From Carallia brachiata (taxonomy: Eukaryota > Streptophyta > Magnoliopsida > Malpighiales > Rhizophoraceae), in assembly GCA_021464245.1 (NCBI GenBank), contig JADCRB010000051.1:1-64000 (forward strand): 64,000 nt of DNA, given 5' to 3'. Positions 1 through 64,000 of the stretch are shown here, piece by piece. The notes beneath the pieces are model-generated. The model saw nothing but the letters and a program-made list of their open reading frames with translations. It ran no database searches and was not told the DNA's origin. The translations under genes were made by a program, and so were the position numbers. Within the stretch, counting starts at the first letter, position 1; each line of letters starts with the position of its first letter.

Positions 1-59
1 TATATTGAATTTTTTAAGGAGCAGACTGTTTCGTGAGTTTATGAGATTAGGATATATTT

Positions 60-545
60 AATTCCACGAGAATGATATTTTTTACTTTTAAATCTTTGTA
101 TTTTTTATGTATGAGTGTTAAATTTTTTTTATTTTATTTAAGTTTTAAATTTTCTAATTTTTTACTATATTATAAAAAGTGATTAATCTATTAATAAACA
201 AATTTAACTTGATGAAAATTATTAAAAAAAGTCAAATACGTAAGTTAAATTTTTTTTATCAACAAATATGCACATTAAATATTTTTTTAATTAACAAATA
301 GTCAAATTAAATATATAAAAAGCATACTTTTTGATAAAAAAATTAATTAGTATATTTAAATTTTTTTAAAATAATTTTTTCAAGGTTAGAATCATATTTT
401 TTAATAAATTGATCATTTTTTATTAACGAATGGACTGATTTGATAAAAAATCGAAAAGTTTAGAATTCAAATAAAATTTTAAAAAACTTTAGAACTCATA
501 TATAAAAAAAATGTAAAGATTTAAAATTAAAAAAAATGTCATGTC
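60..545. repeat. AT-rich dispersed repeat, copy 1
   Basis: A very AT-rich block of about 485 bp that aligns in the same order and orientation with 9070-9540. Shared landmarks are 'caacaaatatgcacatta' versus 'aataaatatgcacataaa', a run resembling 'taataaattgatcattttt', and the closing 'aaaaactttagaactcatat' versus 'aaaaagtttagaacttatat'. No open frame, terminal inverted repeat or target duplication is evident, so I call it a dispersed repeat of unknown class. The two copies flank the Mpv17-family gene and its neighbouring MULE. The rest of the window start (1-60) shows nothing recognisable. Confidence 0.6.
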
Positions 546-1320
546 TCTTTAATTCCACTACTTAATTTAACAGAGATTGATCCCATGATTTTTTAGGTTA
601 CAGGAGGTTTTTGTAATAGTGAATAGTTGCTTTCATAAATTTTTTCAATGCAACTATTAATTTTTATTTTTTCAGTTTTTTTCAGTTGAATTTTGATTTT
701 TTTGGTTGTGTCGCATAAATCATGTCAATAAGTTGAAAAACATGTTTGATCGTATCGAATAGCTCCAAAATAATTAAATTTCATTAAAAAATAAGATTAT
801 AAAACTCAAATAAGAAAATAAAAAATAACTATATTACATTAAAAATATCTATCATGATTTATGTCTCTAATAAAATATCTATAATTGCTTGAAGGCAATT
901 ATTGAACGGATTTTTCAAGCTAATTTAGGAACGACAGAAATTGAATCTCTTAGAATTTGGGATGGATCCCTACTTGGCATTGACACTTTACTCTAAGCTG
1001 ATCTTGCGGGAGCAGCTGCGTCAAGAAGCGGCTAGTCTCCATTTTCTTTCTTGAACTAAGTTTTAGACACAGATAAAATATTCATTAAAAAATAAATGTG
1101 TAACTAGATATTAATTTTGTGTAATTAGATTGATAAAATGTGTAACAATAAAAATAAATATATCATATATCTTTGTTTTATTCAACCAATTTTTAATTTA
1201 GTATAACCTAATTAACAAAACGTAAAATAACCAAAAAAAAATATTTTACCTCTTTATTTTACTTTTGCACAAAGTTTCAAAGCAGTTGCACTAAATTAAC
1301 GTTTCTTTGCACTTTGACTC
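546..1320. other. Intergenic stretch without a recognised gene
   Basis: AT-rich intergenic DNA. A slightly GC-richer patch around 950-1050 could be an old coding or repeat remnant, but no frame in it gave a recognisable protein. The last ten bases (CATACTATGA) form the left target-site duplication of the MULE that follows. Confidence 0.5.
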
Positions 1321-1329
1321 ATACTATGA

Positions 1330-2643
1330 GGGTAAATTACATTTTACACCATCTATTTATGGGGTAATTACCACTTATACTAATGGTTTTCAGAAATTAC
1401 AAAAAATATCATTTGACTAACGGAAGTCAATGCAAACAAAATTTGTAAAAAGACAAAAATGCCTCCTATATATTTAAAAGACAGAAAAACTAATTTACAT
1501 TTCACAACACAGCCGCCTCCTGAAACTCTTCTTCTCTTTGGTAATTTTTTAGGTAATATCGAAACCATCTATCGATCCAACACAAACCCAATGAAATCAG
1601 TACTTTTTTCGCTGAAATTTGTGAGTTTTTCGTAGTTCTTTTTCTTCCTTATAGATATATTGATGTGTTTTTCTTCTTTTTCATTGATTCGAAAAGTGAG
1701 AGTTTTGTTCCAACTTGGGGTTTCAATGGAAAGTAGTGTATAGATTGTTTATAGCTTGCAAGGTTAGAGTTTTCTTCGATTTATGAACAAAATATAGTCT
1801 TATTATAGTTTTGGTACCACTGACATGTTCGAAAGTAATTGTTTATTTAATGAGATTAGCTTTTTAGGTTTGTTTTTTAGAAAAGTGGGGTCTGAGAGCT
1901 TTTTTGTTGATTAATTTATTAATTGTCGTGGGTTTGTATCTAGTGCCATTATTTTAACTTTATTGTTCAACTTTTATGGACAGAGGGAAGCAGGATGTTG
2001 ACGTTCAGTTTGGAGCCAAGGAAGAGAGAGATGATATAGTCGACAAAGATTTAGCCACGTTCATTGATATCATGTGGATGTGTAAGAAATTGTTCGATAT
2101 AGAGAAGAGAGGACTTGGACTAATGAGTCAAAAGACTTACGAATTAGTAGTGAAATGGAGTTTGTGCTTCATAGTTAATTGAGTTTGTGCTTGATTGGGA
2201 CATATTTGCTGTAGGTGGGTAGGAGAAGCAGAAAGGTTGAAAGGCTAAAGAAAAAATTGAAAAATTTGAAGAAAAAAGTACTAATTTTGTTGTGAAAAGC
2301 TTATGAGATTTGAGATTGTTGAAGAATTTTTATAATCGTCCTTAAATTTCTAGCTTTGGTGATTTCTAGTCACTGGTTTCATTTGTCTTGTATGTGGATT
2401 TATGTACTTTTACAATCTAAACGATCATTTTAGGTTCAGATATAATTGAGGGCATTGTTGTCACTTTTAAACATTTATAATGACAGTATTGTAATATAAT
2501 CAAACTTTAACTAACGGCAGATGACTATATGGTGTTTTTTGTTACCGGAAATATAACTACATAGTATTCTTTATAATTTATGAAAACCATTGGTATAAGT
2601 GGTAATTACCCCCTAAATAGATGGTGTAAAACTTAATTTACCC
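1330..2643. mobile_element. Non-autonomous Mutator-like element (MULE), 1.3 kb
   Basis: The two ends are inverted repeats of roughly 75-80 bp. The left end reads 'gggtaaattacattttacac' and the right end, on the other strand, reads 'gggtaaattaagttttacac'; both continue through 'accatctattta', 'ggggtaattaccacttata' and 'aatggtttTca' (capital T at a slightly variable position). The 9-bp sequence ATACTATGA (10 bp with a leading C) lies directly outside both ends, at 1321-1329 and 2645-2653. A 9-10 bp duplication plus long TIRs is diagnostic of Mutator-like elements. No transposase is visible inside, so the element is non-autonomous. The interior holds a short open frame (1976-2182, 68 codons, charged, not recognised) and leader-like sequence, so captured host DNA is possible but unproven. 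Confidence 0.85.
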
Positions 2644-2653
2644 CATACTATGA

Positions 2654-4695
2654 ATATTTTATATGGGTCTAAAATTTTTTTTGTTTGTTTTTTGATTATT
2701 TACTGTTTTTTCCTTTCACTATCATCATAAAAAAAAAAAAACCCAAATGCGAGTTGTATGTGGTGAGGCCAATCTCATACTCTTTACAATGTGCTCCATT
2801 CTAAAGTTCTCATCAGAAGTTATTGATTCGAATACAACTTTCGACAATTTCATGTCTACATTTGTTATTGACATGTATCACTCGTTAGGCCAAAGCCAAA
2901 TGAGTTTTCTCTCTTATTCTTTATAGTATTCGTATAGATATAGATTTTGTTTGTCAACAAATCATTCTACTTATCAGAGTTTTATTACTAACTTGTTTTA
3001 CATTTGAATTGCATTGTTCTCACGTTTTAGTTTGAAATTTTACATGTGTGGTGAGTCTATTTTTTATTCACATGAAAAACTTATGCAAGGAAGTTTTCTA
3101 AACTAATTCTAATGTTGATGATTCTTCTCTCTCTCTCTCTCTCTCTTGTTAATTACTAAGTACTAACAACTGTTTTTGACCAACCAAAAAAAAAAATTCT
3201 GACAACTACAAAATATACCGTCCAAAAAAACCGTAAAGGGTATTACTAGTTTTGGCAACTTATCTTCGAAATTCACGTAATTTAAGTAAAATTAATTTTG
3301 CGCGGTAGTATGCAATGCAACAATTATACCATATTACCATTTATCCTTCTTTTAATCAATTGATTGCATTCTCGGTATCATCTAATGCTTTTTTATTTTT
3401 ATAGTTTGTACGTTTGAATTTCAAGGTTAAGCCACAATTCCTCATTCGTTGGCCCTTTCTCAAGGAGCAAAAGGTTTGCTTTCAGCAATGAAGCCTGTTA
3501 TACGTCCTCAATTTGGCAAACAGTTTCTTTTTGTTTTTTAAGTTACAATTTAAGCTCGAAAGATTAAGAAATAAGAATAGAGTCACTAAAATTTAAATGT
3601 AAGATTAAAAAGTTTTAATAAATTGTCTCAACTGATTGTACTAAAAGAACGAGACAAACCTTTCCTCTTTCCCACGGATGATGTTGCCAAAATCATTGAT
3701 ACCATCAATGACGTTCAAGGAGACGATCAAGCCGGATAGAGGTGTTTCCTAGAATGGCAGCCAGCTGCGTTGTTTATTCACATGCAGGGCAGGGCTCGTT
3801 TGCTCTACGAGAACAAACAAGTATCATGGAGGGCCAGACCCAGTTGTTAAAAATAAAAAGCAAAGCAAATGACTATTTACCAATTTTTATTTTCAGGCCA
3901 TATTCCGAGAAATGGTGATATCCTATTTGAAAAGAGTTGCATGACATGACAAAAATTCTCTTTCGCGAGTTATCAAACTGGGTTATGATCATTGAGTGCA
4001 AATTTGTGACCCTCATTTTTAATCTAATTATGTATTAAACACCTATAAATATACGATAAACGCCAGTAGAATATTGCTGTTTCGAAAAATGTAACATAGA
4101 TGAACAGAAATTCCGTGGAACTTATTTACTCCTTTGAATCAAAGAAGACATGTAATTGGATTGACATATTCATTTGTGACATCTAATTAGTTTAACAACC
4201 CCTTCCTTGCCAATGAATATGCTTGCAAATTCTTCAGAAAAAGGGACTAAAATTTCCAGACCATGATCCATGGGGGATACTGATCTATACAAGAACCCCA
4301 AGAGAGTTATATTATTATCTTATAATTATATACGCAATTTTTAGCATTAAATAGCACGATTCTGTCCAGTCAAAAAAAAAATAAAAATTACAAAAATAAC
4401 ACGATTCTGTCAGGTAGCGGCTACACCATGTAAAACCACATAAGAATTCCACACATACACCTGCAAGTAACATATCTGCAAATATACACGATAACCAGCC
4501 TCCAGCATCTTCATGCATTGCCCGGTTTCGCGTTAGGCCCCGACCACTGCAATATATGCTCAGCTCTCGGCTCTTACAATCAAATAGAGCAGTACTGTCC
4601 TCTTCTCGTTCTTCTTGAACTTGTTTGATTTTTTTTTTCTACTCCTGATATTAGAAATGAAATTACATGGGAATATCAAAACATTTGATGTGGTC
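2654..4695. other. Intergenic region downstream of the Mpv17-family gene
   Basis: No gene recognised. It contains a short (CT)n microsatellite at about 3124-3146. A GC-richer patch at 3660-3850 has short open stretches but no identifiable product. The sequence from about 4300 to 4695 probably includes the 3' untranslated region of the minus-strand gene that follows, although I see no decisive polyadenylation signal. Confidence 0.45.
3124..3146. repeat. (CT)n microsatellite
   Basis: A perfect run of about eleven CT dinucleotides in AT-rich intergenic DNA. It is typical of plant simple repeats and has no visible functional context. Confidence 0.9.
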
Positions 4696-7600
4696 TTACA
4701 TATAACAATATGCTAAAGCATGAAACAGTTCCTTCTGTACCTCAGTAGGTCCTTTGGACAGGGAACTGGAACTAACTTCAGATGATGCCTCAGATAATCT
4801 TGCTTCTGATTTTTCATTTGAGTAACTGAAAAAGGTTACAAGAAATACCAGTGTTAGACCCTTATCAAAAACCAAATAAGAATAAGTTTAAACAAGACTA
4901 GATCTTGAGGCTCATTCAAATATTCATTGATGAACAGTTTTACAACTTTTATTCCCATTTCCTTTTTGTCAAAACGCCAAAAAAGATTTAAAAAAAAAAA
5001 AAAGAAATTAGAGAATAATGGGTATATTTCAAATAGGTACAAAGAGAAAATGACAAAACAATTCAAGGACAGAAAGGATGGTTTGGCTTCATTCTACCAA
5101 AGTGAGGACCTCAAGTTTCCAACAAATTCTATCCACACACCTATTGCTGGCATGGCATACACCACAAAATAGAGAGAAGAAAAATCAAAGGTTTTAAATC
5201 ATTTTTCAGAAGTGGGACCTCCAGAGTGGGCAGCTTTAAATTTCTCAAAAAACAAGAAATATAGAATAAAGGAAGAGCAAGACAACAGACAAGTACATAG
5301 AATACAAACAAGACCACAGATTCCTAAGCTTTCATTTCACAGAACCCAGACCACAAATGTACCAGCTTATCAGCCAGAATAATAGGCACCAACTATTATT
5401 TGACTCCTTTTTTATTTCTTCATTTTGAATTTGTTATCCAAAAAATTTAAATTGTTAGGTAAAACTGCATACATCTGACCTTTTCCTACATTCTAAAGTG
5501 TGGGAGCCTCATGGAATGCCGTTTTTCTTTCGAGAATATCTAAATTGCTCACAAAATTATCGGCCAGTGACTCATCTAGCCTTCAGCTATCCTAACCAGA
5601 TTTCCTCGAATAAGCAGAGTTTCTGCAGTCCTTGATAGGGCAATTCCTAAAAATTCACACTTACGTGGAAAGTATCGTCACCCAAATGAGTTCTACGCAG
5701 TCCACCCAAAGGAGTCTTTGTTGTACAGGTATCACCCCATATGTAATCAGATGAGCAAATGGCCAAAGTTTCCAGCCCGCCTTCACAGAAAACCACATTA
5801 TAACAATACAAAATTAAGTTGAGTTGTAAACACGGAAAAATCATCAATGAAGAGCATAAATTTCCAACAAATGATAAAATGACAACCAAAACACGAGATC
5901 AAGCAGAAAATCAAGCCGAGTACTTGACCACTTTGAACACAAAAGCAACCAAACCAACTGAAATCAGTACTACATCTGGTCTAAGGTGAAAGTGAAATGT
6001 AAAATTCTCAAGAACTGTGAAATACAAGCTAGATAGGCTTCGATTAAACAAATATAATGTAGTCAAATAAGCTTGCCTGAAATTTCCACAAATAGACTGC
6101 AAAAGCAATGAACAAGAAATAGCTTACATATAAAATCAAGCCCCTGCCATGTGAAGAAGAATTAAGCTTTATAGGACTTAGTTTTAGACAACTAACCGTA
6201 TATATAAATGGAAAATTTTGGAAACAATAGAACATTATTTGCAAAGTGCAGAGTTCAGATGATCTCGCTCTTCAAATTCCCATTGCGAGCACGAGGAAAT
6301 AATGGGAATAATTGATCCAAAGTTCGGTTGCAGAAAACAGATAAAAGCAAAGTTACAGGGATAAGATCTGAAGTTCTCTTACAGTTAGCATTGGCCAAAA
6401 TGTAGCCTTCAATTCATTGAAGATAGTGACAGGGGAATCTAGACGCAACAATCCAACAACTGTGTAATAAATGCTGTTCCAAACCGCTGACCATGCAGTT
6501 TGATCGAAAGCCACTTTCACAGGAACAACCCACCATTCTTTGAATGGGAAAAGCGCCTAGAAGAAAAGGAAATTAACTCAACAGTGACTCAAGTGGCTGA
6601 ATCTAACTAACCCACCATAAAAAATTGGCAGTAAGGAGTCACCTCACAAAACTGATAATAGAAATGTGAAAGGGATCCATGTAATGTAAAGCCAACAAGG
6701 CCTGATCTAAACGTTCGGGCACGGTCAAACTCGAAGAGTGGTTTGCCTTCATAGCACTACAGATGTACCAAGAATTGTGGCAAATAAGAATTAAGGACAA
6801 TTAATCAAAATATCAAGATACAAACATTTACTTCCCATATCACTAACCTGCGCAACCCAATCCCCTATAGAGTAAACCACTCCACTAATGACCATTTTTG
6901 CAAAAACTGGGTTTGTCTTGAGAGCTTCCTCATAAGCACTCCAGTTGTGTTGAGGCGCATATCTTAGAATTTCATAAAGTGTCCAGCCCTAATAGGGAAA
7001 AGAAGAAATGAAATTTATCAAAGAACAAGTAGATTAAAATCAAGGAAAGTTCAGAAATTCAGAAACAAATCAAACATAAGTCATACAACCAATAGTGAAA
7101 GAAAGTTAGTAACACTAAGATGAGGAACGAATTAGTTTGTTTAGCAGAACATAAAAGATGAAAAGGGAGGAACAAAAAAACCAAAATGAATGTTAGACAC
7201 AAGGAACAGTGAATTCACTCACTTTTGAATTGAAAACCAAAAATTTTAACTCTTTTTTTATTACATCAGCAACATTTCCGAGGCATTTTCTAATAAGATC
7301 TTAATTGCACATCAATTACTGTCTTCTTGCCAAAACATCCAGTAATTCCTCAATCAAAGATTGACACATACTGCCTACAGTTCTATTAAATAAAAACATG
7401 AATCCCCAGTGATAAGTCCTTGAAAATATGTGGTCAAGGAAGTTCTCTTATGTAGCAAAACTGACAAATAAGTGTCAAGATTTCTGTCTTCCTCCTCTAA
7501 CTCATGTTTAGCAGCATCGCAATTCAACCACATCATGATGCTTGTTCGAGCAATGTCAGTTCGCCTACTTCTATAACAATTAGCGAGTCACAGCATGCTC

Positions 7601-8826
7601 CATTCAAGGACAACCAAGGATGACTATACTCATTGTTTTGTGATTTCTTCAAATATAATGAATGTAGATCACAATTTCTTCCACAATAACAAGTTCCTTC
7701 CAATCACAAAATCCTTGAAAGCAATTTTATTCTTCAATCATTCAAAACTGCCTACCAATCACTATAGATTATCAACACAAGAGGAGTATGATCTCAATGC
7801 CATATCACACTCTCTAGGCACCATGCCTCAGAACATCTACAATGGATCCAAGCATCTATTTCCGAACAAACTAGAGCAAAATCAATTTCACTCCAGATCC
7901 TAAGCATAGCTCCAGTAGAATTTAATAAATTAAGTCAACTACAATAAATCCTCTACAAAGAGAGGCCAAAAACCAGTTCAGCCAGGCAAAAACTTAGTAA
8001 CTCTAGCCAATTCAAAAACAAAAAACGGATCTTTAAACTGCGAAATAACAAGTGAATGAGCAAATTTTATATCCTTGAACAAACTTTCCACAATTATTAA
8101 CATCTTTGGAACATGAGGATGTTACAAACAAAAGCTTGTTGAATTGTTGTAGACGAGAAGTAACTAAGAGAAACAAAAACAAGTTTAAGACCAATTAGGC
8201 TACTGATGCATAAAATAAAGAACCAACAAAATAGAAATAAAATTGACACGCCAAATCCCAAAATTGCTGCACCAAAAGAAACAAGACATCTAGAACACAA
8301 AATTACAGATGATAAATCAAATACTCACATGCCAGTAATCATGATCAATGGTAAGCAACTTGGTGATAGCGTAAGTACCCGCAGCAAGAACAATCGTAGC
8401 ATTAATAGTTCTATCTATTAACCTTTCCATTTCCAGTTCTGTTTCCGCAGTCTCCCCAACAACAGAGCTGGAAGAAGCTGAGGAGAACCCTTCAAAAGAC
8501 AGCTGCCCTTCAGTGCCACCACCGAACCCGCTGACCTGAGCCGCCGGCCCCAACTCGGTCCCCTCTCTCTCCACCTGACATACAACCACTCCCTCTTGCT
8601 GGTCCGTGCTGTCCCCACTCTGCACTGGGATAACATCAAACTCTTCTTGAACAATTGAGTTCAAGATCCAATTTTTATCAGTTTTCTGCCTGTTTTTCAG
8701 ATAAACAGAGATCTGGGGTAGCTTTGATCCAAGAAAGAGAGAATTTTGAAGGGATTTTGAGGTGGGTTTTCTGGGTTTGAATAGATAGAGAAGGCCGCGA
8801 GGAGAAATAGTGTGCAGAGAAGCCAT
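4696..8826 (-). CDS. Mpv17/PMP22-family membrane protein, probably plastid-targeted, six exons
   Basis: The protein belongs to the Mpv17/PMP22 family of small multi-spanning organelle membrane proteins; its biochemical role in plants is not settled. Exons, in transcript order on the minus strand: 8826-8329, 6988-6848, 6756-6643, 6556-6383, 5780-5665, 4825-4696. Every intron is GT-AG and the joined frame is open for 390 codons. The first about 70 residues are rich in S, T, K and R with few acidic residues, as in a chloroplast transit peptide. An acidic linker follows, then the family core: DHDYWHGWTLYEILRYAP, VVYSIGDWVAQ, then AGWKLWPFAHLITYGVIPVQ and LLWVDCVELIWVTILST across exon 5, and a hydrophilic tail ending CYM. 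I chose the ATG at 8826 (MASLHTIS); the frame stays open upstream but has no ATG. The layout matches Arabidopsis proteins such as those of the At4g03410/At5g19750 group. It looks intact and is the only convincing host gene in the window. Confidence 0.9.
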
Positions 8827-9069
8827 TGCTGGTTTCACTGAGTTGAGGCTATGGGAGGAACTTGTTTGGGTTTGCACGGTTAACACAATCTAATTGCTTG
8901 TTTCTCCGAGTAGGAAGATGTCAGAAAAAGCTGCATTTATTTGGTGGGCTGACGGGGCACTCTAATCCGAGGAAACATGGAACACGTTTCTGCAAATTTG
9001 GCCACATGATGATCGGTCGTGATGATTAGGATTATTATTCAACTAAAACTAATTAGTTTGAATGCAGGA

Positions 9070-9540
9070 TATATAATTTTAAATTTTAAATTTTTGTATT
9101 TATTTATATAAATTTTTTTGTGATATTTTATTAGAATATTAAATTTTTTAATTTTTTATTAAATTAGTTTTTTATTTATAAAAAGTAGTCAATTTATTAA
9201 TAAATGAGTTTAAATTAATAAAAATTATTTAAAAAATATCAAATAAATGAATTAAATATTTTTTATTAATAAATATGCACATAAAATATTTTTTAATTAA
9301 TAAATATATGAATTAAATATGTAAAATACATATTTTTTATGAAAAAAATTATCAATTAGTGTATTTAACTTTTTTTTAAATAATTTTTGTAAGGTCAAAA
9401 TCATTTTTTAATAGATTGATCACTTTTCGTTAACAATTAGACTCATTTGGTGCGAAATTAAAAGATTTAAAAATCAAATGAAATTTTAAAAAAGTTTAGA
9501 ACTTATATGTAAAAACTTATAAAGATTTAAAACTTATAAA
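9070..9540. repeat. AT-rich dispersed repeat, copy 2
   Basis: The second copy of the repeat at 60-545, in the same orientation. It has the same succession of T/A-rich blocks and the same closing segment before 'aaagatttaaaacttat'. It lies just upstream of the Mpv17-family gene. No coding capacity is visible. Confidence 0.6.
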
Positions 9541-12011
9541 ATGGATATCTCGTTTGAAAATCATAGTTTTACAAATCGAATCGATCCGATCACTTAGATC
9601 AAAAAATTGATAAGCAAGTAGCTGGATTGATTCAGTTTTGTCATAGAATTGAGGTAGGAAACGAACTACTTTAAAATTGTTAGAACAAACTTAAACTGGC
9701 TTGAATTAGTGAAGGTGAATTTATTTCTCTAACAACAATTCAGTTTTATTTATTTTGATTAAAAATGAAGGTGAATCACATTTATTTATATTAATTAGAA
9801 ATATAGTATTTTTAAATCATATGATGATTTTATAATATTTTATTTTTAGATATAAATAATTTATTAATAACTCTGTAATATTTTGTTTTTAATATGAATG
9901 CTCTATTGATTCATTTAATTAAGAAATGATTTTAAATATATTGCACTTTAATTCTATTTTGGTTGTAAGTAAACTTATATTCTATTTTTATATGATTATA
10001 CTGATTGTTTATTATTAAAAAGTGATAAATTATAAATATTTATTATCATTTTATTAAATAAGAATTAACTTTCATGTTCAACTGTCAGGTTACCGTTTGG
10101 ACCACTAACCTATTAACTTAATTTTCTCAACGGTTCAATAACGATTCAAGTTTTAAAAGTATGTTTAAAATAAAATAATAGGTCAAATGCATTTAATTCT
10201 CTATGTTTTACATTTTCTTTTTGTAGTTTAAATTTGGACATTAAATTCTCTTATTATTTTAATTTTTGTAATTTACTTCCTTAGTCAAAATTTTGATGAA
10301 TTTATTAATAAAAATTGATTAAAATCATATTGTTTTGTAATTATTAATTGATTTTTTTACCAAAATTTTCAAAATGTCATATATTTTTTAAATTGAATTT
10401 CGATATATACTTGATTACAGTTAACATAATATACTTCATAATTTTTGTTATTTTCAATATACTGCGTAAGTTGATATAAAAGTGTTTAAAACAGTACTAT
10501 CATCAACTTTTATGTAAGAATATAATAAAATTCTTGTGATTACAAAATAACTTGTAGTCAATCTCTTAATAGAAGTAACAAATAATTGTTAGAGAGTTAA
10601 TTATTAAAATTGAAAATCATAAAAAAGTTTATTAGTTAAATTAAAATCACAAAAATGTAAAACGTAAAATTAAAAAAAATTATAAAAGTCTAAATGCATT
10701 TAAATCTAAAATACTATAGGTAGATAGTTGAATTTGTAAAAGATAAATTAACAAATATTGTTAAATGTATATTACTATTTATTGTTTTCCATTGGATCCA
10801 TTGGAAATCATCGCAGACAACTTACGCGTAATTGTCAGATGGAATGCAGAGGATCGAGTCAGTTTTATTAGGATGAACGCCATCCACATGAGAAGGCACA
10901 TCAAAAATAAATATTTAAGTTCTGTTTTCGTAGATTAGTACTAGAAATTTGTCATAAAAATAAATATTTCAGTCCAGTGTCAATTTAAGCTTCGTTTTTG
11001 TTGCTGTTATGTTTAATATCTAGGCACTAGTGTTGGGGCATAAGGATGTGGCTTGGCTACGCATTAAACAACAGTATATGGTTGTTCGAGTTTTTCGCAT
11101 TTTAATTTTTGAGTAGCAAAACATTTGTTTGGTATAGTTAGATAAAATTATCACTTAAAATATTAATTTGATAGTTATTTGATGTGTCTTTATTTGTTAT
11201 GACTCATGTTCAACTTTGAGCGTTGAATTTCGCTCACCTAGTTGACACTATAATTAGACGTGAAGAAGATCCGTCAAGTTCAACAATACTTGGATCGTGG
11301 GTTTTCTTATTATGAGTAGTTGAACAAGAATCAAACAAACGAAAATTACTTTGATTTCAATTCACATATTCAATAACTGTTGTACTCACAATAAATTTTT
11401 TGACAAAAAAATAATTAGAAAAAATTATGTTAAAAAAAGTACAGTTATATAAAATTAATAAAATAATATAAATTTTATTATAATAATATAAAAAAATCAC
11501 ATTATTTTATTAGTCCGTATTATTTTTTTTTTAAAGTATATCGACTTTGAGGAGCAATAAGCACAAATAATTAGCTCAATAAAGCAATCAAAATGATGGC
11601 TTATAAGATCATTTTATCTTTTAAAAATTTGACCTAAAAAGTGGATAATTGCAAGTAAATATAAAGGAGAGTTCTTTTGCATTAACAATTTTCTGGAAAA
11701 AAAAATTTCTGGACCACATTAGGTGTAAGAAAGACGGCATCATATAAAGACAAACCCAATTATGGTCAATATTATTAAAAAACAAAAAAAAACTCCATGT
11801 GAATTATCTCAAGCACTCACATAATCTATGTCCAATTGTCCATGTGACGATTTTTGTTTTCTTGCCTACTTGGCTTCACAAATAGTTCTATTACTCTGCT
11901 TAATTTCATAAATAATTTAAAATAATTATATAATTTTTTTAATAATATTTAATAATTTAATTTTTTAAATTTAATTATCAATATACATATTAATTTGATC
12001 ATGTTTTAATT
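9541..12011. other. Gene-poor AT-rich intergenic region
   Basis: No gene recognised. It contains a possible fold-back repeat (about 10165-10705, separate entry). A GC-richer patch near 10790-10880 and a stretch near 11210-11340 are less AT-biased and may be remnants of old repeats, but neither gives a recognisable product. The region ends at the single N at 12012. Confidence 0.5.
10165..10705. repeat. Possible fold-back/MITE-like repeat
   Basis: The ends share inverted similarity. The left side contains 'tcaaatgcatttaattc' followed by 'tgttttacattttctttttg'; the right side, on the other strand, contains 'taaatgcatttagac' followed by 'cgttttacatttttgtgatt'. No clean target duplication was found and the match is interrupted, so this is only a weak candidate for a decayed MITE. 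Confidence 0.35.
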
Positions 12012-12012
12012 N
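12012..12012. other. Single ambiguous base, probable contig join
   Basis: One N separates extremely AT-rich DNA from an abruptly GC-richer, coding-like stretch. The other N in the window (56588) lies exactly between two overlapping sequence ends, so this N may also mark a join rather than a sequenced base. Confidence 0.6.
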
Positions 12013-12190
12013 CGCAGTCAACAACATCTCGAAGCTCAAACTAAAAGGCAAGTGCTTGATTACGACAATCAGCGAGAAGCTCGTGCGAGACTACAAGGCG
12101 AGGAGCACTTTCAAGGCCACCATTGAATGGAAACTAGTAGGCAAGATCTGTTTTAGAAAAGACGTTGTTAGATCAGAAACCCATAGTTAA
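12013..12190 (+). pseudogene. Short coding-like fragment of unknown identity
   Basis: Starting directly after the N, one frame is open for 58 codons to a TAA at 12188-12190. It begins AVNNISKLKLKGKCLITT and is rich in K, R and E with a balanced codon composition unlike the surrounding AT-rich DNA. No start codon is present and nothing recognisable follows. It may be an exon or gene fragment truncated by the assembly join or by a rearrangement. I do not recognise the protein. Confidence 0.3.
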
Positions 12191-13059
12191 CATCGAGAGA
12201 AATTAAGAAAAAACATGCATGGTTTTGAGATTGGGTCCATATGGTCCTCTCTGTCGACGCCTTAATTTGCCCACATAAGAAAACTAAGGTACTGCAACAA
12301 AATTACTCCAATAGAAGAGAATAATTACATAACTAAAACATTAAAGAATAAAGAAACCCAAGCAATACCTTCATTGAATCCACCTGGCCATAACTGCTAG
12401 AGACACAGAAATAGCTAGATGTCTTAAATGCTCGATAACACATTCTAGCCACCCCCATCCTTAATTTATACTACTTTTTTTGGGTCCAAAATAATCAGTT
12501 TTGGAAGGAAACCAATGAGGAGACCGTTGATTAAGACTAGCTAATTGAATGAAAATGTCAAATAATTAGGTAGTTACACCCTGCAAAACCCTGGTCCTAG
12601 AGTGATAATGGTTTGCTGCCAATAACCCCTTGCTCGTTCACTTTTCCTTTCAAGGAGTAAATGTACCCCACGTTTTGGGGGCCGGGTCATTACCTGCAAT
12701 TTTTTGTATCAATTTTGTATTTTTTTTGGAATAAAATGGTGGTGTGGCTTCATCATCTAAGGAGCCACAAATAATTAATGAATTATGATTTTATGAAATG
12801 AAAGTATGTCCCCAATTGTGGCAAAATGGCACATTTAAATAACAACATTCCTATGTTATGTAATTAATCATTTATGACATGACTCGGGAAAAAATTTTGT
12901 TGGGTTAATTTGTTGAAAAAAAAATATTGTCGTGTGAAAAATTTCAGACACTCATTTTAATTCAGAAAAAAAAATTACAAGCGAAGAAAGGACATGGTTT
13001 TAGAGGCTGAGGTTTTTAGCTTGACAAAGTGTCCCAATAGTAATAAATTTGCAACGTTT
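12191..13059. other. Intergenic, nothing recognised
   Basis: Moderately AT-rich DNA without a supported gene, inverted repeat or RNA gene. Short A/T runs only. Confidence 0.45.
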
Positions 13060-14340
13060 GGTAACAATAGTCATCCTTTAAGTCACAAAAAAAAATGAAG
13101 TCACAAAATATTTTCACTTAAAATTAAAAATTTATTACTTAAAGTTAAAGATTTGATATATTATGAATACTTATTGAAGGTACATAAAACGGAACATAAA
13201 TAATATTATTAGTAACACATGGGGTTTAGGCCATTTAAAATCGGAGGCCTACCTGGAAATGGAGCTGATCGATTAATGCCTGATGGGACAATTCATCTTG
13301 CCTGGCATAAATGTGGGGTGGCCTACTTGGTGCAATGACAAGCTGAAAGTTTTAAGATTTTTCTTTTTTTTTTTTTTAAGTACAGTACAATATGAAAGAT
13401 ATTGACCACAAATTAACCAGATTGCAACAAAGTGTTGAATTTTTGCAACCATCGTATAATTTTTCTTCAACAAATTTTTATTTTTTTTCAAAAAAATATC
13501 ACTCAGTAGCTATAAAAAAACTGAATCATCGTGACAATCTAGTAAAATTTCAAAGACAAAATTTTCTGAAAGACACGAAATCATATGTTTTTTTTAAAAT
13601 ACAATCCAATGTTATCTATATATATAAAAGACATTGGGAAAATCAATTATTTCTTGTCTATGCTATTGTCGCTGTATTGTACTTCATTATTACCTAAATA
13701 AAAGTTTTATTTAAAAATTATGTGGCCATATCTCTAACAATAAAGAGATTGGATTTAGTGCCCATTTTTTAGCCTAAAAATAACAATCATGCAATTTTTA
13801 ATAACAAAACATATAGTTGAAGTAAAAAAAAATTAAGTGATAAAATATTATTACTTAAAATATAAATGTTATTACTTAAAGTTAATAACTTGTTACAATC
13901 GAGATACTTGTCGGGTAAAAAAGTAATTGAACATCCAATATTTTCCCAATGATAAATTAGTCAGGTTTGCATCTTTTTTTCATTTTTTCGTTCATAAATA
14001 ATATTTTCTCATCAAAACTAAACTTCATGTGCCATTTTTTAGTGGACATAAATAACCTACCAGATGGCATTTTTACTCCAAAATATATAAACTACCAATA
14101 GGCTACTGTTGGATGTATAAACACCTTATATGTTTTATAAACATTATTTTAGAGCCCCATTTTTTAGCTCGAGAAACTATATGTTTCTCTCCAAAGAAAC
14201 AACACTATAATTTTTTGTAACAACATACATATTTTAAGTAATAAAAAATACAGTATTAAGATTTTATTACTTAAAACATAAATATCATTACTCAAAATCG
14301 ATGGCTTGTTACACTCGAGACAATTAATTGGGCGACAAAT
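13060..14340 (+). repeat. Three diverged copies of an AT-rich repeat
   Basis: Copies lie at about 13060-13190, 13750-13960 and 14150-14340. They share a core resembling 'attacttaaaatataaat' followed by 'attacttaaagttaa' and then, in the second and third copies, 'cttgttacaatcgagata' versus 'cttgttacactcgagaca'. The second and third also share a leading 'ccattttttagc'. Sequence between the copies differs. No coding capacity; the repeat type is unknown. Confidence 0.5.
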
Positions 14341-14599
14341 CCTTCGGCACTGAATCTTTTACCATATTGTATTACCCTCTATTATTATTAAATATTGATA
14401 ACACGAGTGTGTTAGTTGAACATGGTTATGCTTTTAAAGCACATGAATTTTTATTATTTTTTTTTGGCCTTAAGTCTTTTATTTTGTTCACTCCGTAACA
14501 ATAACATTAATTTTATAATGAAATACAGTGCTCATTATTTTGCATAATAATTCCACTAGGCCCAACATGGCATGGGCTGCCATCGTTTCCATGTGAGCC

Positions 14600-16700
14600 A
14601 AGCTCTATTAATTAAGAGTGAACGCATAGGAAGCCCAAAACTATTGTCGTCCATCAATAATTACTACTAATTACTCATAGGTCGGCTCACTGCATGCTTG
14701 ACACAGATAACCACAACTAGCTTTGGAATTGTTGCCACAACGTTGGACGCCGATCAAATTGAATTTGCTCGTAATAGACTGTTCTTCGTCCTCCTGCATT
14801 TCAAACCATTGAAAGCTGAAGCCAATCTTGGGCTTGTTATTTGCCATGTTTCACAATTACAAATTTTCCTTCATTGCGGGATCAACAACAAGCCCTTCAG
14901 TGCACCATAGAAGCCCGATACCAAGAATCACTCATCCAAACCAACCATTCTTCTAGTGGCTTAACAAACCAAGTTCTCCTCGTCTTTATCCATAAAATTA
15001 TGTACTCTTTCTTAAAGGCACTCAGATGCATCTGCAACCATTATGTCGTCCACAAATATTAACTAATGTGTTTTATCATTGGGCTTCACTGAAGTGGATC
15101 TTTAGTAGTTGACAATGTGACAAGGTAGTATACAAACCTTAGGATTCAACTTCGCGATGGACCTCCCATTCCATAACTCCATGAATTTCATCATCAGTAC
15201 CCCACAATCAAATTTGTTCAAACATATGTCACTATAATTGGATGCAATACTGGTTGCTTTCTCAAATAAAATGTAATTTCAAGGAACACTTACACAGTTG
15301 ACTGCTATGGCACATCGACAAGGGTATGTTCAAAATCCACAAATGCTATTGGCTTCACTGCCATGGCACTGTAAACTTTTGACATGATTTTAACCTATCA
15401 CAATAGCAAAACCATTACATCATGGTGTTCAAGCTATATATGTCACTTAGCAAAACTACTCTTTGCACCACAGAAAACAAGAGTTCGACTAAGTCATACC
15501 ATATTATTCTCTATAACACTGCACTCCCAAATACAAGCTGGTGCCTGCGAATAAAGAACATCTAAACGTTTGTCGTGGACATTCAAAACACATAAAAACC
15601 AATGCTATTTGAACTGTATAGGTAAGAATACCTAAATACATGAATTAATATTCATATGAGAAATCTTAGAAAACTCTTTACACATTTTTTCAACCAAAAA
15701 TTGCGTCACTAAGCTATAATCGAAAAATTGTTTACTATTATCCAATACTACCATATTGACCTACCATTTCACAATCAATAATTGAGTATCCCAACGTTTG
15801 TTGTGCAAAAAAACCCTTCTGTGACTCTTTATCCCAAAGTTTTACTTGACCCATTGCATCTCCTCTTACATCTGCAACAATAGAATATTGTTGCGATATT
15901 AGATCAAAAGATGACAGGTTACATTTTACAACACTAGAATAAATAATGACTGAAAATGTTGTTCATCATATATCATTGAAATTGATTGATTCGCTTAACT
16001 TACTATGAAGAACGGACTAAAATAATGTCTTTGCACACGCCCCTATTTCAATTGTATTTCAGAAGATGTGCATGGAAATAAACAACCTGCATCGTACATA
16101 TATAAATTCATAAAATCTTTCAATTGCAAATATATCAGTCGATGCACTTAAATAGCTATAATTGGATTATGGATGAACATTATACAAAGACAATCACTCA
16201 CATGTTTGAGACCTGCTCCCTTGGTGCCTTGCATTGCAATTCCGACAAGTATAGAATCATGTCTACACCAATAGAGACAACAACTATCCTATTCGAACTA
16301 TGGTAAAGGCCACTTAATCAATAACAAGTTTTACTGGTTCAAGAATAGTGTATTCAACAACACTAGAGAAAATGGTTATGATGACTCACGTATCGTCAAT
16401 TTTTTGGACCATGCCTGTGTCACCCAATAGTAGAGCTGCAATTCTTTCTGATTCAAGTGTGGTATTGGGACCATGCTTTCCTGGCTGAACTCATCCGAAG
16501 TAGCTTTACTTGAGGGGTTAATAAGCCTTTCCTTTCGCTTTGTCATTTTTCTTAACGAGGTCGTCAATGGACTATTCAAAGTGAATTTTCCCCCAGCTAT
16601 CTACTTTACCTGCCACGCACATTTGATGGGCCTTGTAAAATGCTAAGGATTTCAATTATGTACGTGCAAATAAAGCCATTTAGTACAATATAAACCTTAA
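14600..16700 (-). pseudogene. Decayed coding-like element of unknown family (minus copy)
   Basis: On the minus strand two short segments match segments of the plus-strand unit at 18-22.5 kb. Near 16440 the minus strand encodes NQKELQLYYWVTQ, versus SKQELQLYNWAT near 20560. Near 15790 it encodes GFFAQQTLGYSIIDCEMV, versus GHFVEKNVGYSLLGCDMV near 21220. The spacing between the two matches is about 650 bp in both, so the units are collinear homologues in opposite orientation. The frames are broken many times. They are most likely remnants of a repeated element or gene family; I do not recognise the protein, and the boundaries are approximate. Confidence 0.4.
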
Positions 16701-17404
16701 ATTCTTCGTGGGGCTAGGTTTGACAATCTTACTTGATGCTTCTGAGTTATCCTTATCTAAATTCAGTTTCAAGAATTGAAAGACTTACGTTTATGATGAT
16801 AGATTTATGATTAAATCTAGCAAAACGTCCTTCCTTTTGTAATTTTTTGAGAATTATTTTCTTCCTTCAAATACATCTTTTTCAGTTTTACGATTTACAA
16901 TTTAACTTTCGAAAAAAATATTATTAAACATATGAGCCTTGTACATTGACTTGTCCTTCTAATTTCATTTATTTCTCAAAATCATTTGAATAAATATTTC
17001 TTGTTTTTATACAATATTTTGAGAAATATTTTATCTTTTAATAAAACAAATTATTATCAACTGACATAAAAAATATAAAACACATTGATGTCGACAAATA
17101 TATCTATTTATAAAATGAACTTTAATTTTATTAATCACAGTAGTTACATAAAAAAAAAATTCTGTATATTATAAAGAATCTATTGCATAATCACATGAGA
17201 GATAAATGACTAAATAATAGAACTATTACTTATAATCAAATAACATATTTGATATAAAAATAAGATAGTTTTGAAATATTAAAACTCACAAGATATAATT
17301 AAAATATTTTTTACTCAAAATAATTAACACCATGTTTGTTTTTTATTGTATAAATTAATTTAATTATTGTAATTTCACATACAAAATTTATTCCCAAATT
17401 TTTT

Positions 17405-17533
17405 TTTGTATCCACCCCTGGATTTGCTCCCAATGTTGCAGTTACCGCGAGTTTGATGAAGTAGATGAAGTAGGTAGAGCAAAGAATCATCCCTAACATG
17501 TAGCAAATAATAATGACGTAAGAAATTAATCAT
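17405..17533 (-). repeat. About 130-bp dispersed repeat, copy 1
   Basis: Read on the minus strand, this segment closely matches 51703-51835 on the plus strand. Shared parts include 'attattatttgctacatgt' versus 'attattatttactacatgt', then 'gatgattctttgctctacct' versus 'gacgattctttgttctacct', then 'cttcatctacttca' and 'gcaacattgggagcaaat'. In the second location it lies about 60 bp after the stop codon of the adenylate-forming-reductase-like pseudogene, so both copies may derive from that gene family's 3' region, or both may be ends of an unidentified element. Confidence 0.6.
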
Positions 17534-17999
17534 CGTAATTCAACAAAGGAAGGAAGAATACTTAGAAGAGCGTTCATACATGGCACGTTGAAGTGATATG
17601 GGGGCCATGATGTGTGAAGATTACGAAAATGGTAAAAAAATGAAAAAAAAAAGATTACGGAAAAGGTAAAAAAAATATTTTTACTTCTGAAAAGTGAAAA
17701 TGGCATTTGAATTTTGAAATTTGGTTTTCAAATTTTAAATAGACCAATTAAAGAAAGAGAAAAAAAATGATAACCCCTCAAAAACCCTAAGAATCGGGAA
17801 CGACATGTGTTGGGGTTCAGAAGGAAGCATTGCAGTGTGGAATCGCGCACATCCCTGTCAAGGTTTAATCGACTATTGAGGACATTAAAATCTGTGCATG
17901 CTAAACCCATTTTAATATCTAATTACTACATGAAGTTTGGGCTTACTCTATATAGTTTTTGGAATTGATGATTTAAAATCCATTTGCTGGTGGATGGCT

Positions 18000-20900
18000 A
18001 AGGGTTGGATTGTGAATTTGTGGTAAGTTTGAATGAAGATGAAGGGGACTTTGCTAGTGACTGTGAGGATTGAAGAATTAGTGGCAGATGTAGTTTTCAG
18101 TTCTACAGTAGGTTATTGAGGCAAAAGGTTCCAAAGCAAGTAAAAACAAAGAAACATCTAACTGCCTATAATTGTTTCTTGTAAGTGCAGTGGTACACAT
18201 ATTGCAAACAGTGCGTTGAAATGTAATCATTTGGTTGTTGCTTGTTTCTATTATATATTCAAATATTGGTTAATATTGGATTTAAAAAGAGTATTCGTGG
18301 CAGAAAATGTACGAAAGGATGAACGAACAAAGAAACTTTCAAGTGTAAGTTGTGCCTGTGGTTTAGTCTCTAGGTTAGAAGTAAGATGATTTGCAAAAGA
18401 TTTAATTAGGAAATGCTAACCATCTACTTTCATGCAATTGTTACTGATAGTGGTAGGCTGATGCTACGAGGGCCTAGAATGAGTTAGGTGAAGGTGACAG
18501 GGAAAAATTCCAACACAAAATTGATGCCTTCAACATTGAACTAGGGTATACTATTGAGAAAGGCAAATCAACAAACTCAAAGGGAGTGGTATGAGTCTAG
18601 AATCAGTGTTCGAATTAGATATAATTTAAGTTTATAAACAACTGACAGATATAGGGATGAAAGGTAATCTATCCAACCTTATGCAACAAGTAGAATTAAT
18701 GGGTAGATTATTGGGCGGTGTATCTTAATGTTTTGAAATGTGCATGTGTAGTCAAATTGCATAAACATAATATATGAGAAGAAAGATTATGTTAGAGGAG
18801 AAAGATAACAGCAATGGACTAGTGAGAAAGAAATTTCGATGAGTTTAGAGGGACTTAAATAATGTAGAGGCCATAAAATGTATCATTGCCTCATAAGTTG
18901 GGTGTTTATCTCATAAATGGTATTCCTAGCAAACACAGGTTGGATATAATAAGAAAGTTATATAGCATGCCATATGTGTCAGTTTGGATTTATATTTCTT
19001 GCCATATGCCATATATGTTTTAATTGTGTTGATGTTCTTTCCCAGCTCTAAATCTAATCAATGAACTTCAAATTTGACCCCCTGTAATCTCCAAAATTTA
19101 AGTGGTTTAGGTTGTGCACTTGCGAATCAAAATCTTGACTGGTGGATTGTTTTTGCAGGTTCCATATTACTCAAGGTGTGTGCCCCATCAAATTATTACT
19201 TGTATAGAATAGATGGATGAGGAGTCAATGTGTGGTGATCATAAATGAAATTGGTTTTGAGGCATTATGTTAAGTGAGATGCAAAAACATGTCGAAAAGT
19301 TTTATGATTTTGTTGTTGGAGTGTTTTGATCCAATGACTTGTGAGCTTAGTTTTGGAGCCAAATAATATGGTTTCATCGAGGATGATGTTGCATAGTTGA
19401 TGTGCATACCCAATATGGCACAACAGGTTCCAGATAATAATGATGGTTAGAAGATTGAATTGCAAACGCATTTGAGAAAATTGTTGCGCACCTCGCGCAA
19501 TATAGTGCTTGGAGTGGTATTATGCCCAACATCTTCACACACCCCGTTGTCATGGCTGTATAGGGCATTAGTAGATGTTTCAAATGTACAACAATATAAT
19601 TGGAGTGAGTTTGTATTGACCTGGTTATGTAGGGAGATTACTTCATTTATATTGGGGAAAAGAACTAGAAGTTAGGGAGGCGAGAGACGAAGCATTGGTG
19701 GTTGTCTACTATTTTTGCTGGTGGGTTCATTTAATGGGTTCTTGTTTGTTGCAGTTTATATATTTGGCTTGGGTATTAGATTTTTTGACTGCTTTTTTTT
19801 TTTTGTTTAAATGCAGTTGTTCTACTTTGAGCGATTCCTTTCAAACTTTTTGACAAACGTTTTGCGAATAAACACTCATTGAGGTTTTGGACTTTAGAAC
19901 GTGTTTGGAGAAGCATAAACATGGGACATGATTATACAAATCTGAATCCCAAGAAGGTGAGGAAGTTTATTGTTGATATGATTGCATATGTGTTAGTTTA
20001 GCTAACCATAAAAAATTTTGCGTGATTGATGGTTTTTGTTGGAATCTAATAAAATGAAATTTTTTTCATAGTCATTGTTGATGGACAGGGGGCTAGGGCC
20101 AAGTGAGCGAACAGTATCTGAGGTGTAATCTACTAATAAGAAGGTTGTAATGTAGCTTCTGATAATATGTAATAGTTAAAGAGGATCTTATTAGGGAAAA
20201 AAAATTTAATCCTTGCATGAACCTACGGACAAATGTTGTTGTGAATAGAGGGGCAAAATTTTTTGTGAAAAAGCACATTCTTGCTTTTTGGATGGAACTA
20301 CGAAGCGATCGGTCTTCAAGTAATGCAAATCCTAAAAAGATTGAGTTATACTTTGGTTTGGACAAGCACTTACACTGGCTGTTGATGAGTGATGGATGGT
20401 GATAATGGATAGTTGACACTAGCATGTCCTAAAAAACTAAGAGAGCCCCATTAAAAAGAGGAGGTGACGAGCTATCCAACCTAGCATCCATCTTGATGGT
20501 ACTGATTTTGCACTCCCTTGTATTGTGCTTGGTCAGCATTTCAGTAAGCAAGAGCTGCAGTTATATAATTGGGCCACATAGCCTAAGGTAGATAGAGATG
20601 ATAAGTGAGTGCTTGGTCATTCATGAGCTTGAAAATTGTATCATTTGCTGTGATGTGATATATAATCCTAGCAACCTATTTATTTATGCTTTTGAAAATG
20701 CAGTGTTGAGGTTGTTTCCTTTGTGGGTGAACTTTTGTTGTCCCAGTCAAAGCTGAGATGTTTGGCTCCCAGGTAGAGAGTGTCAAAATTTGTGTATATC
20801 ATATTAGTGATTCCATTGCATTCCTTATTTGAAATAGAATAGAATATTCAACAATATTATAATATGGCCTATGTATTGTGTATTGTTATGCAACGATATT

Positions 20901-22600
20901 TTTGTATCATCTATGCAAGTCATGCACTTTGCAGAACTCTGCTAAATCAGCAACAGCGTAATAGGGGTCGAGTCTTGCACTACCATTTCAGCGCACATTT
21001 TGGAGCAATAACTTGTAGATTATTGTTCTCTTGTTTCAATAAATCTATGCTGATGTCATGTAACTAGTTTGTGTTGTGAGTTTGAATTTGGGATCTTGGT
21101 GTCGTGTGAAGGTTTCTGTCATCGTGTCTGTTGGAGGTGATCCAAGTGCCAGCCGCCAGCCTAGTTTCTCAAGAGTGGAAATTGATATCCCACGTAGGAC
21201 ATTTTGTTGAGAAGAATGTAGGGTACTCACTACTTGGATGTGATATGGTACGATTATGAACCAATTTTATTACAAATTTTGATGATGAGCTATCATGTGT
21301 GCTGCGACTATAAGTCAGTTATTGATGCTAGCATTTTGTGCTTTTGTAGCTTTCTGTACCAATAATATTCAAAGAGCACTAGTGACTATATGTTGTCAAT
21401 TTCAGTCATGGACGGGTTGCTATATTGTTTCATGAAGTTTGCACTCAAACTGTCGAACATTTGGAAATAGATAAGCACTTTGTAAGTTTGTTGATTGACT
21501 GGTTTTGGGAGTTTAAGGGAGGGAATAAAGTGTCATATATGTGTTTGCAATACATTTTGAGCAATATGCCTATACCCTGCAAGTCCATATCATGAGCAAA
21601 GTATTTTCCCATTTATCAATTAAGGACTTCTCTCTGAGTAAGTTTCATTTGCACCTTCCACGAGTTCCTCAACAAAGCACCACATAAGTTTTGAAATTAA
21701 ACGGCTTATTGACTAGGTGTGTACTTATATTGCTTTAATCATTAACAACAGTTTAATTGTGTGGTCTTCATTAGATTAAATTGTTATGACTTGTTTGAAG
21801 GTATGCCTATGGCATATTAGCTATAAACTATATATGGAAGTTTGGGATAGGATGAAGATGCCTTCGTTTGATGCTAAGATTTGCACCCAAACTCTAGCTT
21901 ATGCTTTTATATGAATAGGGTTTTGACTCCATTATATGTTGCCAGTCTATGATATCTTGGCTGCAACAATGGAAATTTGAATAATTTAGTTGTTGCAAAG
22001 TAGTGATGGGTTGTATGGTACATTAGACAATGATTTCGTTTATTCTATGCAAAAGCACGTGGATTGCTTTTAGAAGCAATATGTACTCGTGTGGTTAAGG
22101 GACCCTCGAAATACTACTGCGAGTAATGTTCAGGGCTTGGCAATGGTGAAGTAGGCATTGGCTGACTTTAAAGGTTGAATATTCAAGCTTATAATGGTTA
22201 ATGTGTACAGTACTTGCGGGGATTATAGTTACCGGTAGTGGTTAAAGCTCTGCTGTTGTGTTGCGAGTCAAGCGACTATGTTTGATGAATTAGCTCCTCT
22301 TCATATTTAAAAATTGCTCTTTCAATCACTTGTTGAAAACTATTACAAACAACTAAGGTATTTTAATTGATACCTACAAACATTTATTAAAAAATATTGT
22401 ATGGGAGCCTGGCATTCACGAGTTCGCTATTATTTGTTAGTTAGTACTAACATGATCTCAATATGTATCATAATGTCAAATATGTCAACAATTTTGATGT
22501 TGTTAATGTTTCATAAGTCTTATAATTGTCCATCATCTCAAGGGTAGGGACTCTCTTGTTCGTGTTTTATTAGTCTATGACCACGATTGAAATTAACTCA
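18000..22600 (+). pseudogene. Decayed coding-like element of unknown family (plus copy)
   Basis: A long stretch with coding-like patches broken by stops and shifts. Open pieces include 19460-19675 (containing LSWLYRALVDVSNVQQYNW), 20217-20402 and 20864-21067. Segments at about 20560 and 21220 match the minus-strand unit at 14.6-16.7 kb with conserved spacing. The combination of a large size, repetition in the locus and decay suggests a mobile-element protein. I considered Ulp1-protease-carrying MULE proteins but saw no catalytic motif. No TIRs or target duplication were found, so the limits are approximate. Confidence 0.4.
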
Positions 22601-23426
22601 TTTGAATTTGAAGATGTTTCCTCAAAAAAAAAAAAAAAAAAGAATTTGAAGATGTGTTTTGATGAAAAATGAAAGAAAACAATATGAAGATATGTTATTG
22701 ACCTTAATTCAGGACAGACTAGAGAACTTAGCACGGTAGATCGTATCAATTTATATGTACTGTTAAGATTGGGAAGAGATTATTTTTTATATGCAACACT
22801 GCTAGGTGTGAACAATTAGTTTAACTGAACATGTGCATAAGGCATATGGGATTGTCTATAATAGGCAGTAGATATAAAATTGTTAGATCCATGTGCAACC
22901 CACTTAAAATGGATAGGTACTAGACGTTACATGTAAAATCCTTAATATATACTTATTAGTTTAATGGTAAAAAAAAACATACTTAAGACTTCCTATTGTA
23001 GTCAACTAGCAAAAAAGCTAAAGTGTCGTTAGCAAAGTACTTGTGAATAGGGTCAACAACATAGCCTAAGCAATATGTACATGCAAAAAATTACAAGGGC
23101 TAATGGGCCTCGGCTCATGATATAAGCATCGACATTGACCATAGGGCCCGTTAGCAATGAACGCTCTAGTTATCCCCTTAATGGACATAGCTAGGCCCTT
23201 AGGTCTTGGTTCTGGCACTTAATGAAAAAAAATTGATAATTCAATGCAATTAATAATTAATGGGTAGTTTTTTGATATGCATCTATTATTGTTGTAGTTG
23301 ATAGTCACTAAAGTGACTAAACAAAAATGTTTCCTACATATAATAATATAATTATAGTATAATAGTCATCAAAGTGACCAGACTATAATGTTTGAATAAA
23401 TATGCATTCACTGTTATTATAGTTTG
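22601..23426. other. Intergenic, with a short imperfect repeat at the Copia-1 target
   Basis: No gene seen. It contains a poly-A run near 22627-22642. From about 23300 there are imperfect repeats of a unit like 'gtcatcaaagtgaccaga...aatgttt'. A further unit ('cattaaagtgaccaaact') resumes after the 3' LTR of Copia-1 at 30646, so the retrotransposon inserted into this short repeat. Confidence 0.5.
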
Positions 23427-23431
23427 CTTAT

Positions 23432-24898
23432 TGTTGGAAAATTCACACCCCATGCATACATTAAGAAATTGTTACTAAGTGTGAATTCATGTTTTGATGA
23501 TGAGTGTTTTGATAATGAGCTATGAACCAATCTAACATAAGTACGAGTGAATTTCATTTGTATGTTCTTCAAGTATACAATTCAGGTTCAAGAAGTCCAA
23601 AGAGGTACACATATGCCATCTTACACGTGCATGGAAGTGCATGGAAGAGAAATATCACATTGGGCCTTATTAAGCTACTATCTTATAAAGACAGCATAAG
23701 AGCAAATCTGTTTGGACAGATTCCAGGTACTAAACTCACTCACTTGAGATATATTTTGGGCCTAAAATATATATATTTTGGCAGGACTATAAGTCTAGTT
23801 TCAAATGAGCTTGGTCGTGCAATTTTTGGAGCCCTAGAGAAAAACTTATGAATTTTATACCAAGAGGGTGCAAGCTGTCAGGAACTTTCAGTGCACATGG
23901 AGTGAATTGCAACGGCTGCCTAGAAGAGCACACGACGAATTTGAATGTGAAATTTTGTGTTTAGATTCTTTGTTCTGTCTATTAATCAATGCAAAAAGAA
24001 TCACATCAAAATTCAAAGCCATCTGCAAGATATTACCGTTCTACTAAAAGTGTGCAGACTGTCTAACGGAACTTTAACGTCTGTATTCAAACATTTATTT
24101 GACTATGCTATACTCATTAAAATAGTCAAATTTGGTGGGTAGAGCTCTGACAGTCTACTAAATAAAAAAAAGGAATCGCAATTTTTCAAGCTGTCTGTAT
24201 CAAGTTATAGCCGTTCAACCAGAAGGTGTCAAACAAGAGAATCAATGCAAAGCTGTCAAGAGGGAAACAACAAGGTATGCATGTGCAACCCATGGCAACG
24301 GCTCTAACAAGTTGCTAACCTATCTTGCAGCTATTTAAACATCACTTGAAGATGTTTTACTTGTGAAGAAAGTTATATTCAACCATTGCACAATCTCTCT
24401 CAAGGCAAAAAGGCTTTCTTTACTCTAAGTGCTTTTATTGTAAAACTAGCATTCAAGCTAGTAAGTTTCATTTGTATTGTAATACATTGTGAGAATAGGT
24501 GAGAGCTCTCAAGTGGGACTTGTGAGGATCATCTTGTAAGGAGTTAGGGTTGAACTCCAAGAAGGAAAACCTAAAAGAAAAGGGAAAGTGGTGTTGGCAA
24601 GTGGGACTTGTGCAACAAGCGTTTTGAAGGCGGACGCAAGGGTGTTTGCGGAGTCTTCTTGTAAACTGTACGGTGGTGATTGGTGCGCCCAAAGGCACCC
24701 CATAGTTGAACTCTCAAGAATCTCCAAGAGAGGGATTGTTGAGAAGACCAAGGACGTAGCCATTTGGTGAACCTTGTAAAAATCGGTATTGTATTTCTTT
24801 CAATCTCTTGTTACATTCATTTGCAGAAATTTTTATTTGAGGATTTCATTGGTAAAGCCTATTCACCCCCCCTCTAGGCTTCACCCAAGGGACCAACA
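23432..24898 (+). repeat. Copia-1 5' LTR
   Basis: Begins TGTTGGAAAATTCACACCCC and ends GGGACCAACA. It is nearly identical to 29177-30640. Open frames inside it are present in both LTRs and are not conserved proteins, so they are not annotated as genes. Confidence 0.95.
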
Positions 24899-24900
24899 TT

Positions 24901-24912
24901 TGGTATCAGAGC
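24901..24912 (+). promoter_or_regulatory. Copia-1 primer-binding site
   Basis: TGGTATCAGAGC, complementary to the 3' end of plant initiator-methionine tRNA, two bases after the 5' LTR. This is the usual minus-strand primer site of Copia elements. Confidence 0.93.
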
Positions 24913-24951
24913 TTAACCTCACTTGTAAGGCTTAACATCCTTGAGGGATCC

Positions 24952-26421
24952 CCATGGAATCCTCATTAATGAAAAGAAGAGACCTTTCTTTGATGGTAGT
25001 GATTTTCAATACTATAAAGATCATATGGAAAGTTATCTTAAATTTAAGGGGATGAAAGTTTGGCAAAGTGTAGAAGAGGGACCATATGTCCTAAGGAAGA
25101 AGTTGTTGATGATAAGGGAGTAAAAACCTTGAGAGTAAAACCAATAGGAAAATGGGATGAAGAGGACTATAAGAAAAACCAAATAGATGAAATAGCATAT
25201 TATTATTTGAAAACGTCCATAGCTAGAAGTGAATATAACACCATCAAACATTGTAAAAATGCTAAGGAAATTTGGAATACATTGTGTCTCTCAAATGAAG
25301 GGACATTAAAAGTTAGGAAAGTTAAACTTGGCATGCTTATGAAAGACTTTGAACTTTTCACTATGAGACCAAATGAATCGGTTAAAAGTGTGTATGATAG
25401 ACTCATGATTATTGCTAATGGACTAACCGATCTTGGCAAAGTGTTTGGAAAGGGTGAACTTGTGCAGAAATTAATGAATTCGATGAATGAGGAATACGAA
25501 ATGAAGATTAATGCCATTGAAGAAACTCACAACGTGGAGGAGCTAACCATGGAAGAGTTACTTGGGTCCTTGATAACTCATGAGATCAAACTCAAAAGGA
25601 GAAGTGCATTACCACAAGTAGAACCATCCTCAAAAAATGTAGCACTCATGGCCCTAGATGATGACGATGAAAGTGACAATGAGGTAATGGATCTTCCCTC
25701 TTATGAAGAACTTAGAGAAGCTTTTGATGATTTATTGATCACTTTTAAAAGGAAATGTAAACAATATAAAGAGCAAAAGAAAGCATGTGAAAAACTTTTG
25801 TTAGAGAAAGATGAAATTGTATTGGAAAATAGTCTTTTAAAAGAAGAACTTGAAAATGCTAAATTAGATCATAAATCAACTTGTAGTGAGTTAAATTTTG
25901 TTAAACAAGAGCTTGCAATATCTAAAGAGGCTCCTAACATCAAAGACAATTTACATCATGTTTTGGAAAAAGAAGTTGAGGACCTTAAAGAAAAGAATCT
26001 AAATTTAGAAAAGTCCTTTTCAAAATTCACATTAGGTAGCAATAAGTTAGATGAGATGTTATCTTGTCAAAAGAAATTTTTTAACAAATCCGGTTTGGGT
26101 TACCTCACTAAAAACAAAACTAATCTCATAAAAAAGAAGAAAAATGTTGTATCATGTTTTTATTGTCATAAAAAGGGACACAAATTTCATGATTGTAGAC
26201 TTAGAAGACCTAGTGATCCCAACAAGTCCTACATTAAAGATTATGTGTCATCTTCTAAAGTTTGGACAAAGCCTAATAAATTCAAACAAGTGTGGATGGT
26301 TAAAGATTCATTGAAGAAGAATGATTGTTGTAACATTGAAGGACCCAAAAAGATATGGGTACCAAAATATTCTACATCTTGTTTTGTAGGTGGAAAAGTG
26401 CTTGAAGGCAACATATTTTAA
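24952..26421 (+). pseudogene. Copia-1 gag (one frameshift)
   Basis: Encodes the Gag nucleocapsid polyprotein. The frame starting near 24952 begins with the typical segment NEKKRPFFDGSDFQYYKDHM and shifts near 25090-25120 into the frame that stays open to 26421. That frame carries the UBN2/gag region (MKDFELFTMRPNESVKSV), a long Glu/Lys-rich coiled-coil-like stretch and a zinc knuckle CFYCHKKGHKFHDC (CX2CX4HX4C, about 26155-26196). It ends just past the usual SIRE-type linker KKIWVPK. The single shift would block full Gag synthesis from this copy. The coding region is otherwise well preserved, in line with the element's young age. Confidence 0.85.
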
Positions 26422-26423
26422 AG

Positions 26424-26765
26424 AAGATGTCATTTGGTACCTTGATAGTGGATGTGCAAGGCATATGACCGGAGAAGCATCATTTTTCTCCACACTAAAA
26501 AGCAAGGATGGAAGATGTGTCAGAGATTTGGAGACAATGGAAAAGGCAAAATCATTGGAGTTGGCACTATAGGTAACAATGTATCGAGTTTTATTGAGGA
26601 TGTTGCTTTGGTAAGTGGTTTAAAGCACAACTTAATTAGCATTAGCCAAATGTGTGATAAAGGTTTTAAGATATTATTCAAACCCATGACTTGTGAATTA
26701 TATGATCCCCATACTAAAGCATTGAGATTTGTAGGAAAAAGAATAAGTTGTATAATGCATGTGCT
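26424..26765 (+). pseudogene. Copia-1 protease and start of pol, truncated
   Basis: Contains the retropepsin active site in WYLDSGCARHMTG (about 26437-26475), followed in a shifted frame by the post-protease sequence typical of Copia pol (DVALVSGLKHNLISISQMCD). Homology stops at about 26760, before the GAG-pre-integrase zinc finger. Integrase, reverse transcriptase and RNase H are missing and have been replaced by unrelated DNA. Confidence 0.8.
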
Positions 26766-27843
26766 TGTTAAGACCCTCAGGTTTCGTTTTTTTTTGGTTT
26801 TGATGATTGCTAAACACTGAGAGTTACTAATATGTTTATTTAAGTGTGTAGTTAAATGATTTAATCAAATAAACATCAATTGAAATGGAAGCAATGCTAG
26901 CATAAGGCAACTATTGATATTGGTCACATTCAGTGTAAGTACTATCCAGTATGGTCAACTTTAAAAGGCTCGTTTGCTCACATGGAGATGAACTAGATAA
27001 TGTAATACGGTTAGAAAGATAATTCTGTCTAGTTTCTGAATTCTCAAGAATCATCTCAATTGGATATGTTTGGAGGAAGTTATAGTCTATGAACTGAAAG
27101 GTGCTCAATCTGTCAAGGCAGACAGGATCAGTCCACTTTAAGAGATGATTGCAATCAAATGGGAAGGAACTAGCTGTTGAGTTTTATATTCATACAAATA
27201 TAATTCTGTCTAGTTTCTAAATTGACCAGATTCACGCAAATTGGAGTTCTGTAGAAGGAGATATTGCCAAAATACTAAAGGATGTACAGCCTGTCCCGTC
27301 CAGCAGGATCAGTCAACTTCCAGAAGACACTACGGCTAGCTGGAGTGGAATCAGACCATGATCTATACATGTATGAAAAGCTCTATGAGTCTACTTTCAA
27401 ATGGAAGAAACAGGATATGATTTGGAGTTATACAGGTAGACTTATGATTGATTCTTTAAGAAGTGCCAGAGCTGTCCAATTGAGAAAGGAAACAAGCTTA
27501 AATTGGGTCTGTGTGATGCATGCTTAGATTAAAACAAATACATACTTCATTTTCAGGGCAAGATCCCAAGAACAACGTCTCACACACTTTCACAAGGTTT
27601 TACATTTTTCCCCACGTCTTTATCTCAGTAGTACATGCAGACTTACCAAAATTGATAAGTACACAATTACAAGACAAATAACACCAACCACTTATTCATA
27701 CATATTAGAGTACACCAACCATGACTCATCCATGTACTATGCACTACAAGACAACATCCCTGCGCATACATACATTCCAGTAAAGCTTTGTATGTTGGAA
27801 TCCATATTCCAACGCCAGAAAATGTCTTCAGATCTTACCCCTG
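26766..27843. other. Foreign segment inside Copia-1, LTR-like start plus 3' flank of the homeobox gene
   Basis: Begins TGTTAAGACCCTCAGG directly after the truncated pol and continues 'ttttgatgattgctaaacac', which resembles the start of LTRs of other SIRE-type Copia elements. A second copy at the other end of the foreign block was not found, so it is not a simple nested element. A plus-strand frame at 27282-27527 looks like the non-functional translation of LTR sequence. The part nearest the homeobox gene (about 27540-27843) should include its 3' untranslated region. It holds a small inverted repeat, 'ttggaatccatattccaac', at about 27797. Confidence 0.5.
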
Positions 27844-28431
27844 TCAGTCGCTCCTAGGGGGCCTAAGGCGTAGCTCTAGATCCATAAAGCCCTCATTGTT
27901 CGGCAGGTTGGCAATGTCAATAGTACCAGCATTTTCTTGCTGATTGAGATCGCCTAGATGAACAGGAAAGAGACTGAGTGTTTCTCTTTCTCCCTCACGA
28001 GAAGAGTTGACCGATCTGCTTCTCACTGGAGTAATGCTTCTTACTAAGTGAAAATATTCATGGGAATTTGATCTCTGACCCACATCAAAGATTTCAAATG
28101 ATAAATGGGAAATACCTGGTGGCTGGCGATGCTGGTTGGGATTTCCTTGAGAAACAATTGTTGAGTTGGTGGAATGAATAACAGGAGGTACTCTGCCTAT
28201 TCTCACACTGCGCCTTCGGTTCTGGATCCAGAGTCTAATGTTACTTGGCTGAATTGGACCATATGGTCTCAACAGTGAGACAAGTTGAGTAAGTTGGCTT
28301 GATGTCGGACGAGCTTCTTCAATGCCATGAAAAATATTTTCCAAGATTTGTAATTGCTCCGGCACCGGTCTCCATCTGGAATTGGAAGAGTCTCCAGTTT
28401 CTAGGTTCTGATGGCTTGATGGTGGTCTCAT
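27844..28431 (-). CDS. WUSCHEL-clade homeodomain protein carried by Copia-1 (antisense, intronless)
   Basis: Predicted nuclear transcription factor of 195 residues with the three hallmarks of the WUS clade. (1) A WOX-type homeodomain at about residues 18-79: SRWRPVPEQLQILENIFH, then LRPYGPI, and helix 3 NIRLWIQNRRR with W68 and N71 kept, though the usual F of WFQN is I. (2) A WUS-box at 151-157, TLSLFPV, which in WUS mediates repression and activation. (3) A C-terminal EAR-type motif, DLELRL, at 184-189, the kind that binds TOPLESS corepressors. The middle is S/R/P-rich. The start ATG is at 28431 and the frame is uninterrupted; cellular WUS genes contain introns, so a processed origin is likely. 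It lies antisense to gag-pol inside a recent insertion. The diverged helix 3 may alter DNA recognition. A cellular gene would not sit between two intact LTRs in this way. Function is inferred only. Confidence 0.85.
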   Translation of the reverse strand: MRPPSSHQNLETGDSSNSRWRPVPEQLQILENIFHGIEEARPTSSQLTQLVSLLRPYGPIQPSNIRLWIQNRRRSVRIGRVPPVIHSTNSTIVSQGNPNQHRQPPGISHLSFEIFDVGQRSNSHEYFHLVRSITPVRSRSVNSSREGERETLSLFPVHLGDLNQQENAGTIDIANLPNNEGFMDLELRLRPPRSD

Positions 28432-28856
28432 CTTGTTGATGTGAAAGGTGAGTGAAAATTTTGAGATTCTGGAAACAACAAATGAAAGATGAAAGATGAA
28501 TGATTATGGATTAATGCTTCTCTCCCTCGATTCTCACTTTATGCCTGATAATCCGGAAATTACGCCTGATTCTCTGGCGTAATAATTGGCCAGCTGTCCT
28601 CCACTTTCACCTCACTGTCAGCTACTTCCGTCTGACCGTTCGCGACTTTTCTGACTGTGTGCCACATCTGCACCGTTTCTAATTGTATACCATGTCAGCT
28701 TCCACGTAAGCAATTTGACTGCGGTAATATTTTTGACCTACTCATGAACTATTATTGAAGGTAATGATCTACATTGTATTTTTGGTAACATAGTGACCAA
28801 TTTTGAATAAAGACCTTTTGATAGATCATTTTTTTAAGAAGAAAATTGGCATGTCA
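28432..28856 (-). promoter_or_regulatory. Candidate 5' leader and promoter of the Copia-1 homeobox gene
   Basis: Upstream of the ATG on the minus strand lies a pyrimidine-rich leader ('catctttcatctttcatttg'), and a weak TATA-like GCATAAAG at about 28537-28544, some 105 bases before the start codon. Further upstream there are GC-richer stretches with short direct repeats ('gaatcaggcgtaat' / 'ggattatcaggcataa'). This sequence is unlike Copia DNA and probably arrived with the gene. Promoter activity is not demonstrated. Confidence 0.3.
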
Positions 28857-29162
28857 CACCCCATGCATTAGCATAGGCTTGATTGTCTTCATTTCCTTAA
28901 TTTAATGATTGTATTTGAACTCTACAAGGCCTGCATTTCAAAGTTACTATAACTTATATGCTAAATTGTAAATGTGAACTTGTGATACATGCATACATTA
29001 AGGGGGAGTCTTAATCTCTTAACCTAGTTAGCATTCACATTTTTGTTTCAACCATTTTTATGATGACAAAAAGGGGAGAAAATTAAGAGAGTGTCATCAA
29101 GAAAGATTTCTAGAGGAAGCTTAGATTAAGGGGGAGCATCTATTTAAGGTTTTGTCATCATC
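28857..29162 (+). other. Copia-1 3' untranslated spacer
   Basis: Typical post-pol spacer of SIRE/Maximus-like elements, with repeated short 'aagggggag' blocks (around 29000 and 29130) and 'atgatgacaaaaagggg'. It marks the return to bona fide element sequence after the foreign block and leads to the polypurine tract. Confidence 0.7.
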
Positions 29163-29175
29163 AAAAAGGGGGAGA
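29163..29175 (+). promoter_or_regulatory. Copia-1 polypurine tract
   Basis: AAAAAGGGGGAGA immediately before the 3' LTR; primer for plus-strand synthesis in LTR retrotransposons. Confidence 0.92.
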
Positions 29176-29176
29176 T

Positions 29177-30640
29177 TGTTGGAAAATTCACACCCCATGC
29201 ATACATTAAGAAATTGTTACTAAGTGTGAATTCATGTTTTGATGATGAGTGTTTTGATAATGAGCTATGAACCAATCTAACATAAGTACGAGTGAATTTC
29301 ATTTGTATGTTCTTCAAGTATACAATTCAGGTTCAAGAAGTCCAAAGAGGTACACATATGCCATCTTACACGTGCATGGAAGTGCATGGAAGAGAAATAT
29401 CACATTGGGCCTTATTAAGCTACTATCTTATAAAGACAGCATAAGAGCAAATCTGTTTGGACAGATTCCAGGTACTAAACTCACTCACTTGAGATATATT
29501 TTGGGCCTAATATATATATTTTGGCAGGACTATAAGTCTAGTTTCAAATGAGCTTGGTCGTGCAATTTTTGGAGCCCTAGAGAAAAACTTATGAATTTTA
29601 TACCAAGAGGGTGCAAGCTGTCAGGAACTTTCAGTGCACATGGAGTGAATTGCAACGGCTGCCTAGAAGAGCACACGACGAATTTGAATGTGAAATTTTG
29701 TGTGTAGATTCTTTGTTCTGTCTATTAATCAATGCAAAAAAATCACATCAAAATTCAAAGCCATCTGCAAGATATTACCGTTCTACTAAAAGTGTGCAGA
29801 CTGTCTAACGGAACTTTAACGTCTGTATTCAAACATTTATTTGACTATGCTATACTCATTCAAAATAGTCAAATTTGGTGGGTAGAGAGCTCTGACAGTC
29901 TACTAAATAAAAAAAAGGAATCGCAATTTTTCAAGCTGTCTGTATCAAGTTATAGCCGTTCAACCAGAAGGTGTCAAACAAGAGAATCAATGCAAAGCTG
30001 TCAAGAGGGAAACAACAAGGTATGCATATGCAACCATGGCAACGGCTCTAACAAGTTGCTAACCTATCTTGCAGCTATTAAACATCACTTGAAGATGTTT
30101 TACTTGTGAAGAAAGTTATATTCAACCATTGCACAATCTCTCTCAAGGCAAAAAGGCTTTCTTTACTCTAAGTGCTTTTATTGTAAAACTAGCATTCAAG
30201 CTAGTAAGTTTCATTTGTATTGTAATACATTGTGAGAATAGGTGAGAGCTCTCAAGTGGGACTTGTGAGGATCATCTTGTAAGGAGTTAGGGTTGAACTC
30301 CAAGAAGGAAAACCTAAAAGAAAAGGGAAAGTGGTGTTGGCAAGTGGGACTTGTGCAACAAGCGTTTTGAAGGCGGACGCAAGGGTGTTTGTGGAGTCTT
30401 CTTGTAAACTGTACGGTGGTGATTGGTGCGCCCAAAGGCACCCTAGTTGAACTCTCAAGAATCTCCAAGAGAGGGATTGTTGAGAAGACCAAGGACGTAG
30501 CCATTTGGTGAACCTTGTAAAAATCGGTATTGTATTTCTTTCAATCTCTTGTCTACATTCATTTGCAGAAATTTTTATTTGAGGATTTCATTGGTAAAGC
30601 CTATTCACCCCCCCTCTAGGCTTCACCCAAGGGACCAACA
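29177..30640 (+). repeat. Copia-1 3' LTR
   Basis: Begins TGTTGGAAAATTCACACCCC and ends GGGACCAACA, followed by the target duplication CTTAT. Differences from the 5' LTR seen by eye include a missing AA in the 'gcctaa(aa)tata' run, t/g in 'ttgtgt(t/g)tagat', an added 'ga' before 'gctctgac', and c/t in 'gtttg(c/t)ggag'. Confidence 0.95.
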
Positions 30641-30645
30641 CTTAT

Positions 30646-32064
30646 CATTAAAGTGACCAAACTAATATGCTTCAAAGCATGCATAAATAATCATTTATCT
30701 TATGAATGAAAAATGAATAGATAAATTAACGTTACTAAATACTAGAACTACATGATTTGTATAAAGGTAAGACATTATTTTATAGCTAGTCATATAATTG
30801 ATGCATAGTAATTTTTTAGTTAAATATATTTGTTTATCCAAAAATATTATATGTATTTCATTAAAATTATTTTATTACCTATTAAGTTAGGGAAAAAAAA
30901 TAGGTAGAATCAGAAAAATGCCTACGAGATAGACGCATAGTAAACAACCTATTATTTTGTGCAATCAGTCAATTAATATTTGTAACAAAAATCAAGGTAT
31001 TTTTTATCGATTTTTTGTTACAAATATTAATTGTTTGGTTATACAAACCAATCAGTCAATTACTACGCATCTATTCTACGTTTGATTTTTTCGCGTCTAT
31101 GTAATGGGACTCATTAAGTTAATATATGATATTCACCTATTATACTGTGTTGTAGGACTTTCCAAAGGACAAATACCATACACTCTGATTGTTTCATAAT
31201 TGAATCCAAAATATGCTCAATTATGAGCCTTTGTAGTAATGTAGCTGTGATAATTTACTTATATGTTTCATCTATTGTTGTGTCCAATGATTGAACTTTT
31301 TTGATTTTCATGAACTAATTAATTTCCAATTAAGTAGATCTTAACTTGAAATTACTAATAGATATGCTAATTACTATAACTAATTCAAGTAGTGTGGTAG
31401 AGAAGTCACATCACAAAGTACAAGAACGAAACAACAGATTGAACTTTATACATTTGGAAATGATTATTACCAATGACATTCAAACAATCGTACCATACAG
31501 AAAGTCCAAAAGTATTTGCAATTTGTGGAAGAATGATCTACTTCTACAAACAAGTTACTAGTTAGTACTCACAGGCAGAGCTCACGACCATGAAGTTTAA
31601 TGGTTGAGAACTATGTAAGCACCCATTATTGAGATGAACAATATCATATTAAGATTTAAGACCTTGAGACTATAAATTGAGAACTCTTTTCTAATACAGT
31701 TCATTTCAAATTCATTGCCTCCTAAATATGGGCCTTTTCAAATTAACTACAACACTAAAAAGGATAAATGAAAAGTTAATGAATTAATCAATATAGTTGT
31801 TTAGGATAACATAAGAATGAAAAATCATGCTGGTCACTCCACAAATCTCATCCATAAGAAGGTTGGAGAAGGAATGAAAATGAAAGTCAACAAATTTAAG
31901 AAAGGGAAAAGATGGAACAAAATGGCAACTTAGCACTTCTTATTTTATAGGCCGCCTAGATTTTTAGGACATTAATTACAAGATTTACAGGTTATTTCAC
32001 TGAATATCTCGCTCTTTGAAATTATTTTAGGATAAAGATTGGAAAATTGAAAAGATTTAGGAAT
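30646..32064. other. Intergenic region between Copia-1 and Copia-2
   Basis: AT-rich with no recognised gene. It contains a fold-back repeat (30931-31072). The remainder, including 31100-32064, shows no supported feature; the last five bases before Copia-2 (GATCT, 32065-32069) are its target duplication. Confidence 0.5.
30931..31072. repeat. Fold-back (MITE-like) inverted repeat
   Basis: The arms pair: 'ttaatatttgtaacaaaaat' (from about 30973) is matched by 'ttttgttacaaatattaatt' (ending about 31032) around a loop of about 15 bases. The outer parts also match: 'agacgcatagtaa' on the left against 'ttactacgcatct' on the right. The structure is a hairpin-forming MITE-like sequence. Target duplication not identified. 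Confidence 0.65.
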
Positions 32065-32069
32065 GATCT

Positions 32070-32444
32070 TGTTGGTTTTATTTGGTTGGGTTGACCCACC
32101 CGGTTGAGAAGTTAGAGGAAATTGTAACTCCCTCCCCCCACTTTGTCACGATCATCTGAATGGTTTAATAAAAAAGACATATAAAAGGCGTATGCAACCG
32201 CTATTCGTTGGACAATCAGCCGCCACTGAAAACTTTCTCTGGAGAGAAAGATACATAAATCACAAATCCTCCCAATTCTCTACCAATCCTCGAGTAAGAG
32301 TTTTTTGTGCCGTGAAAAAAGAGTGCTATCTACTTTGTGATATCACTCAGATTGCAAGGGAACGATCAAAGCTAGTAATCAGTCTTCTCTTTTTCAATTT
32401 AGAGTCTTTTAAGGTAATTGTAAGCTTCCTTTTTATTTCCTTCA
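32070..32444 (+). repeat. Copia-2 5' LTR
   Basis: Starts TGTTGGTTTTATTTGG and ends TTTATTTCCTTCA. A TATA-like 'catataaaaggcg' lies near 32178-32190. It matches 39647-40042 with numerous substitutions and indels. Confidence 0.92.
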
Positions 32445-32445
32445 T

Positions 32446-32457
32446 TGGTATCAGAGC
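32446..32457 (+). promoter_or_regulatory. Copia-2 primer-binding site
   Basis: TGGTATCAGAGC directly after the 5' LTR, matching the 3' end of initiator-methionine tRNA. Confidence 0.9.
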
Positions 32458-34488
32458 CTTTAAGTCTGATTCTGGCATGATAGACTACTGTTTTTTCTTC
32501 TCTATGTTGTTTGACTATTATTTTTCATGCTATTTTTTGGAGGTTTTTATTCGAAAAATTGTTTCTTTCACCTACATGAATTTTGGGTCACAAAAAATTA
32601 CCTATAGGTAGCCTATGATATGTCATATATTCTATGAATTTTTCTTGATTTTTGGTTGCATATTCATGAGAAAAAATGTGTTTTCTCCAGACTAATTTTT
32701 GCAAAATTGAGATAGAAAATTGTAACATTAGGACCCAAAATCTACAAGTATGGAAAGTTCTCATTAAGAGCATTCTAATGGTTTATGTTTCATTAAATTT
32801 TGATGTACCATTTGAGAGAAATGGCCTCTGAAATTTTTGCAAAACGTTCTGGAAAATTGGAGAAAAAGATAAATAGTATCTAAACTTTTCCCACTGTCAA
32901 GTGTCATCGCTAGTTGTTCAACTCCAATTTACAATCTATTTTTGAAAAAATTAAGTTGACAAATCAACTCAGCATGTCAAAGAATAATAGTCAGCCAAAT
33001 TTCGTAGTCATCCGGTGACCAGAAGTTGGTGAGTGACATGCACTCTCCGGCGCCGGCGGTGGAGGAAGAGATGCTGGTGTTTAATTGTGTGTGGAAGGGT
33101 ACACTTGATAAATGTGTCCACCAATCAAACTGTGACACGTGGTAGATTGGTCAAAAGAATAAAATCTTAGACAAATAATCTCGTGACACGTGTCAAGATC
33201 AATATTTATGTTTTCACCCAGTAAAAATGCCCAACCAGTGAAGAGTTGACATGTGGCTAGTGGAAGGCAGCCAGCAAATGAGGCTGCACCACATGGCACT
33301 TGTTTTTGATTATTCCAAAAAATGAAATTTTTTCTATACAAATTCATAATAATTAGTAAGAATGTTAGAAAAATATAAAATTTGTATTAAAATTTTTCTA
33401 CTTTTACGCTCTATAAGATTCTGACATTATTTTTCATAATTGAGAAAAAAAATGTTTAAATGATGTGGATCACTAATATTGATTAAAGTTGTTCTTTTAG
33501 GGGTTAAAAATGGCTTGCGCGGTGCAAACTCTAACCAAGAGGGCTATTAGTGAATGCGATAGAAGATTGAATTTTGAGCTCTTTGAACAACTTAAAGATC
33601 TATGTACACAATGAAATTTTTTCTGCACTTTTAAATTGAAGATGAAATGTGATAGAGAGCATATAGAACATGTCAAACACATAAGATTTTTGATTGATCA
33701 TCTAAAAAAATCAATGTCTAAGAGGCTTAAAGAAAATGTAAAGATTGACGTTTTGCTTAAGTCCTTGATGGATTATTGGAGGGCAGAAGTGTGTTGTGAG
33801 TTGGAACTCACCAAGTGCACTATTGAGTGGTATGGCGATCCAGAGGATGCCCTTAAAAAAGCATGGAATGTCATATTGAGCATGCTACAAAGTGCACTAC
33901 TATGTTGTCTATGAGTCATAATCTCCATTCTGCAAGGCTTGTTCATTTTGGCAGGAGGGAGATTGGATCATGGCTTTTGAGAGTTGGACCTAGAGTGATT
34001 CGAGATACTGAGAATGATGAGACTTCACTTGCTAGCAGTTATCTTGTTTAAGCTCGTTAACTTTTCTATAATACCTGTAAAAAGTTGTTTAAGCCTTACT
34101 ATGTGATATTTGATGTTAGTGTACATATTGTTCTATGTTTGATGTTATGTATGTAAACTTTATCATAAATGTTAATCATGTTATTATATGTGTTTAATTT
34201 CTTTTGAAATGTTTAACACATAAACATTGCATACATAATCAATTTAATTAAAGGGTTTTCCGAGTGGGAGTTGCTAGGTTGGTAAGATTTCAGGAAATTT
34301 TTGCACGATTTTGAGATAAATTGCAATGATTTGAAATTGGTATAAAAGACGATGACTAGGAACACAATGAACTTTCAATTCTTTAACTAATTTTTGGGGT
34401 TATTGTTGATTTATTTCAATGTTAGTGCGAAATAAAATGTTGAAGTGCTAGTACTAATTATTAATAAATGTCTTAAGGGTTGTTAACC
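32458..34488 (+). other. Copia-2 leader region
   Basis: About 2 kb between PBS and gag, unusually long for a Copia element. It has broken open pieces, for example around 33509-33615 (starting MACAVQTLTKRAISE) and 33636-33914 (containing EHVKHIRFLIDHLKKSMSK). I do not recognise them. They may be decayed coding sequence of the element or captured DNA. Confidence 0.4.
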
Positions 34489-35340
34489 ATGGCATCAAAG
34501 ATCACTATAAGTGAGCTCAATAAGGAGGATAAGCTGAACAGTGAGAACTATGACATCTGGTACCGCAAGGTTTAGTATATTCTCGAAGAGCATGAAGTGC
34601 TGGAAGCCATCAACCATGTCATGGCGGACCTTGGGGAGGGTACCTCAACTCAGCAAAGGCAAGACCAAGAGACTTTTAAAGTTTGGAAAAGAAAGAATGT
34701 TATGGCTCGTATTGCTTTACTTAAGAACATGGACAATGATCTCATCCGTGAGTTTGAGGAACATGAGACTACCCAGGCAATGTGCTTGGTTTTGAAAGAC
34801 AAGTTTGGGAGTACTTCAACCACTAGATTGCGAGAGTTGACGGTCAATTTTGACGTCTATATGAAGAAGCCTTTTTATAACATAAGGCAACACCTAAGGG
34901 TGATGTCTAATATGATCAAGGAATCAAGGCAACTAGTCATACCCTCATTGATGAGCAGCAGGTTCAAGTTGCCATTCACTTAATTCTTTTGAATTGGGAG
35001 CACAGAAAATCAACATGATACGTAATAAGACTATTAAGACCTTTGAAGATGTCTCACGCCGTTTGATTTTGGAGGAAAAGTGCCTTAAATCTACTAGGTC
35101 CCCTGGTCAAGTGAATGTGGCTGAAGGTGAGACTAGTTAAAAGGCTACTTCTAGTTCATAGCGCAATTGGCATTACAAGCATCATAAGAAACGTAAAGGG
35201 AAAGGGCAAGCACCAAATAAGAACAAGAATGAATGTCACAAGAGATTTCGTGGCAAAAAAAAGGATAAGACCAAAATACTATGCTAAAATTGTGGCAAAT
35301 TGGGTTATTTCACTCGTGAATGTACTAAGCCAAAAAAAGG
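34489..35340 (+). pseudogene. Copia-2 gag, broken
   Basis: Starts MASKITISELNKEDKLN at 34489 but has an in-frame TAG about 85 bases later where the family has a sense codon. Further open pieces carry the UBN2 region (RIALLKNMDNDLIREFEE). A zinc-knuckle remnant lies near 35280-35330, split between frames. Not translatable as a whole. Confidence 0.8.
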
Positions 35341-38300
35341 TATTCTTTCCATTTGCTTCTCATTGTTTAGCTAATGTTGCTAGTTCAGTATTGTTTACTG
35401 AATCTAATCCTTTGTGGATTGTAGACTCAAGGGCCACAGACCATATAGCTAAAGATCGAGAAGCATATGTGGAGTTTTGTCAAATTGGAGCTAGTTTGAG
35501 ATGGGTGTATGTTGGGGACAACATGAGGGTAGTGGTCAAAGGGATTGGCACTTGCAAATTAGAAATATGAGATGGTCGAACCATATTGCTTCACGATGCT
35601 CTCTATGCACCTGAAATTTGACAGAATCTTGTTCTATTGCTGTTCTTCTGAGTTTTACGTTATAAACTTGTTTTCGAAGGCCGTGTTGTAAATATTTATG
35701 ATGATAGTTCTTATATTGGTTCTGGACAGCTATCAGATGGTTTGTTTGTGTTAGATATTAATTATGGTGTGTTTAATATCTATAATAGTTGTTTTTCTGT
35801 TACTGCATCAACTAGAAACAATATAGTAGATGCAAGTATTTGGCATGCTAGACTGGGTCATATTGGGCAAGAAAGGATGAATAGATTAGCTCAAAAGGGT
35901 CTTCTAGGCTCACTTGCTAAAATTGAATTACCCATATGCTAACACTGTTTGGCTGGAAAAGCGACTAGAAAACCATTTGGCAAGGTTGCTAGAGCTATTT
36001 TCCATTGCATTTAGTCCATTATGATATATGTGGTCCAGTGAGTGTGAACATGAGGAATGGTACCTCATATTTCATTACATTTACAGATGATTATACGTAT
36101 TATGGTCATGTCTATTTTATCTCCTATAAATCTGAAGCATTTGAATGCTTTAAGAAATATTTAAGTATGGTAGAGAATCAATTGGGCAAACGAATTAAAA
36201 CCCTAAAAACTGACCGTGGATATGAATATCTTTCTAAGTAGTTTAAAGAACTGTGTAATGAAAAAGGTATAGTAAGGCAAGCAACTATTCCCTATACTCC
36301 ACAACAAAAAGTGTTGCAGAAAAGAGAAACAGAACCTTATTAGAGATGGTTAGGTCCATGATGGCACAAGTGAATCTCCCAATACATTATTGGGGTAATG
36401 CTTTAATAAAAGCCACTCATGTACTTAATCATCTTCCCTCTAAATCTATTACTTCTACACCATACAATTGTGGTTTGGTTAAAAGCCATACTTGAGCAAT
36501 TTGAAACCTTGGGGATCAGCAGCTTATGTTCATGATCCATCTTATAACATATGAAATTGGGTCCAAGAGGAAAATGATATATCTTTATTAGGTACTGTGA
36601 ACACTCCAAAGGGTACTTGTTTATTGGTGAATAAGGCGATGAAAGTTCATATTCTTAGAGAATGAATATCCTAGTAAGGGTGATATTAATAAGGATTTTC
36701 ATCTTTATGAGATGAGTGATCTGAATGGCTATGATGCTTTAAATTAATCGACTCAGATGGATGAGGAAATGCCTCAAGCTATCAATTCAATTGGGGGCAT
36801 TATATCATAAGTTGTGCAAGATTTACATAATCTTATATTGCGCAAGAGTACTCGTATAAGTATTCCACACTATCGTTTTGAAATTGAAGGGGAAGCTTTT
36901 ACGAATGCTCATTATGATGAAGAAGAGCCTAGTACAGTGACTGAAGCTCTCTGATGCCCTGTTAAAGAACAATGGACAAAGGCGATGGTAGAAGAGATGA
37001 CATCCATGAAATCTAAACATGTATGGGGACTTGGTAGATTTGCCTCAATGACGCAAAGCCACTGGAAACAAATGAGTTCTCAAAGTTAAGCGTAAGGCAG
37101 ATGGATCCATCGAAAGGTATAAGGCTCGCTTACTAGTGAAACGTTATAATCAACGTGGGTATAGACTATGAGGAAACCTTCTCTCCAATGGTGAAGTTTA
37201 CCTCAGTTCACCTAATTCTGGCTATAATTACAAGTATGGACTTAGAATTCTATCAGATGATATTAAAACTACTTTTCTAAATGAAGAGCTAGACGAAGAA
37301 ATCTATATAAATAGCCAATAGGTTTTGTTGTTAAAGGCGAAAAGAATAAATTTTGTAAGCTCCAAAAATCTATTTATAACTTAAAACAATGATCTAGGCA
37401 GTGGTACTTAAGATTCCATCGCGCAGTAATATCATATGACTTCGTAATGATCAATTAGGATCATTGTGTGTATGTCAAGAAATTTGGAAGCAAATTTGTG
37501 ATTTTATCTTTATATCTAGATTATATTCTACAAGCTAAAAATAATAAGGTGTTTGTCACCAGTATTAAGAAATGGTTGTCCTCTAGTTTTAAGATGGACA
37601 TGGGTGAGACATCTTATATATTAGGAGTAAAGATTTATAGAGATCGTTCTAAAAGACTCTTTGCTTTATCACAAGAGACTTACATTCATAAAATCCTCAA
37701 GCGATTTAGAATAGAAAATTGTAAACCCATTGACACTCTAATAGCTAAAGGCGATGGTCTTAGCCTTGAAATGTGTCCTAAAACTTAACAAGAGTGCGAG
37801 GAAATGAAGAACGTGTCGTATTCCAATGCAGTGGGTTGCATGATGTACGCCATATTGTGCACTCTTCCTGACATTTGTTATGCCTTGAGATTAGTCAGTC
37901 GTTACTAATCAAACCCAAGAAAGAAACATTGGCAAACTGTAAAGAGAATACTTCGGTATCTAAAAGGCACTGCAAATTATTCGTTGTGCTATTGAGGAAA
38001 TGATTTATGACTAATTGGCTATTCAGATGCCGATTGGGGTAGAGAAATAGATGAATTTTAATCAACATCTGGATATGTGTTTTTGCTAAATGGTGGTGCC
38101 ATATCATGGACTAGCAAAAAGCAAACCTGTATTGCCTTGTCCACAATGGAGGCAGAATTTGTAGCTTGCTCAGTTGCAATGCAAGAAGTTCTTTGTCTCA
38201 AAAGTTTTTTGGAACATTTGGGAGTCTATAACGATAGACAAAAAGGAGGTCAAATTTAATTGCAATAGTCAGACAGCTATTGCACATACAAAAGATCCCA

Positions 38301-38518
38301 AATACCATTGTAAGACCAAACACATTGATACCAAGTACAATTTTGTGAGAGACATTGCATCACAAAAAGTTATGACATTGCATTATATTTTGACACATGA
38401 CATGATTGCAAACCCTCTAACTAAACCAATATCAAGTGACGTGTTTCAGTCACATGTTAAGTCTCTAGGACTTCATAAAGTTCAACGTGTTGTAATATAT
38501 CGTTACTATGTGTTGTAA
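35341..38518 (+). pseudogene. Copia-2 pol, broken
   Basis: Domains can be followed in order. Protease: WIVDSRATDHIA, where the D[ST]G site reads DSR. GAG-pre-integrase: IWHARLGHIGQERMNR. Integrase: HYDICGP and KTDRGYEYL, with the third acidic position region broken. Reverse transcriptase: the YVDD box reads YLDY (about 37510-37525), and MDMGETSYILGVKIYRDR follows. RNase [21 protein letters not shown], then the SQTAIAHTKDPKYHCKTKHI end. Several stops and frameshifts separate these. Damaged catalytic motifs show long inactivity. Confidence 0.85.
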
Positions 38519-39646
38519 TATGTTGTGATTGTATTGTTGCATAATGGAAGAACTTGTTTGTTTCCCATTACACACGTGTTAACAATATCATCTCCAGGGT
38601 CAATTATTATTTAGCAAGATTGATATGAGATCAATCCTAGCACTAGTTACAGCGAGAAAAGTAAAGGCATGTCCAACAGGTTAAGATTGGTCTACTCACA
38701 CGGGCAATTGCCTCCAACGCTAAGAGAGCGTGTAGAGATGAGACCATATGAGCCAAATTCTATGTGTGCATAGATTTGATCGCCTTGAGCAAATCAAGAT
38801 GAGGCTATATTGATTAAAAGCCAATATATAATCCCACTCTCTATGGAACCTATTGCAAGCCAAATGTGAGATCTCAGTTGGACACTCATGAGTGAGGGGT
38901 TTGCTTAGAGAACTCAAATTAGATGCTTGAGAGTGGCTGAACTAAGATCTATACAGTGATGTTATACGAAAATATAAAATGACATATGCTCCTTAGGAGA
39001 AAGATCATCATAACACATGTTTCATACCACGCGTGTTATTTTCTGACCAATGAGGGAAATGGAAGAATTAATCCTTACTTCTTCATTTTGAGTCCCTTAG
39101 AGATACCATTACTCATTCTTGTACCTTATGTGACTTTTGACCTTTTTTAAAGTCACAGTATAATGCCTGCTACTTTAGCAGATTACCTACAGTCATGAGT
39201 GATTCGACCTTCTAAAATATGTCCAAGAAAGCGGTATTGTTAATTAAGAAACTTGAGAGCAAAAGGAAGATTATTAATTGACATCTTTTATGTGTATTCA
39301 TCGATTAACCAATTATGTTTATTCAAAATGAATGAAACATAATTATGGATGCGTATGAGGAAAATAAGGTCTAACTCAACCAAAGAGGGATATGGTGAGT
39401 TGAGATTGATGCACAATATCTGTCTGGGCACAGCGAAACATGAAATTTATAATAACGAGGCTCATTTTTCTTAAAAGTTGTAGTAGCTATGTATCCCTAA
39501 CATGTACATAGAATGTGCTCCCAGTGCAGGTGTACTTGCAGGTCACACCATTCATTTGTTTGTATGAATTACTTTTGAAGGATTAGATGTTGAGAATTCA
39601 TTTGAGTAATAACGGGTTGTGTCAACCTATCATGTGCGAGTGGAGA
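38519..39646 (+). other. Copia-2 3' spacer
   Basis: About 1.1 kb of non-coding sequence between RNase H and the 3' LTR. It ends in a weak purine-rich stretch, 'gtgcgagtggaga', that takes the place of a polypurine tract. No gene is recognised. Confidence 0.6.
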
Positions 39647-40042
39647 TGTTGGTTTTATTTGGATGGATAGGCCCACCCATGATGGGTAGACCCACCCAAT
39701 TGAGAAGATGAAGGGAGTTACCACTCCCTCCCCCCACTTTCTCACAATCATCTAAATGGTTTAATAAAAAAAAGACTTATAAAAGGCGTGTGAAACCACT
39801 TTTTGTCAGACAATCGACTACCACTGAAAACTTTCTCTGGAGAGAAAGATACAGAAATCACAAATCCTCACAATTCTCAATCAATCCTCGAGTAAGAAGT
39901 CCGTGTGCCGTGAAAAAGGAGTGTTATTTGCTTTGTGATATCACTCAGATCATGAGGGAATGATCAAACCCGATAATCAGTGTTCTCTTTTTCAATCTAG
40001 AGTCATTTAAAGTAACTGTACACTTCCTCTTTATTTCCTTCA
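39647..40042 (+). repeat. Copia-2 3' LTR
   Basis: Starts TGTTGGTTTTATTTGG, ends CTTTATTTCCTTCA and is followed by GATCT. It is longer than the 5' LTR because of an insertion or lost sequence near 'catgatgggtagacccaccc'. Confidence 0.92.
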
Positions 40043-41526
40043 GATCTTGATGGAAATCTCTTGCTTGGGAGAAAGATTAGAAAAGACTTTTACATGATTT
40101 TGATAAAGTGTTCCCAAAAGGATAAGAATGGTCTTCACAACGATGCTTTGCATCAATTGTTAATTTTAGGATTTAGAAATGATTTTAGCAAAGATCTCTA
40201 GCTTCAATGGAAATTCAAGAACAAGAATTTGGGCATTTCTAGGAATTTTTCTTTGATGACTTTCTCACATTAAGAATTTAAGAGGTTTAGGGATAATTTT
40301 TATTGTGAGCCCTTACATCGAGGAAAATTAAAGAAAAAGAGTTTTGGGACTTTCAAAGATTATTTTTTGATAACTTCTTTGCATCCAGAATTCGAGAGGT
40401 TTAGGGATACTTTTTATAATGATCCATTGCACCGAGCATTGATGAATTTTTAAAGAATCTAGGGATTATTTTGTTGAAAATCCCTTGCTTCAGCAAATTT
40501 TTAGAAAAGAGTTTGCAAGGCTTGAAGACAACTTGGGAATCTCCAATGAATTTCTCTTTTTGTGAATTTATTGCGTCAGGAGCTTAGAAAGACATTTAGA
40601 TAACCAAGAACTTTTTCTATTTGGTGATTTTTTCTTATCAGGAAAAAATGTAGATATTCTGAGGTGTTTGAAAATCTCGCAATGCGGAATGGAAGACGAC
40701 GATTTTGAAATTCCTCTAGGATCAGAAATTTTGGATTTTGAGAGAAAAAAACCCTAAAAATAGAGAAAAAAATTCATCATGGGATTTTTTTTTTTAAAAT
40801 CTTGAAAAAAAAAAAGTATATTTATTTGGATTTTGAGTCTTTATTTTTATAAGTTTTTCAAAAAAAAAAGGGATGAAGTTTTAAATTTTCAAATTGGGAT
40901 CCTACTAAACAAGGAAAAAAAAGATATTGTTTCTTTTTTAACTTTTTTCTTGAGAGTTTAATAGATTTCTACTTTGGCACCATCAAATTTCCCCTTTTTT
41001 AAAAAAATAAAAAAAAACTAATATAATTCTTATTCTCACTACTAAAAAGAATTACATTGAAATTGTTTATGCAATTTTTCTTTTTTTTTGATCACACCCT
41101 GCATTCTTTGCATGGGTCCCAACTAACATGCTGAGCATCAACTCTTAGGTTATGGTCCATGAGCTAACTCTAACGACAAAATTCTCCCCATAAAGCAGAA
41201 AAAGAGTGAGATGTCCTTGAATAGGTCGGAGTTGTTGAAGAGATGGATAAGCTCATCAAAACAAAGTTTATTCTTGTACCCAAAGAAGATGAATGAGCCT
41301 CAAGCAGTCTAGGATGAAATACGCAAACATCGAAGAAGGGCAAGAAGTGGTGGACAAAGTGAGGAAGAGAGAATGCTTTTTAAGAAAACATTTATATTTT
41401 CCTCTCTTTTTTTTTTCAAAAAATGGAACTTAAGCCTAAACAACGTCATTTTCAGGTGCCTGTGGTGATATATGGGCTTGGTTGACGGTCTTTTTCTTAG
41501 CCCATTAGACTAACTTCGCCTGTAAT
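40043..41526. other. Intergenic region with a diverged tandem repeat
   Basis: No gene recognised. From about 40150 to 40620 a unit of roughly 110-120 bp recurs, seen by the phrases 'agaggtttagggataatttt', 'agaggtttagggatactttt' and 'aagaatctagggattatttt', each followed by 'ccttacatcgag', 'ccattgcaccgag' or 'cccttgcttcag'. The rest is A/T-run-rich DNA up to the second MULE. Confidence 0.5.
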
Positions 41527-41535
41527 CCAATTTAT

Positions 41536-43526
41536 GGGTTAATTATTTTTTTGAGTTAGTAACTTTTAAAAAGTTTCAAAATAGATCCCCGACACTTACC
41601 CGAGTGGTTAGAGCTTGTAGCTCCAACTGGCCAAACGGGGGCTCGAATTCCCCTGACGGCTCACCCTTCTCCACCTTGTTCTTTAATGGAACTACCCTAT
41701 CCACTAGGCTAGCTGACAGAAAAAAAAAAGTTTAAAATAGGTTAGTAACTAAGAAAAAGCCTATTTTAAGTTAGTACCGTTAAAAAAGAAAAACACAAAT
41801 GAGCCAGCAACTTGCATTCCGCCAATTTGGCCATTATCTACTAACGTGACAACTACGTCTACTCTGACGTGGCAAACTCAATGTGACAAGTCACAATTGT
41901 TCGTTGATGTGGAGAACAACTTATCCATGTCAACTAATTTTTATAATATGGTACTCATATTTGGGTTACTAACTTTTTCCCCAAATTTCTCTCTCCTTTC
42001 CATCTCTCTCTCTCTTTCACTCACTCACTATCAATCCCTACACTGGTGCTTTGTTGGCTATGGCCGCATCGTTTGCTTAATTACTTTCTCAGCTCCCACG
42101 CCCCCTCCCCCAACAAGTTTTCATCCTTCTCTCTTTGTATCTTTTCACTTTTTCCATTCTGATCACTTTCTCTCTCTTCTCTTCCCTTAAACAAGAATTA
42201 CTCTCTCTAATCTCTACTTCTTCCTCAACTTAGCCAAGTCAGATCATTGCAATTTGTGGGCCTAACATTATAATGTATCTCCAGCCTTTGCTTGTTAGTT
42301 ACTTTAATGACTCTTTGTTGGAGTTGCAAGTGTAAGTTAACAATAGTAGCAAAGAACTCCCACATGGAAAATGAGCAACATGTTCAAGCAATATATAAAA
42401 GAAGCTATAAGACTCATATTCCAGACGTTAAAATTTTAGAAAAGAAGTGGAGTCAAAGGTTATTGTTTTGTTACTTGATCTTGTTTTCATGAAGTGAGAG
42501 GTCAACCTCAAAACTAGAAGTCTGAATATACAGAGGCCAAACCAGGAGCATAGAGGAAAATACAGAGCGTTCTGTGAGCTTCTGTAAATTTTCCAATACT
42601 CTTTACCCTTTTTCTGCTTCTTTCTATTTCATTTTTGTTTGTTTTAGGTTATGAAGTATTGTTTTCCTTCTTTTGTGCTCAATGATTTTATTCATCGTTA
42701 TCTTTGTGATGCAACAAATTTTTTGTTTTTTTTTTAAATTTCTTTTTGTATTGACTATGTTTAGCTATGGAAGAAGGACGTCAAGGTTGGTAACTGGGAA
42801 TAAGGTGGGCATTTTGTTGCTAGTGGAAGACCCTGAAATTCCAAAAATAAATAAATAAATAAGCCAACGGAGAAGAAATTAATTAAAGTCTTAAAGAAAA
42901 TAACAAAAATTATAAAAAATTTATAAAATTAACGATAGATCCTCAATGCATTAGCGTACATGTGAGGAGAGAGAGTGAGCGAGGTTAAGAGAGAGAGCGC
43001 TTATTTTGTGTGGTATAAGGCTATGGGACAAAGGGAGAGAGGAAATAAAAGCAAAAAAGGGGATTGGAATTTCTTTGAGAAATCTTTTATTGGCACGGAT
43101 AATTTGTGAATTTTTAATTTAGAATCAAAATCAGAGTAAATACTTTGACTAATAGTAAAGGGGCAATCTTTAAGTCATGGAGAATTGAGGTTCACTCAGA
43201 AAAGCAATGACAAGGAGAGAGAGAGGCCGAGGAAGAAAAAGAGAGTCTGAGGAGAGAGAAATTCGAGTGAAAAAAATTTATTGACCCAAATATGAGTAAA
43301 CATAGAAAAGTTGTTCTCTACATTAGAGAACAATTGATGTTGGGTTCACCACGTCAAATTGCACATAAGCACCATGTCAGTAGATAATGGTTATTTAATA
43401 GAATGCGAGTTACTGACTTATTTGTAAATTGTTTTAACGATATTGACCTGAAATGAGTTTTTTTTCAGTGACCAACCCTTTTTAAATTTTTTTAAAAATT
43501 ACTGGCTTAAAAAAATAGTTAATCCC
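41536..43526. mobile_element. Long-TIR Mutator-like element, about 2 kb
   Basis: The ends are long inverted repeats. The left arm reads 'gggttaattatttttttgag' and later 'ccattatctactaacgtgac', 'gtggagaacaactt' and 'tactcatatttgggtt'. The right arm, on the other strand, reads 'gggattaactatttttttaa', 'ccattatctactgacatggt', 'gtagagaacaactt' and 'tactcatatttgggtc'. The arms extend over at least 330 bp (right arm about 43195-43526). Flanks carry the 9-bp duplication CCAATTTAT / CCAATTTGT (41527-41535, 43527-43535; one mismatch). The left arm is interrupted by a SINE. No transposase is seen. Interior frames (for example 42292-42492) are not recognised; capture of host DNA is possible. Confidence 0.8.
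41585..41727 (+). mobile_element. tRNA-derived SINE inside the MULE left TIR
   Basis: Starts with a tRNA-like head carrying an A box (TACCCGAGTGGTTAGAGC) and a B box (GGGCTCGAATTCCCC), the internal RNA polymerase III promoter, and ends in a poly-A tail. It is flanked by near-identical target duplications, 'aagtttcaaaatag' before and 'aagtttaaaatag' after, which rejoin the MULE arm when the insert is skipped. About 143 bp. It is younger than the MULE. A genuine tRNA gene is unlikely because the stem pairing and length do not fit and a poly-A tail with duplications is present. Confidence 0.75.
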
Positions 43527-43535
43527 CCAATTTGT

Positions 43536-44297
43536 TAGGTAAGCCTAGGTCTGCATTGAAAGAAGACCACTTAATAAGGGCCTCAAGGACGGGCCTAATC
43601 TAAAGCCTATTCTATGCAAAAAGTTTCTTTTGTTGTTACCCGGATCCAGCTCAAATCCTCATATGGCTTTGTTTTTTGAAAAAAAGGTATTTGAAAAATA
43701 ATAATAATAATCGAATAATAAATTTCAGTAAAATCCTTTTTAGTATTGAAAATCAAAGTTGCAATAATATTTTATTTTTTTTTAAAAAAAAGGATCGAAA
43801 TATCGAAATTTGATGGCATCAAAAATAGAAATCTATTTAACTTTCAAGATAAATGTTTTTTTTTAAATATCTTTTTTCCCTTCTTTGGTAAGTTTACAAT
43901 TTGAAAATTTGAAAATTTATCTTTTTTTCCAAAAATTTATGAAAATAATCATTTTGGAAATCCAAATAAATCTTCGATTTTTCAAGCTTTCAAAAAAACA
44001 TCCGTTGATGATGAATTTCTTTTCTCCGAAACAATATCAGTTTTTTTTTCTTTCAATATCCGTTGATCAACTTAATTACTTGCTTACTAGCTCAAAGCTA
44101 TTTAGTTTGTATCATATCAATTAAATTTAACGCCTAAGCGGGACTTTTTTTAAAGTCAGACGTTATGTTCAAACAAAAGAATAGAGACGAAGCAACCGCA
44201 TCTAAGGATCTTTTGGGGGTTGTTGCAGATGCTGTCATTGGATTCTTAAGACAGTAATGATTACAATGTTATAGTAATGCCATCAGGGGTCAAATAA
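43536..44297. other. Intergenic, nothing recognised
   Basis: A/T-run-rich sequence. One plus-strand open frame (43885-44124) is phenylalanine/lysine-rich low-complexity translation and is not a credible gene. Confidence 0.45.
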
Positions 44298-44311
44298 AAG
44301 AATATAGAGCT

Positions 44312-44642
44312 TTTTTGCTTTTTTTTTTCCCTCAAAAAAATAATTTTGCTGGCATGTCAGTCATCAGATCCTCATCGAGGTTGGGGGTTACCTGTTGACG
44401 TTCTCATTTAACCTCTTCTGCAGGGAGGACTTACCACCGAAGCACTACTGTACTTGAAACAGGTCTCTCCCAAGCCCGACCACGGTAATTGTTTAGTTTG
44501 AAACCCATGCCGCGCACGATAAGCTGTCAGAGACAGCCACCTAGCACAAGGCCAAGAGATGCTGATGCAGGGACTCGAACTCGTATCACAACTAGGGGAG
44601 ATGCACCACGTTACCACTAGGCTGCCACCTCCGATAGTAAAC
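44312..44642 (-). mobile_element. tRNA-derived SINE (minus strand)
   Basis: On the minus strand a tRNA-like head carries an A box (TGGCAGCCTAGTGGTAACG, about 44609-44627) and, about 35 bases on, a B box (GAGTTCGAGTCCC, 44570-44582). The body runs to a poly-A tail with 'gagggaaaaaaaaa' (about 44320-44335). Flanks 'aagaatatagagct' (44298-44311) and 'aagatataaagct' (44643-44655) are a diverged target duplication. The A/B spacing and tail make a SINE more likely than a tRNA gene. Confidence 0.75.
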
Positions 44643-44655
44643 AAGATATAAAGCT

Positions 44656-45290
44656 AATATATAGCCTTTTGTCATGGTTTGTCGGTCTCCTGTTAGAAAA
44701 ACTTTTTGTGCTATCATGATTAGAGGATTAAGACTTATTTTTGTAAAGTATGCTCTTTTTTTTTGGTGGAATACCTACGAATAAAACTGCATTGCTATCC
44801 AACAAAAAAAATGTTTGCAGTTTGTTTTCTTTTTGTCCCCCCTAGACATGAGTTACTGGGAAACAAAAAAAAAAGAAAAAACCCAATTAAGGAAGGAACA
44901 AGCAACTTGGTATAAAAATACAGAAATAAATTAGACTTGCTAAAAGATATTTAAATTGACAACATAAAATATTTACATTGAAGGGCAATGTCTTGGTATA
45001 AGAATAAACATTACGTAAAGTTGCGATTCGAATCCCACTCGCAAAAAAGTACAGGGAAATATACCAATAGAGATGGAACAAACATAAGAATAAGAGATAG
45101 CTTTGACAGGTGAGAAAGAAAAAAAACTGGAAATTAAACAAGAGAAAAGTAACAAGTGCATATAAAAACCACATAGTTTTTGAAGGAAAGGAGCAGCTCA
45201 ACAAAGTAGTTACCAGACAAGGATAGGGGCACAAAGCAAGTCTTCGTCTTCGAATTCCCAGCCATCATACACTATTGGGAAAATTTTGCC
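44656..45290. other. Intergenic with a possible third SINE remnant
   Basis: No gene seen. At 44985-45050 there is a good B box ('gcgattcgaatcccactcgc') preceded by a poor A-box-like stretch ('gggcaatgtcttggtata'). No tail or target duplication is visible, so this is only a possible SINE relic. It leads directly into the split pseudogene. Confidence 0.4.
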
Positions 45291-45676
45291 CTCTTCAAAA
45301 CAACGGGAAAACTGCCTTAGCTAGGTTTTCCAATTGCCGAGGTGTGGTTTTTGAGATCAAGCCTCTTACTCATCCACTCGCTATTCAACAACCTATGAAA
45401 GATCGGCGCCAAGAGAGCAGGGAAAGTATTTTGCGTAACTAGAGCATGGAAAGCTTCTACATGAAGAAGCTTTCTTCTCCACGCATCAGCCATTTCTATG
45501 ATATTAATTTGGAAGGAGATAATGAAAGCGAATCAAATAGAGAGAGGGAGATGGAAGAATGTAAAAAAGAAGAAAGAAAAGAGAAGCCATCTCTAGTTCA
45601 GGAGGTTCCTCATACGCAAGAACAACAACCACAAGCTACTCAAAAGCAAGAATCAAGAGTGTCCGTTATATTACTC

Positions 45677-45978
45677 TGTTAGCCCCCAAAATGAAGAAAA
45701 TGGTGCTTGATTGAAATTGGTCAAGAGATAAGCAACGGGAGAGCAAGAGAACCTTTTTTTTTTTTTTTTAACTCTGTTTTTTCGTCTTCTTTTTCTTCGA
45801 TAATTTGCCAGACCTTTCCATTATATATAAATCAAAAGGTTACATTTTTTCTTAGCCATACATGTGTTCATCTAATGACCCTAGATCTCCTTCTAACTTA
45901 GATTAGTTTACTTTAGTTACTATTACAAGACATAAACACTATTAGCAATTGGACTTTACATCAAATTACTCTTTAACA
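45677..45978 (-). repeat. Copia-3 LTR (3' LTR of the minus-strand element)
   Basis: Plus-strand ends TGTTAGCCCCCAAAATGAAG and CTCTTTAACA. A minus-strand TATA-like sequence is in the segment 'ccattatatataaatc'. Confidence 0.92.
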
Positions 45979-45990
45979 CTCCCCCTTAAT
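45979..45990 (-). promoter_or_regulatory. Copia-3 polypurine tract
   Basis: On the minus strand ATTAAGGGGGAG directly adjoins the 3' LTR, the standard position and composition. Confidence 0.9.
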
Positions 45991-46004
45991 GTGATGGTTT
46001 GCAA

Positions 46005-49000
46005 CTACCATTGCTGCTCTAAGTTGTTGGAACCTATCCTTGGCAATGCTTTTGTGAAAATGTCAGCTACTTGTTCCTCGGACCTGCAAATAACTAGTTG
46101 TACTTCTCCATCTTCCATCGCCTCTCTAATAAAGTGATGTTTTAATGCTCGGTGTCTAGTTCTACTATGAAAAACAGGATTGTTGGCTATAGCAATTGTT
46201 GATTTGTTATCACAATAAAGCACAGTAGGCTCTTCTTGTTTCTCTTCAATGTCTTCTAAAATTCTTCACAACCAAATGGCTTGAGAAGTAGCCATTCCAG
46301 CTGGAACATATTTAGCTTCTGTAGATGATTGAGCTACTGATTGTTGCTTCTTGAACACCACGAAAATACTCCTGAACCCAAAGAAAATACATACCTAGAC
46401 GTGCTCTTCATATCATCAACACAACCTCCCCAACCACTATCCCAAAATCCAACCAACTTCAACTCAGAAATTCTTTCATACTTAAGGCCATAATTCAACG
46501 TTCCATGAACATCTCGGAATACCCTTTTTGCTATTCCCAAATTTATGTGGCTTGCAGAGTGCATAAATCTTGAAAGTAACTTTGTTGTATGCATCAAATC
46601 TGGCCTCGTAGCTGTGAGATATATCAAATTTCCAACCAAGCTTTGATACAAAGTTGCATCCACCTTGTTTCCACCATTTTCTTTCATCATCTTCTCATTG
46701 ACAATCAAAGGTGTTTCAATAGAATTACACCCTTCTATTCTGAATTTTTTGAGGATTTTCTCTACAAATCTGCTCTAGCAAATGACCACAGCATTTTCAC
46801 CTTTGATAAACTTCAATTCTATGAAAATAATGTAGGAGCCCCATATCATTCATTGTATATCTTCTCATTTCACTCTTGAACTCTTCAATAAGCTTCTCAT
46901 TGTTTCCAGTTATTACCAAATCATCAACATACAAAAAAGAAACAAGTATGCCAGCAACTCCATTGTTTTTAACATATAAAGTTGGTTCCCTTCTACTCCT
47001 TTCAACCACCCTTTCTCCAGAAAATAGCCATCAATCTAACTATACCAGGCTCTAAGTGCTTGTTTCAACCTGTACAAAGCCTTTTTCAGCTTGTATACTT
47101 TATGTTCTTCACCGTTGACAATAAACCCTTGAGTTTGCTTAACATAAACATCCTCCATTAATTCTCTATTCAAAAATGGAAATTTAACATCAAGTTGGTG
47201 TAACAACCAATCTTTATGAGCTGTTACTACAATAATGGCTCTAACAGAATCCAAGCGAGCTACCAGAGCGAATGTTTCATCATAATCAATTCCGGGTTGT
47301 TGTGAGTAGCCTTTAGCTACTAATATCGCTTTATATCTTTGTATGGAGCCATCAAGTTTATGCTTCACCTTGTAAATCCATTTTAAACCAATCACTTCTT
47401 TGTCTTGTGGGTGGTCAACCAGCTGCCATGTATTATTTTTCTCAATAGCGTCAATTTCTTCTTGCATAGCTTTTCTCCATGATCCATCTTTCACAACTTC
47501 TTCAAAATTTTCTAGTTCCATCATCCAAAAATTGCATCTGGCATACACATCGCTCAAACTCCTCATTTTCTTAGGTGTTGAGCTAGGTGAACTACTTAAA
47601 GAAGATGGCAAGTTAGCTCCTATATCATAATTTGGCTCTTCACTATCACTTTTTTCTTCTGGAATTGGATTTTGTTGAATAACATCCATTGGGACAAACT
47701 TTTTTCCTACTTGGCTTTTTCCCAATTCCAAATTTTTTTCTCATCAAATACAACATCACAACTCACAATTATTTTGTTTGTTTTTAAATTGAACAACTTG
47801 TATCCCTTCAACTTAGCCAACAAAAATACACTTCTCACTTGCTTCATCAAGCTTGTGCCTCTTCTCTTTTGGAATATGAACATAGCACACACATCCAAAT
47901 ACTCTCAAGTGCTTAACTGCTGGCTTCCTACCACTCCAAGCTTCAAATGGTGTCTCATTCTTTAATGCTTTAGTTGGACTTTTATTTATCAAGTAAATAG
48001 ATGTATACACAGCTTCAGTCCAAAATCTTCTATGTAAACCCACTTTAAACAAGATGGATTTTGCCATTTCCATCACCATTTGATTTTTTCTCTCTGATAC
48101 TCCATTTTGTTGTGGAGTATAACCAACAGTAAGCTGTCTTTGCACTCCTTCATCTTCACAAAACTTATTCATTTGAAGTGTACTCCTTTCCTCGATCACT
48201 CCTTAATATTTTTATGCTACAACCACTTTGCTTTTCAACAAGACTCTTAAATTTCTTAAAAATGCTGAAAACTTCATATTTTTGTCTCATAAAATAAACC
48301 CATGTCATGCGACTATAATCTTCTATGAACAAAATAAAGTACTTGTTTTGAGAGTGTGATGGGGTATTCATTGGACCGCAAACATTGGTACGCACCAATT
48401 CAAGTAACCCCTTTGCTCTCCATGCGACTCCTTTAGGAAATGGTTGCTGGTGTTGTTTTCCTTAGTACACAACCACCACAAACTTCATTTTTCTCTTATA
48501 TGCTCGGCAAACCATGCACTAAATTCTGTTGCTGCAATAATTTCAGGCTTCTAAAATTCAAGTGCCCAAATCTGTGATGCCACAACCAACAATCATTAAT
48601 AAGACTAGCTTTCATAGCCACTTCTTTTGAGTACTTGAACCTTAAAGGAAAGCTCCACTGCAACCCCATTTTTATGTCAACCACCTTCTCATTTCTTTGA
48701 TCAAGAATCACACAACCAAGGTCCTTGAACAATACAGAATAGCTATGCTCCAACAATTGTCCAAGGCTAAGTAAGCTTTGGTCTAAGCTTGGTACATATA
48801 GAACATCATTTATCACTTTTGTTCCTCTTTTAATTGCAACTCCAATCCTCCCCTTACCTGTCACTTCCATAGTTGCACCATTTCCAAGCCTCACTTTTGA
48901 ATTGAAAGTTTCATCCATATCTAAGAATATTTCCTTACACGGTATCATATGGTTGTTACAACCACTATCCCAATACCATAGATCGATCCTTGCTCTCCTC

Positions 49001-49011
49001 CATGACTTCAT
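46005..49011 (-). pseudogene. Copia-3 pol, broken
   Basis: In minus-strand order. Protease: LWYWDSGCNNHMI (about 48970). GAG-pre-integrase: LWHHRFGHLNFRSLKLLQQ. Integrase: the first catalytic Asp of the usual TDVCGP reads TNVCGP, but LRSDRGKEY and GVSERKN are kept. Reverse transcriptase: from NTWQLVDHPQDKEVIGLKW through the active-site box FLYVDDLVITGNN (about 46920). RNase H: ending MLYCDNKSTIAIANNPVFHS and VADIFTKALPR. Domains lie in at least seven separate open pieces because of stops and shifts, so no full polyprotein can be made from this copy. Confidence 0.85.
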
Positions 49012-49061
49012 GAAAAAAACATAAAGTAGATTTCCTTCACAATCTTTATCCTCTGTGAAAT

Positions 49062-50016
49062 TTACTTGGTGGTCATTCTTAAATTTGCAATCTTTTTGAA
49101 TGTGGCCAAATTTCTTACAATGATGACATTGGGGTTTTCCTTCAAACCAACAGTTTTTGCAATGTGGCTAGTCTTACTACAAATATGACACCTTCTCGTG
49201 CAATCACCTTCAACTGGTCTACTTTCATTGTTACTTCGACCTCTTCCTCTTGTGCCTTGGCCTCTACCTCTTCCACATCTACCACCTCTAGGTGACCAAA
49301 TCCTCTGGTTTTCATTTATTGAGCGTCCTTTGTCTTGATTTTTAACATCAAGAGAGAGCTTAGATTGGAACACACTCTCAATTGGCGTTTCAGAGCGTCA
49401 CGACAATCTTTGTTCAAATGATTTCGAGTAACCCATTAACTCTTGAATACTCATTTCAGCAGTGTCTTTAGTTTGCTTTATTACAACCACCATTGCATCA
49501 AATTTTTCAATCAAACTATTCACAATTTTCTCAACAATTTTCTTATCATCAATCTTCTCACCACATGTTTTCATTTGATTCACCACTTGTATGACTCGAC
49601 CAAAGAATTCATCAATTGATTCATTCTCCTTCATTTTCAAATTCTCATAATCTCTCCTTAGATTTTGAAGTTTGACAGCCTGTACCTTATCATCTCCATG
49701 AAATTCCTGCTTCAATATCCCATGCTTATTTGGCTTTGGTTGATCGCATGATTCTAGGGAAAAGAGCATCTGCAACTCCTCTTTGTATCATTGACAATGC
49801 CTCTGCATCTAGGCTTCTTTGCTTCCTCAACTCCTTCTTCTCAGCTTCTGTCAACCTCGTTTCTTGTTGTGGCCCCTCAAATCCAACATCAACTAGCTCT
49901 CAAGCATCTATTAATTGGAAAAGTGTTCTCATCTTTATCGCCCAGAACTCATAGTTCTCTCCTTCAAAGATGGAGACTTGAATATTGCTGAAATTGCTGG
50001 AATTTGTGGCTGCCAT
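49062..50016 (-). pseudogene. Copia-3 gag, broken
   Basis: Starts MAATNSSNFSNIQVSIFEGE at 50016 and shows the UBN2-type gag (NYEFWAIKMRTLFQ; later LRRDYENLKMKENESIDEFF). It then has an R/G-rich segment and zinc-knuckle remnants around 49090-49190 (CHICSKTSH). An in-frame stop follows the first about 38 codons, and further shifts occur before the knuckle. Confidence 0.82.
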
Positions 50017-50058
50017 ACCCAATACTCTTCAGACCCACTTTTTCTCTACAAAACCCAC

Positions 50059-50070
50059 ACTCTGATACTA
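50059..50070 (-). promoter_or_regulatory. Copia-3 primer-binding site
   Basis: Minus-strand TAGTATCAGAGT, three bases after the 5' LTR; an initiator-Met tRNA site with two changes from TGGTATCAGAGC. Confidence 0.8.
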
Positions 50071-50073
50071 GAT

Positions 50074-50383
50074 TGTTGGCCCCCAAAATGAAGAAAATGG
50101 TGCTTGATTGAAATTGGTAAAAAGATAAGCAACGAGAGAGCAAGAGAAACTTTTTTCTTTTTGTTTTTTTCATTACTCTGTTTTTTCGTCTTCTTCTCCT
50201 TCAATCATTTTCGAGACCGTTCTATTATATATAAATCATAAGGTTACATTTATTTTTAGCCATACATGTGTTCATCTAATGACCCTTAGATCTCCTTCTA
50301 ACTTAGATTAGTTTACTTTAGTTACTTTTACAAGACAAAGCAGTATTTAGCCATTGGACTTTACATCACATTACTCTTTAACA
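50074..50383 (-). repeat. Copia-3 LTR (5' LTR of the minus-strand element)
   Basis: Plus-strand ends TGTTGGCCCCCAAAATGAAG and CTCTTTAACA, followed by the host duplication TACTC. Similar to 45677-45978 with scattered differences. Confidence 0.92.
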
Positions 50384-51643
50384 TACTCGACAAAGGCCTC
50401 TTCACGATGGGAAGCGCCTATTTGTTATATGCTTGGTTGTGAACATCGCTTGCTTAGTTCTGGCATATTTTCCATATGCAAGAGACAAAGCTGCCCGTTT
50501 TCAACTGCAAATATTCTTGCATTAACAGTATGCAGGAGTGAGGCCATCTTACGAGTTGTGTTTTGGAACACAGTCAAAGTCTTGGGTGGATCTTGGGTAC
50601 CTATTCCAATCAAGACGGCAGTGACATCCTTCTTTCAAAGTCTTGGTGGAATACACAGTGGCTGTGGGATTTCTTCCATAGCACAGCTTACATATGCCTT
50701 GCATCTCACTCTCCAAACAGAGAAAATACTTCACCAGAGATCATTGCCGCGGCTTCCATCGTTCTTGCTTTTCTTTGTCTCTCTTCTCTTGCAGTATTCC
50801 CGCTGCTTAGACATCCCCATCACAATGTATTCGAAAGGACTCATCGGTTTGCTCGATGGACAGCATTAGCACTGCTCTGGGTATTCATCATACTGACAAT
50901 ATCATATGACTCTAAAACAAAATCATATGACAATGATTTTGGTTCAAGACTGATCAAACAACAGGAGTTCTAGTTCACAGTAGCCATCACCATGCTAATT
51001 AATTTACCTTGGATATCAGTCAGACGTACGGCCGGTGAATGTATCATTTCCTTCAGGCCAAAGCTCCATCATCATGTTCCGAGGAGCAGTGAAACCAGGT
51101 ATCTAGGGCAGAATTAGTACATCACCGTTTTCAGAATGGAATGCTTTTGGCATCATTTCTATTGGAAAATCAGAACACATGATACTTGCCAGTGCAGTTG
51201 GTGACTTCACAAAATCATTGGTTTCAAACCCGCCAACCCATTTGTGGGTCAGGCAAACTCACTTTGCGGCATTGCCTTATCTGACCAACTTGTACAACAG
51301 AGTCCTCTTGGTGGGAACAGGGTCTGGGATTTGGTCGTTTCTTTCATTTCTTTTGCAACCTTGCAGAGCTGATGTCTGCGTGCTTCGTATAGCGAAGGGG
51401 ATACAGAAAAACTTTAGAAAAGAAATTAAAGAGATGATAAGCAGACATCCAGAAGATAAGGTCATTGTCCACGACACTGCTGTTTTTGGTTGGCCCAACA
51501 TGTCTGAAATGATCGTCTCTATTGCTAAAAAATGGGGTGTTGAAGTGGTCATTGTAACCAGCAATCAAGGAGGAACTAGGGATGTTGTTAATGCATGCAA
51601 GGTCGCAGGAATCACAGCCTTTGGTCCCATTTGGGATTCCTAG

Positions 51644-52440
51644 CCAGTTAATTCAGCTTGATTTGCTGCATTTCTTACAATTCTTCCTTACTCTGTAGCA
51701 TTACGATAATTAATTTCTGATGCCATTATTATTTACTACATGTCAGGGTCAGGGACGATTCTTTGTTCTACCTACTTCATCGACTTCAAGAAGCTAGCTA
51801 GTGGCAACCGCAACATTAGGGGTGCAGATGGGCGTTTGCTTTCTCGTCATAAGAAAATTAATAAATGTTTCTCAATTATCGCTCTCTCCACAAACACACA
51901 AATAATATTTTTCCTCTTATTTATCACTGCCTTTATATTTGTTGTTGATTGTATTTGTTCTTAATTGTAATTACTAGTTACTAATAATTGATTGTTATTG
52001 TTGATCAATAATAATATTATTGATCAATAAAATAACTTATTGTGTTTAGCAGAATGATAGTACATATTGTTAATAAAATAATAAATTATTAATTACAAAG
52101 TAGAAAGAACATGATATTTTAGAAATAAGATAATATTAGTTGTTGTAGATTGCTAAAAAAGTTCATAGTTGTGCTGTCAAAAAAAACAAAAAGGTTCATA
52201 GTTGCATTTTTTTTATCAACCATTATTCGAGATTCTTATTATGGAAAATGAAAAAATTTATGGACCACAACATATATCGCTGCCGCTGGTGAACTTCAAA
52301 TAACGTATCTAAAAATTTAAATCCAACACCACGCTTGTTAATTGTACTCACATATTTTGTGAGTATAGTAAGCTAGCATTACTAAAATTTTAAAAATTAA
52401 AAAGGTAGGTCATGATTGGGTAAAAAAATTGTTAGATTTG
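51644..52440. other. Intergenic after the split pseudogene, containing a dispersed repeat
   Basis: Holds the second copy of the about 130-bp repeat (51703-51835) and AT-rich DNA with short inverted pieces such as 'tattgttgatcaataataatattattgatc' near 51990-52030 (imperfect, hairpin-like). No gene seen. Confidence 0.5.
51703..51835 (+). repeat. About 130-bp dispersed repeat, copy 2
   Basis: The counterpart, in opposite orientation, of 17405-17533. It includes 'cattacgataattaatttct', 'gacgattctttgttctacct' and 'cgcaacattaggggtgcag'. Its position shortly after the pseudogene stop suggests a gene-derived 3' flank, but a mobile origin is equally possible. Confidence 0.6.
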
Positions 52441-53050
52441 TGTAATTACTTAAGTGAAGCTTTATTTTATTCAAATTTAGAGTATTTTACTTAATTTTGG
52501 AAATATAAGCAACAATTCACCCAAGATTCAAAATTAAATAAAATAAGCTAAATTTAAATTAAAAAATCTGATATAAGTAGCTGCTTAAATGAACCTTAAT
52601 AAATAGTTTAAGTAATTTTGATAATTTTAAATAACATGTTACTGGAAACTCAAAAATCAAATAAAATATGGCATATTAGAATAAAAAAAGCATTTTATTT
52701 ACGCAACTACTTAAAAAAAATCACAATGTTATTTCAATTTGGAGTTGTTTTGAGTAAATAAAGTTGCGTTGCTTTCTTCCCAAAAACAAATTAGAGTATT
52801 TAACCTAATTTTAGTAATTTAAGTAACACATTACTCAAAATTTAAAAGTTAAGTGCAATAGACCAAATTTGAATATAAAAACATCTGATTTGAGTAGCTG
52901 ATTAATGGAAGCCCGTTGTTATTCAAATTTAGAATAATTTATTCAATTTAGAAACTTAAGTAACTTATTACTCAAAATTCAAATTTTAAATAAAATATGT
53001 TAAATTCAATTAAAAAACTTCTAATTTAAGTAACTGAATTTTTTTATTCA
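52441..53050. repeat. Diverged AT-rich tandem array, about four units
   Basis: Units of about 130-190 bp begin near 52441, 52598, 52730 and 52918. Recurrent phrases are 'tattcaaatttaga(g/a)ta', 'atttaagtaacacattactcaaaatt' with variants, 'caaataaaatatg' and 'aaaaa(t)catctgatttgagtagctg' with variants. Units are strongly diverged, so the array is old. No coding capacity. Confidence 0.65.
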
Positions 53051-53504
53051 AGTGAGTTAATTTGATTCCCTTTTAAGAGAGTTAAATTAAAAATTTTCTT
53101 AAAAATACTCTCGTAGATATTGATAAGCTGATATATTATTCTTAGAACGAAGGAGATAAATGCCCCAAAACTTCGTAAAAAGAGCTCGGATAGATTGATG
53201 CAAAGTCAATTTTTGGAATTATTGACAACATTTGAAAGACAAACTCTCCAGACTTTGTTATGTTCGACGTTTCCAGATATACATATCTCAAATTTGAAGA
53301 GATATATAATGTATGATTTACAGCTAAAAGATCAACTCTCGAAACGACAAAACGGTTCTTAAATTGCCGTACTCCTTCAATGGCATTTTCTTCAGACTTC
53401 ACTCGGAAGGATTAAAGTGAGTTTGAAACTTTGGATTACCAATTAAATACATGCGTAAAAGTTTTATTTCAAGTGGCAATTTCTAAATGTAAACATATTT
53501 TATT
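53051..53504. other. Flank of the Gypsy element, uncertain
   Basis: Contains a minus-strand open frame (53142-53402) with the string SGEFVFQMLSIIPKIDFAS. I do not recognise it as a host protein, and it may be part of a repeat. The left boundary of the Gypsy 5' LTR lies somewhere in or after this stretch. Confidence 0.3.
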
Positions 53505-54254
53505 ATTAAAAAAAAAAAAAAGTTTTGGCAGCCACCAACTTTGAATTTAAGATTGGTATCTGCCGCCAATTTTGAATTCAAGATTGGTGGTTCAACAGCC
53601 CTTTTTGGAAGGTTTATAAAAAGGCCCTCCAGCCTCCAGTTCAAAACAGATTCAGCAAATCTGTAAATAGAAAAATTCAGGTAATTTGAGAGAAAAAGAA
53701 AATTTTGAAAATCTAAAAAATTTCTCCTTTTCTTTTACTTTTACTCTGCAGTATACTCTCCTAACTCCTTTTTAAGATATTTCAGGGGTAAACCCAAAAA
53801 ATTTGCTGTTTCCATTTCTAAAGTTATTTTTAGGTTTATATTCTCGATCGCTTTAATCTGAATTTATGAGAATATAGATCTAAAAATATCAAATTACTAC
53901 AAATCAGGCTGGGATTAAGCTCATACGGCCCTCAGCAAAATCCAGGTAGCTCATCGAGAATAATCCATTCGACCCTCGGTGAAATTAAGCCAGATCGGCT
54001 CAGTCAGGTCTCTGCGGTTCTTAACCGTAGTCAAACGTCCAAACAGATCCAGTTTCAGTCTACCCAGTTCAAAAAAAGTTGTGAAATTATTTCTGTCAAG
54101 ATCAAGCTCGTGCAGCCCTTGACGGAGTCAAAAAAGGAACACTAATCGGAGGATCTACGGAGATCGACCCCGTAAATTTTCTTTTATTTTATTTTTATTT
54201 GTAATTTATTTTTTATTTTTGAGTTAATGTTTTACTCGAAATTTACGCTTTACA
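53505..54254 (+). repeat. Gypsy element 5' LTR, 3' portion (left limit not defined)
   Basis: Ends TTTACGCTTTACA at 54254, just before the primer-binding site. A TATA-like TTTATAAAAAGG lies at 53613-53624, followed by a leader-like stretch. The left limit cannot be set because the matching 3' LTR is outside the window. Confidence 0.7.
53613..53624 (+). promoter_or_regulatory. TATA box of the Gypsy LTR promoter
   Basis: TTTATAAAAAGG within the LTR, about 640 bp before the primer-binding site; a good match to a plant TATA element, in the expected orientation. Confidence 0.6.
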
Positions 54255-54256
54255 AA

Positions 54257-54280
54257 TTTTTGGCACGCTCGGTGGGACAT
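54257..54280 (+). promoter_or_regulatory. Gypsy primer-binding site
   Basis: TTTTTGGCACGCTCGGTGGGAC immediately after the LTR. This form is typical of Tat-type Gypsy elements, and its position fits the minus-strand primer site. Confidence 0.75.
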
Positions 54281-54305
54281 CTTCACCTCCCATCTCTTGT
54301 TCCTT

Positions 54306-54460
54306 AAAAAAAAAAAGGAAAAGAAGCAGAGAGAAAAAAAAAGAAAAAAAAAAAAAGAAAAAAAAAAAGAAAAAAAAAAAAAAAAAGAAAAATAAAAAAA
54401 AAAAAAAAAGAAAAATAAAAAAAAAAAAAAGTAAAAAAAAAAAAAAAAAAAAAAAATTTT
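54306..54460 (+). repeat. Purine-rich (A/G) tract after the PBS
   Basis: About 150 bp of poly-A broken by single G or T residues. Low complexity, prone to sequencing and assembly error. Confidence 0.85.
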
Positions 54461-54464
54461 ACAG

Positions 54465-57400
54465 GTGTTCAGCACATCAAATGGCACCGAAAAGAGTACA
54501 GTCACCGGTACCAAAAGAAGGCAACGGCTCCATTGCCTGCATCAACTACCCTACCTGGGTACGCAGGTCCAGAAACCCGGGGACGGACACAATTTCTTGC
54601 CGTCCAAACCCGACAAAATATCGAAACGGAGAGTCTACAGCTCGCACAACAGGATCTCTCCCCTGACTCTCTTGCCGCATGGAGGAGTCGATCACCCACC
54701 CCGATCGAAGTCGGGGGCAACACGACGAAGCTGCTCAAATCCACTCATTCTAGAGATCCACACAGAGAATCAGAAGAGTTCTCTCCCCCAGTCTTTCGCG
54801 GAGCCTCATCTGTTGCCGTCATGATGACCAACACAACCAGTACAGAAGAAAGGATTTCAGAATTGGAGAACAAAATTTTGCAGCTGATCAGAGTTGGAGG
54901 AAAAAGATCAACAGATCGCCGCTCTCAAAGGAAAAGCCCCGATCCAAATTGATCCCGAATCCGCGAGAGCAACCATATCCACCCGGTTTCACTCCAGAAG
55001 CCACACCAGCCGACGTCTTCACTGCAGAAAAGCGACCAGGTAGTTCTACACAGCTGCCACCCTCAAATTCTATAGCTTCGCTATCTGTTCAACAATTGCA
55101 GGAAATGATAGCCAATACGATCCGACTGCAACAAGCTACATCCTTCCAAGGATCACAGATGTACGTCAAACCGTACACCAGACGGATCGAAAGTCTCAAC
55201 ATGCCTTGGGCTACCAGCCGCCCAAATTTCAACAATTCGACGGACGAGGCGATCCCAAACAGCACATCGCCCACTTCGTTGAAACCTGCAACAACGCAGG
55301 GACTTATGGAGATCTCTTGGTGAAGCAGTTTGTTCGTTCACTCAGGGAGACCGCTTTCACCTGGTTCATAAATCTTGAACCAGAATCGATCGACAGTTGG
55401 GAACAGCTACAACGAGAGTTCCTCAACAGATTTTTCAGCACTCGAAGGACGGTAAGTATGATGGAGCTTACCAGCACCAAACAAAGGAAAGGAGAGCCCG
55501 TTGTCGAATACATCAACAGATGGCGTGCCCTCAGCTTGGACTGCAAAGATCGCCTGACGGAGACTTCTGCCGTGGAGATGTGCATCCAGGGAATGCATTG
55601 GGAGCTGTTATACATCCTGCAGGGCATCAAACCCCGAACCTTCGAAGAACTGGCGACCCGCGCACATGATATGGAGATAAGCATCCAGACTTCCGGAGGC
55701 ACGGTTCCCATCCAGTTGGACCAGCAAGGAGGCAGAAGGGAAATTAAGAAACCCAACAGTCGGAAAAGGAAAGAAGTGATGACTGTTGAAGCCGCACCAG
55801 TAAAAGTGGGAGCTAAAGCCAAGGTAAATCCTCCGACTCAAATAACTCAGCCAAAACAACAGGAAAGGCGGAAGGTGACATTGCGAGAGTTGGAGCAGAA
55901 GCAGTATCCATTCCCCGACTCAGACGTCCCGACATCTTGAACAACTCTGGAGGCGAAGCTGATCGAACTCCCAGAGTGCAAGCGGCCGAATGAAAAGGAT
56001 CGAGTCAGCGATCCAGATTCTGCAAATATCACCGGATAGTAAGTCATCCAACCGAGAAGTGTTTCGTCCTGAAGGAGCTAATCATGAAGCTCAAGCCAGA
56101 ATAAAATCATTCTGGACCAGGAAGGCATAACCTCGCAAACCAACCACCATCACTTCAAAACCATCAGAAGAGGTGACACACGTAAGGAGGAGCCGCTCGA
56201 CAACAAAAAGTCGACAACGGAGAAGGTATATGAAGCTCTCCAAACCCTTCTCGCTAACCCTCAGCTGTTTGCAAATCAAAGAAGTGCAAAATCAGTAGCA
56301 CTCTCCAGACCTCAGCTGAACCTCTGCCATCAAGTAATTCCAATCGGGAGCATCAGACGGACCCAAAATCACGTCGGATGTTACTCTGCTATCTCATTTT
56401 CAGATGAGGATCTCCTGCTGGGGTCCAAACCCCACAATCGGCCGCTATGTATCAGGCTATGTGAAGAGAACATAGCGACGTAGTCAATATTATCCCAAAA
56501 TCCACCATAAAGGAGCTCGGCATCGGCATTGATGAATTATCAGACAGCCGCTTGATGATTCATGGCTTTAATCAAGGAGGACAGAAANACAACGCAGGGA
56601 CTTACGGAGATCTCTTGGTGAAGCAGTTTGTGTTCACACTTAGGGAGACCGCTTTCACCTGGTTCATAAATCTTGAATCAGAATCGATCGACAGTTGGGA
56701 ACGGCTACAACGAGAGTTCCTCAACCGATTTTTCAGCACTCGAAGGACGGTAAGTATGATGGAGCTTACCAGCACCAAACAAAGGAAAGGAGAGCCCGTT
56801 GTCGAATACATCAACAGATGGCATGCTCTCAGCTTGGACTGCAAAGATCGCCTGACAGAAACTTCTGCCGTGGAGATGTGCATCCAAGGAATGCATTGGG
56901 AGATGTTATACATCCTGCAGGGTATCAAACACTGAACCTTCGAAGAACTGGCCACCCGTGCACATGATATGGAGATAAGCATCCAGACTTCCGGGGGAAC
57001 GGTTTCCATCTAGTTGGACCAGCAAGGGAGCTGAAGGGAGATTAAGAAACCCAACAGTTCTGGAAAAGGAAAAGAAGTGATGACTGTTGAAGCCGCACCA
57101 GTAAAAGTGGGAGGTAAAGCCAAGGTAAATCCTCTGACTCAAATAACTCAGTCAAAACAACAGGAAAGGTGGATAGTGACATTGCAAGAGTTGGAGCAGA
57201 AGCAGTATCCATTCCCCGACTCAGACGTTCCCGACATCCTTGACCAACTCCTGGAGGCGAAGTTGATCGAACTCCCAGAGTGCAAGCAGCTGAATGAAAA
57301 GGATCGAGTCAACGATCCAAGATTCTGTAAATATCACCGGATAGTAAGTCATCCAACTGGGAAGTGTTTCGTCCTGAAGGAGCTAATCATGAATCTCAAG

Positions 57401-57529
57401 AGCCAGAATAAAATCATTCTGGACCAGGAAGGCGTAACCTCGTCAAACCAGACCACTATCACTTCAAAACCATCAGAAGAGGCGTCACACCAAAGGATGC
57501 CACGCGGTGACAAAAAGTCGACAATATAG
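54465..57529 (+). pseudogene. Gypsy (Tat) gag, frame-broken and artificially duplicated
   Basis: The N-terminal part is split among frames (54465-54952). The retrotransposon-gag domain is clear at 55206-55940 (QFDGRGDPKQHIAHFVETCN; LRETAFTWFINLEPESID). It reappears at about 56589-56935 after the N at 56588. A better-preserved downstream part follows (57077-57529), with KYHRIVSHPTGKCFVLKELI, the Cys/His-containing linker of Tat gag-pol. The second half-copy is probably an assembly overlap (separate entry). Stops and shifts in both copies prevent a complete Gag frame. Confidence 0.8.
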
Positions 57530-57927
57530 AATGTATATGAAGCTCTTCAAACTCTTCTCGTTAACCCTCAGTTGTTGCGCAATCAAAAGAAAAATGGCAG
57601 AATCAATCAGCAATATTCTCCACCTCAGTTAGATCTCTACCATCAAGTAATTCCAACTCGACGGAGCAACATACGGCCCAAAATCACGTCTGATGTTACT
57701 CCGCTACATCATTTTCAGATGAGGATCTCCTACTGGGGTCCAAACCCCACAATCGGCCGCTGTATGTATCAGGCTATGTGAGAGAACAGAAGGTCCGACG
57801 TATTCTGATCGACGATGGCTCGGCAGTAATATTATCCCAAAATCCACCATAAAGGAGCTTGGAATTGGCATTGATGAATTCAGACAGCCGCTTGATGATT
57901 CAATGGCTTTAATAAGGAGGACAGAAA
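55291..57927 (+). repeat. 1.3-kb direct repeat meeting exactly at an N
   Basis: 55291-56587 and 56589-57927 are near-identical. The first copy ends, and the second begins, exactly at the N. The first copy contains many single-base losses relative to the second, especially after 55920, as in a low-quality contig end. This pattern is expected when two overlapping contigs are placed end to end. A real tandem duplication cannot be excluded. Confidence 0.8.
56588..56588. other. Single N at a probable contig join
   Basis: Lies exactly between the two copies of the 1.3-kb direct repeat in Gypsy gag. Confidence 0.85.
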
Positions 57928-58496
57928 GTAATTGGGATGATTCGCTTGGAGTTAACTATCGGCAATCTCACTTCTAGCACTCTATTTCATGGGATCGATG
58001 CACGTACCACATAAGATATTATTAGGACGACCGTGGATTCATGGAAATGGAGTTGCTCTCAAGTCTACATAAGTGCTTTAAGTACTACAAGGATGGCGTT
58101 CAAAAGGTCAATGCTGATTTAAAGCCGTTCGATGATGCTGAATCACATTTGACGGATGCAATCTTTTATACCGATACAGACAATCCAGAGATCATTTCAT
58201 CTAAAGCTACTTGGATCGGGGGCATCCACAAAATGGGAAAAGCTGTCGAAGAACCTGCCAATACTCAACCTCAGACTCCGACAAATGAAAAGCTGCCACA
58301 GCCTGCTGAACTTCGTCTGAAGGATGTTGCATCTTCAAGCTCCACTACAGTCCTACGCTATGTGCCGAAGTCACGACGCCCAGAAGGTCAACCCCTTTTC
58401 TCTTATTGTATTGATCCTAAACAGGAGCAAGGACATAGCCAACCCAAGACAAAAGAACTGCACAACCTGAAGGGGACTTACACTCTGTCATACTAA
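57760..58496 (+). pseudogene. Gypsy (Tat) protease region
   Basis: The retropepsin active site is seen as ILIDDGSAV (about 57801-57828), followed by KSTIKELGIGIDE-like sequence in shifted frames. The linker to reverse transcriptase is partly open at 58041-58496. Small indels break the frame between gag and protease. Confidence 0.7.
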
Positions 58497-58662
58497 AGAT
58501 TGAGCCAGTTTCATCCTCAAAACCATTAAAAGGCTTCGTCAAACCACACACGGGGGTAGTCAAAGGCGGCTCGCTTCCAAAAAGAAGAACACATGAAGGA
58601 TTTGATCCTAATGCATACAAGCTTTTGGTCAAGCGGTCTATGACTTCTCAAACCCGAGCACA

Positions 58663-60256
58663 ATGGGTACGCTGCCGTCCACACATGGCGCTACTTCTCA
58701 AACATCACAGTCCCGACCTGGCTTAGGCTATCAAGAGAAGTCACCTGTGCGGATCACGCTAAAGAGTCGAAGCCGAGCAGCTGATGCACATGCCATCACC
58801 ACCACCACCAAACAAGACAGGCTTATCCAGTCAAACAAAGAAGGTGAAGTCAGAGGCTCTACATTTCATGTCACAATTAGCGAGGAAGCTGAGTCTAACT
58901 CATCAGACGGTGAAGTAAAGGAGGCTCCCCCGGAACTTGAAGATGGTGGCCAAACAACTATTGATGAACTCAAAAAGGTCAATCTTGGCTTTCTGGAAGA
59001 TCCTCGACCTACATTTGTAAGTGCTTTACTTACTACAGAAGAAGAGCAAGAATATGTTCAGGTATTAAGTCAATACAGGGACGTGTTCGCATGGAGTTAC
59101 AAAGAAATGTCTGGACTTGACCCAAAAATCGCGGTGTATCGTCTAGTAGTAAAAAGGTGTTCGTTCTGTCAAGCAGCCACAAAGACGGTTTCGCTCGGAA
59201 CTCATTCCACAAATCGAGGAGGAGGTTAACAAGCTGATCAATGCTGGCTTCATCCGAGAGGTCACCTACCCAACGTGGATTGTCAACATAGTCCCGGTAA
59301 GAAAGAAGAATGGACAATTGAGGGTATGTGTTGATTTTCGAGATCTTAACCGGGCCTGTCCGAAAGATGACTTTCCATTGCTCATAACAGAGATCACAGT
59401 CGATGCAACAACGGGTCACGAAGGATTATCCTTCATGGATGATTCTTCAGGCTATAACCAAATCAGAATGGCACCAGAAGACGAGGAGTTGACAGCATTC
59501 CGCACCCCAAAAGGTATATACTGCTACAAAGTTATGCTGTTTGGATTAAAAAATGTTGGCGCCACTTATCAACGTGCTATGCAAAAAAATTTTCATGACA
59601 TACTGCACAAGATTGTAGAATGTTATGTTGATGACTTAGTTGTAAATACTAAGAAGTGCAAAGACCACCTCGAGGATCTCAAGACGGTGTTTGAAAGATT
59701 TCGCAGGCATCAGTTTAAAATGAACCCTCTCAAGTGTGCATTTGGTGTCACATCAAGAAAGTTTCTTGGGTTCGTGGTGCGCCATCGTGGAATCGAAGTT
59801 GATCAGTCCAAGGTTGAGGCAATTCAAAAGATGCCTGAACCTAAAAACATGTACGAGCTGCGAAGTTTCTACAAAGTTATGCCGTTTGGATTAAAAATGT
59901 TGGCGCCACTTATCAACGTGCTATGCAAAAAATTTATGACATGCTGCACAAGATTGTAGAATGTTATGTTGATGACTTAGTTGTAAAGACTAAGAAGCGC
60001 AAAGACCACCTCGAGGATCTCAAGACGATGTTTGAAAGACTTCGCAGGCATCAGCTTAAAATGAACCCTCTCAAGTGTGCATTCGGTGTCACATCAGGAA
60101 AGTTTCTTGGGTTCGTGGTGCGACATCGTGGAATCGAAGTTGATCAGTCAAAGGTTGAGGCAATTCAAAAGATGCCTGAACCTAAAAACCTGCACGAGCT
60201 GCGAAGTTACAAGGAAAGCTGGCCTACATTCGCCGTTTTATTCCAATTAGCTGGAG
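58663..60256 (+). pseudogene. Gypsy (Tat) reverse transcriptase with an internal duplication
   Basis: The pre-RT linker is open at 58663-59229 and includes YRDVFAWSYKEMSGLDPKIA. The RT runs from about 59180: EEVNKLINAGFIREVTYPTW, LRVCVDFRDLNRACPKDDFP, GYNQIRMAPEDEE. The catalytic box CYVDDLVV occurs twice (about 59624 and 59965) because about 345 bp are duplicated in tandem. SFMDG of the family reads SFMDD. Frameshifts at about 59160 and at the duplication junction interrupt it, so this copy cannot give an active enzyme. Confidence 0.85.
59524..60208 (+). repeat. Tandem duplication of about 345 bp within reverse transcriptase
   Basis: 59524-59868 and 59869-60208 repeat the same RT segment, from 'ctacaaagttatg' to 'gagctgcgaagtt'. 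The copies differ by several percent (for example 'aattttcatgacatactg' versus 'atttatgacatgctg'). Short homology, 'gaagtt(tct)acaa', lies at the junction. It may be real (slippage or template switching) or an assembly error. Confidence 0.8.
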
Positions 60257-60784
60257 ATGTCAACCTTTCCATCGGTTGATGAAGAAGATGTCAACTTCGA
60301 GTGGGACGAAGCTTGCAGCAAAGCCTTTGAGAGCATAAAGAAGTACCTTTCCAATCCACCAATCCTAGGAGCTCCAATTCAAGGAAAGTCGTTGATTCTC
60401 TACATTGCAGCGCAGGAAAGATCTTTGGGAGCCTTGCTTGCACAGGAAAATGAGCAGGGAAAGGAAGTTGCCCTGTACTACTTGAGCAGAACACTAAACG
60501 GTCCGGAGCTGAGTTATTCGCCCATTGAAAAGACATGTCTAGCACTGTTCTTTGCCATTGACAAGCTGAGGCACTACATGCAAGCTCACACGGTACGTCT
60601 CATTGCCAGAGCTGATCCTGTCAAATATATCTTATCTAGACCAATCTTGTCAGGACGACTTGCCAAGTGGGCAGTAATCCTACAGAGCTACGACATTGTC
60701 TACGTGCCTCAAAAAGCAGTCAAAGGACAAGCTCTAGCAGACTTTTGCAGATCACCCTGTCCCGTCTTGGGAGTTCACAGATGA
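60257..60784 (+). pseudogene. Gypsy RNase H (RT-linked)
   Basis: Open frame with LILYIAAQERSLGALLAQE, then YYLSRTLNGPELSYSPIEKT and LRHYMQAHTVRLIARADPVK, ending VPQKAVKGQALADF. This is the RT-linked RNase H/connection of Tat elements. The N-terminal joint with RT is frameshifted. Confidence 0.82.
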
Positions 60785-60833
60785 TCTTCCAGATGAAGAG
60801 GTCTTTTACATTGAGACACTGCCACCATGGACG

Positions 60834-61481
60834 ATGTTCTTTGATGGTGCAGCAAGGCGTGATGGTGCTGGTGCCGGCATAGTGTTTGTCACTCCTCAAC
60901 GACAAATACTACCATATGCTATCATTCTCGGTGAGTTATGTTCAAATAATGTTGCTGAATACCAGGCTTTGATCATTGGTCTTCAAATGGCTGTCGATAT
61001 GAAGATTCCAACTATAGAAGTCCATGGAGATTCCCAGCTCGTCATCAACCAACTTACAGGATTGTATGATGTAAGAAAGAGGACTTGCCCTTACCATCAA
61101 CGTGCTCGACAGCTAATGGATGAATTTGAAAGCATCACCTTGGAGCATGTGCCTCGACGAGAAAACACTCAGGCAGACGCGTTGGCTAACTGGCCACCTC
61201 TCTTGCAAAGTCAGAAATCCAGGCTACAGTTTGCCGTATGCCAGAAATGGATAGTGCCACAGAAGGATGATGAAGAAACTACAGCAGCCAACGGTATCTA
61301 TACGTCTCGCGAGGAGAGGATTGGCGCCAACCAATCATTGACTACCTACAGCACGGGAAGCTGCCCGAAGATCGTCGTCATAAGACAGAAATTCAACGAC
61401 GAGCTCCCCGCTTCATATATCTCAAGGATGCTCTGTATCGAAGGTCTTTTGATGGAGTTTTCTTCGCTGCCTAGGCAATGA
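60834..61481 (+). pseudogene. Gypsy second RNase H (aRNH), hallmark of the Tat lineage
   Basis: FFDGAARRDGAGAGIVFVTP, then NVAEYQALIIGLQMAVDM, HGDSQLVINQLTG and ENTQADALAN supply the acidic residues of an archaeal/plant-type RNase H. A second RNase H after the first is characteristic of the Tat lineage of Gypsy. The frame shifts after about 61200 into the linker before integrase. Confidence 0.85.
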
Positions 61482-62556
61482 AGAGGCAAAACAGCTCTCG
61501 CTGAAGCACATTCTGGTGTTTGTGGCGGACATCAATCGGGCCTAAGTTGCACTTCAGCTCAGAAGGATGGGATACTACTGGCCAACTGGTACGTGATTCA
61601 ATTGAGTTTGCTAAAACCTGTCAAGCTTGTCAATTTCATGCGAATTACATACATCAACCACCGGAGCCACTGCATCCAACTGTCTCATCCTGGCCCTTTG
61701 AAGCTTGGGGTCTCGACTTAGTGGGGCCCTTGCCAAAGTCATCCCTGGGTCACCTTTACATCCTCGCAGCAACAGACTACTTCTCAAAATGGGCCGAAGC
61801 CATTCCACTTAGAGAGGTAAAGAAGGAGCATGTTGCCAATTTCATCCAAACTCAGCTGATCTATCGCTATGGAGTCCCTCGATTCATCATCACTGATAAT
61901 GGCAAGCAGTTCTACAACAGCTTGATCGACAAGCTCTGCGAGAAGTTCAAGTTCAAGCAGTACAAGTCATCCATGTACAATGCCCCAGCAAATGGCTTGG
62001 CTGAAGCATTCAACAAGACCTTATGCAACCTGTTGCGGAAGGTAGTCTCTAAATCCAAAAGAGATTGGCATGACAGAATTCCGGAGGCATTATGGGCGTA
62101 TCGTACAACTTACCGGACTCCAACACAGGCGACGCCATACTCACTTGTCTACGGTGTCGAAGCAATACTGCCGTTGGAAACACAGATTCCATCCTGCGCA
62201 TGGCTGTTCTGGAAGGACTCACACAGGAGGAGAATGCTCGCCTACGTCTGGATGAGTTAGAAGCCCTCGATGAAAGGAGGCTCGAAGCACAACAGCAACT
62301 TGAGTGCTACCAAGCCCGGCTCACCAACACGTTCAACCGCAGGGTCCGCCGATCTTTTCAAGTTGGAGACCTTGTTCTTGCAGTGCGACGGCCCATCAAC
62401 ATGAAGCATCGGCCTGGTGACAAGCTTACTTCCAAATGGGACGGGCCATACTTAGTGCAGGAGGCCTATACTCACAACGCTTACATGCTGTCAGACCAAG
62501 AAGGCGTCCGAATCGGCCCAATCAATGGTAAATTTCTGAAACAGTATTATGTGTAA
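61482..62556 (+). pseudogene. Gypsy (Tat) integrase
   Basis: The zinc-binding part is partly visible (HSGVCGGHQSG-like, then CQACQFHANYIHQPPEPLHP). The catalytic core has the DDE residues in WGLDLVGPLPKSSLGH, FIITDNGKQFYN and NGLAEAFNKTL. The C-terminal part (VGDLVLAVRRPINMKHRPGD) ends at the stop after FLKQYYV (62556). There are frameshifts near 61500 and 62200. No chromodomain is seen, as expected for Tat. Confidence 0.85.
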
Positions 62557-62567
62557 ATATGTTTAAA

Positions 62568-62605
62568 AAAACAAAAAAAAAAAAAAAAAAAAAAGAAAAA
62601 AAAAT

Positions 62606-62646
<41 letters not shown>
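62568..62646 (+). repeat. Poly-A tract after integrase
   Basis: About 80 bp of almost pure A starting about 12 bases after the integrase stop. Low complexity. Confidence 0.9.
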
Positions 62647-62649
<3 letters not shown>

Positions 62650-62654
62650 GGAAG

Positions 62655-62950
62655 TCCCGATCTGAAAGTCCAAGCGAAAATCCAAACCCAAAATCCAACC
62701 CAAACACTTGAGCCCAATTCAGAAAACTAAAGCCAACCAAAAGCTGAAAACTAAGTCCAGACTCAAACCCAAACACTCAACCCAAATCCAAAATCCAAAT
62801 CCAAAACCCAAACACTCGACCCAAATCCAAAATCCAAGTCAAAAGCCCAAACACTCGACCAAATCCAATCCAAAGCCCAAAACCCAAAAATTCCAAGTTC
62901 CAGACACAGTCCAGAACCCAAGTTCAAAATCCAATCCAACTCTGGCCCGC
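62655..62950 (+). repeat. C/A-rich degenerate tandem repeat between integrase and homeobox gene
   Basis: About 300 bp built from a loose unit such as 'cccaaacactcgacccaaat' with 'ccaaaatccaa' and 'aagcccaaa' variants. G is scarce on this strand. Minus-strand frames across it give repetitive FGF/LDL-like peptides and are not genes. Confidence 0.75.
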
Positions 62951-63059
62951 ATGAGTATAAACTGTGAACGGCCCAAAAATATAAAGCAACGGAGGGTTTG
63001 AGTCTGAAACTCAGCATCAGTCTCAACCGATCTTCACCACCTACCAGACCTTTGCTCCT

Positions 63060-63675
63060 TGCCACAAGAAAGATGGAACCAGTTGCAGAACTCAAGATAA
63101 GGGAGAAGAAAGGTCACCCCGCACAAGGTGGCAACCAACCATGGCACAACTGCAAATTTTGGAGGAAGTCTTCCACAACAATGGAGGTATTATGCCTAAT
63201 GCATCTCAGATTTACCAACTTGTCTCACGATTGCGCCCGCTCGGGGCAATCGAAGGAAAAAATGTGTTTTATTGGTTCCAGAATCGGAGAAGCAGGAAGA
63301 AACCAGGACTGAGAGCTGCTTTTTCCAAAGAACAGTCTGTCGTTCCGATAATAGATCCACCGGTACAACTTCGCCCTCAAATGAAGCAGGTCCGAGTTCT
63401 ACCACGACAATAGTCTCTTCAGGCTATAACGATCAAAGCCGTAGCTTGTGGGAGCATGCGTACTGGTCCTGGTGGTCTTACGGTCAGCCAAGGGTTCATC
63501 CCTCCTAGGTACTTAAGTCTAGGAGGAATTTTTTAGCAGAAAGAGTCATTCGGAAACTTTGCCTCTCTTTCCAGAATATTCCGGCAGCATCAACCAGCCG
63601 GAAAGCGACATCAACATCATCGGCCCACCAGACGAGGTCGAGCTTGACTTGGAACTGCACCTCGGGCCCCGTTAG
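63060..63675 (+). pseudogene. WUSCHEL-clade homeobox gene carried by the Gypsy element (three frames)
   Basis: A compact, intronless-looking homeobox gene in sense orientation, downstream of integrase. The homeodomain (about 63126-63306) reads TRWQPTMAQLQILEEVFH, then LRPLGAIEGKNVFYWFQNRR, with the canonical WOX helix 3. A second frame (63310-63508) contains STTTIVSSGYNDQSRS, resembling the middle of the Copia-1 protein. A third frame (63523-63675) holds the WUS-box ETLPLFPEYSG (act at 63556) and the C-terminal EAR-type motif LDLELHL (63643-63663), ending at TAG 63673. An upstream ATG (63073) is one base out of frame with the homeodomain; the in-frame ATG is at 63141, inside the domain. The gene is probably a frame-damaged copy, or the shifts are sequencing errors like those in neighbouring gag. 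It is homologous to the Copia-1 gene. Confidence 0.8.
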
Positions 63676-63690
63676 GACGGCTGACAAGAT

Positions 63691-63770
63691 AAGGTGCAAC
63701 GACTTTGGCAGCACACGGCAATGACTTCTGCAGCACACGGCAATGACTTCTGCAACACACGGTAACGACT
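63691..63770 (+). repeat. 22-bp tandem repeat after the Gypsy homeobox gene
   Basis: Three to four copies of a unit like 'ctgcagcacacggcaatgac' plus 'tt' (with 'gcaacacacggtaacgactt' as a variant), starting some 15 bases after the homeobox stop codon. Function unknown. Confidence 0.8.
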
Positions 63771-63895
63771 TTCGTGACGCGCGTCAGCCGCTGCCTCTTT
63801 TGTCTCTTATGCGGAAAGGGACGTGGATGACCCTACTCGATTCTGCGTACCTCCTTTTTGACTTTCAAAAAAAAAAAAAAACTCTTTATGTTATG

Positions 63896-64000
63896 TATAT
63901 ATATCCTGCATGTCCGAGCCATAATACTCACCCCTCAGCTCTTCTTCTTCTCAAAAGAAATGGCTAGTCTCTACACTTGTCTCAGGAAGTTCTTTGATCA
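63896..64000 (+). other. Possible start of another transcription unit at the window edge
   Basis: A TATA-like TATATATA (63896-63903) is followed by a pyrimidine-rich leader ('cagctcttcttcttctcaaa') and an ATG in a good plant context (63960). This opens MASLYTCLRKFFD to the window end. It could be a further element ORF, the start of a gene or chance. The Gypsy 3' LTR has not appeared by this point. Confidence 0.25.

Follow-up and report, generated by a model that had tools for sequence, protein, structure and literature searches.

Two LTR retrotransposons of different superfamilies, one Copia and one Gypsy, carry WUS-type homeobox sequences in the 64,000-nt stretch of DNA analyzed here (the window). 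The earlier note had reported WOX-like cargo in both superfamilies within ~35 kb, and both homeobox sequences were found where it placed them; the two carriers, of which the Copia element has recently moved, lie 33 kb apart. Judged from their residues and motifs, one element-borne WUS-type family is favored over two unrelated captures, as the better supported and not a proven reading.

The Copia element (23432-30640) is young. Its LTRs differ by substitutions at 3 of 1460 sites, and a perfect 5-bp target duplication, CTTAT, flanks it (23427-23431 and 30641-30645). On the plus strand, the 5′ LTR (23432-24898; 1467 bp, TGTTGG...CCAACA) comes directly after the first CTTAT and is followed by a primer binding site read from the sequence, TGGTATCAGAGC (24901-24912), which we take to be of the initiator tRNA-Met type. 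The gag ORF (25048-26421; PF14223, E = 1.3e-25) precedes the start of pol, marked by Pol_BBD (26449-26820; PF22936, E = 2.9e-6); neither integrase nor reverse transcriptase was recognized 3′ of Pol_BBD in this element. A polypurine tract, likewise read from the sequence, AAAAAGGGGGAG (29163-29174), lies before the 3′ LTR (29177-30640; 1464 bp), with the second CTTAT immediately after. The WOX ORF is intact and lies antisense to gag on the minus strand, before the 3′ LTR (27844-28431; ATG at 28431, 195 codons plus TGA). On the same strand, it encodes a 61-residue homeodomain (28198-28380; Pfam Homeodomain, E = 4.3e-6), a WUS-box, TLSLFP (27964-27981), and an EAR-like motif, LELRL (27865-27879). 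This cargo sits between two LTRs with a target duplication, and the Copia carrier moved recently together with it. The GC content of the cargo is 0.447, compared with 0.326 for Copia gag and 0.36-0.37 for the flanks, which fits incoming sequence. A protein database search with the Copia ORF alone gave 214 candidates, 0 of them at E ≤ 1e-3.

The Gypsy element has an extra RNase H and belongs to the Ogre/Retand part of Tat. All of its features are on the plus strand: a gag ORF piece (55044-55940; PF03732, E = 2.3e-15), broken pieces of pol (59153-62260) with reverse transcriptase (PF00078), the extra RNase H (PF13456) and an integrase core (PF00665), and a final pol ORF ending at 62556. The WOX cargo follows in sense orientation, 0.43-1.1 kb past pol, with a GC content of 0.476; the 3′ LTR lies beyond the 64,000-nt window, so we infer that this cargo is inside the element. 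The frame at 62985-63413 holds the homeodomain (63123-63305; Pfam Homeodomain match of the ORF, E = 7.5e-13). A STIVS-like stretch (63398-63424) is in a second frame, and the tail that matches the Copia tail by tblastn (63535-63675) is in a third, with a WUS-box, TLPLFP (63556-63573), LELHL (63649-63663) and TAG (63673-63675). Because these parts fall in three frames, the Gypsy copy is broken and, as sequenced, dead. An intron joining the frames was considered and rejected, since the splice phases tried (by eye) failed to connect them. The earlier note's description of two homeobox proteins therefore stands for the features, which both cargoes have, but not for the Gypsy copy as a protein. In a protein database search with the Gypsy ORF, 189 of 190 candidates were at E ≤ 1, and the best 120 of the 189, judged by names and sequences, were cellular-looking WOX proteins.

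By sequence, both cargoes are WUS-type. WUSCHEL and STENOFOLIA were the only solved-structure relatives of either cargo at E ≤ 1e-3, and the homeodomain structure, predicted with high confidence, had the WUS and STENOFOLIA homeodomains as its best PDB matches. Both cargoes have the extra homeodomain residue of WUS (61 versus 60 in the cut stretch); among the matches listed, 12 of 127 distinct cellular stretches had 61 residues, nine of them WUS-like and the others P0040, P0047 and P0078. An LxLxL (EAR-like) motif close to the C terminus follows the WUS-box in both. Of 72 proteins with TL(E/S/P)LFP among the matches listed, 12 had L(E/K)L.L farther on, and those checked by name were WUS-like. 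The spacing from WUS-box to LxLxL is 28 in Copia and 25 in Gypsy, and 27-40 in 11 of the 12 cellular proteins with both motifs. Cellular WUS proteins thus resemble the cargoes in the extra residue, the WUS-box and a similarly spaced, near-C-terminal LxLxL. They differ in having QNHK in helix 3, where both cargoes have QNRR, and the cargoes have LVS.LRP in helix 2; unlike cellular WUS genes, the cargoes sit in LTR elements, and the Copia protein is shorter (195 aa versus 221-311 aa in the cellular WUS proteins compared). We compared the cargoes by hand with the WUS DNA-contact residues given in the accessible part of PMC7203112. Gypsy kept R38, K82, N83, Y86, Q89, N90 and R94, while Copia kept R38, N83, Q89 and N90 and has lost three contacts, with S82, L86 and S94 in place of K82, Y86 and R94.

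The features proposed earlier as shared, QLQILE(N/E)(I/V)FH, LRP, (D/S)(L/I)NQ(Q/P)E and a terminal LEL.L, were all present in both cargoes, as was the STIVS-like segment (STNSTIVSQG in Copia, SSTTTIVSSG in Gypsy). With the Copia protein as a tblastn query against the window, the Gypsy homeodomain was matched at E = 4.6e-14 and the Gypsy tail, separately, at E = 5.5e-4. The two tails scored 71 against each other, a score reached by 0 of 2000 shuffles; against 117 cellular stretches among the matches listed, the Copia tail scored at most 51 and the Gypsy tail at most 42. Taken alone, the stretch that joins the WUS-box to the LEL motif was not significant (score reached by 330 of 5000 shuffles). 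The homeodomains are 48% identical over 61 columns. Eight columns have the same residue in both cargoes, one seen in no more than 1 of the 34 cellular rows; in controls with any cellular row, Copia shared at most 1 such column and Gypsy at most 4. Four of the eight residues, Q47, F53, R91 and R92, are also present among the Arabidopsis WOX9/11/13 homeodomains and may therefore be retained rather than newly shared. QLQILE, LVS.LRP, QNRR, STIVS, NQ(Q/P)E and (E/D)LEL.L were in 0 of 169 plant or metagenome WOX-like proteins among the matches listed (for the Gypsy ORF search and a search with the two-cargo alignment), while LRP was in 2 and (I/V)FH, anywhere, in 4. Of the 983 candidates from the alignment search, 262 were at E ≤ 10, and the best 120 of these were examined. 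The best partner of Copia was the Gypsy copy (62 bits, versus 50-54 bits for the four cellular proteins compared), whereas Gypsy scored higher with cellular proteins (two WUS rows at 72-80 bits, a WOX3 row at 73-77 bits) than with Copia. Viral contigs held no relatives of either protein, the two-cargo alignment or the Gypsy integrase, and prokaryote contigs held no relatives of the Copia protein. No third element-borne copy was seen in these searches.

The earlier note's preference for one family over two captures was partly supported: the eight unusual residues, the mutual best tails and the common WUS-type layout together favor one family over unrelated captures, and the tree does so only weakly. 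That tree rests on 61 homeodomain columns, and its Copia branch is extremely long. Copia and Gypsy paired weakly, with support of 96/53 in one tree and 85/74 in another. Neither placing Copia with WUS (p-AU 0.77) or WOX2 (p-AU 0.81) nor placing Gypsy with WOX3 plus P0001 (p-AU 0.79) or WUS (p-AU 0.40) was rejected. A grouping of both cargoes with WUS was absent from the free tree and had p-AU values of 0.145 and 0.087 in two runs. Three rival placements outscored the free tree, and no tested placement was rejected.

To the overall explanation, a single capture that gave rise to an element-borne cargo family in Copia and Gypsy, with the cargo acting as a repressor in trans, we assign an even chance. 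We infer a single capture of a WUS-type homeobox coding sequence, which would have entered the LTR-retroelement pool once, probably via an intron-free mRNA copy, and diversified within LTR elements as accessory cargo. Its descendants would be the antisense cargo before the 3′ LTR of Copia and the sense cargo after pol of Gypsy. Passage between the superfamilies would most likely have occurred by template switching among co-packaged RNAs, as the earlier note suggested. DNA common to the surroundings of the cargoes was not detected in the two carriers, which leaves such a transfer without direct support. There was no shared 5′ flank (score reached by 365 of 500 shuffles) and no similarity beyond the two stops (4547 of 5000); an initial match near the stops (8 of 500) was discarded as a shared 3′ UTR because it spans the last codons of Copia.

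The same lack of common flanking DNA, together with the opposite orientations of the cargoes, would fit separate captures by Copia and Gypsy of one divergent cellular WUS-type host gene that had the shared residues. Plant LTR elements commonly capture genes, according to the accessible parts of PMC7264820 and PMC13317346, but a cellular source is not apparent among the 169 database proteins listed as matches, none of which has the signature strings. We regard this history as possible but rather unlikely. Independent captures of different WUS-clade genes followed by convergent homeodomain changes would agree with the tree tests, which rejected neither WUS nor WOX2 as the partner of Copia and neither WOX3 plus P0001 nor WUS as that of Gypsy. 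Convergence would have to account for eight rare residues common to both cargoes, where Copia controls reach at most 1, as well as for matching tails and a WUS-type layout in each, and we consider it quite improbable. A Gypsy piece inserted into Copia, which would imply one capture and no cargo exchange as such, has in its favor a Copia cargo GC nearer that of the Gypsy cargo than that of Copia gag, but it was rejected as very improbable because no further shared DNA was detected, the search of the Copia internal region revealed no other Gypsy DNA, and the homeodomains are only 48% identical.

As a proposed mode of action, the Copia cargo may be transcribed from an antisense promoter of its own, by analogy with what has been reported for maize Grande gene23. 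It would encode a small nuclear protein, able to bind homeodomain sites and to recruit a TOPLESS-type corepressor through the WUS-box and LELRL, that might repress element or host promoters in trans. Whatever their origin, the cargoes could instead be passive passengers without function for the elements, a reading to which we separately give somewhat less than an even chance. The Gypsy copy is broken, the Copia protein lacks three WUS DNA contacts, reverse transcriptase and integrase were not recognized in the Copia carrier, and WUS sites showed no clear enrichment. Against passivity, the Copia ORF has stayed open for 195 codons and has kept its homeodomain, WUS-box and LELRL despite strong divergence. 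Homeodomain codon positions 1, 2 and 3 differ at 26, 22 and 35 of 61 codons, most often at the third, and maximum likelihood put dN between the homeodomains at 0.58 and dS at 1.25; dS was too close to saturation for an NG86 estimate. Self-regulation of the elements via WUS sites was rejected: testing 6 patterns in each of 4 regions (24 tests) revealed no clear enrichment, some counts were under expectation, and the strongest result, for TGAA within the LTR of Copia (reached by 3 of 300 shuffles), would fail multiple-test correction.

Comparisons with known systems draw on the accessible text of the papers cited. Like the ORFs of Grande (gene23) and Retand (TRP28), which are antisense, lie between pol and the 3′ LTR and are expected to be nuclear or DNA binding (PMC7264820, PMC11963269), the Copia WOX ORF is an antisense accessory ORF. 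Grande and Retand, however, are Gypsy elements whose ORFs have no clear cellular origin, whereas here the antisense WOX is in Copia and the sense one in Gypsy; no known domain was found in the sense ORFs of Retand (PMC11963269). An AlkB-type demethylase in orchid Gypsy elements is likewise a host-type domain carried as LTR-element cargo (PMC9289625), and Bs1 and captures in rice and sorghum likewise place cellular coding sequence within LTR elements (PMC7264820). Transduced genes in plant LTR elements are usually in few copies and in gag-pol sense (PMC7264820); unlike Bs1-type captures, the cargo described here is related across two superfamilies and antisense in one. As far as its accessible text goes, a survey of 121 angiosperm genomes found 15 unusual domains, all in Gypsy and none in Copia, and "homeo" is absent from its main text (PMC9289625). 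In the literature searched, which included term searches of PMC10508981, PMC6317226, PMC11963269, PMC7264820, PMC9289625 and PMC13317346 and lay outside supplementary files, preprints and most subscription journals, no plant LTR element with homeobox or WUS cargo was described. Such cargo may be listed somewhere, for example in supplementary data like the PMC6317226 domain list.

For most accessory ORFs in plant LTR elements, neither an origin nor a function can be recognized. The cargo described here is a homeobox factor of WUS type, related to cellular proteins that control stem cells, and its presence in Copia runs counter to the survey of 121 genomes, in whose accessible text no Copia domain gain appears (PMC9289625). 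A further possibility, which we consider unlikely, is that a mobile lineage of WUS-type regulators crosses Copia and Gypsy and represses in trans in meristem or germline, altering cell fate or element expression so that insertions are inherited; if true, it would be a plant counterpart of a retrovirus with a developmental regulator. If the two cargoes are one family, a developmental regulator would be living as mobile DNA over two superfamilies and would offer a concrete protein for testing what accessory ORFs do.

Both cargoes, an antisense WUSCHEL (WUS)-related homeobox (WOX) open reading frame at 27844..28431 (−) in a Copia element and sense WOX pieces at 62985..63675 probably inside a Gypsy element, encode WOX homeodomains by Pfam, and their only solved relatives at E ≤ 1e-3 were WUSCHEL and STENOFOLIA. 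An AlphaFold2 model of the Copia protein, built on a 46-row alignment, showed a three-helix homeodomain (residues 21 to 80; mean pLDDT of 77-95 in blocks) and was mostly below 65 outside it (mean, 62.8; pTM, 0.40). The top Foldseek matches in the PDB were the homeodomains of STENOFOLIA (E = 4.3e-4) and of WUS (E = 8.3e-4). The homeodomain stretch, as cut out, is 61 residues long in the cargoes and in 12 of 127 distinct cellular stretches (nine WUS-like ones plus the fetched proteins P0040, P0047, and P0078) and 60 residues long in the other 115. LxLxL follows the WUS-box in both cargoes, as it does in 12 of the 72 fetched proteins with TL(E/S/P)LFP among the matches listed; the spacing is 28 in Copia, 25 in Gypsy, and 27-40 in 11 of those 12 cellular proteins (88 in P0166). 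The homeodomain length, the LxLxL after the WUS-box, and the spacing point to WUS-like rather than WOX2- or WOX3-like proteins. The two WOX-like cargoes described in the earlier note are real and can be specified further than in that note: they are of WUS type, and the Gypsy copy is broken.

The window is plant DNA holding several LTR elements. The Copia carrier (23432-30640) has LTRs at 23432-24898 and 29177-30640 and CTTAT on either flank. Between the two LTRs, the 1460 sites compared show two transitions and one transversion, and a further 11 columns are gaps; plant substitution rates of 0.7-1.3e-8 per site per year date the insertion to roughly 0.08-0.15 million years ago. Pfam recognized a copia-type gag (PF14223) and the beginning of pol (PF22936). 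Downstream of that pol start, no integrase or reverse transcriptase was recognized and no long open reading frame was found, so the carrier probably needs outside help for movement. The pol pieces of a different Copia element of the window matched this region over 19 residues at the pol start (E = 0.003) and in two weak matches (E = 0.32 and 0.52). The 195-codon WOX frame starts with ATG at 28431, on the strand opposite to gag/pol, between the pol remnant and the 3′ LTR. An older Copia element (45677-50383, minus strand; ends 45677-45978 and 50074-50383, 89% identical) contains an RVT_2 pol and, by tblastn, no WOX cargo. Direct repeats at 32087-32444 and 39683-40042 (84% identical, 7.6 kb apart) are probably what is left of the LTRs of an old element, and only weak low-complexity WOX matches lie between them. 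A related pair at 75-534 and 9073-9549, each partly self-complementary (about 70%), resembles fold-back or MITE-type repeats.

The Gypsy carrier (gag, 55044..55940; pol, 59153..62260) has gag, reverse transcriptase (RT), RVT_3-type extra RNase H, and integrase domains by Pfam, and its 3′ LTR lies beyond the window. An extra RNase H ahead of integrase is described as marking Ogre and Retand, two groups within the Tat lineage (PMC6317226). The homeobox sequence lies in sense, 0.43-1.1 kb downstream of the pol stop. Its homeodomain is unbroken, but of the two remaining frames one holds the STIVS-like stretch and the other the WUS-box/LEL tail. Since the element is damaged at further places besides its cargo and a single N (56588) marks the join between near-duplicate copies within the gag region, the frame breaks may stem partly from sequence or assembly error. 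The gag region is doubled in tandem on either side of this N (55291-56587 and 56589-57927, 88.7% identical), which reflects either an assembly seam or two merged repeat copies. A 340-bp RT-region piece is also in tandem, with no N between the copies (59524-59867 and 59869-60208, 94.8% identical), and long A-rich tracts lie directly before the gag region (54304-54456) and directly after pol (62563-62646).

The earlier note had proposed one retroelement-associated WOX family; the main rival is that one host gene was captured twice. The best partner of the Copia cargo was the Gypsy copy (62 bits; the four cellular proteins compared gave 50-54). The Copia tail also matched the Gypsy tail separately (E = 5.5e-4). 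Aligned with each other, the tails scored 71, which none of 2000 shuffles reached; the 117 cellular tail stretches, which start at the first WUS-box-like match (in a few cases, e.g., P0126, a false one), scored at most 51 with Copia and 42 with Gypsy. At eight homeodomain columns (Q47, F53, H54, L69, V70, P75, R91, and R92, in WUS numbering), the cargoes carry identical residues that no more than 1 of 34 cellular rows has. With any single cellular row, Copia has at most one such column in common and Gypsy at most four (with P0001). LVS.LRP, QNRR, and QLQILE were absent from the 169 fetched WOX-like proteins among the matches listed, and the Copia protein searched alone had no relatives at E ≤ 1e-3 among 214 database candidates. 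Among the matches listed, the fetched protein closest to the Gypsy homeodomain (62-63% identity) is P0001, an unnamed 91-residue WOX3-like protein from a 590-base contig; its helix 3 reads QNRKSRSKN, where the other 168 fetched proteins have QNHK.

The tree tests were less favorable to a single family. Support for joining Copia and Gypsy was 96/53 with five hand-typed anchors and 85/74 without them, neither decisive, and the Copia end branch carried 8-10 changes per column. Placement of Copia beside WUS (p-AU = 0.77) or WOX2 (0.81), of Gypsy beside WOX3 and P0001 (0.79) or WUS (0.40), and of both beside WUS (0.087, and 0.145 with typed anchors) was not rejected. The Copia-WUS, Copia-WOX2, and Gypsy-WOX3/P0001 placements scored above the free tree, which is therefore not the best one. 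By score, the Gypsy copy is nearer to cellular proteins than to Copia. The linker between the WUS-box and LEL alone was not significant: its score of 24 was reached in 330 of 5000 shuffles, and cellular stretches scored up to 28 and 23. The comparison panel was free of host sequences and of database sequences of WOX4, 5, 9, 11, and 13. Q47, F53, R91, and R92 are also present in the hand-typed WOX9/11/13 anchors, leaving H54, L69, V70, and P75 as private columns. We still favor a single element-borne family, at about an even chance: the shared rare columns and the tail match argue for it, but tree support is weak and rival placements stand.

The Copia frame is uninterrupted by an intron. In the fetched set, some genomic and metagenomic WOX3 models (e.g., P0050 and P0019) stop shortly past the homeodomain, which suggests that the cellular WOX3 gene has an intron there; the cargo therefore probably arrived through mRNA. 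The cargoes are 48% identical over 61 homeodomain columns. Judged by divergence, their split is old and the Copia insertion young, which fits equally a long-carried cargo and a divergent host gene acquired twice. The GC content of the Copia cargo (0.447) exceeds that of gag (0.326) and of the flanks (0.36-0.37) and is nearer to that of the Gypsy cargo (0.476), which is consistent with incoming sequence, with the direction not given by GC. Were a single family to have passed between Copia and Gypsy, template switching between element RNAs, a described route among retrotransposons (PMC13317346), could have exchanged the cargo.

In WUS structures, bases are reported to be read by R38, Q89, N90, and R94 and the backbone held by K82, N83, and Y86 (PMC7203112). 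Compared by hand, Gypsy retains all seven contact residues; Copia retains R38, N83, Q89, and N90 and has S82, L86, and S94 at the others. The Copia protein would be expected to bind DNA in homeodomain fashion with an altered or looser choice at the guanine position. Its WUS-box and LELRL are intact. In WUS, the WUS-box and EAR-like motif recruit TOPLESS-type corepressors, and the Copia protein is predicted to do likewise. Between the two homeodomains, 26 of 61 codons differ at the first position, 22 at the second, and 35 at the third (maximum likelihood dN, 0.58, and dS, 1.25; NG86 dN, 0.50, with dS saturated), a weak suggestion of protein constraint. One of 24 WUS-site counts was notable, a TGAA excess in the Copia LTR (33 versus 23.5; 3 of 300 shuffles), and it was lost after correction for the 24 counts. 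Maize Grande gene23 is described as an antisense accessory frame with its own promoter and a nuclear product (PMC7264820); by analogy, the Copia WOX frame may be transcribed from its own promoter into a nuclear protein. The Copia cargo would then be a small putative trans repressor.

In a survey covering 121 angiosperm genomes, each of the 15 unusual domains reported was in Gypsy elements, and Copia elements had none (PMC9289625). Homeobox genes go unmentioned in the main text of an accessory-frame review and surveys (PMC7264820, PMC11963269, and PMC6317226). We rate the homeobox cargo as a probably undescribed form of a known feature, the accessory or captured open reading frame of plant LTR elements.
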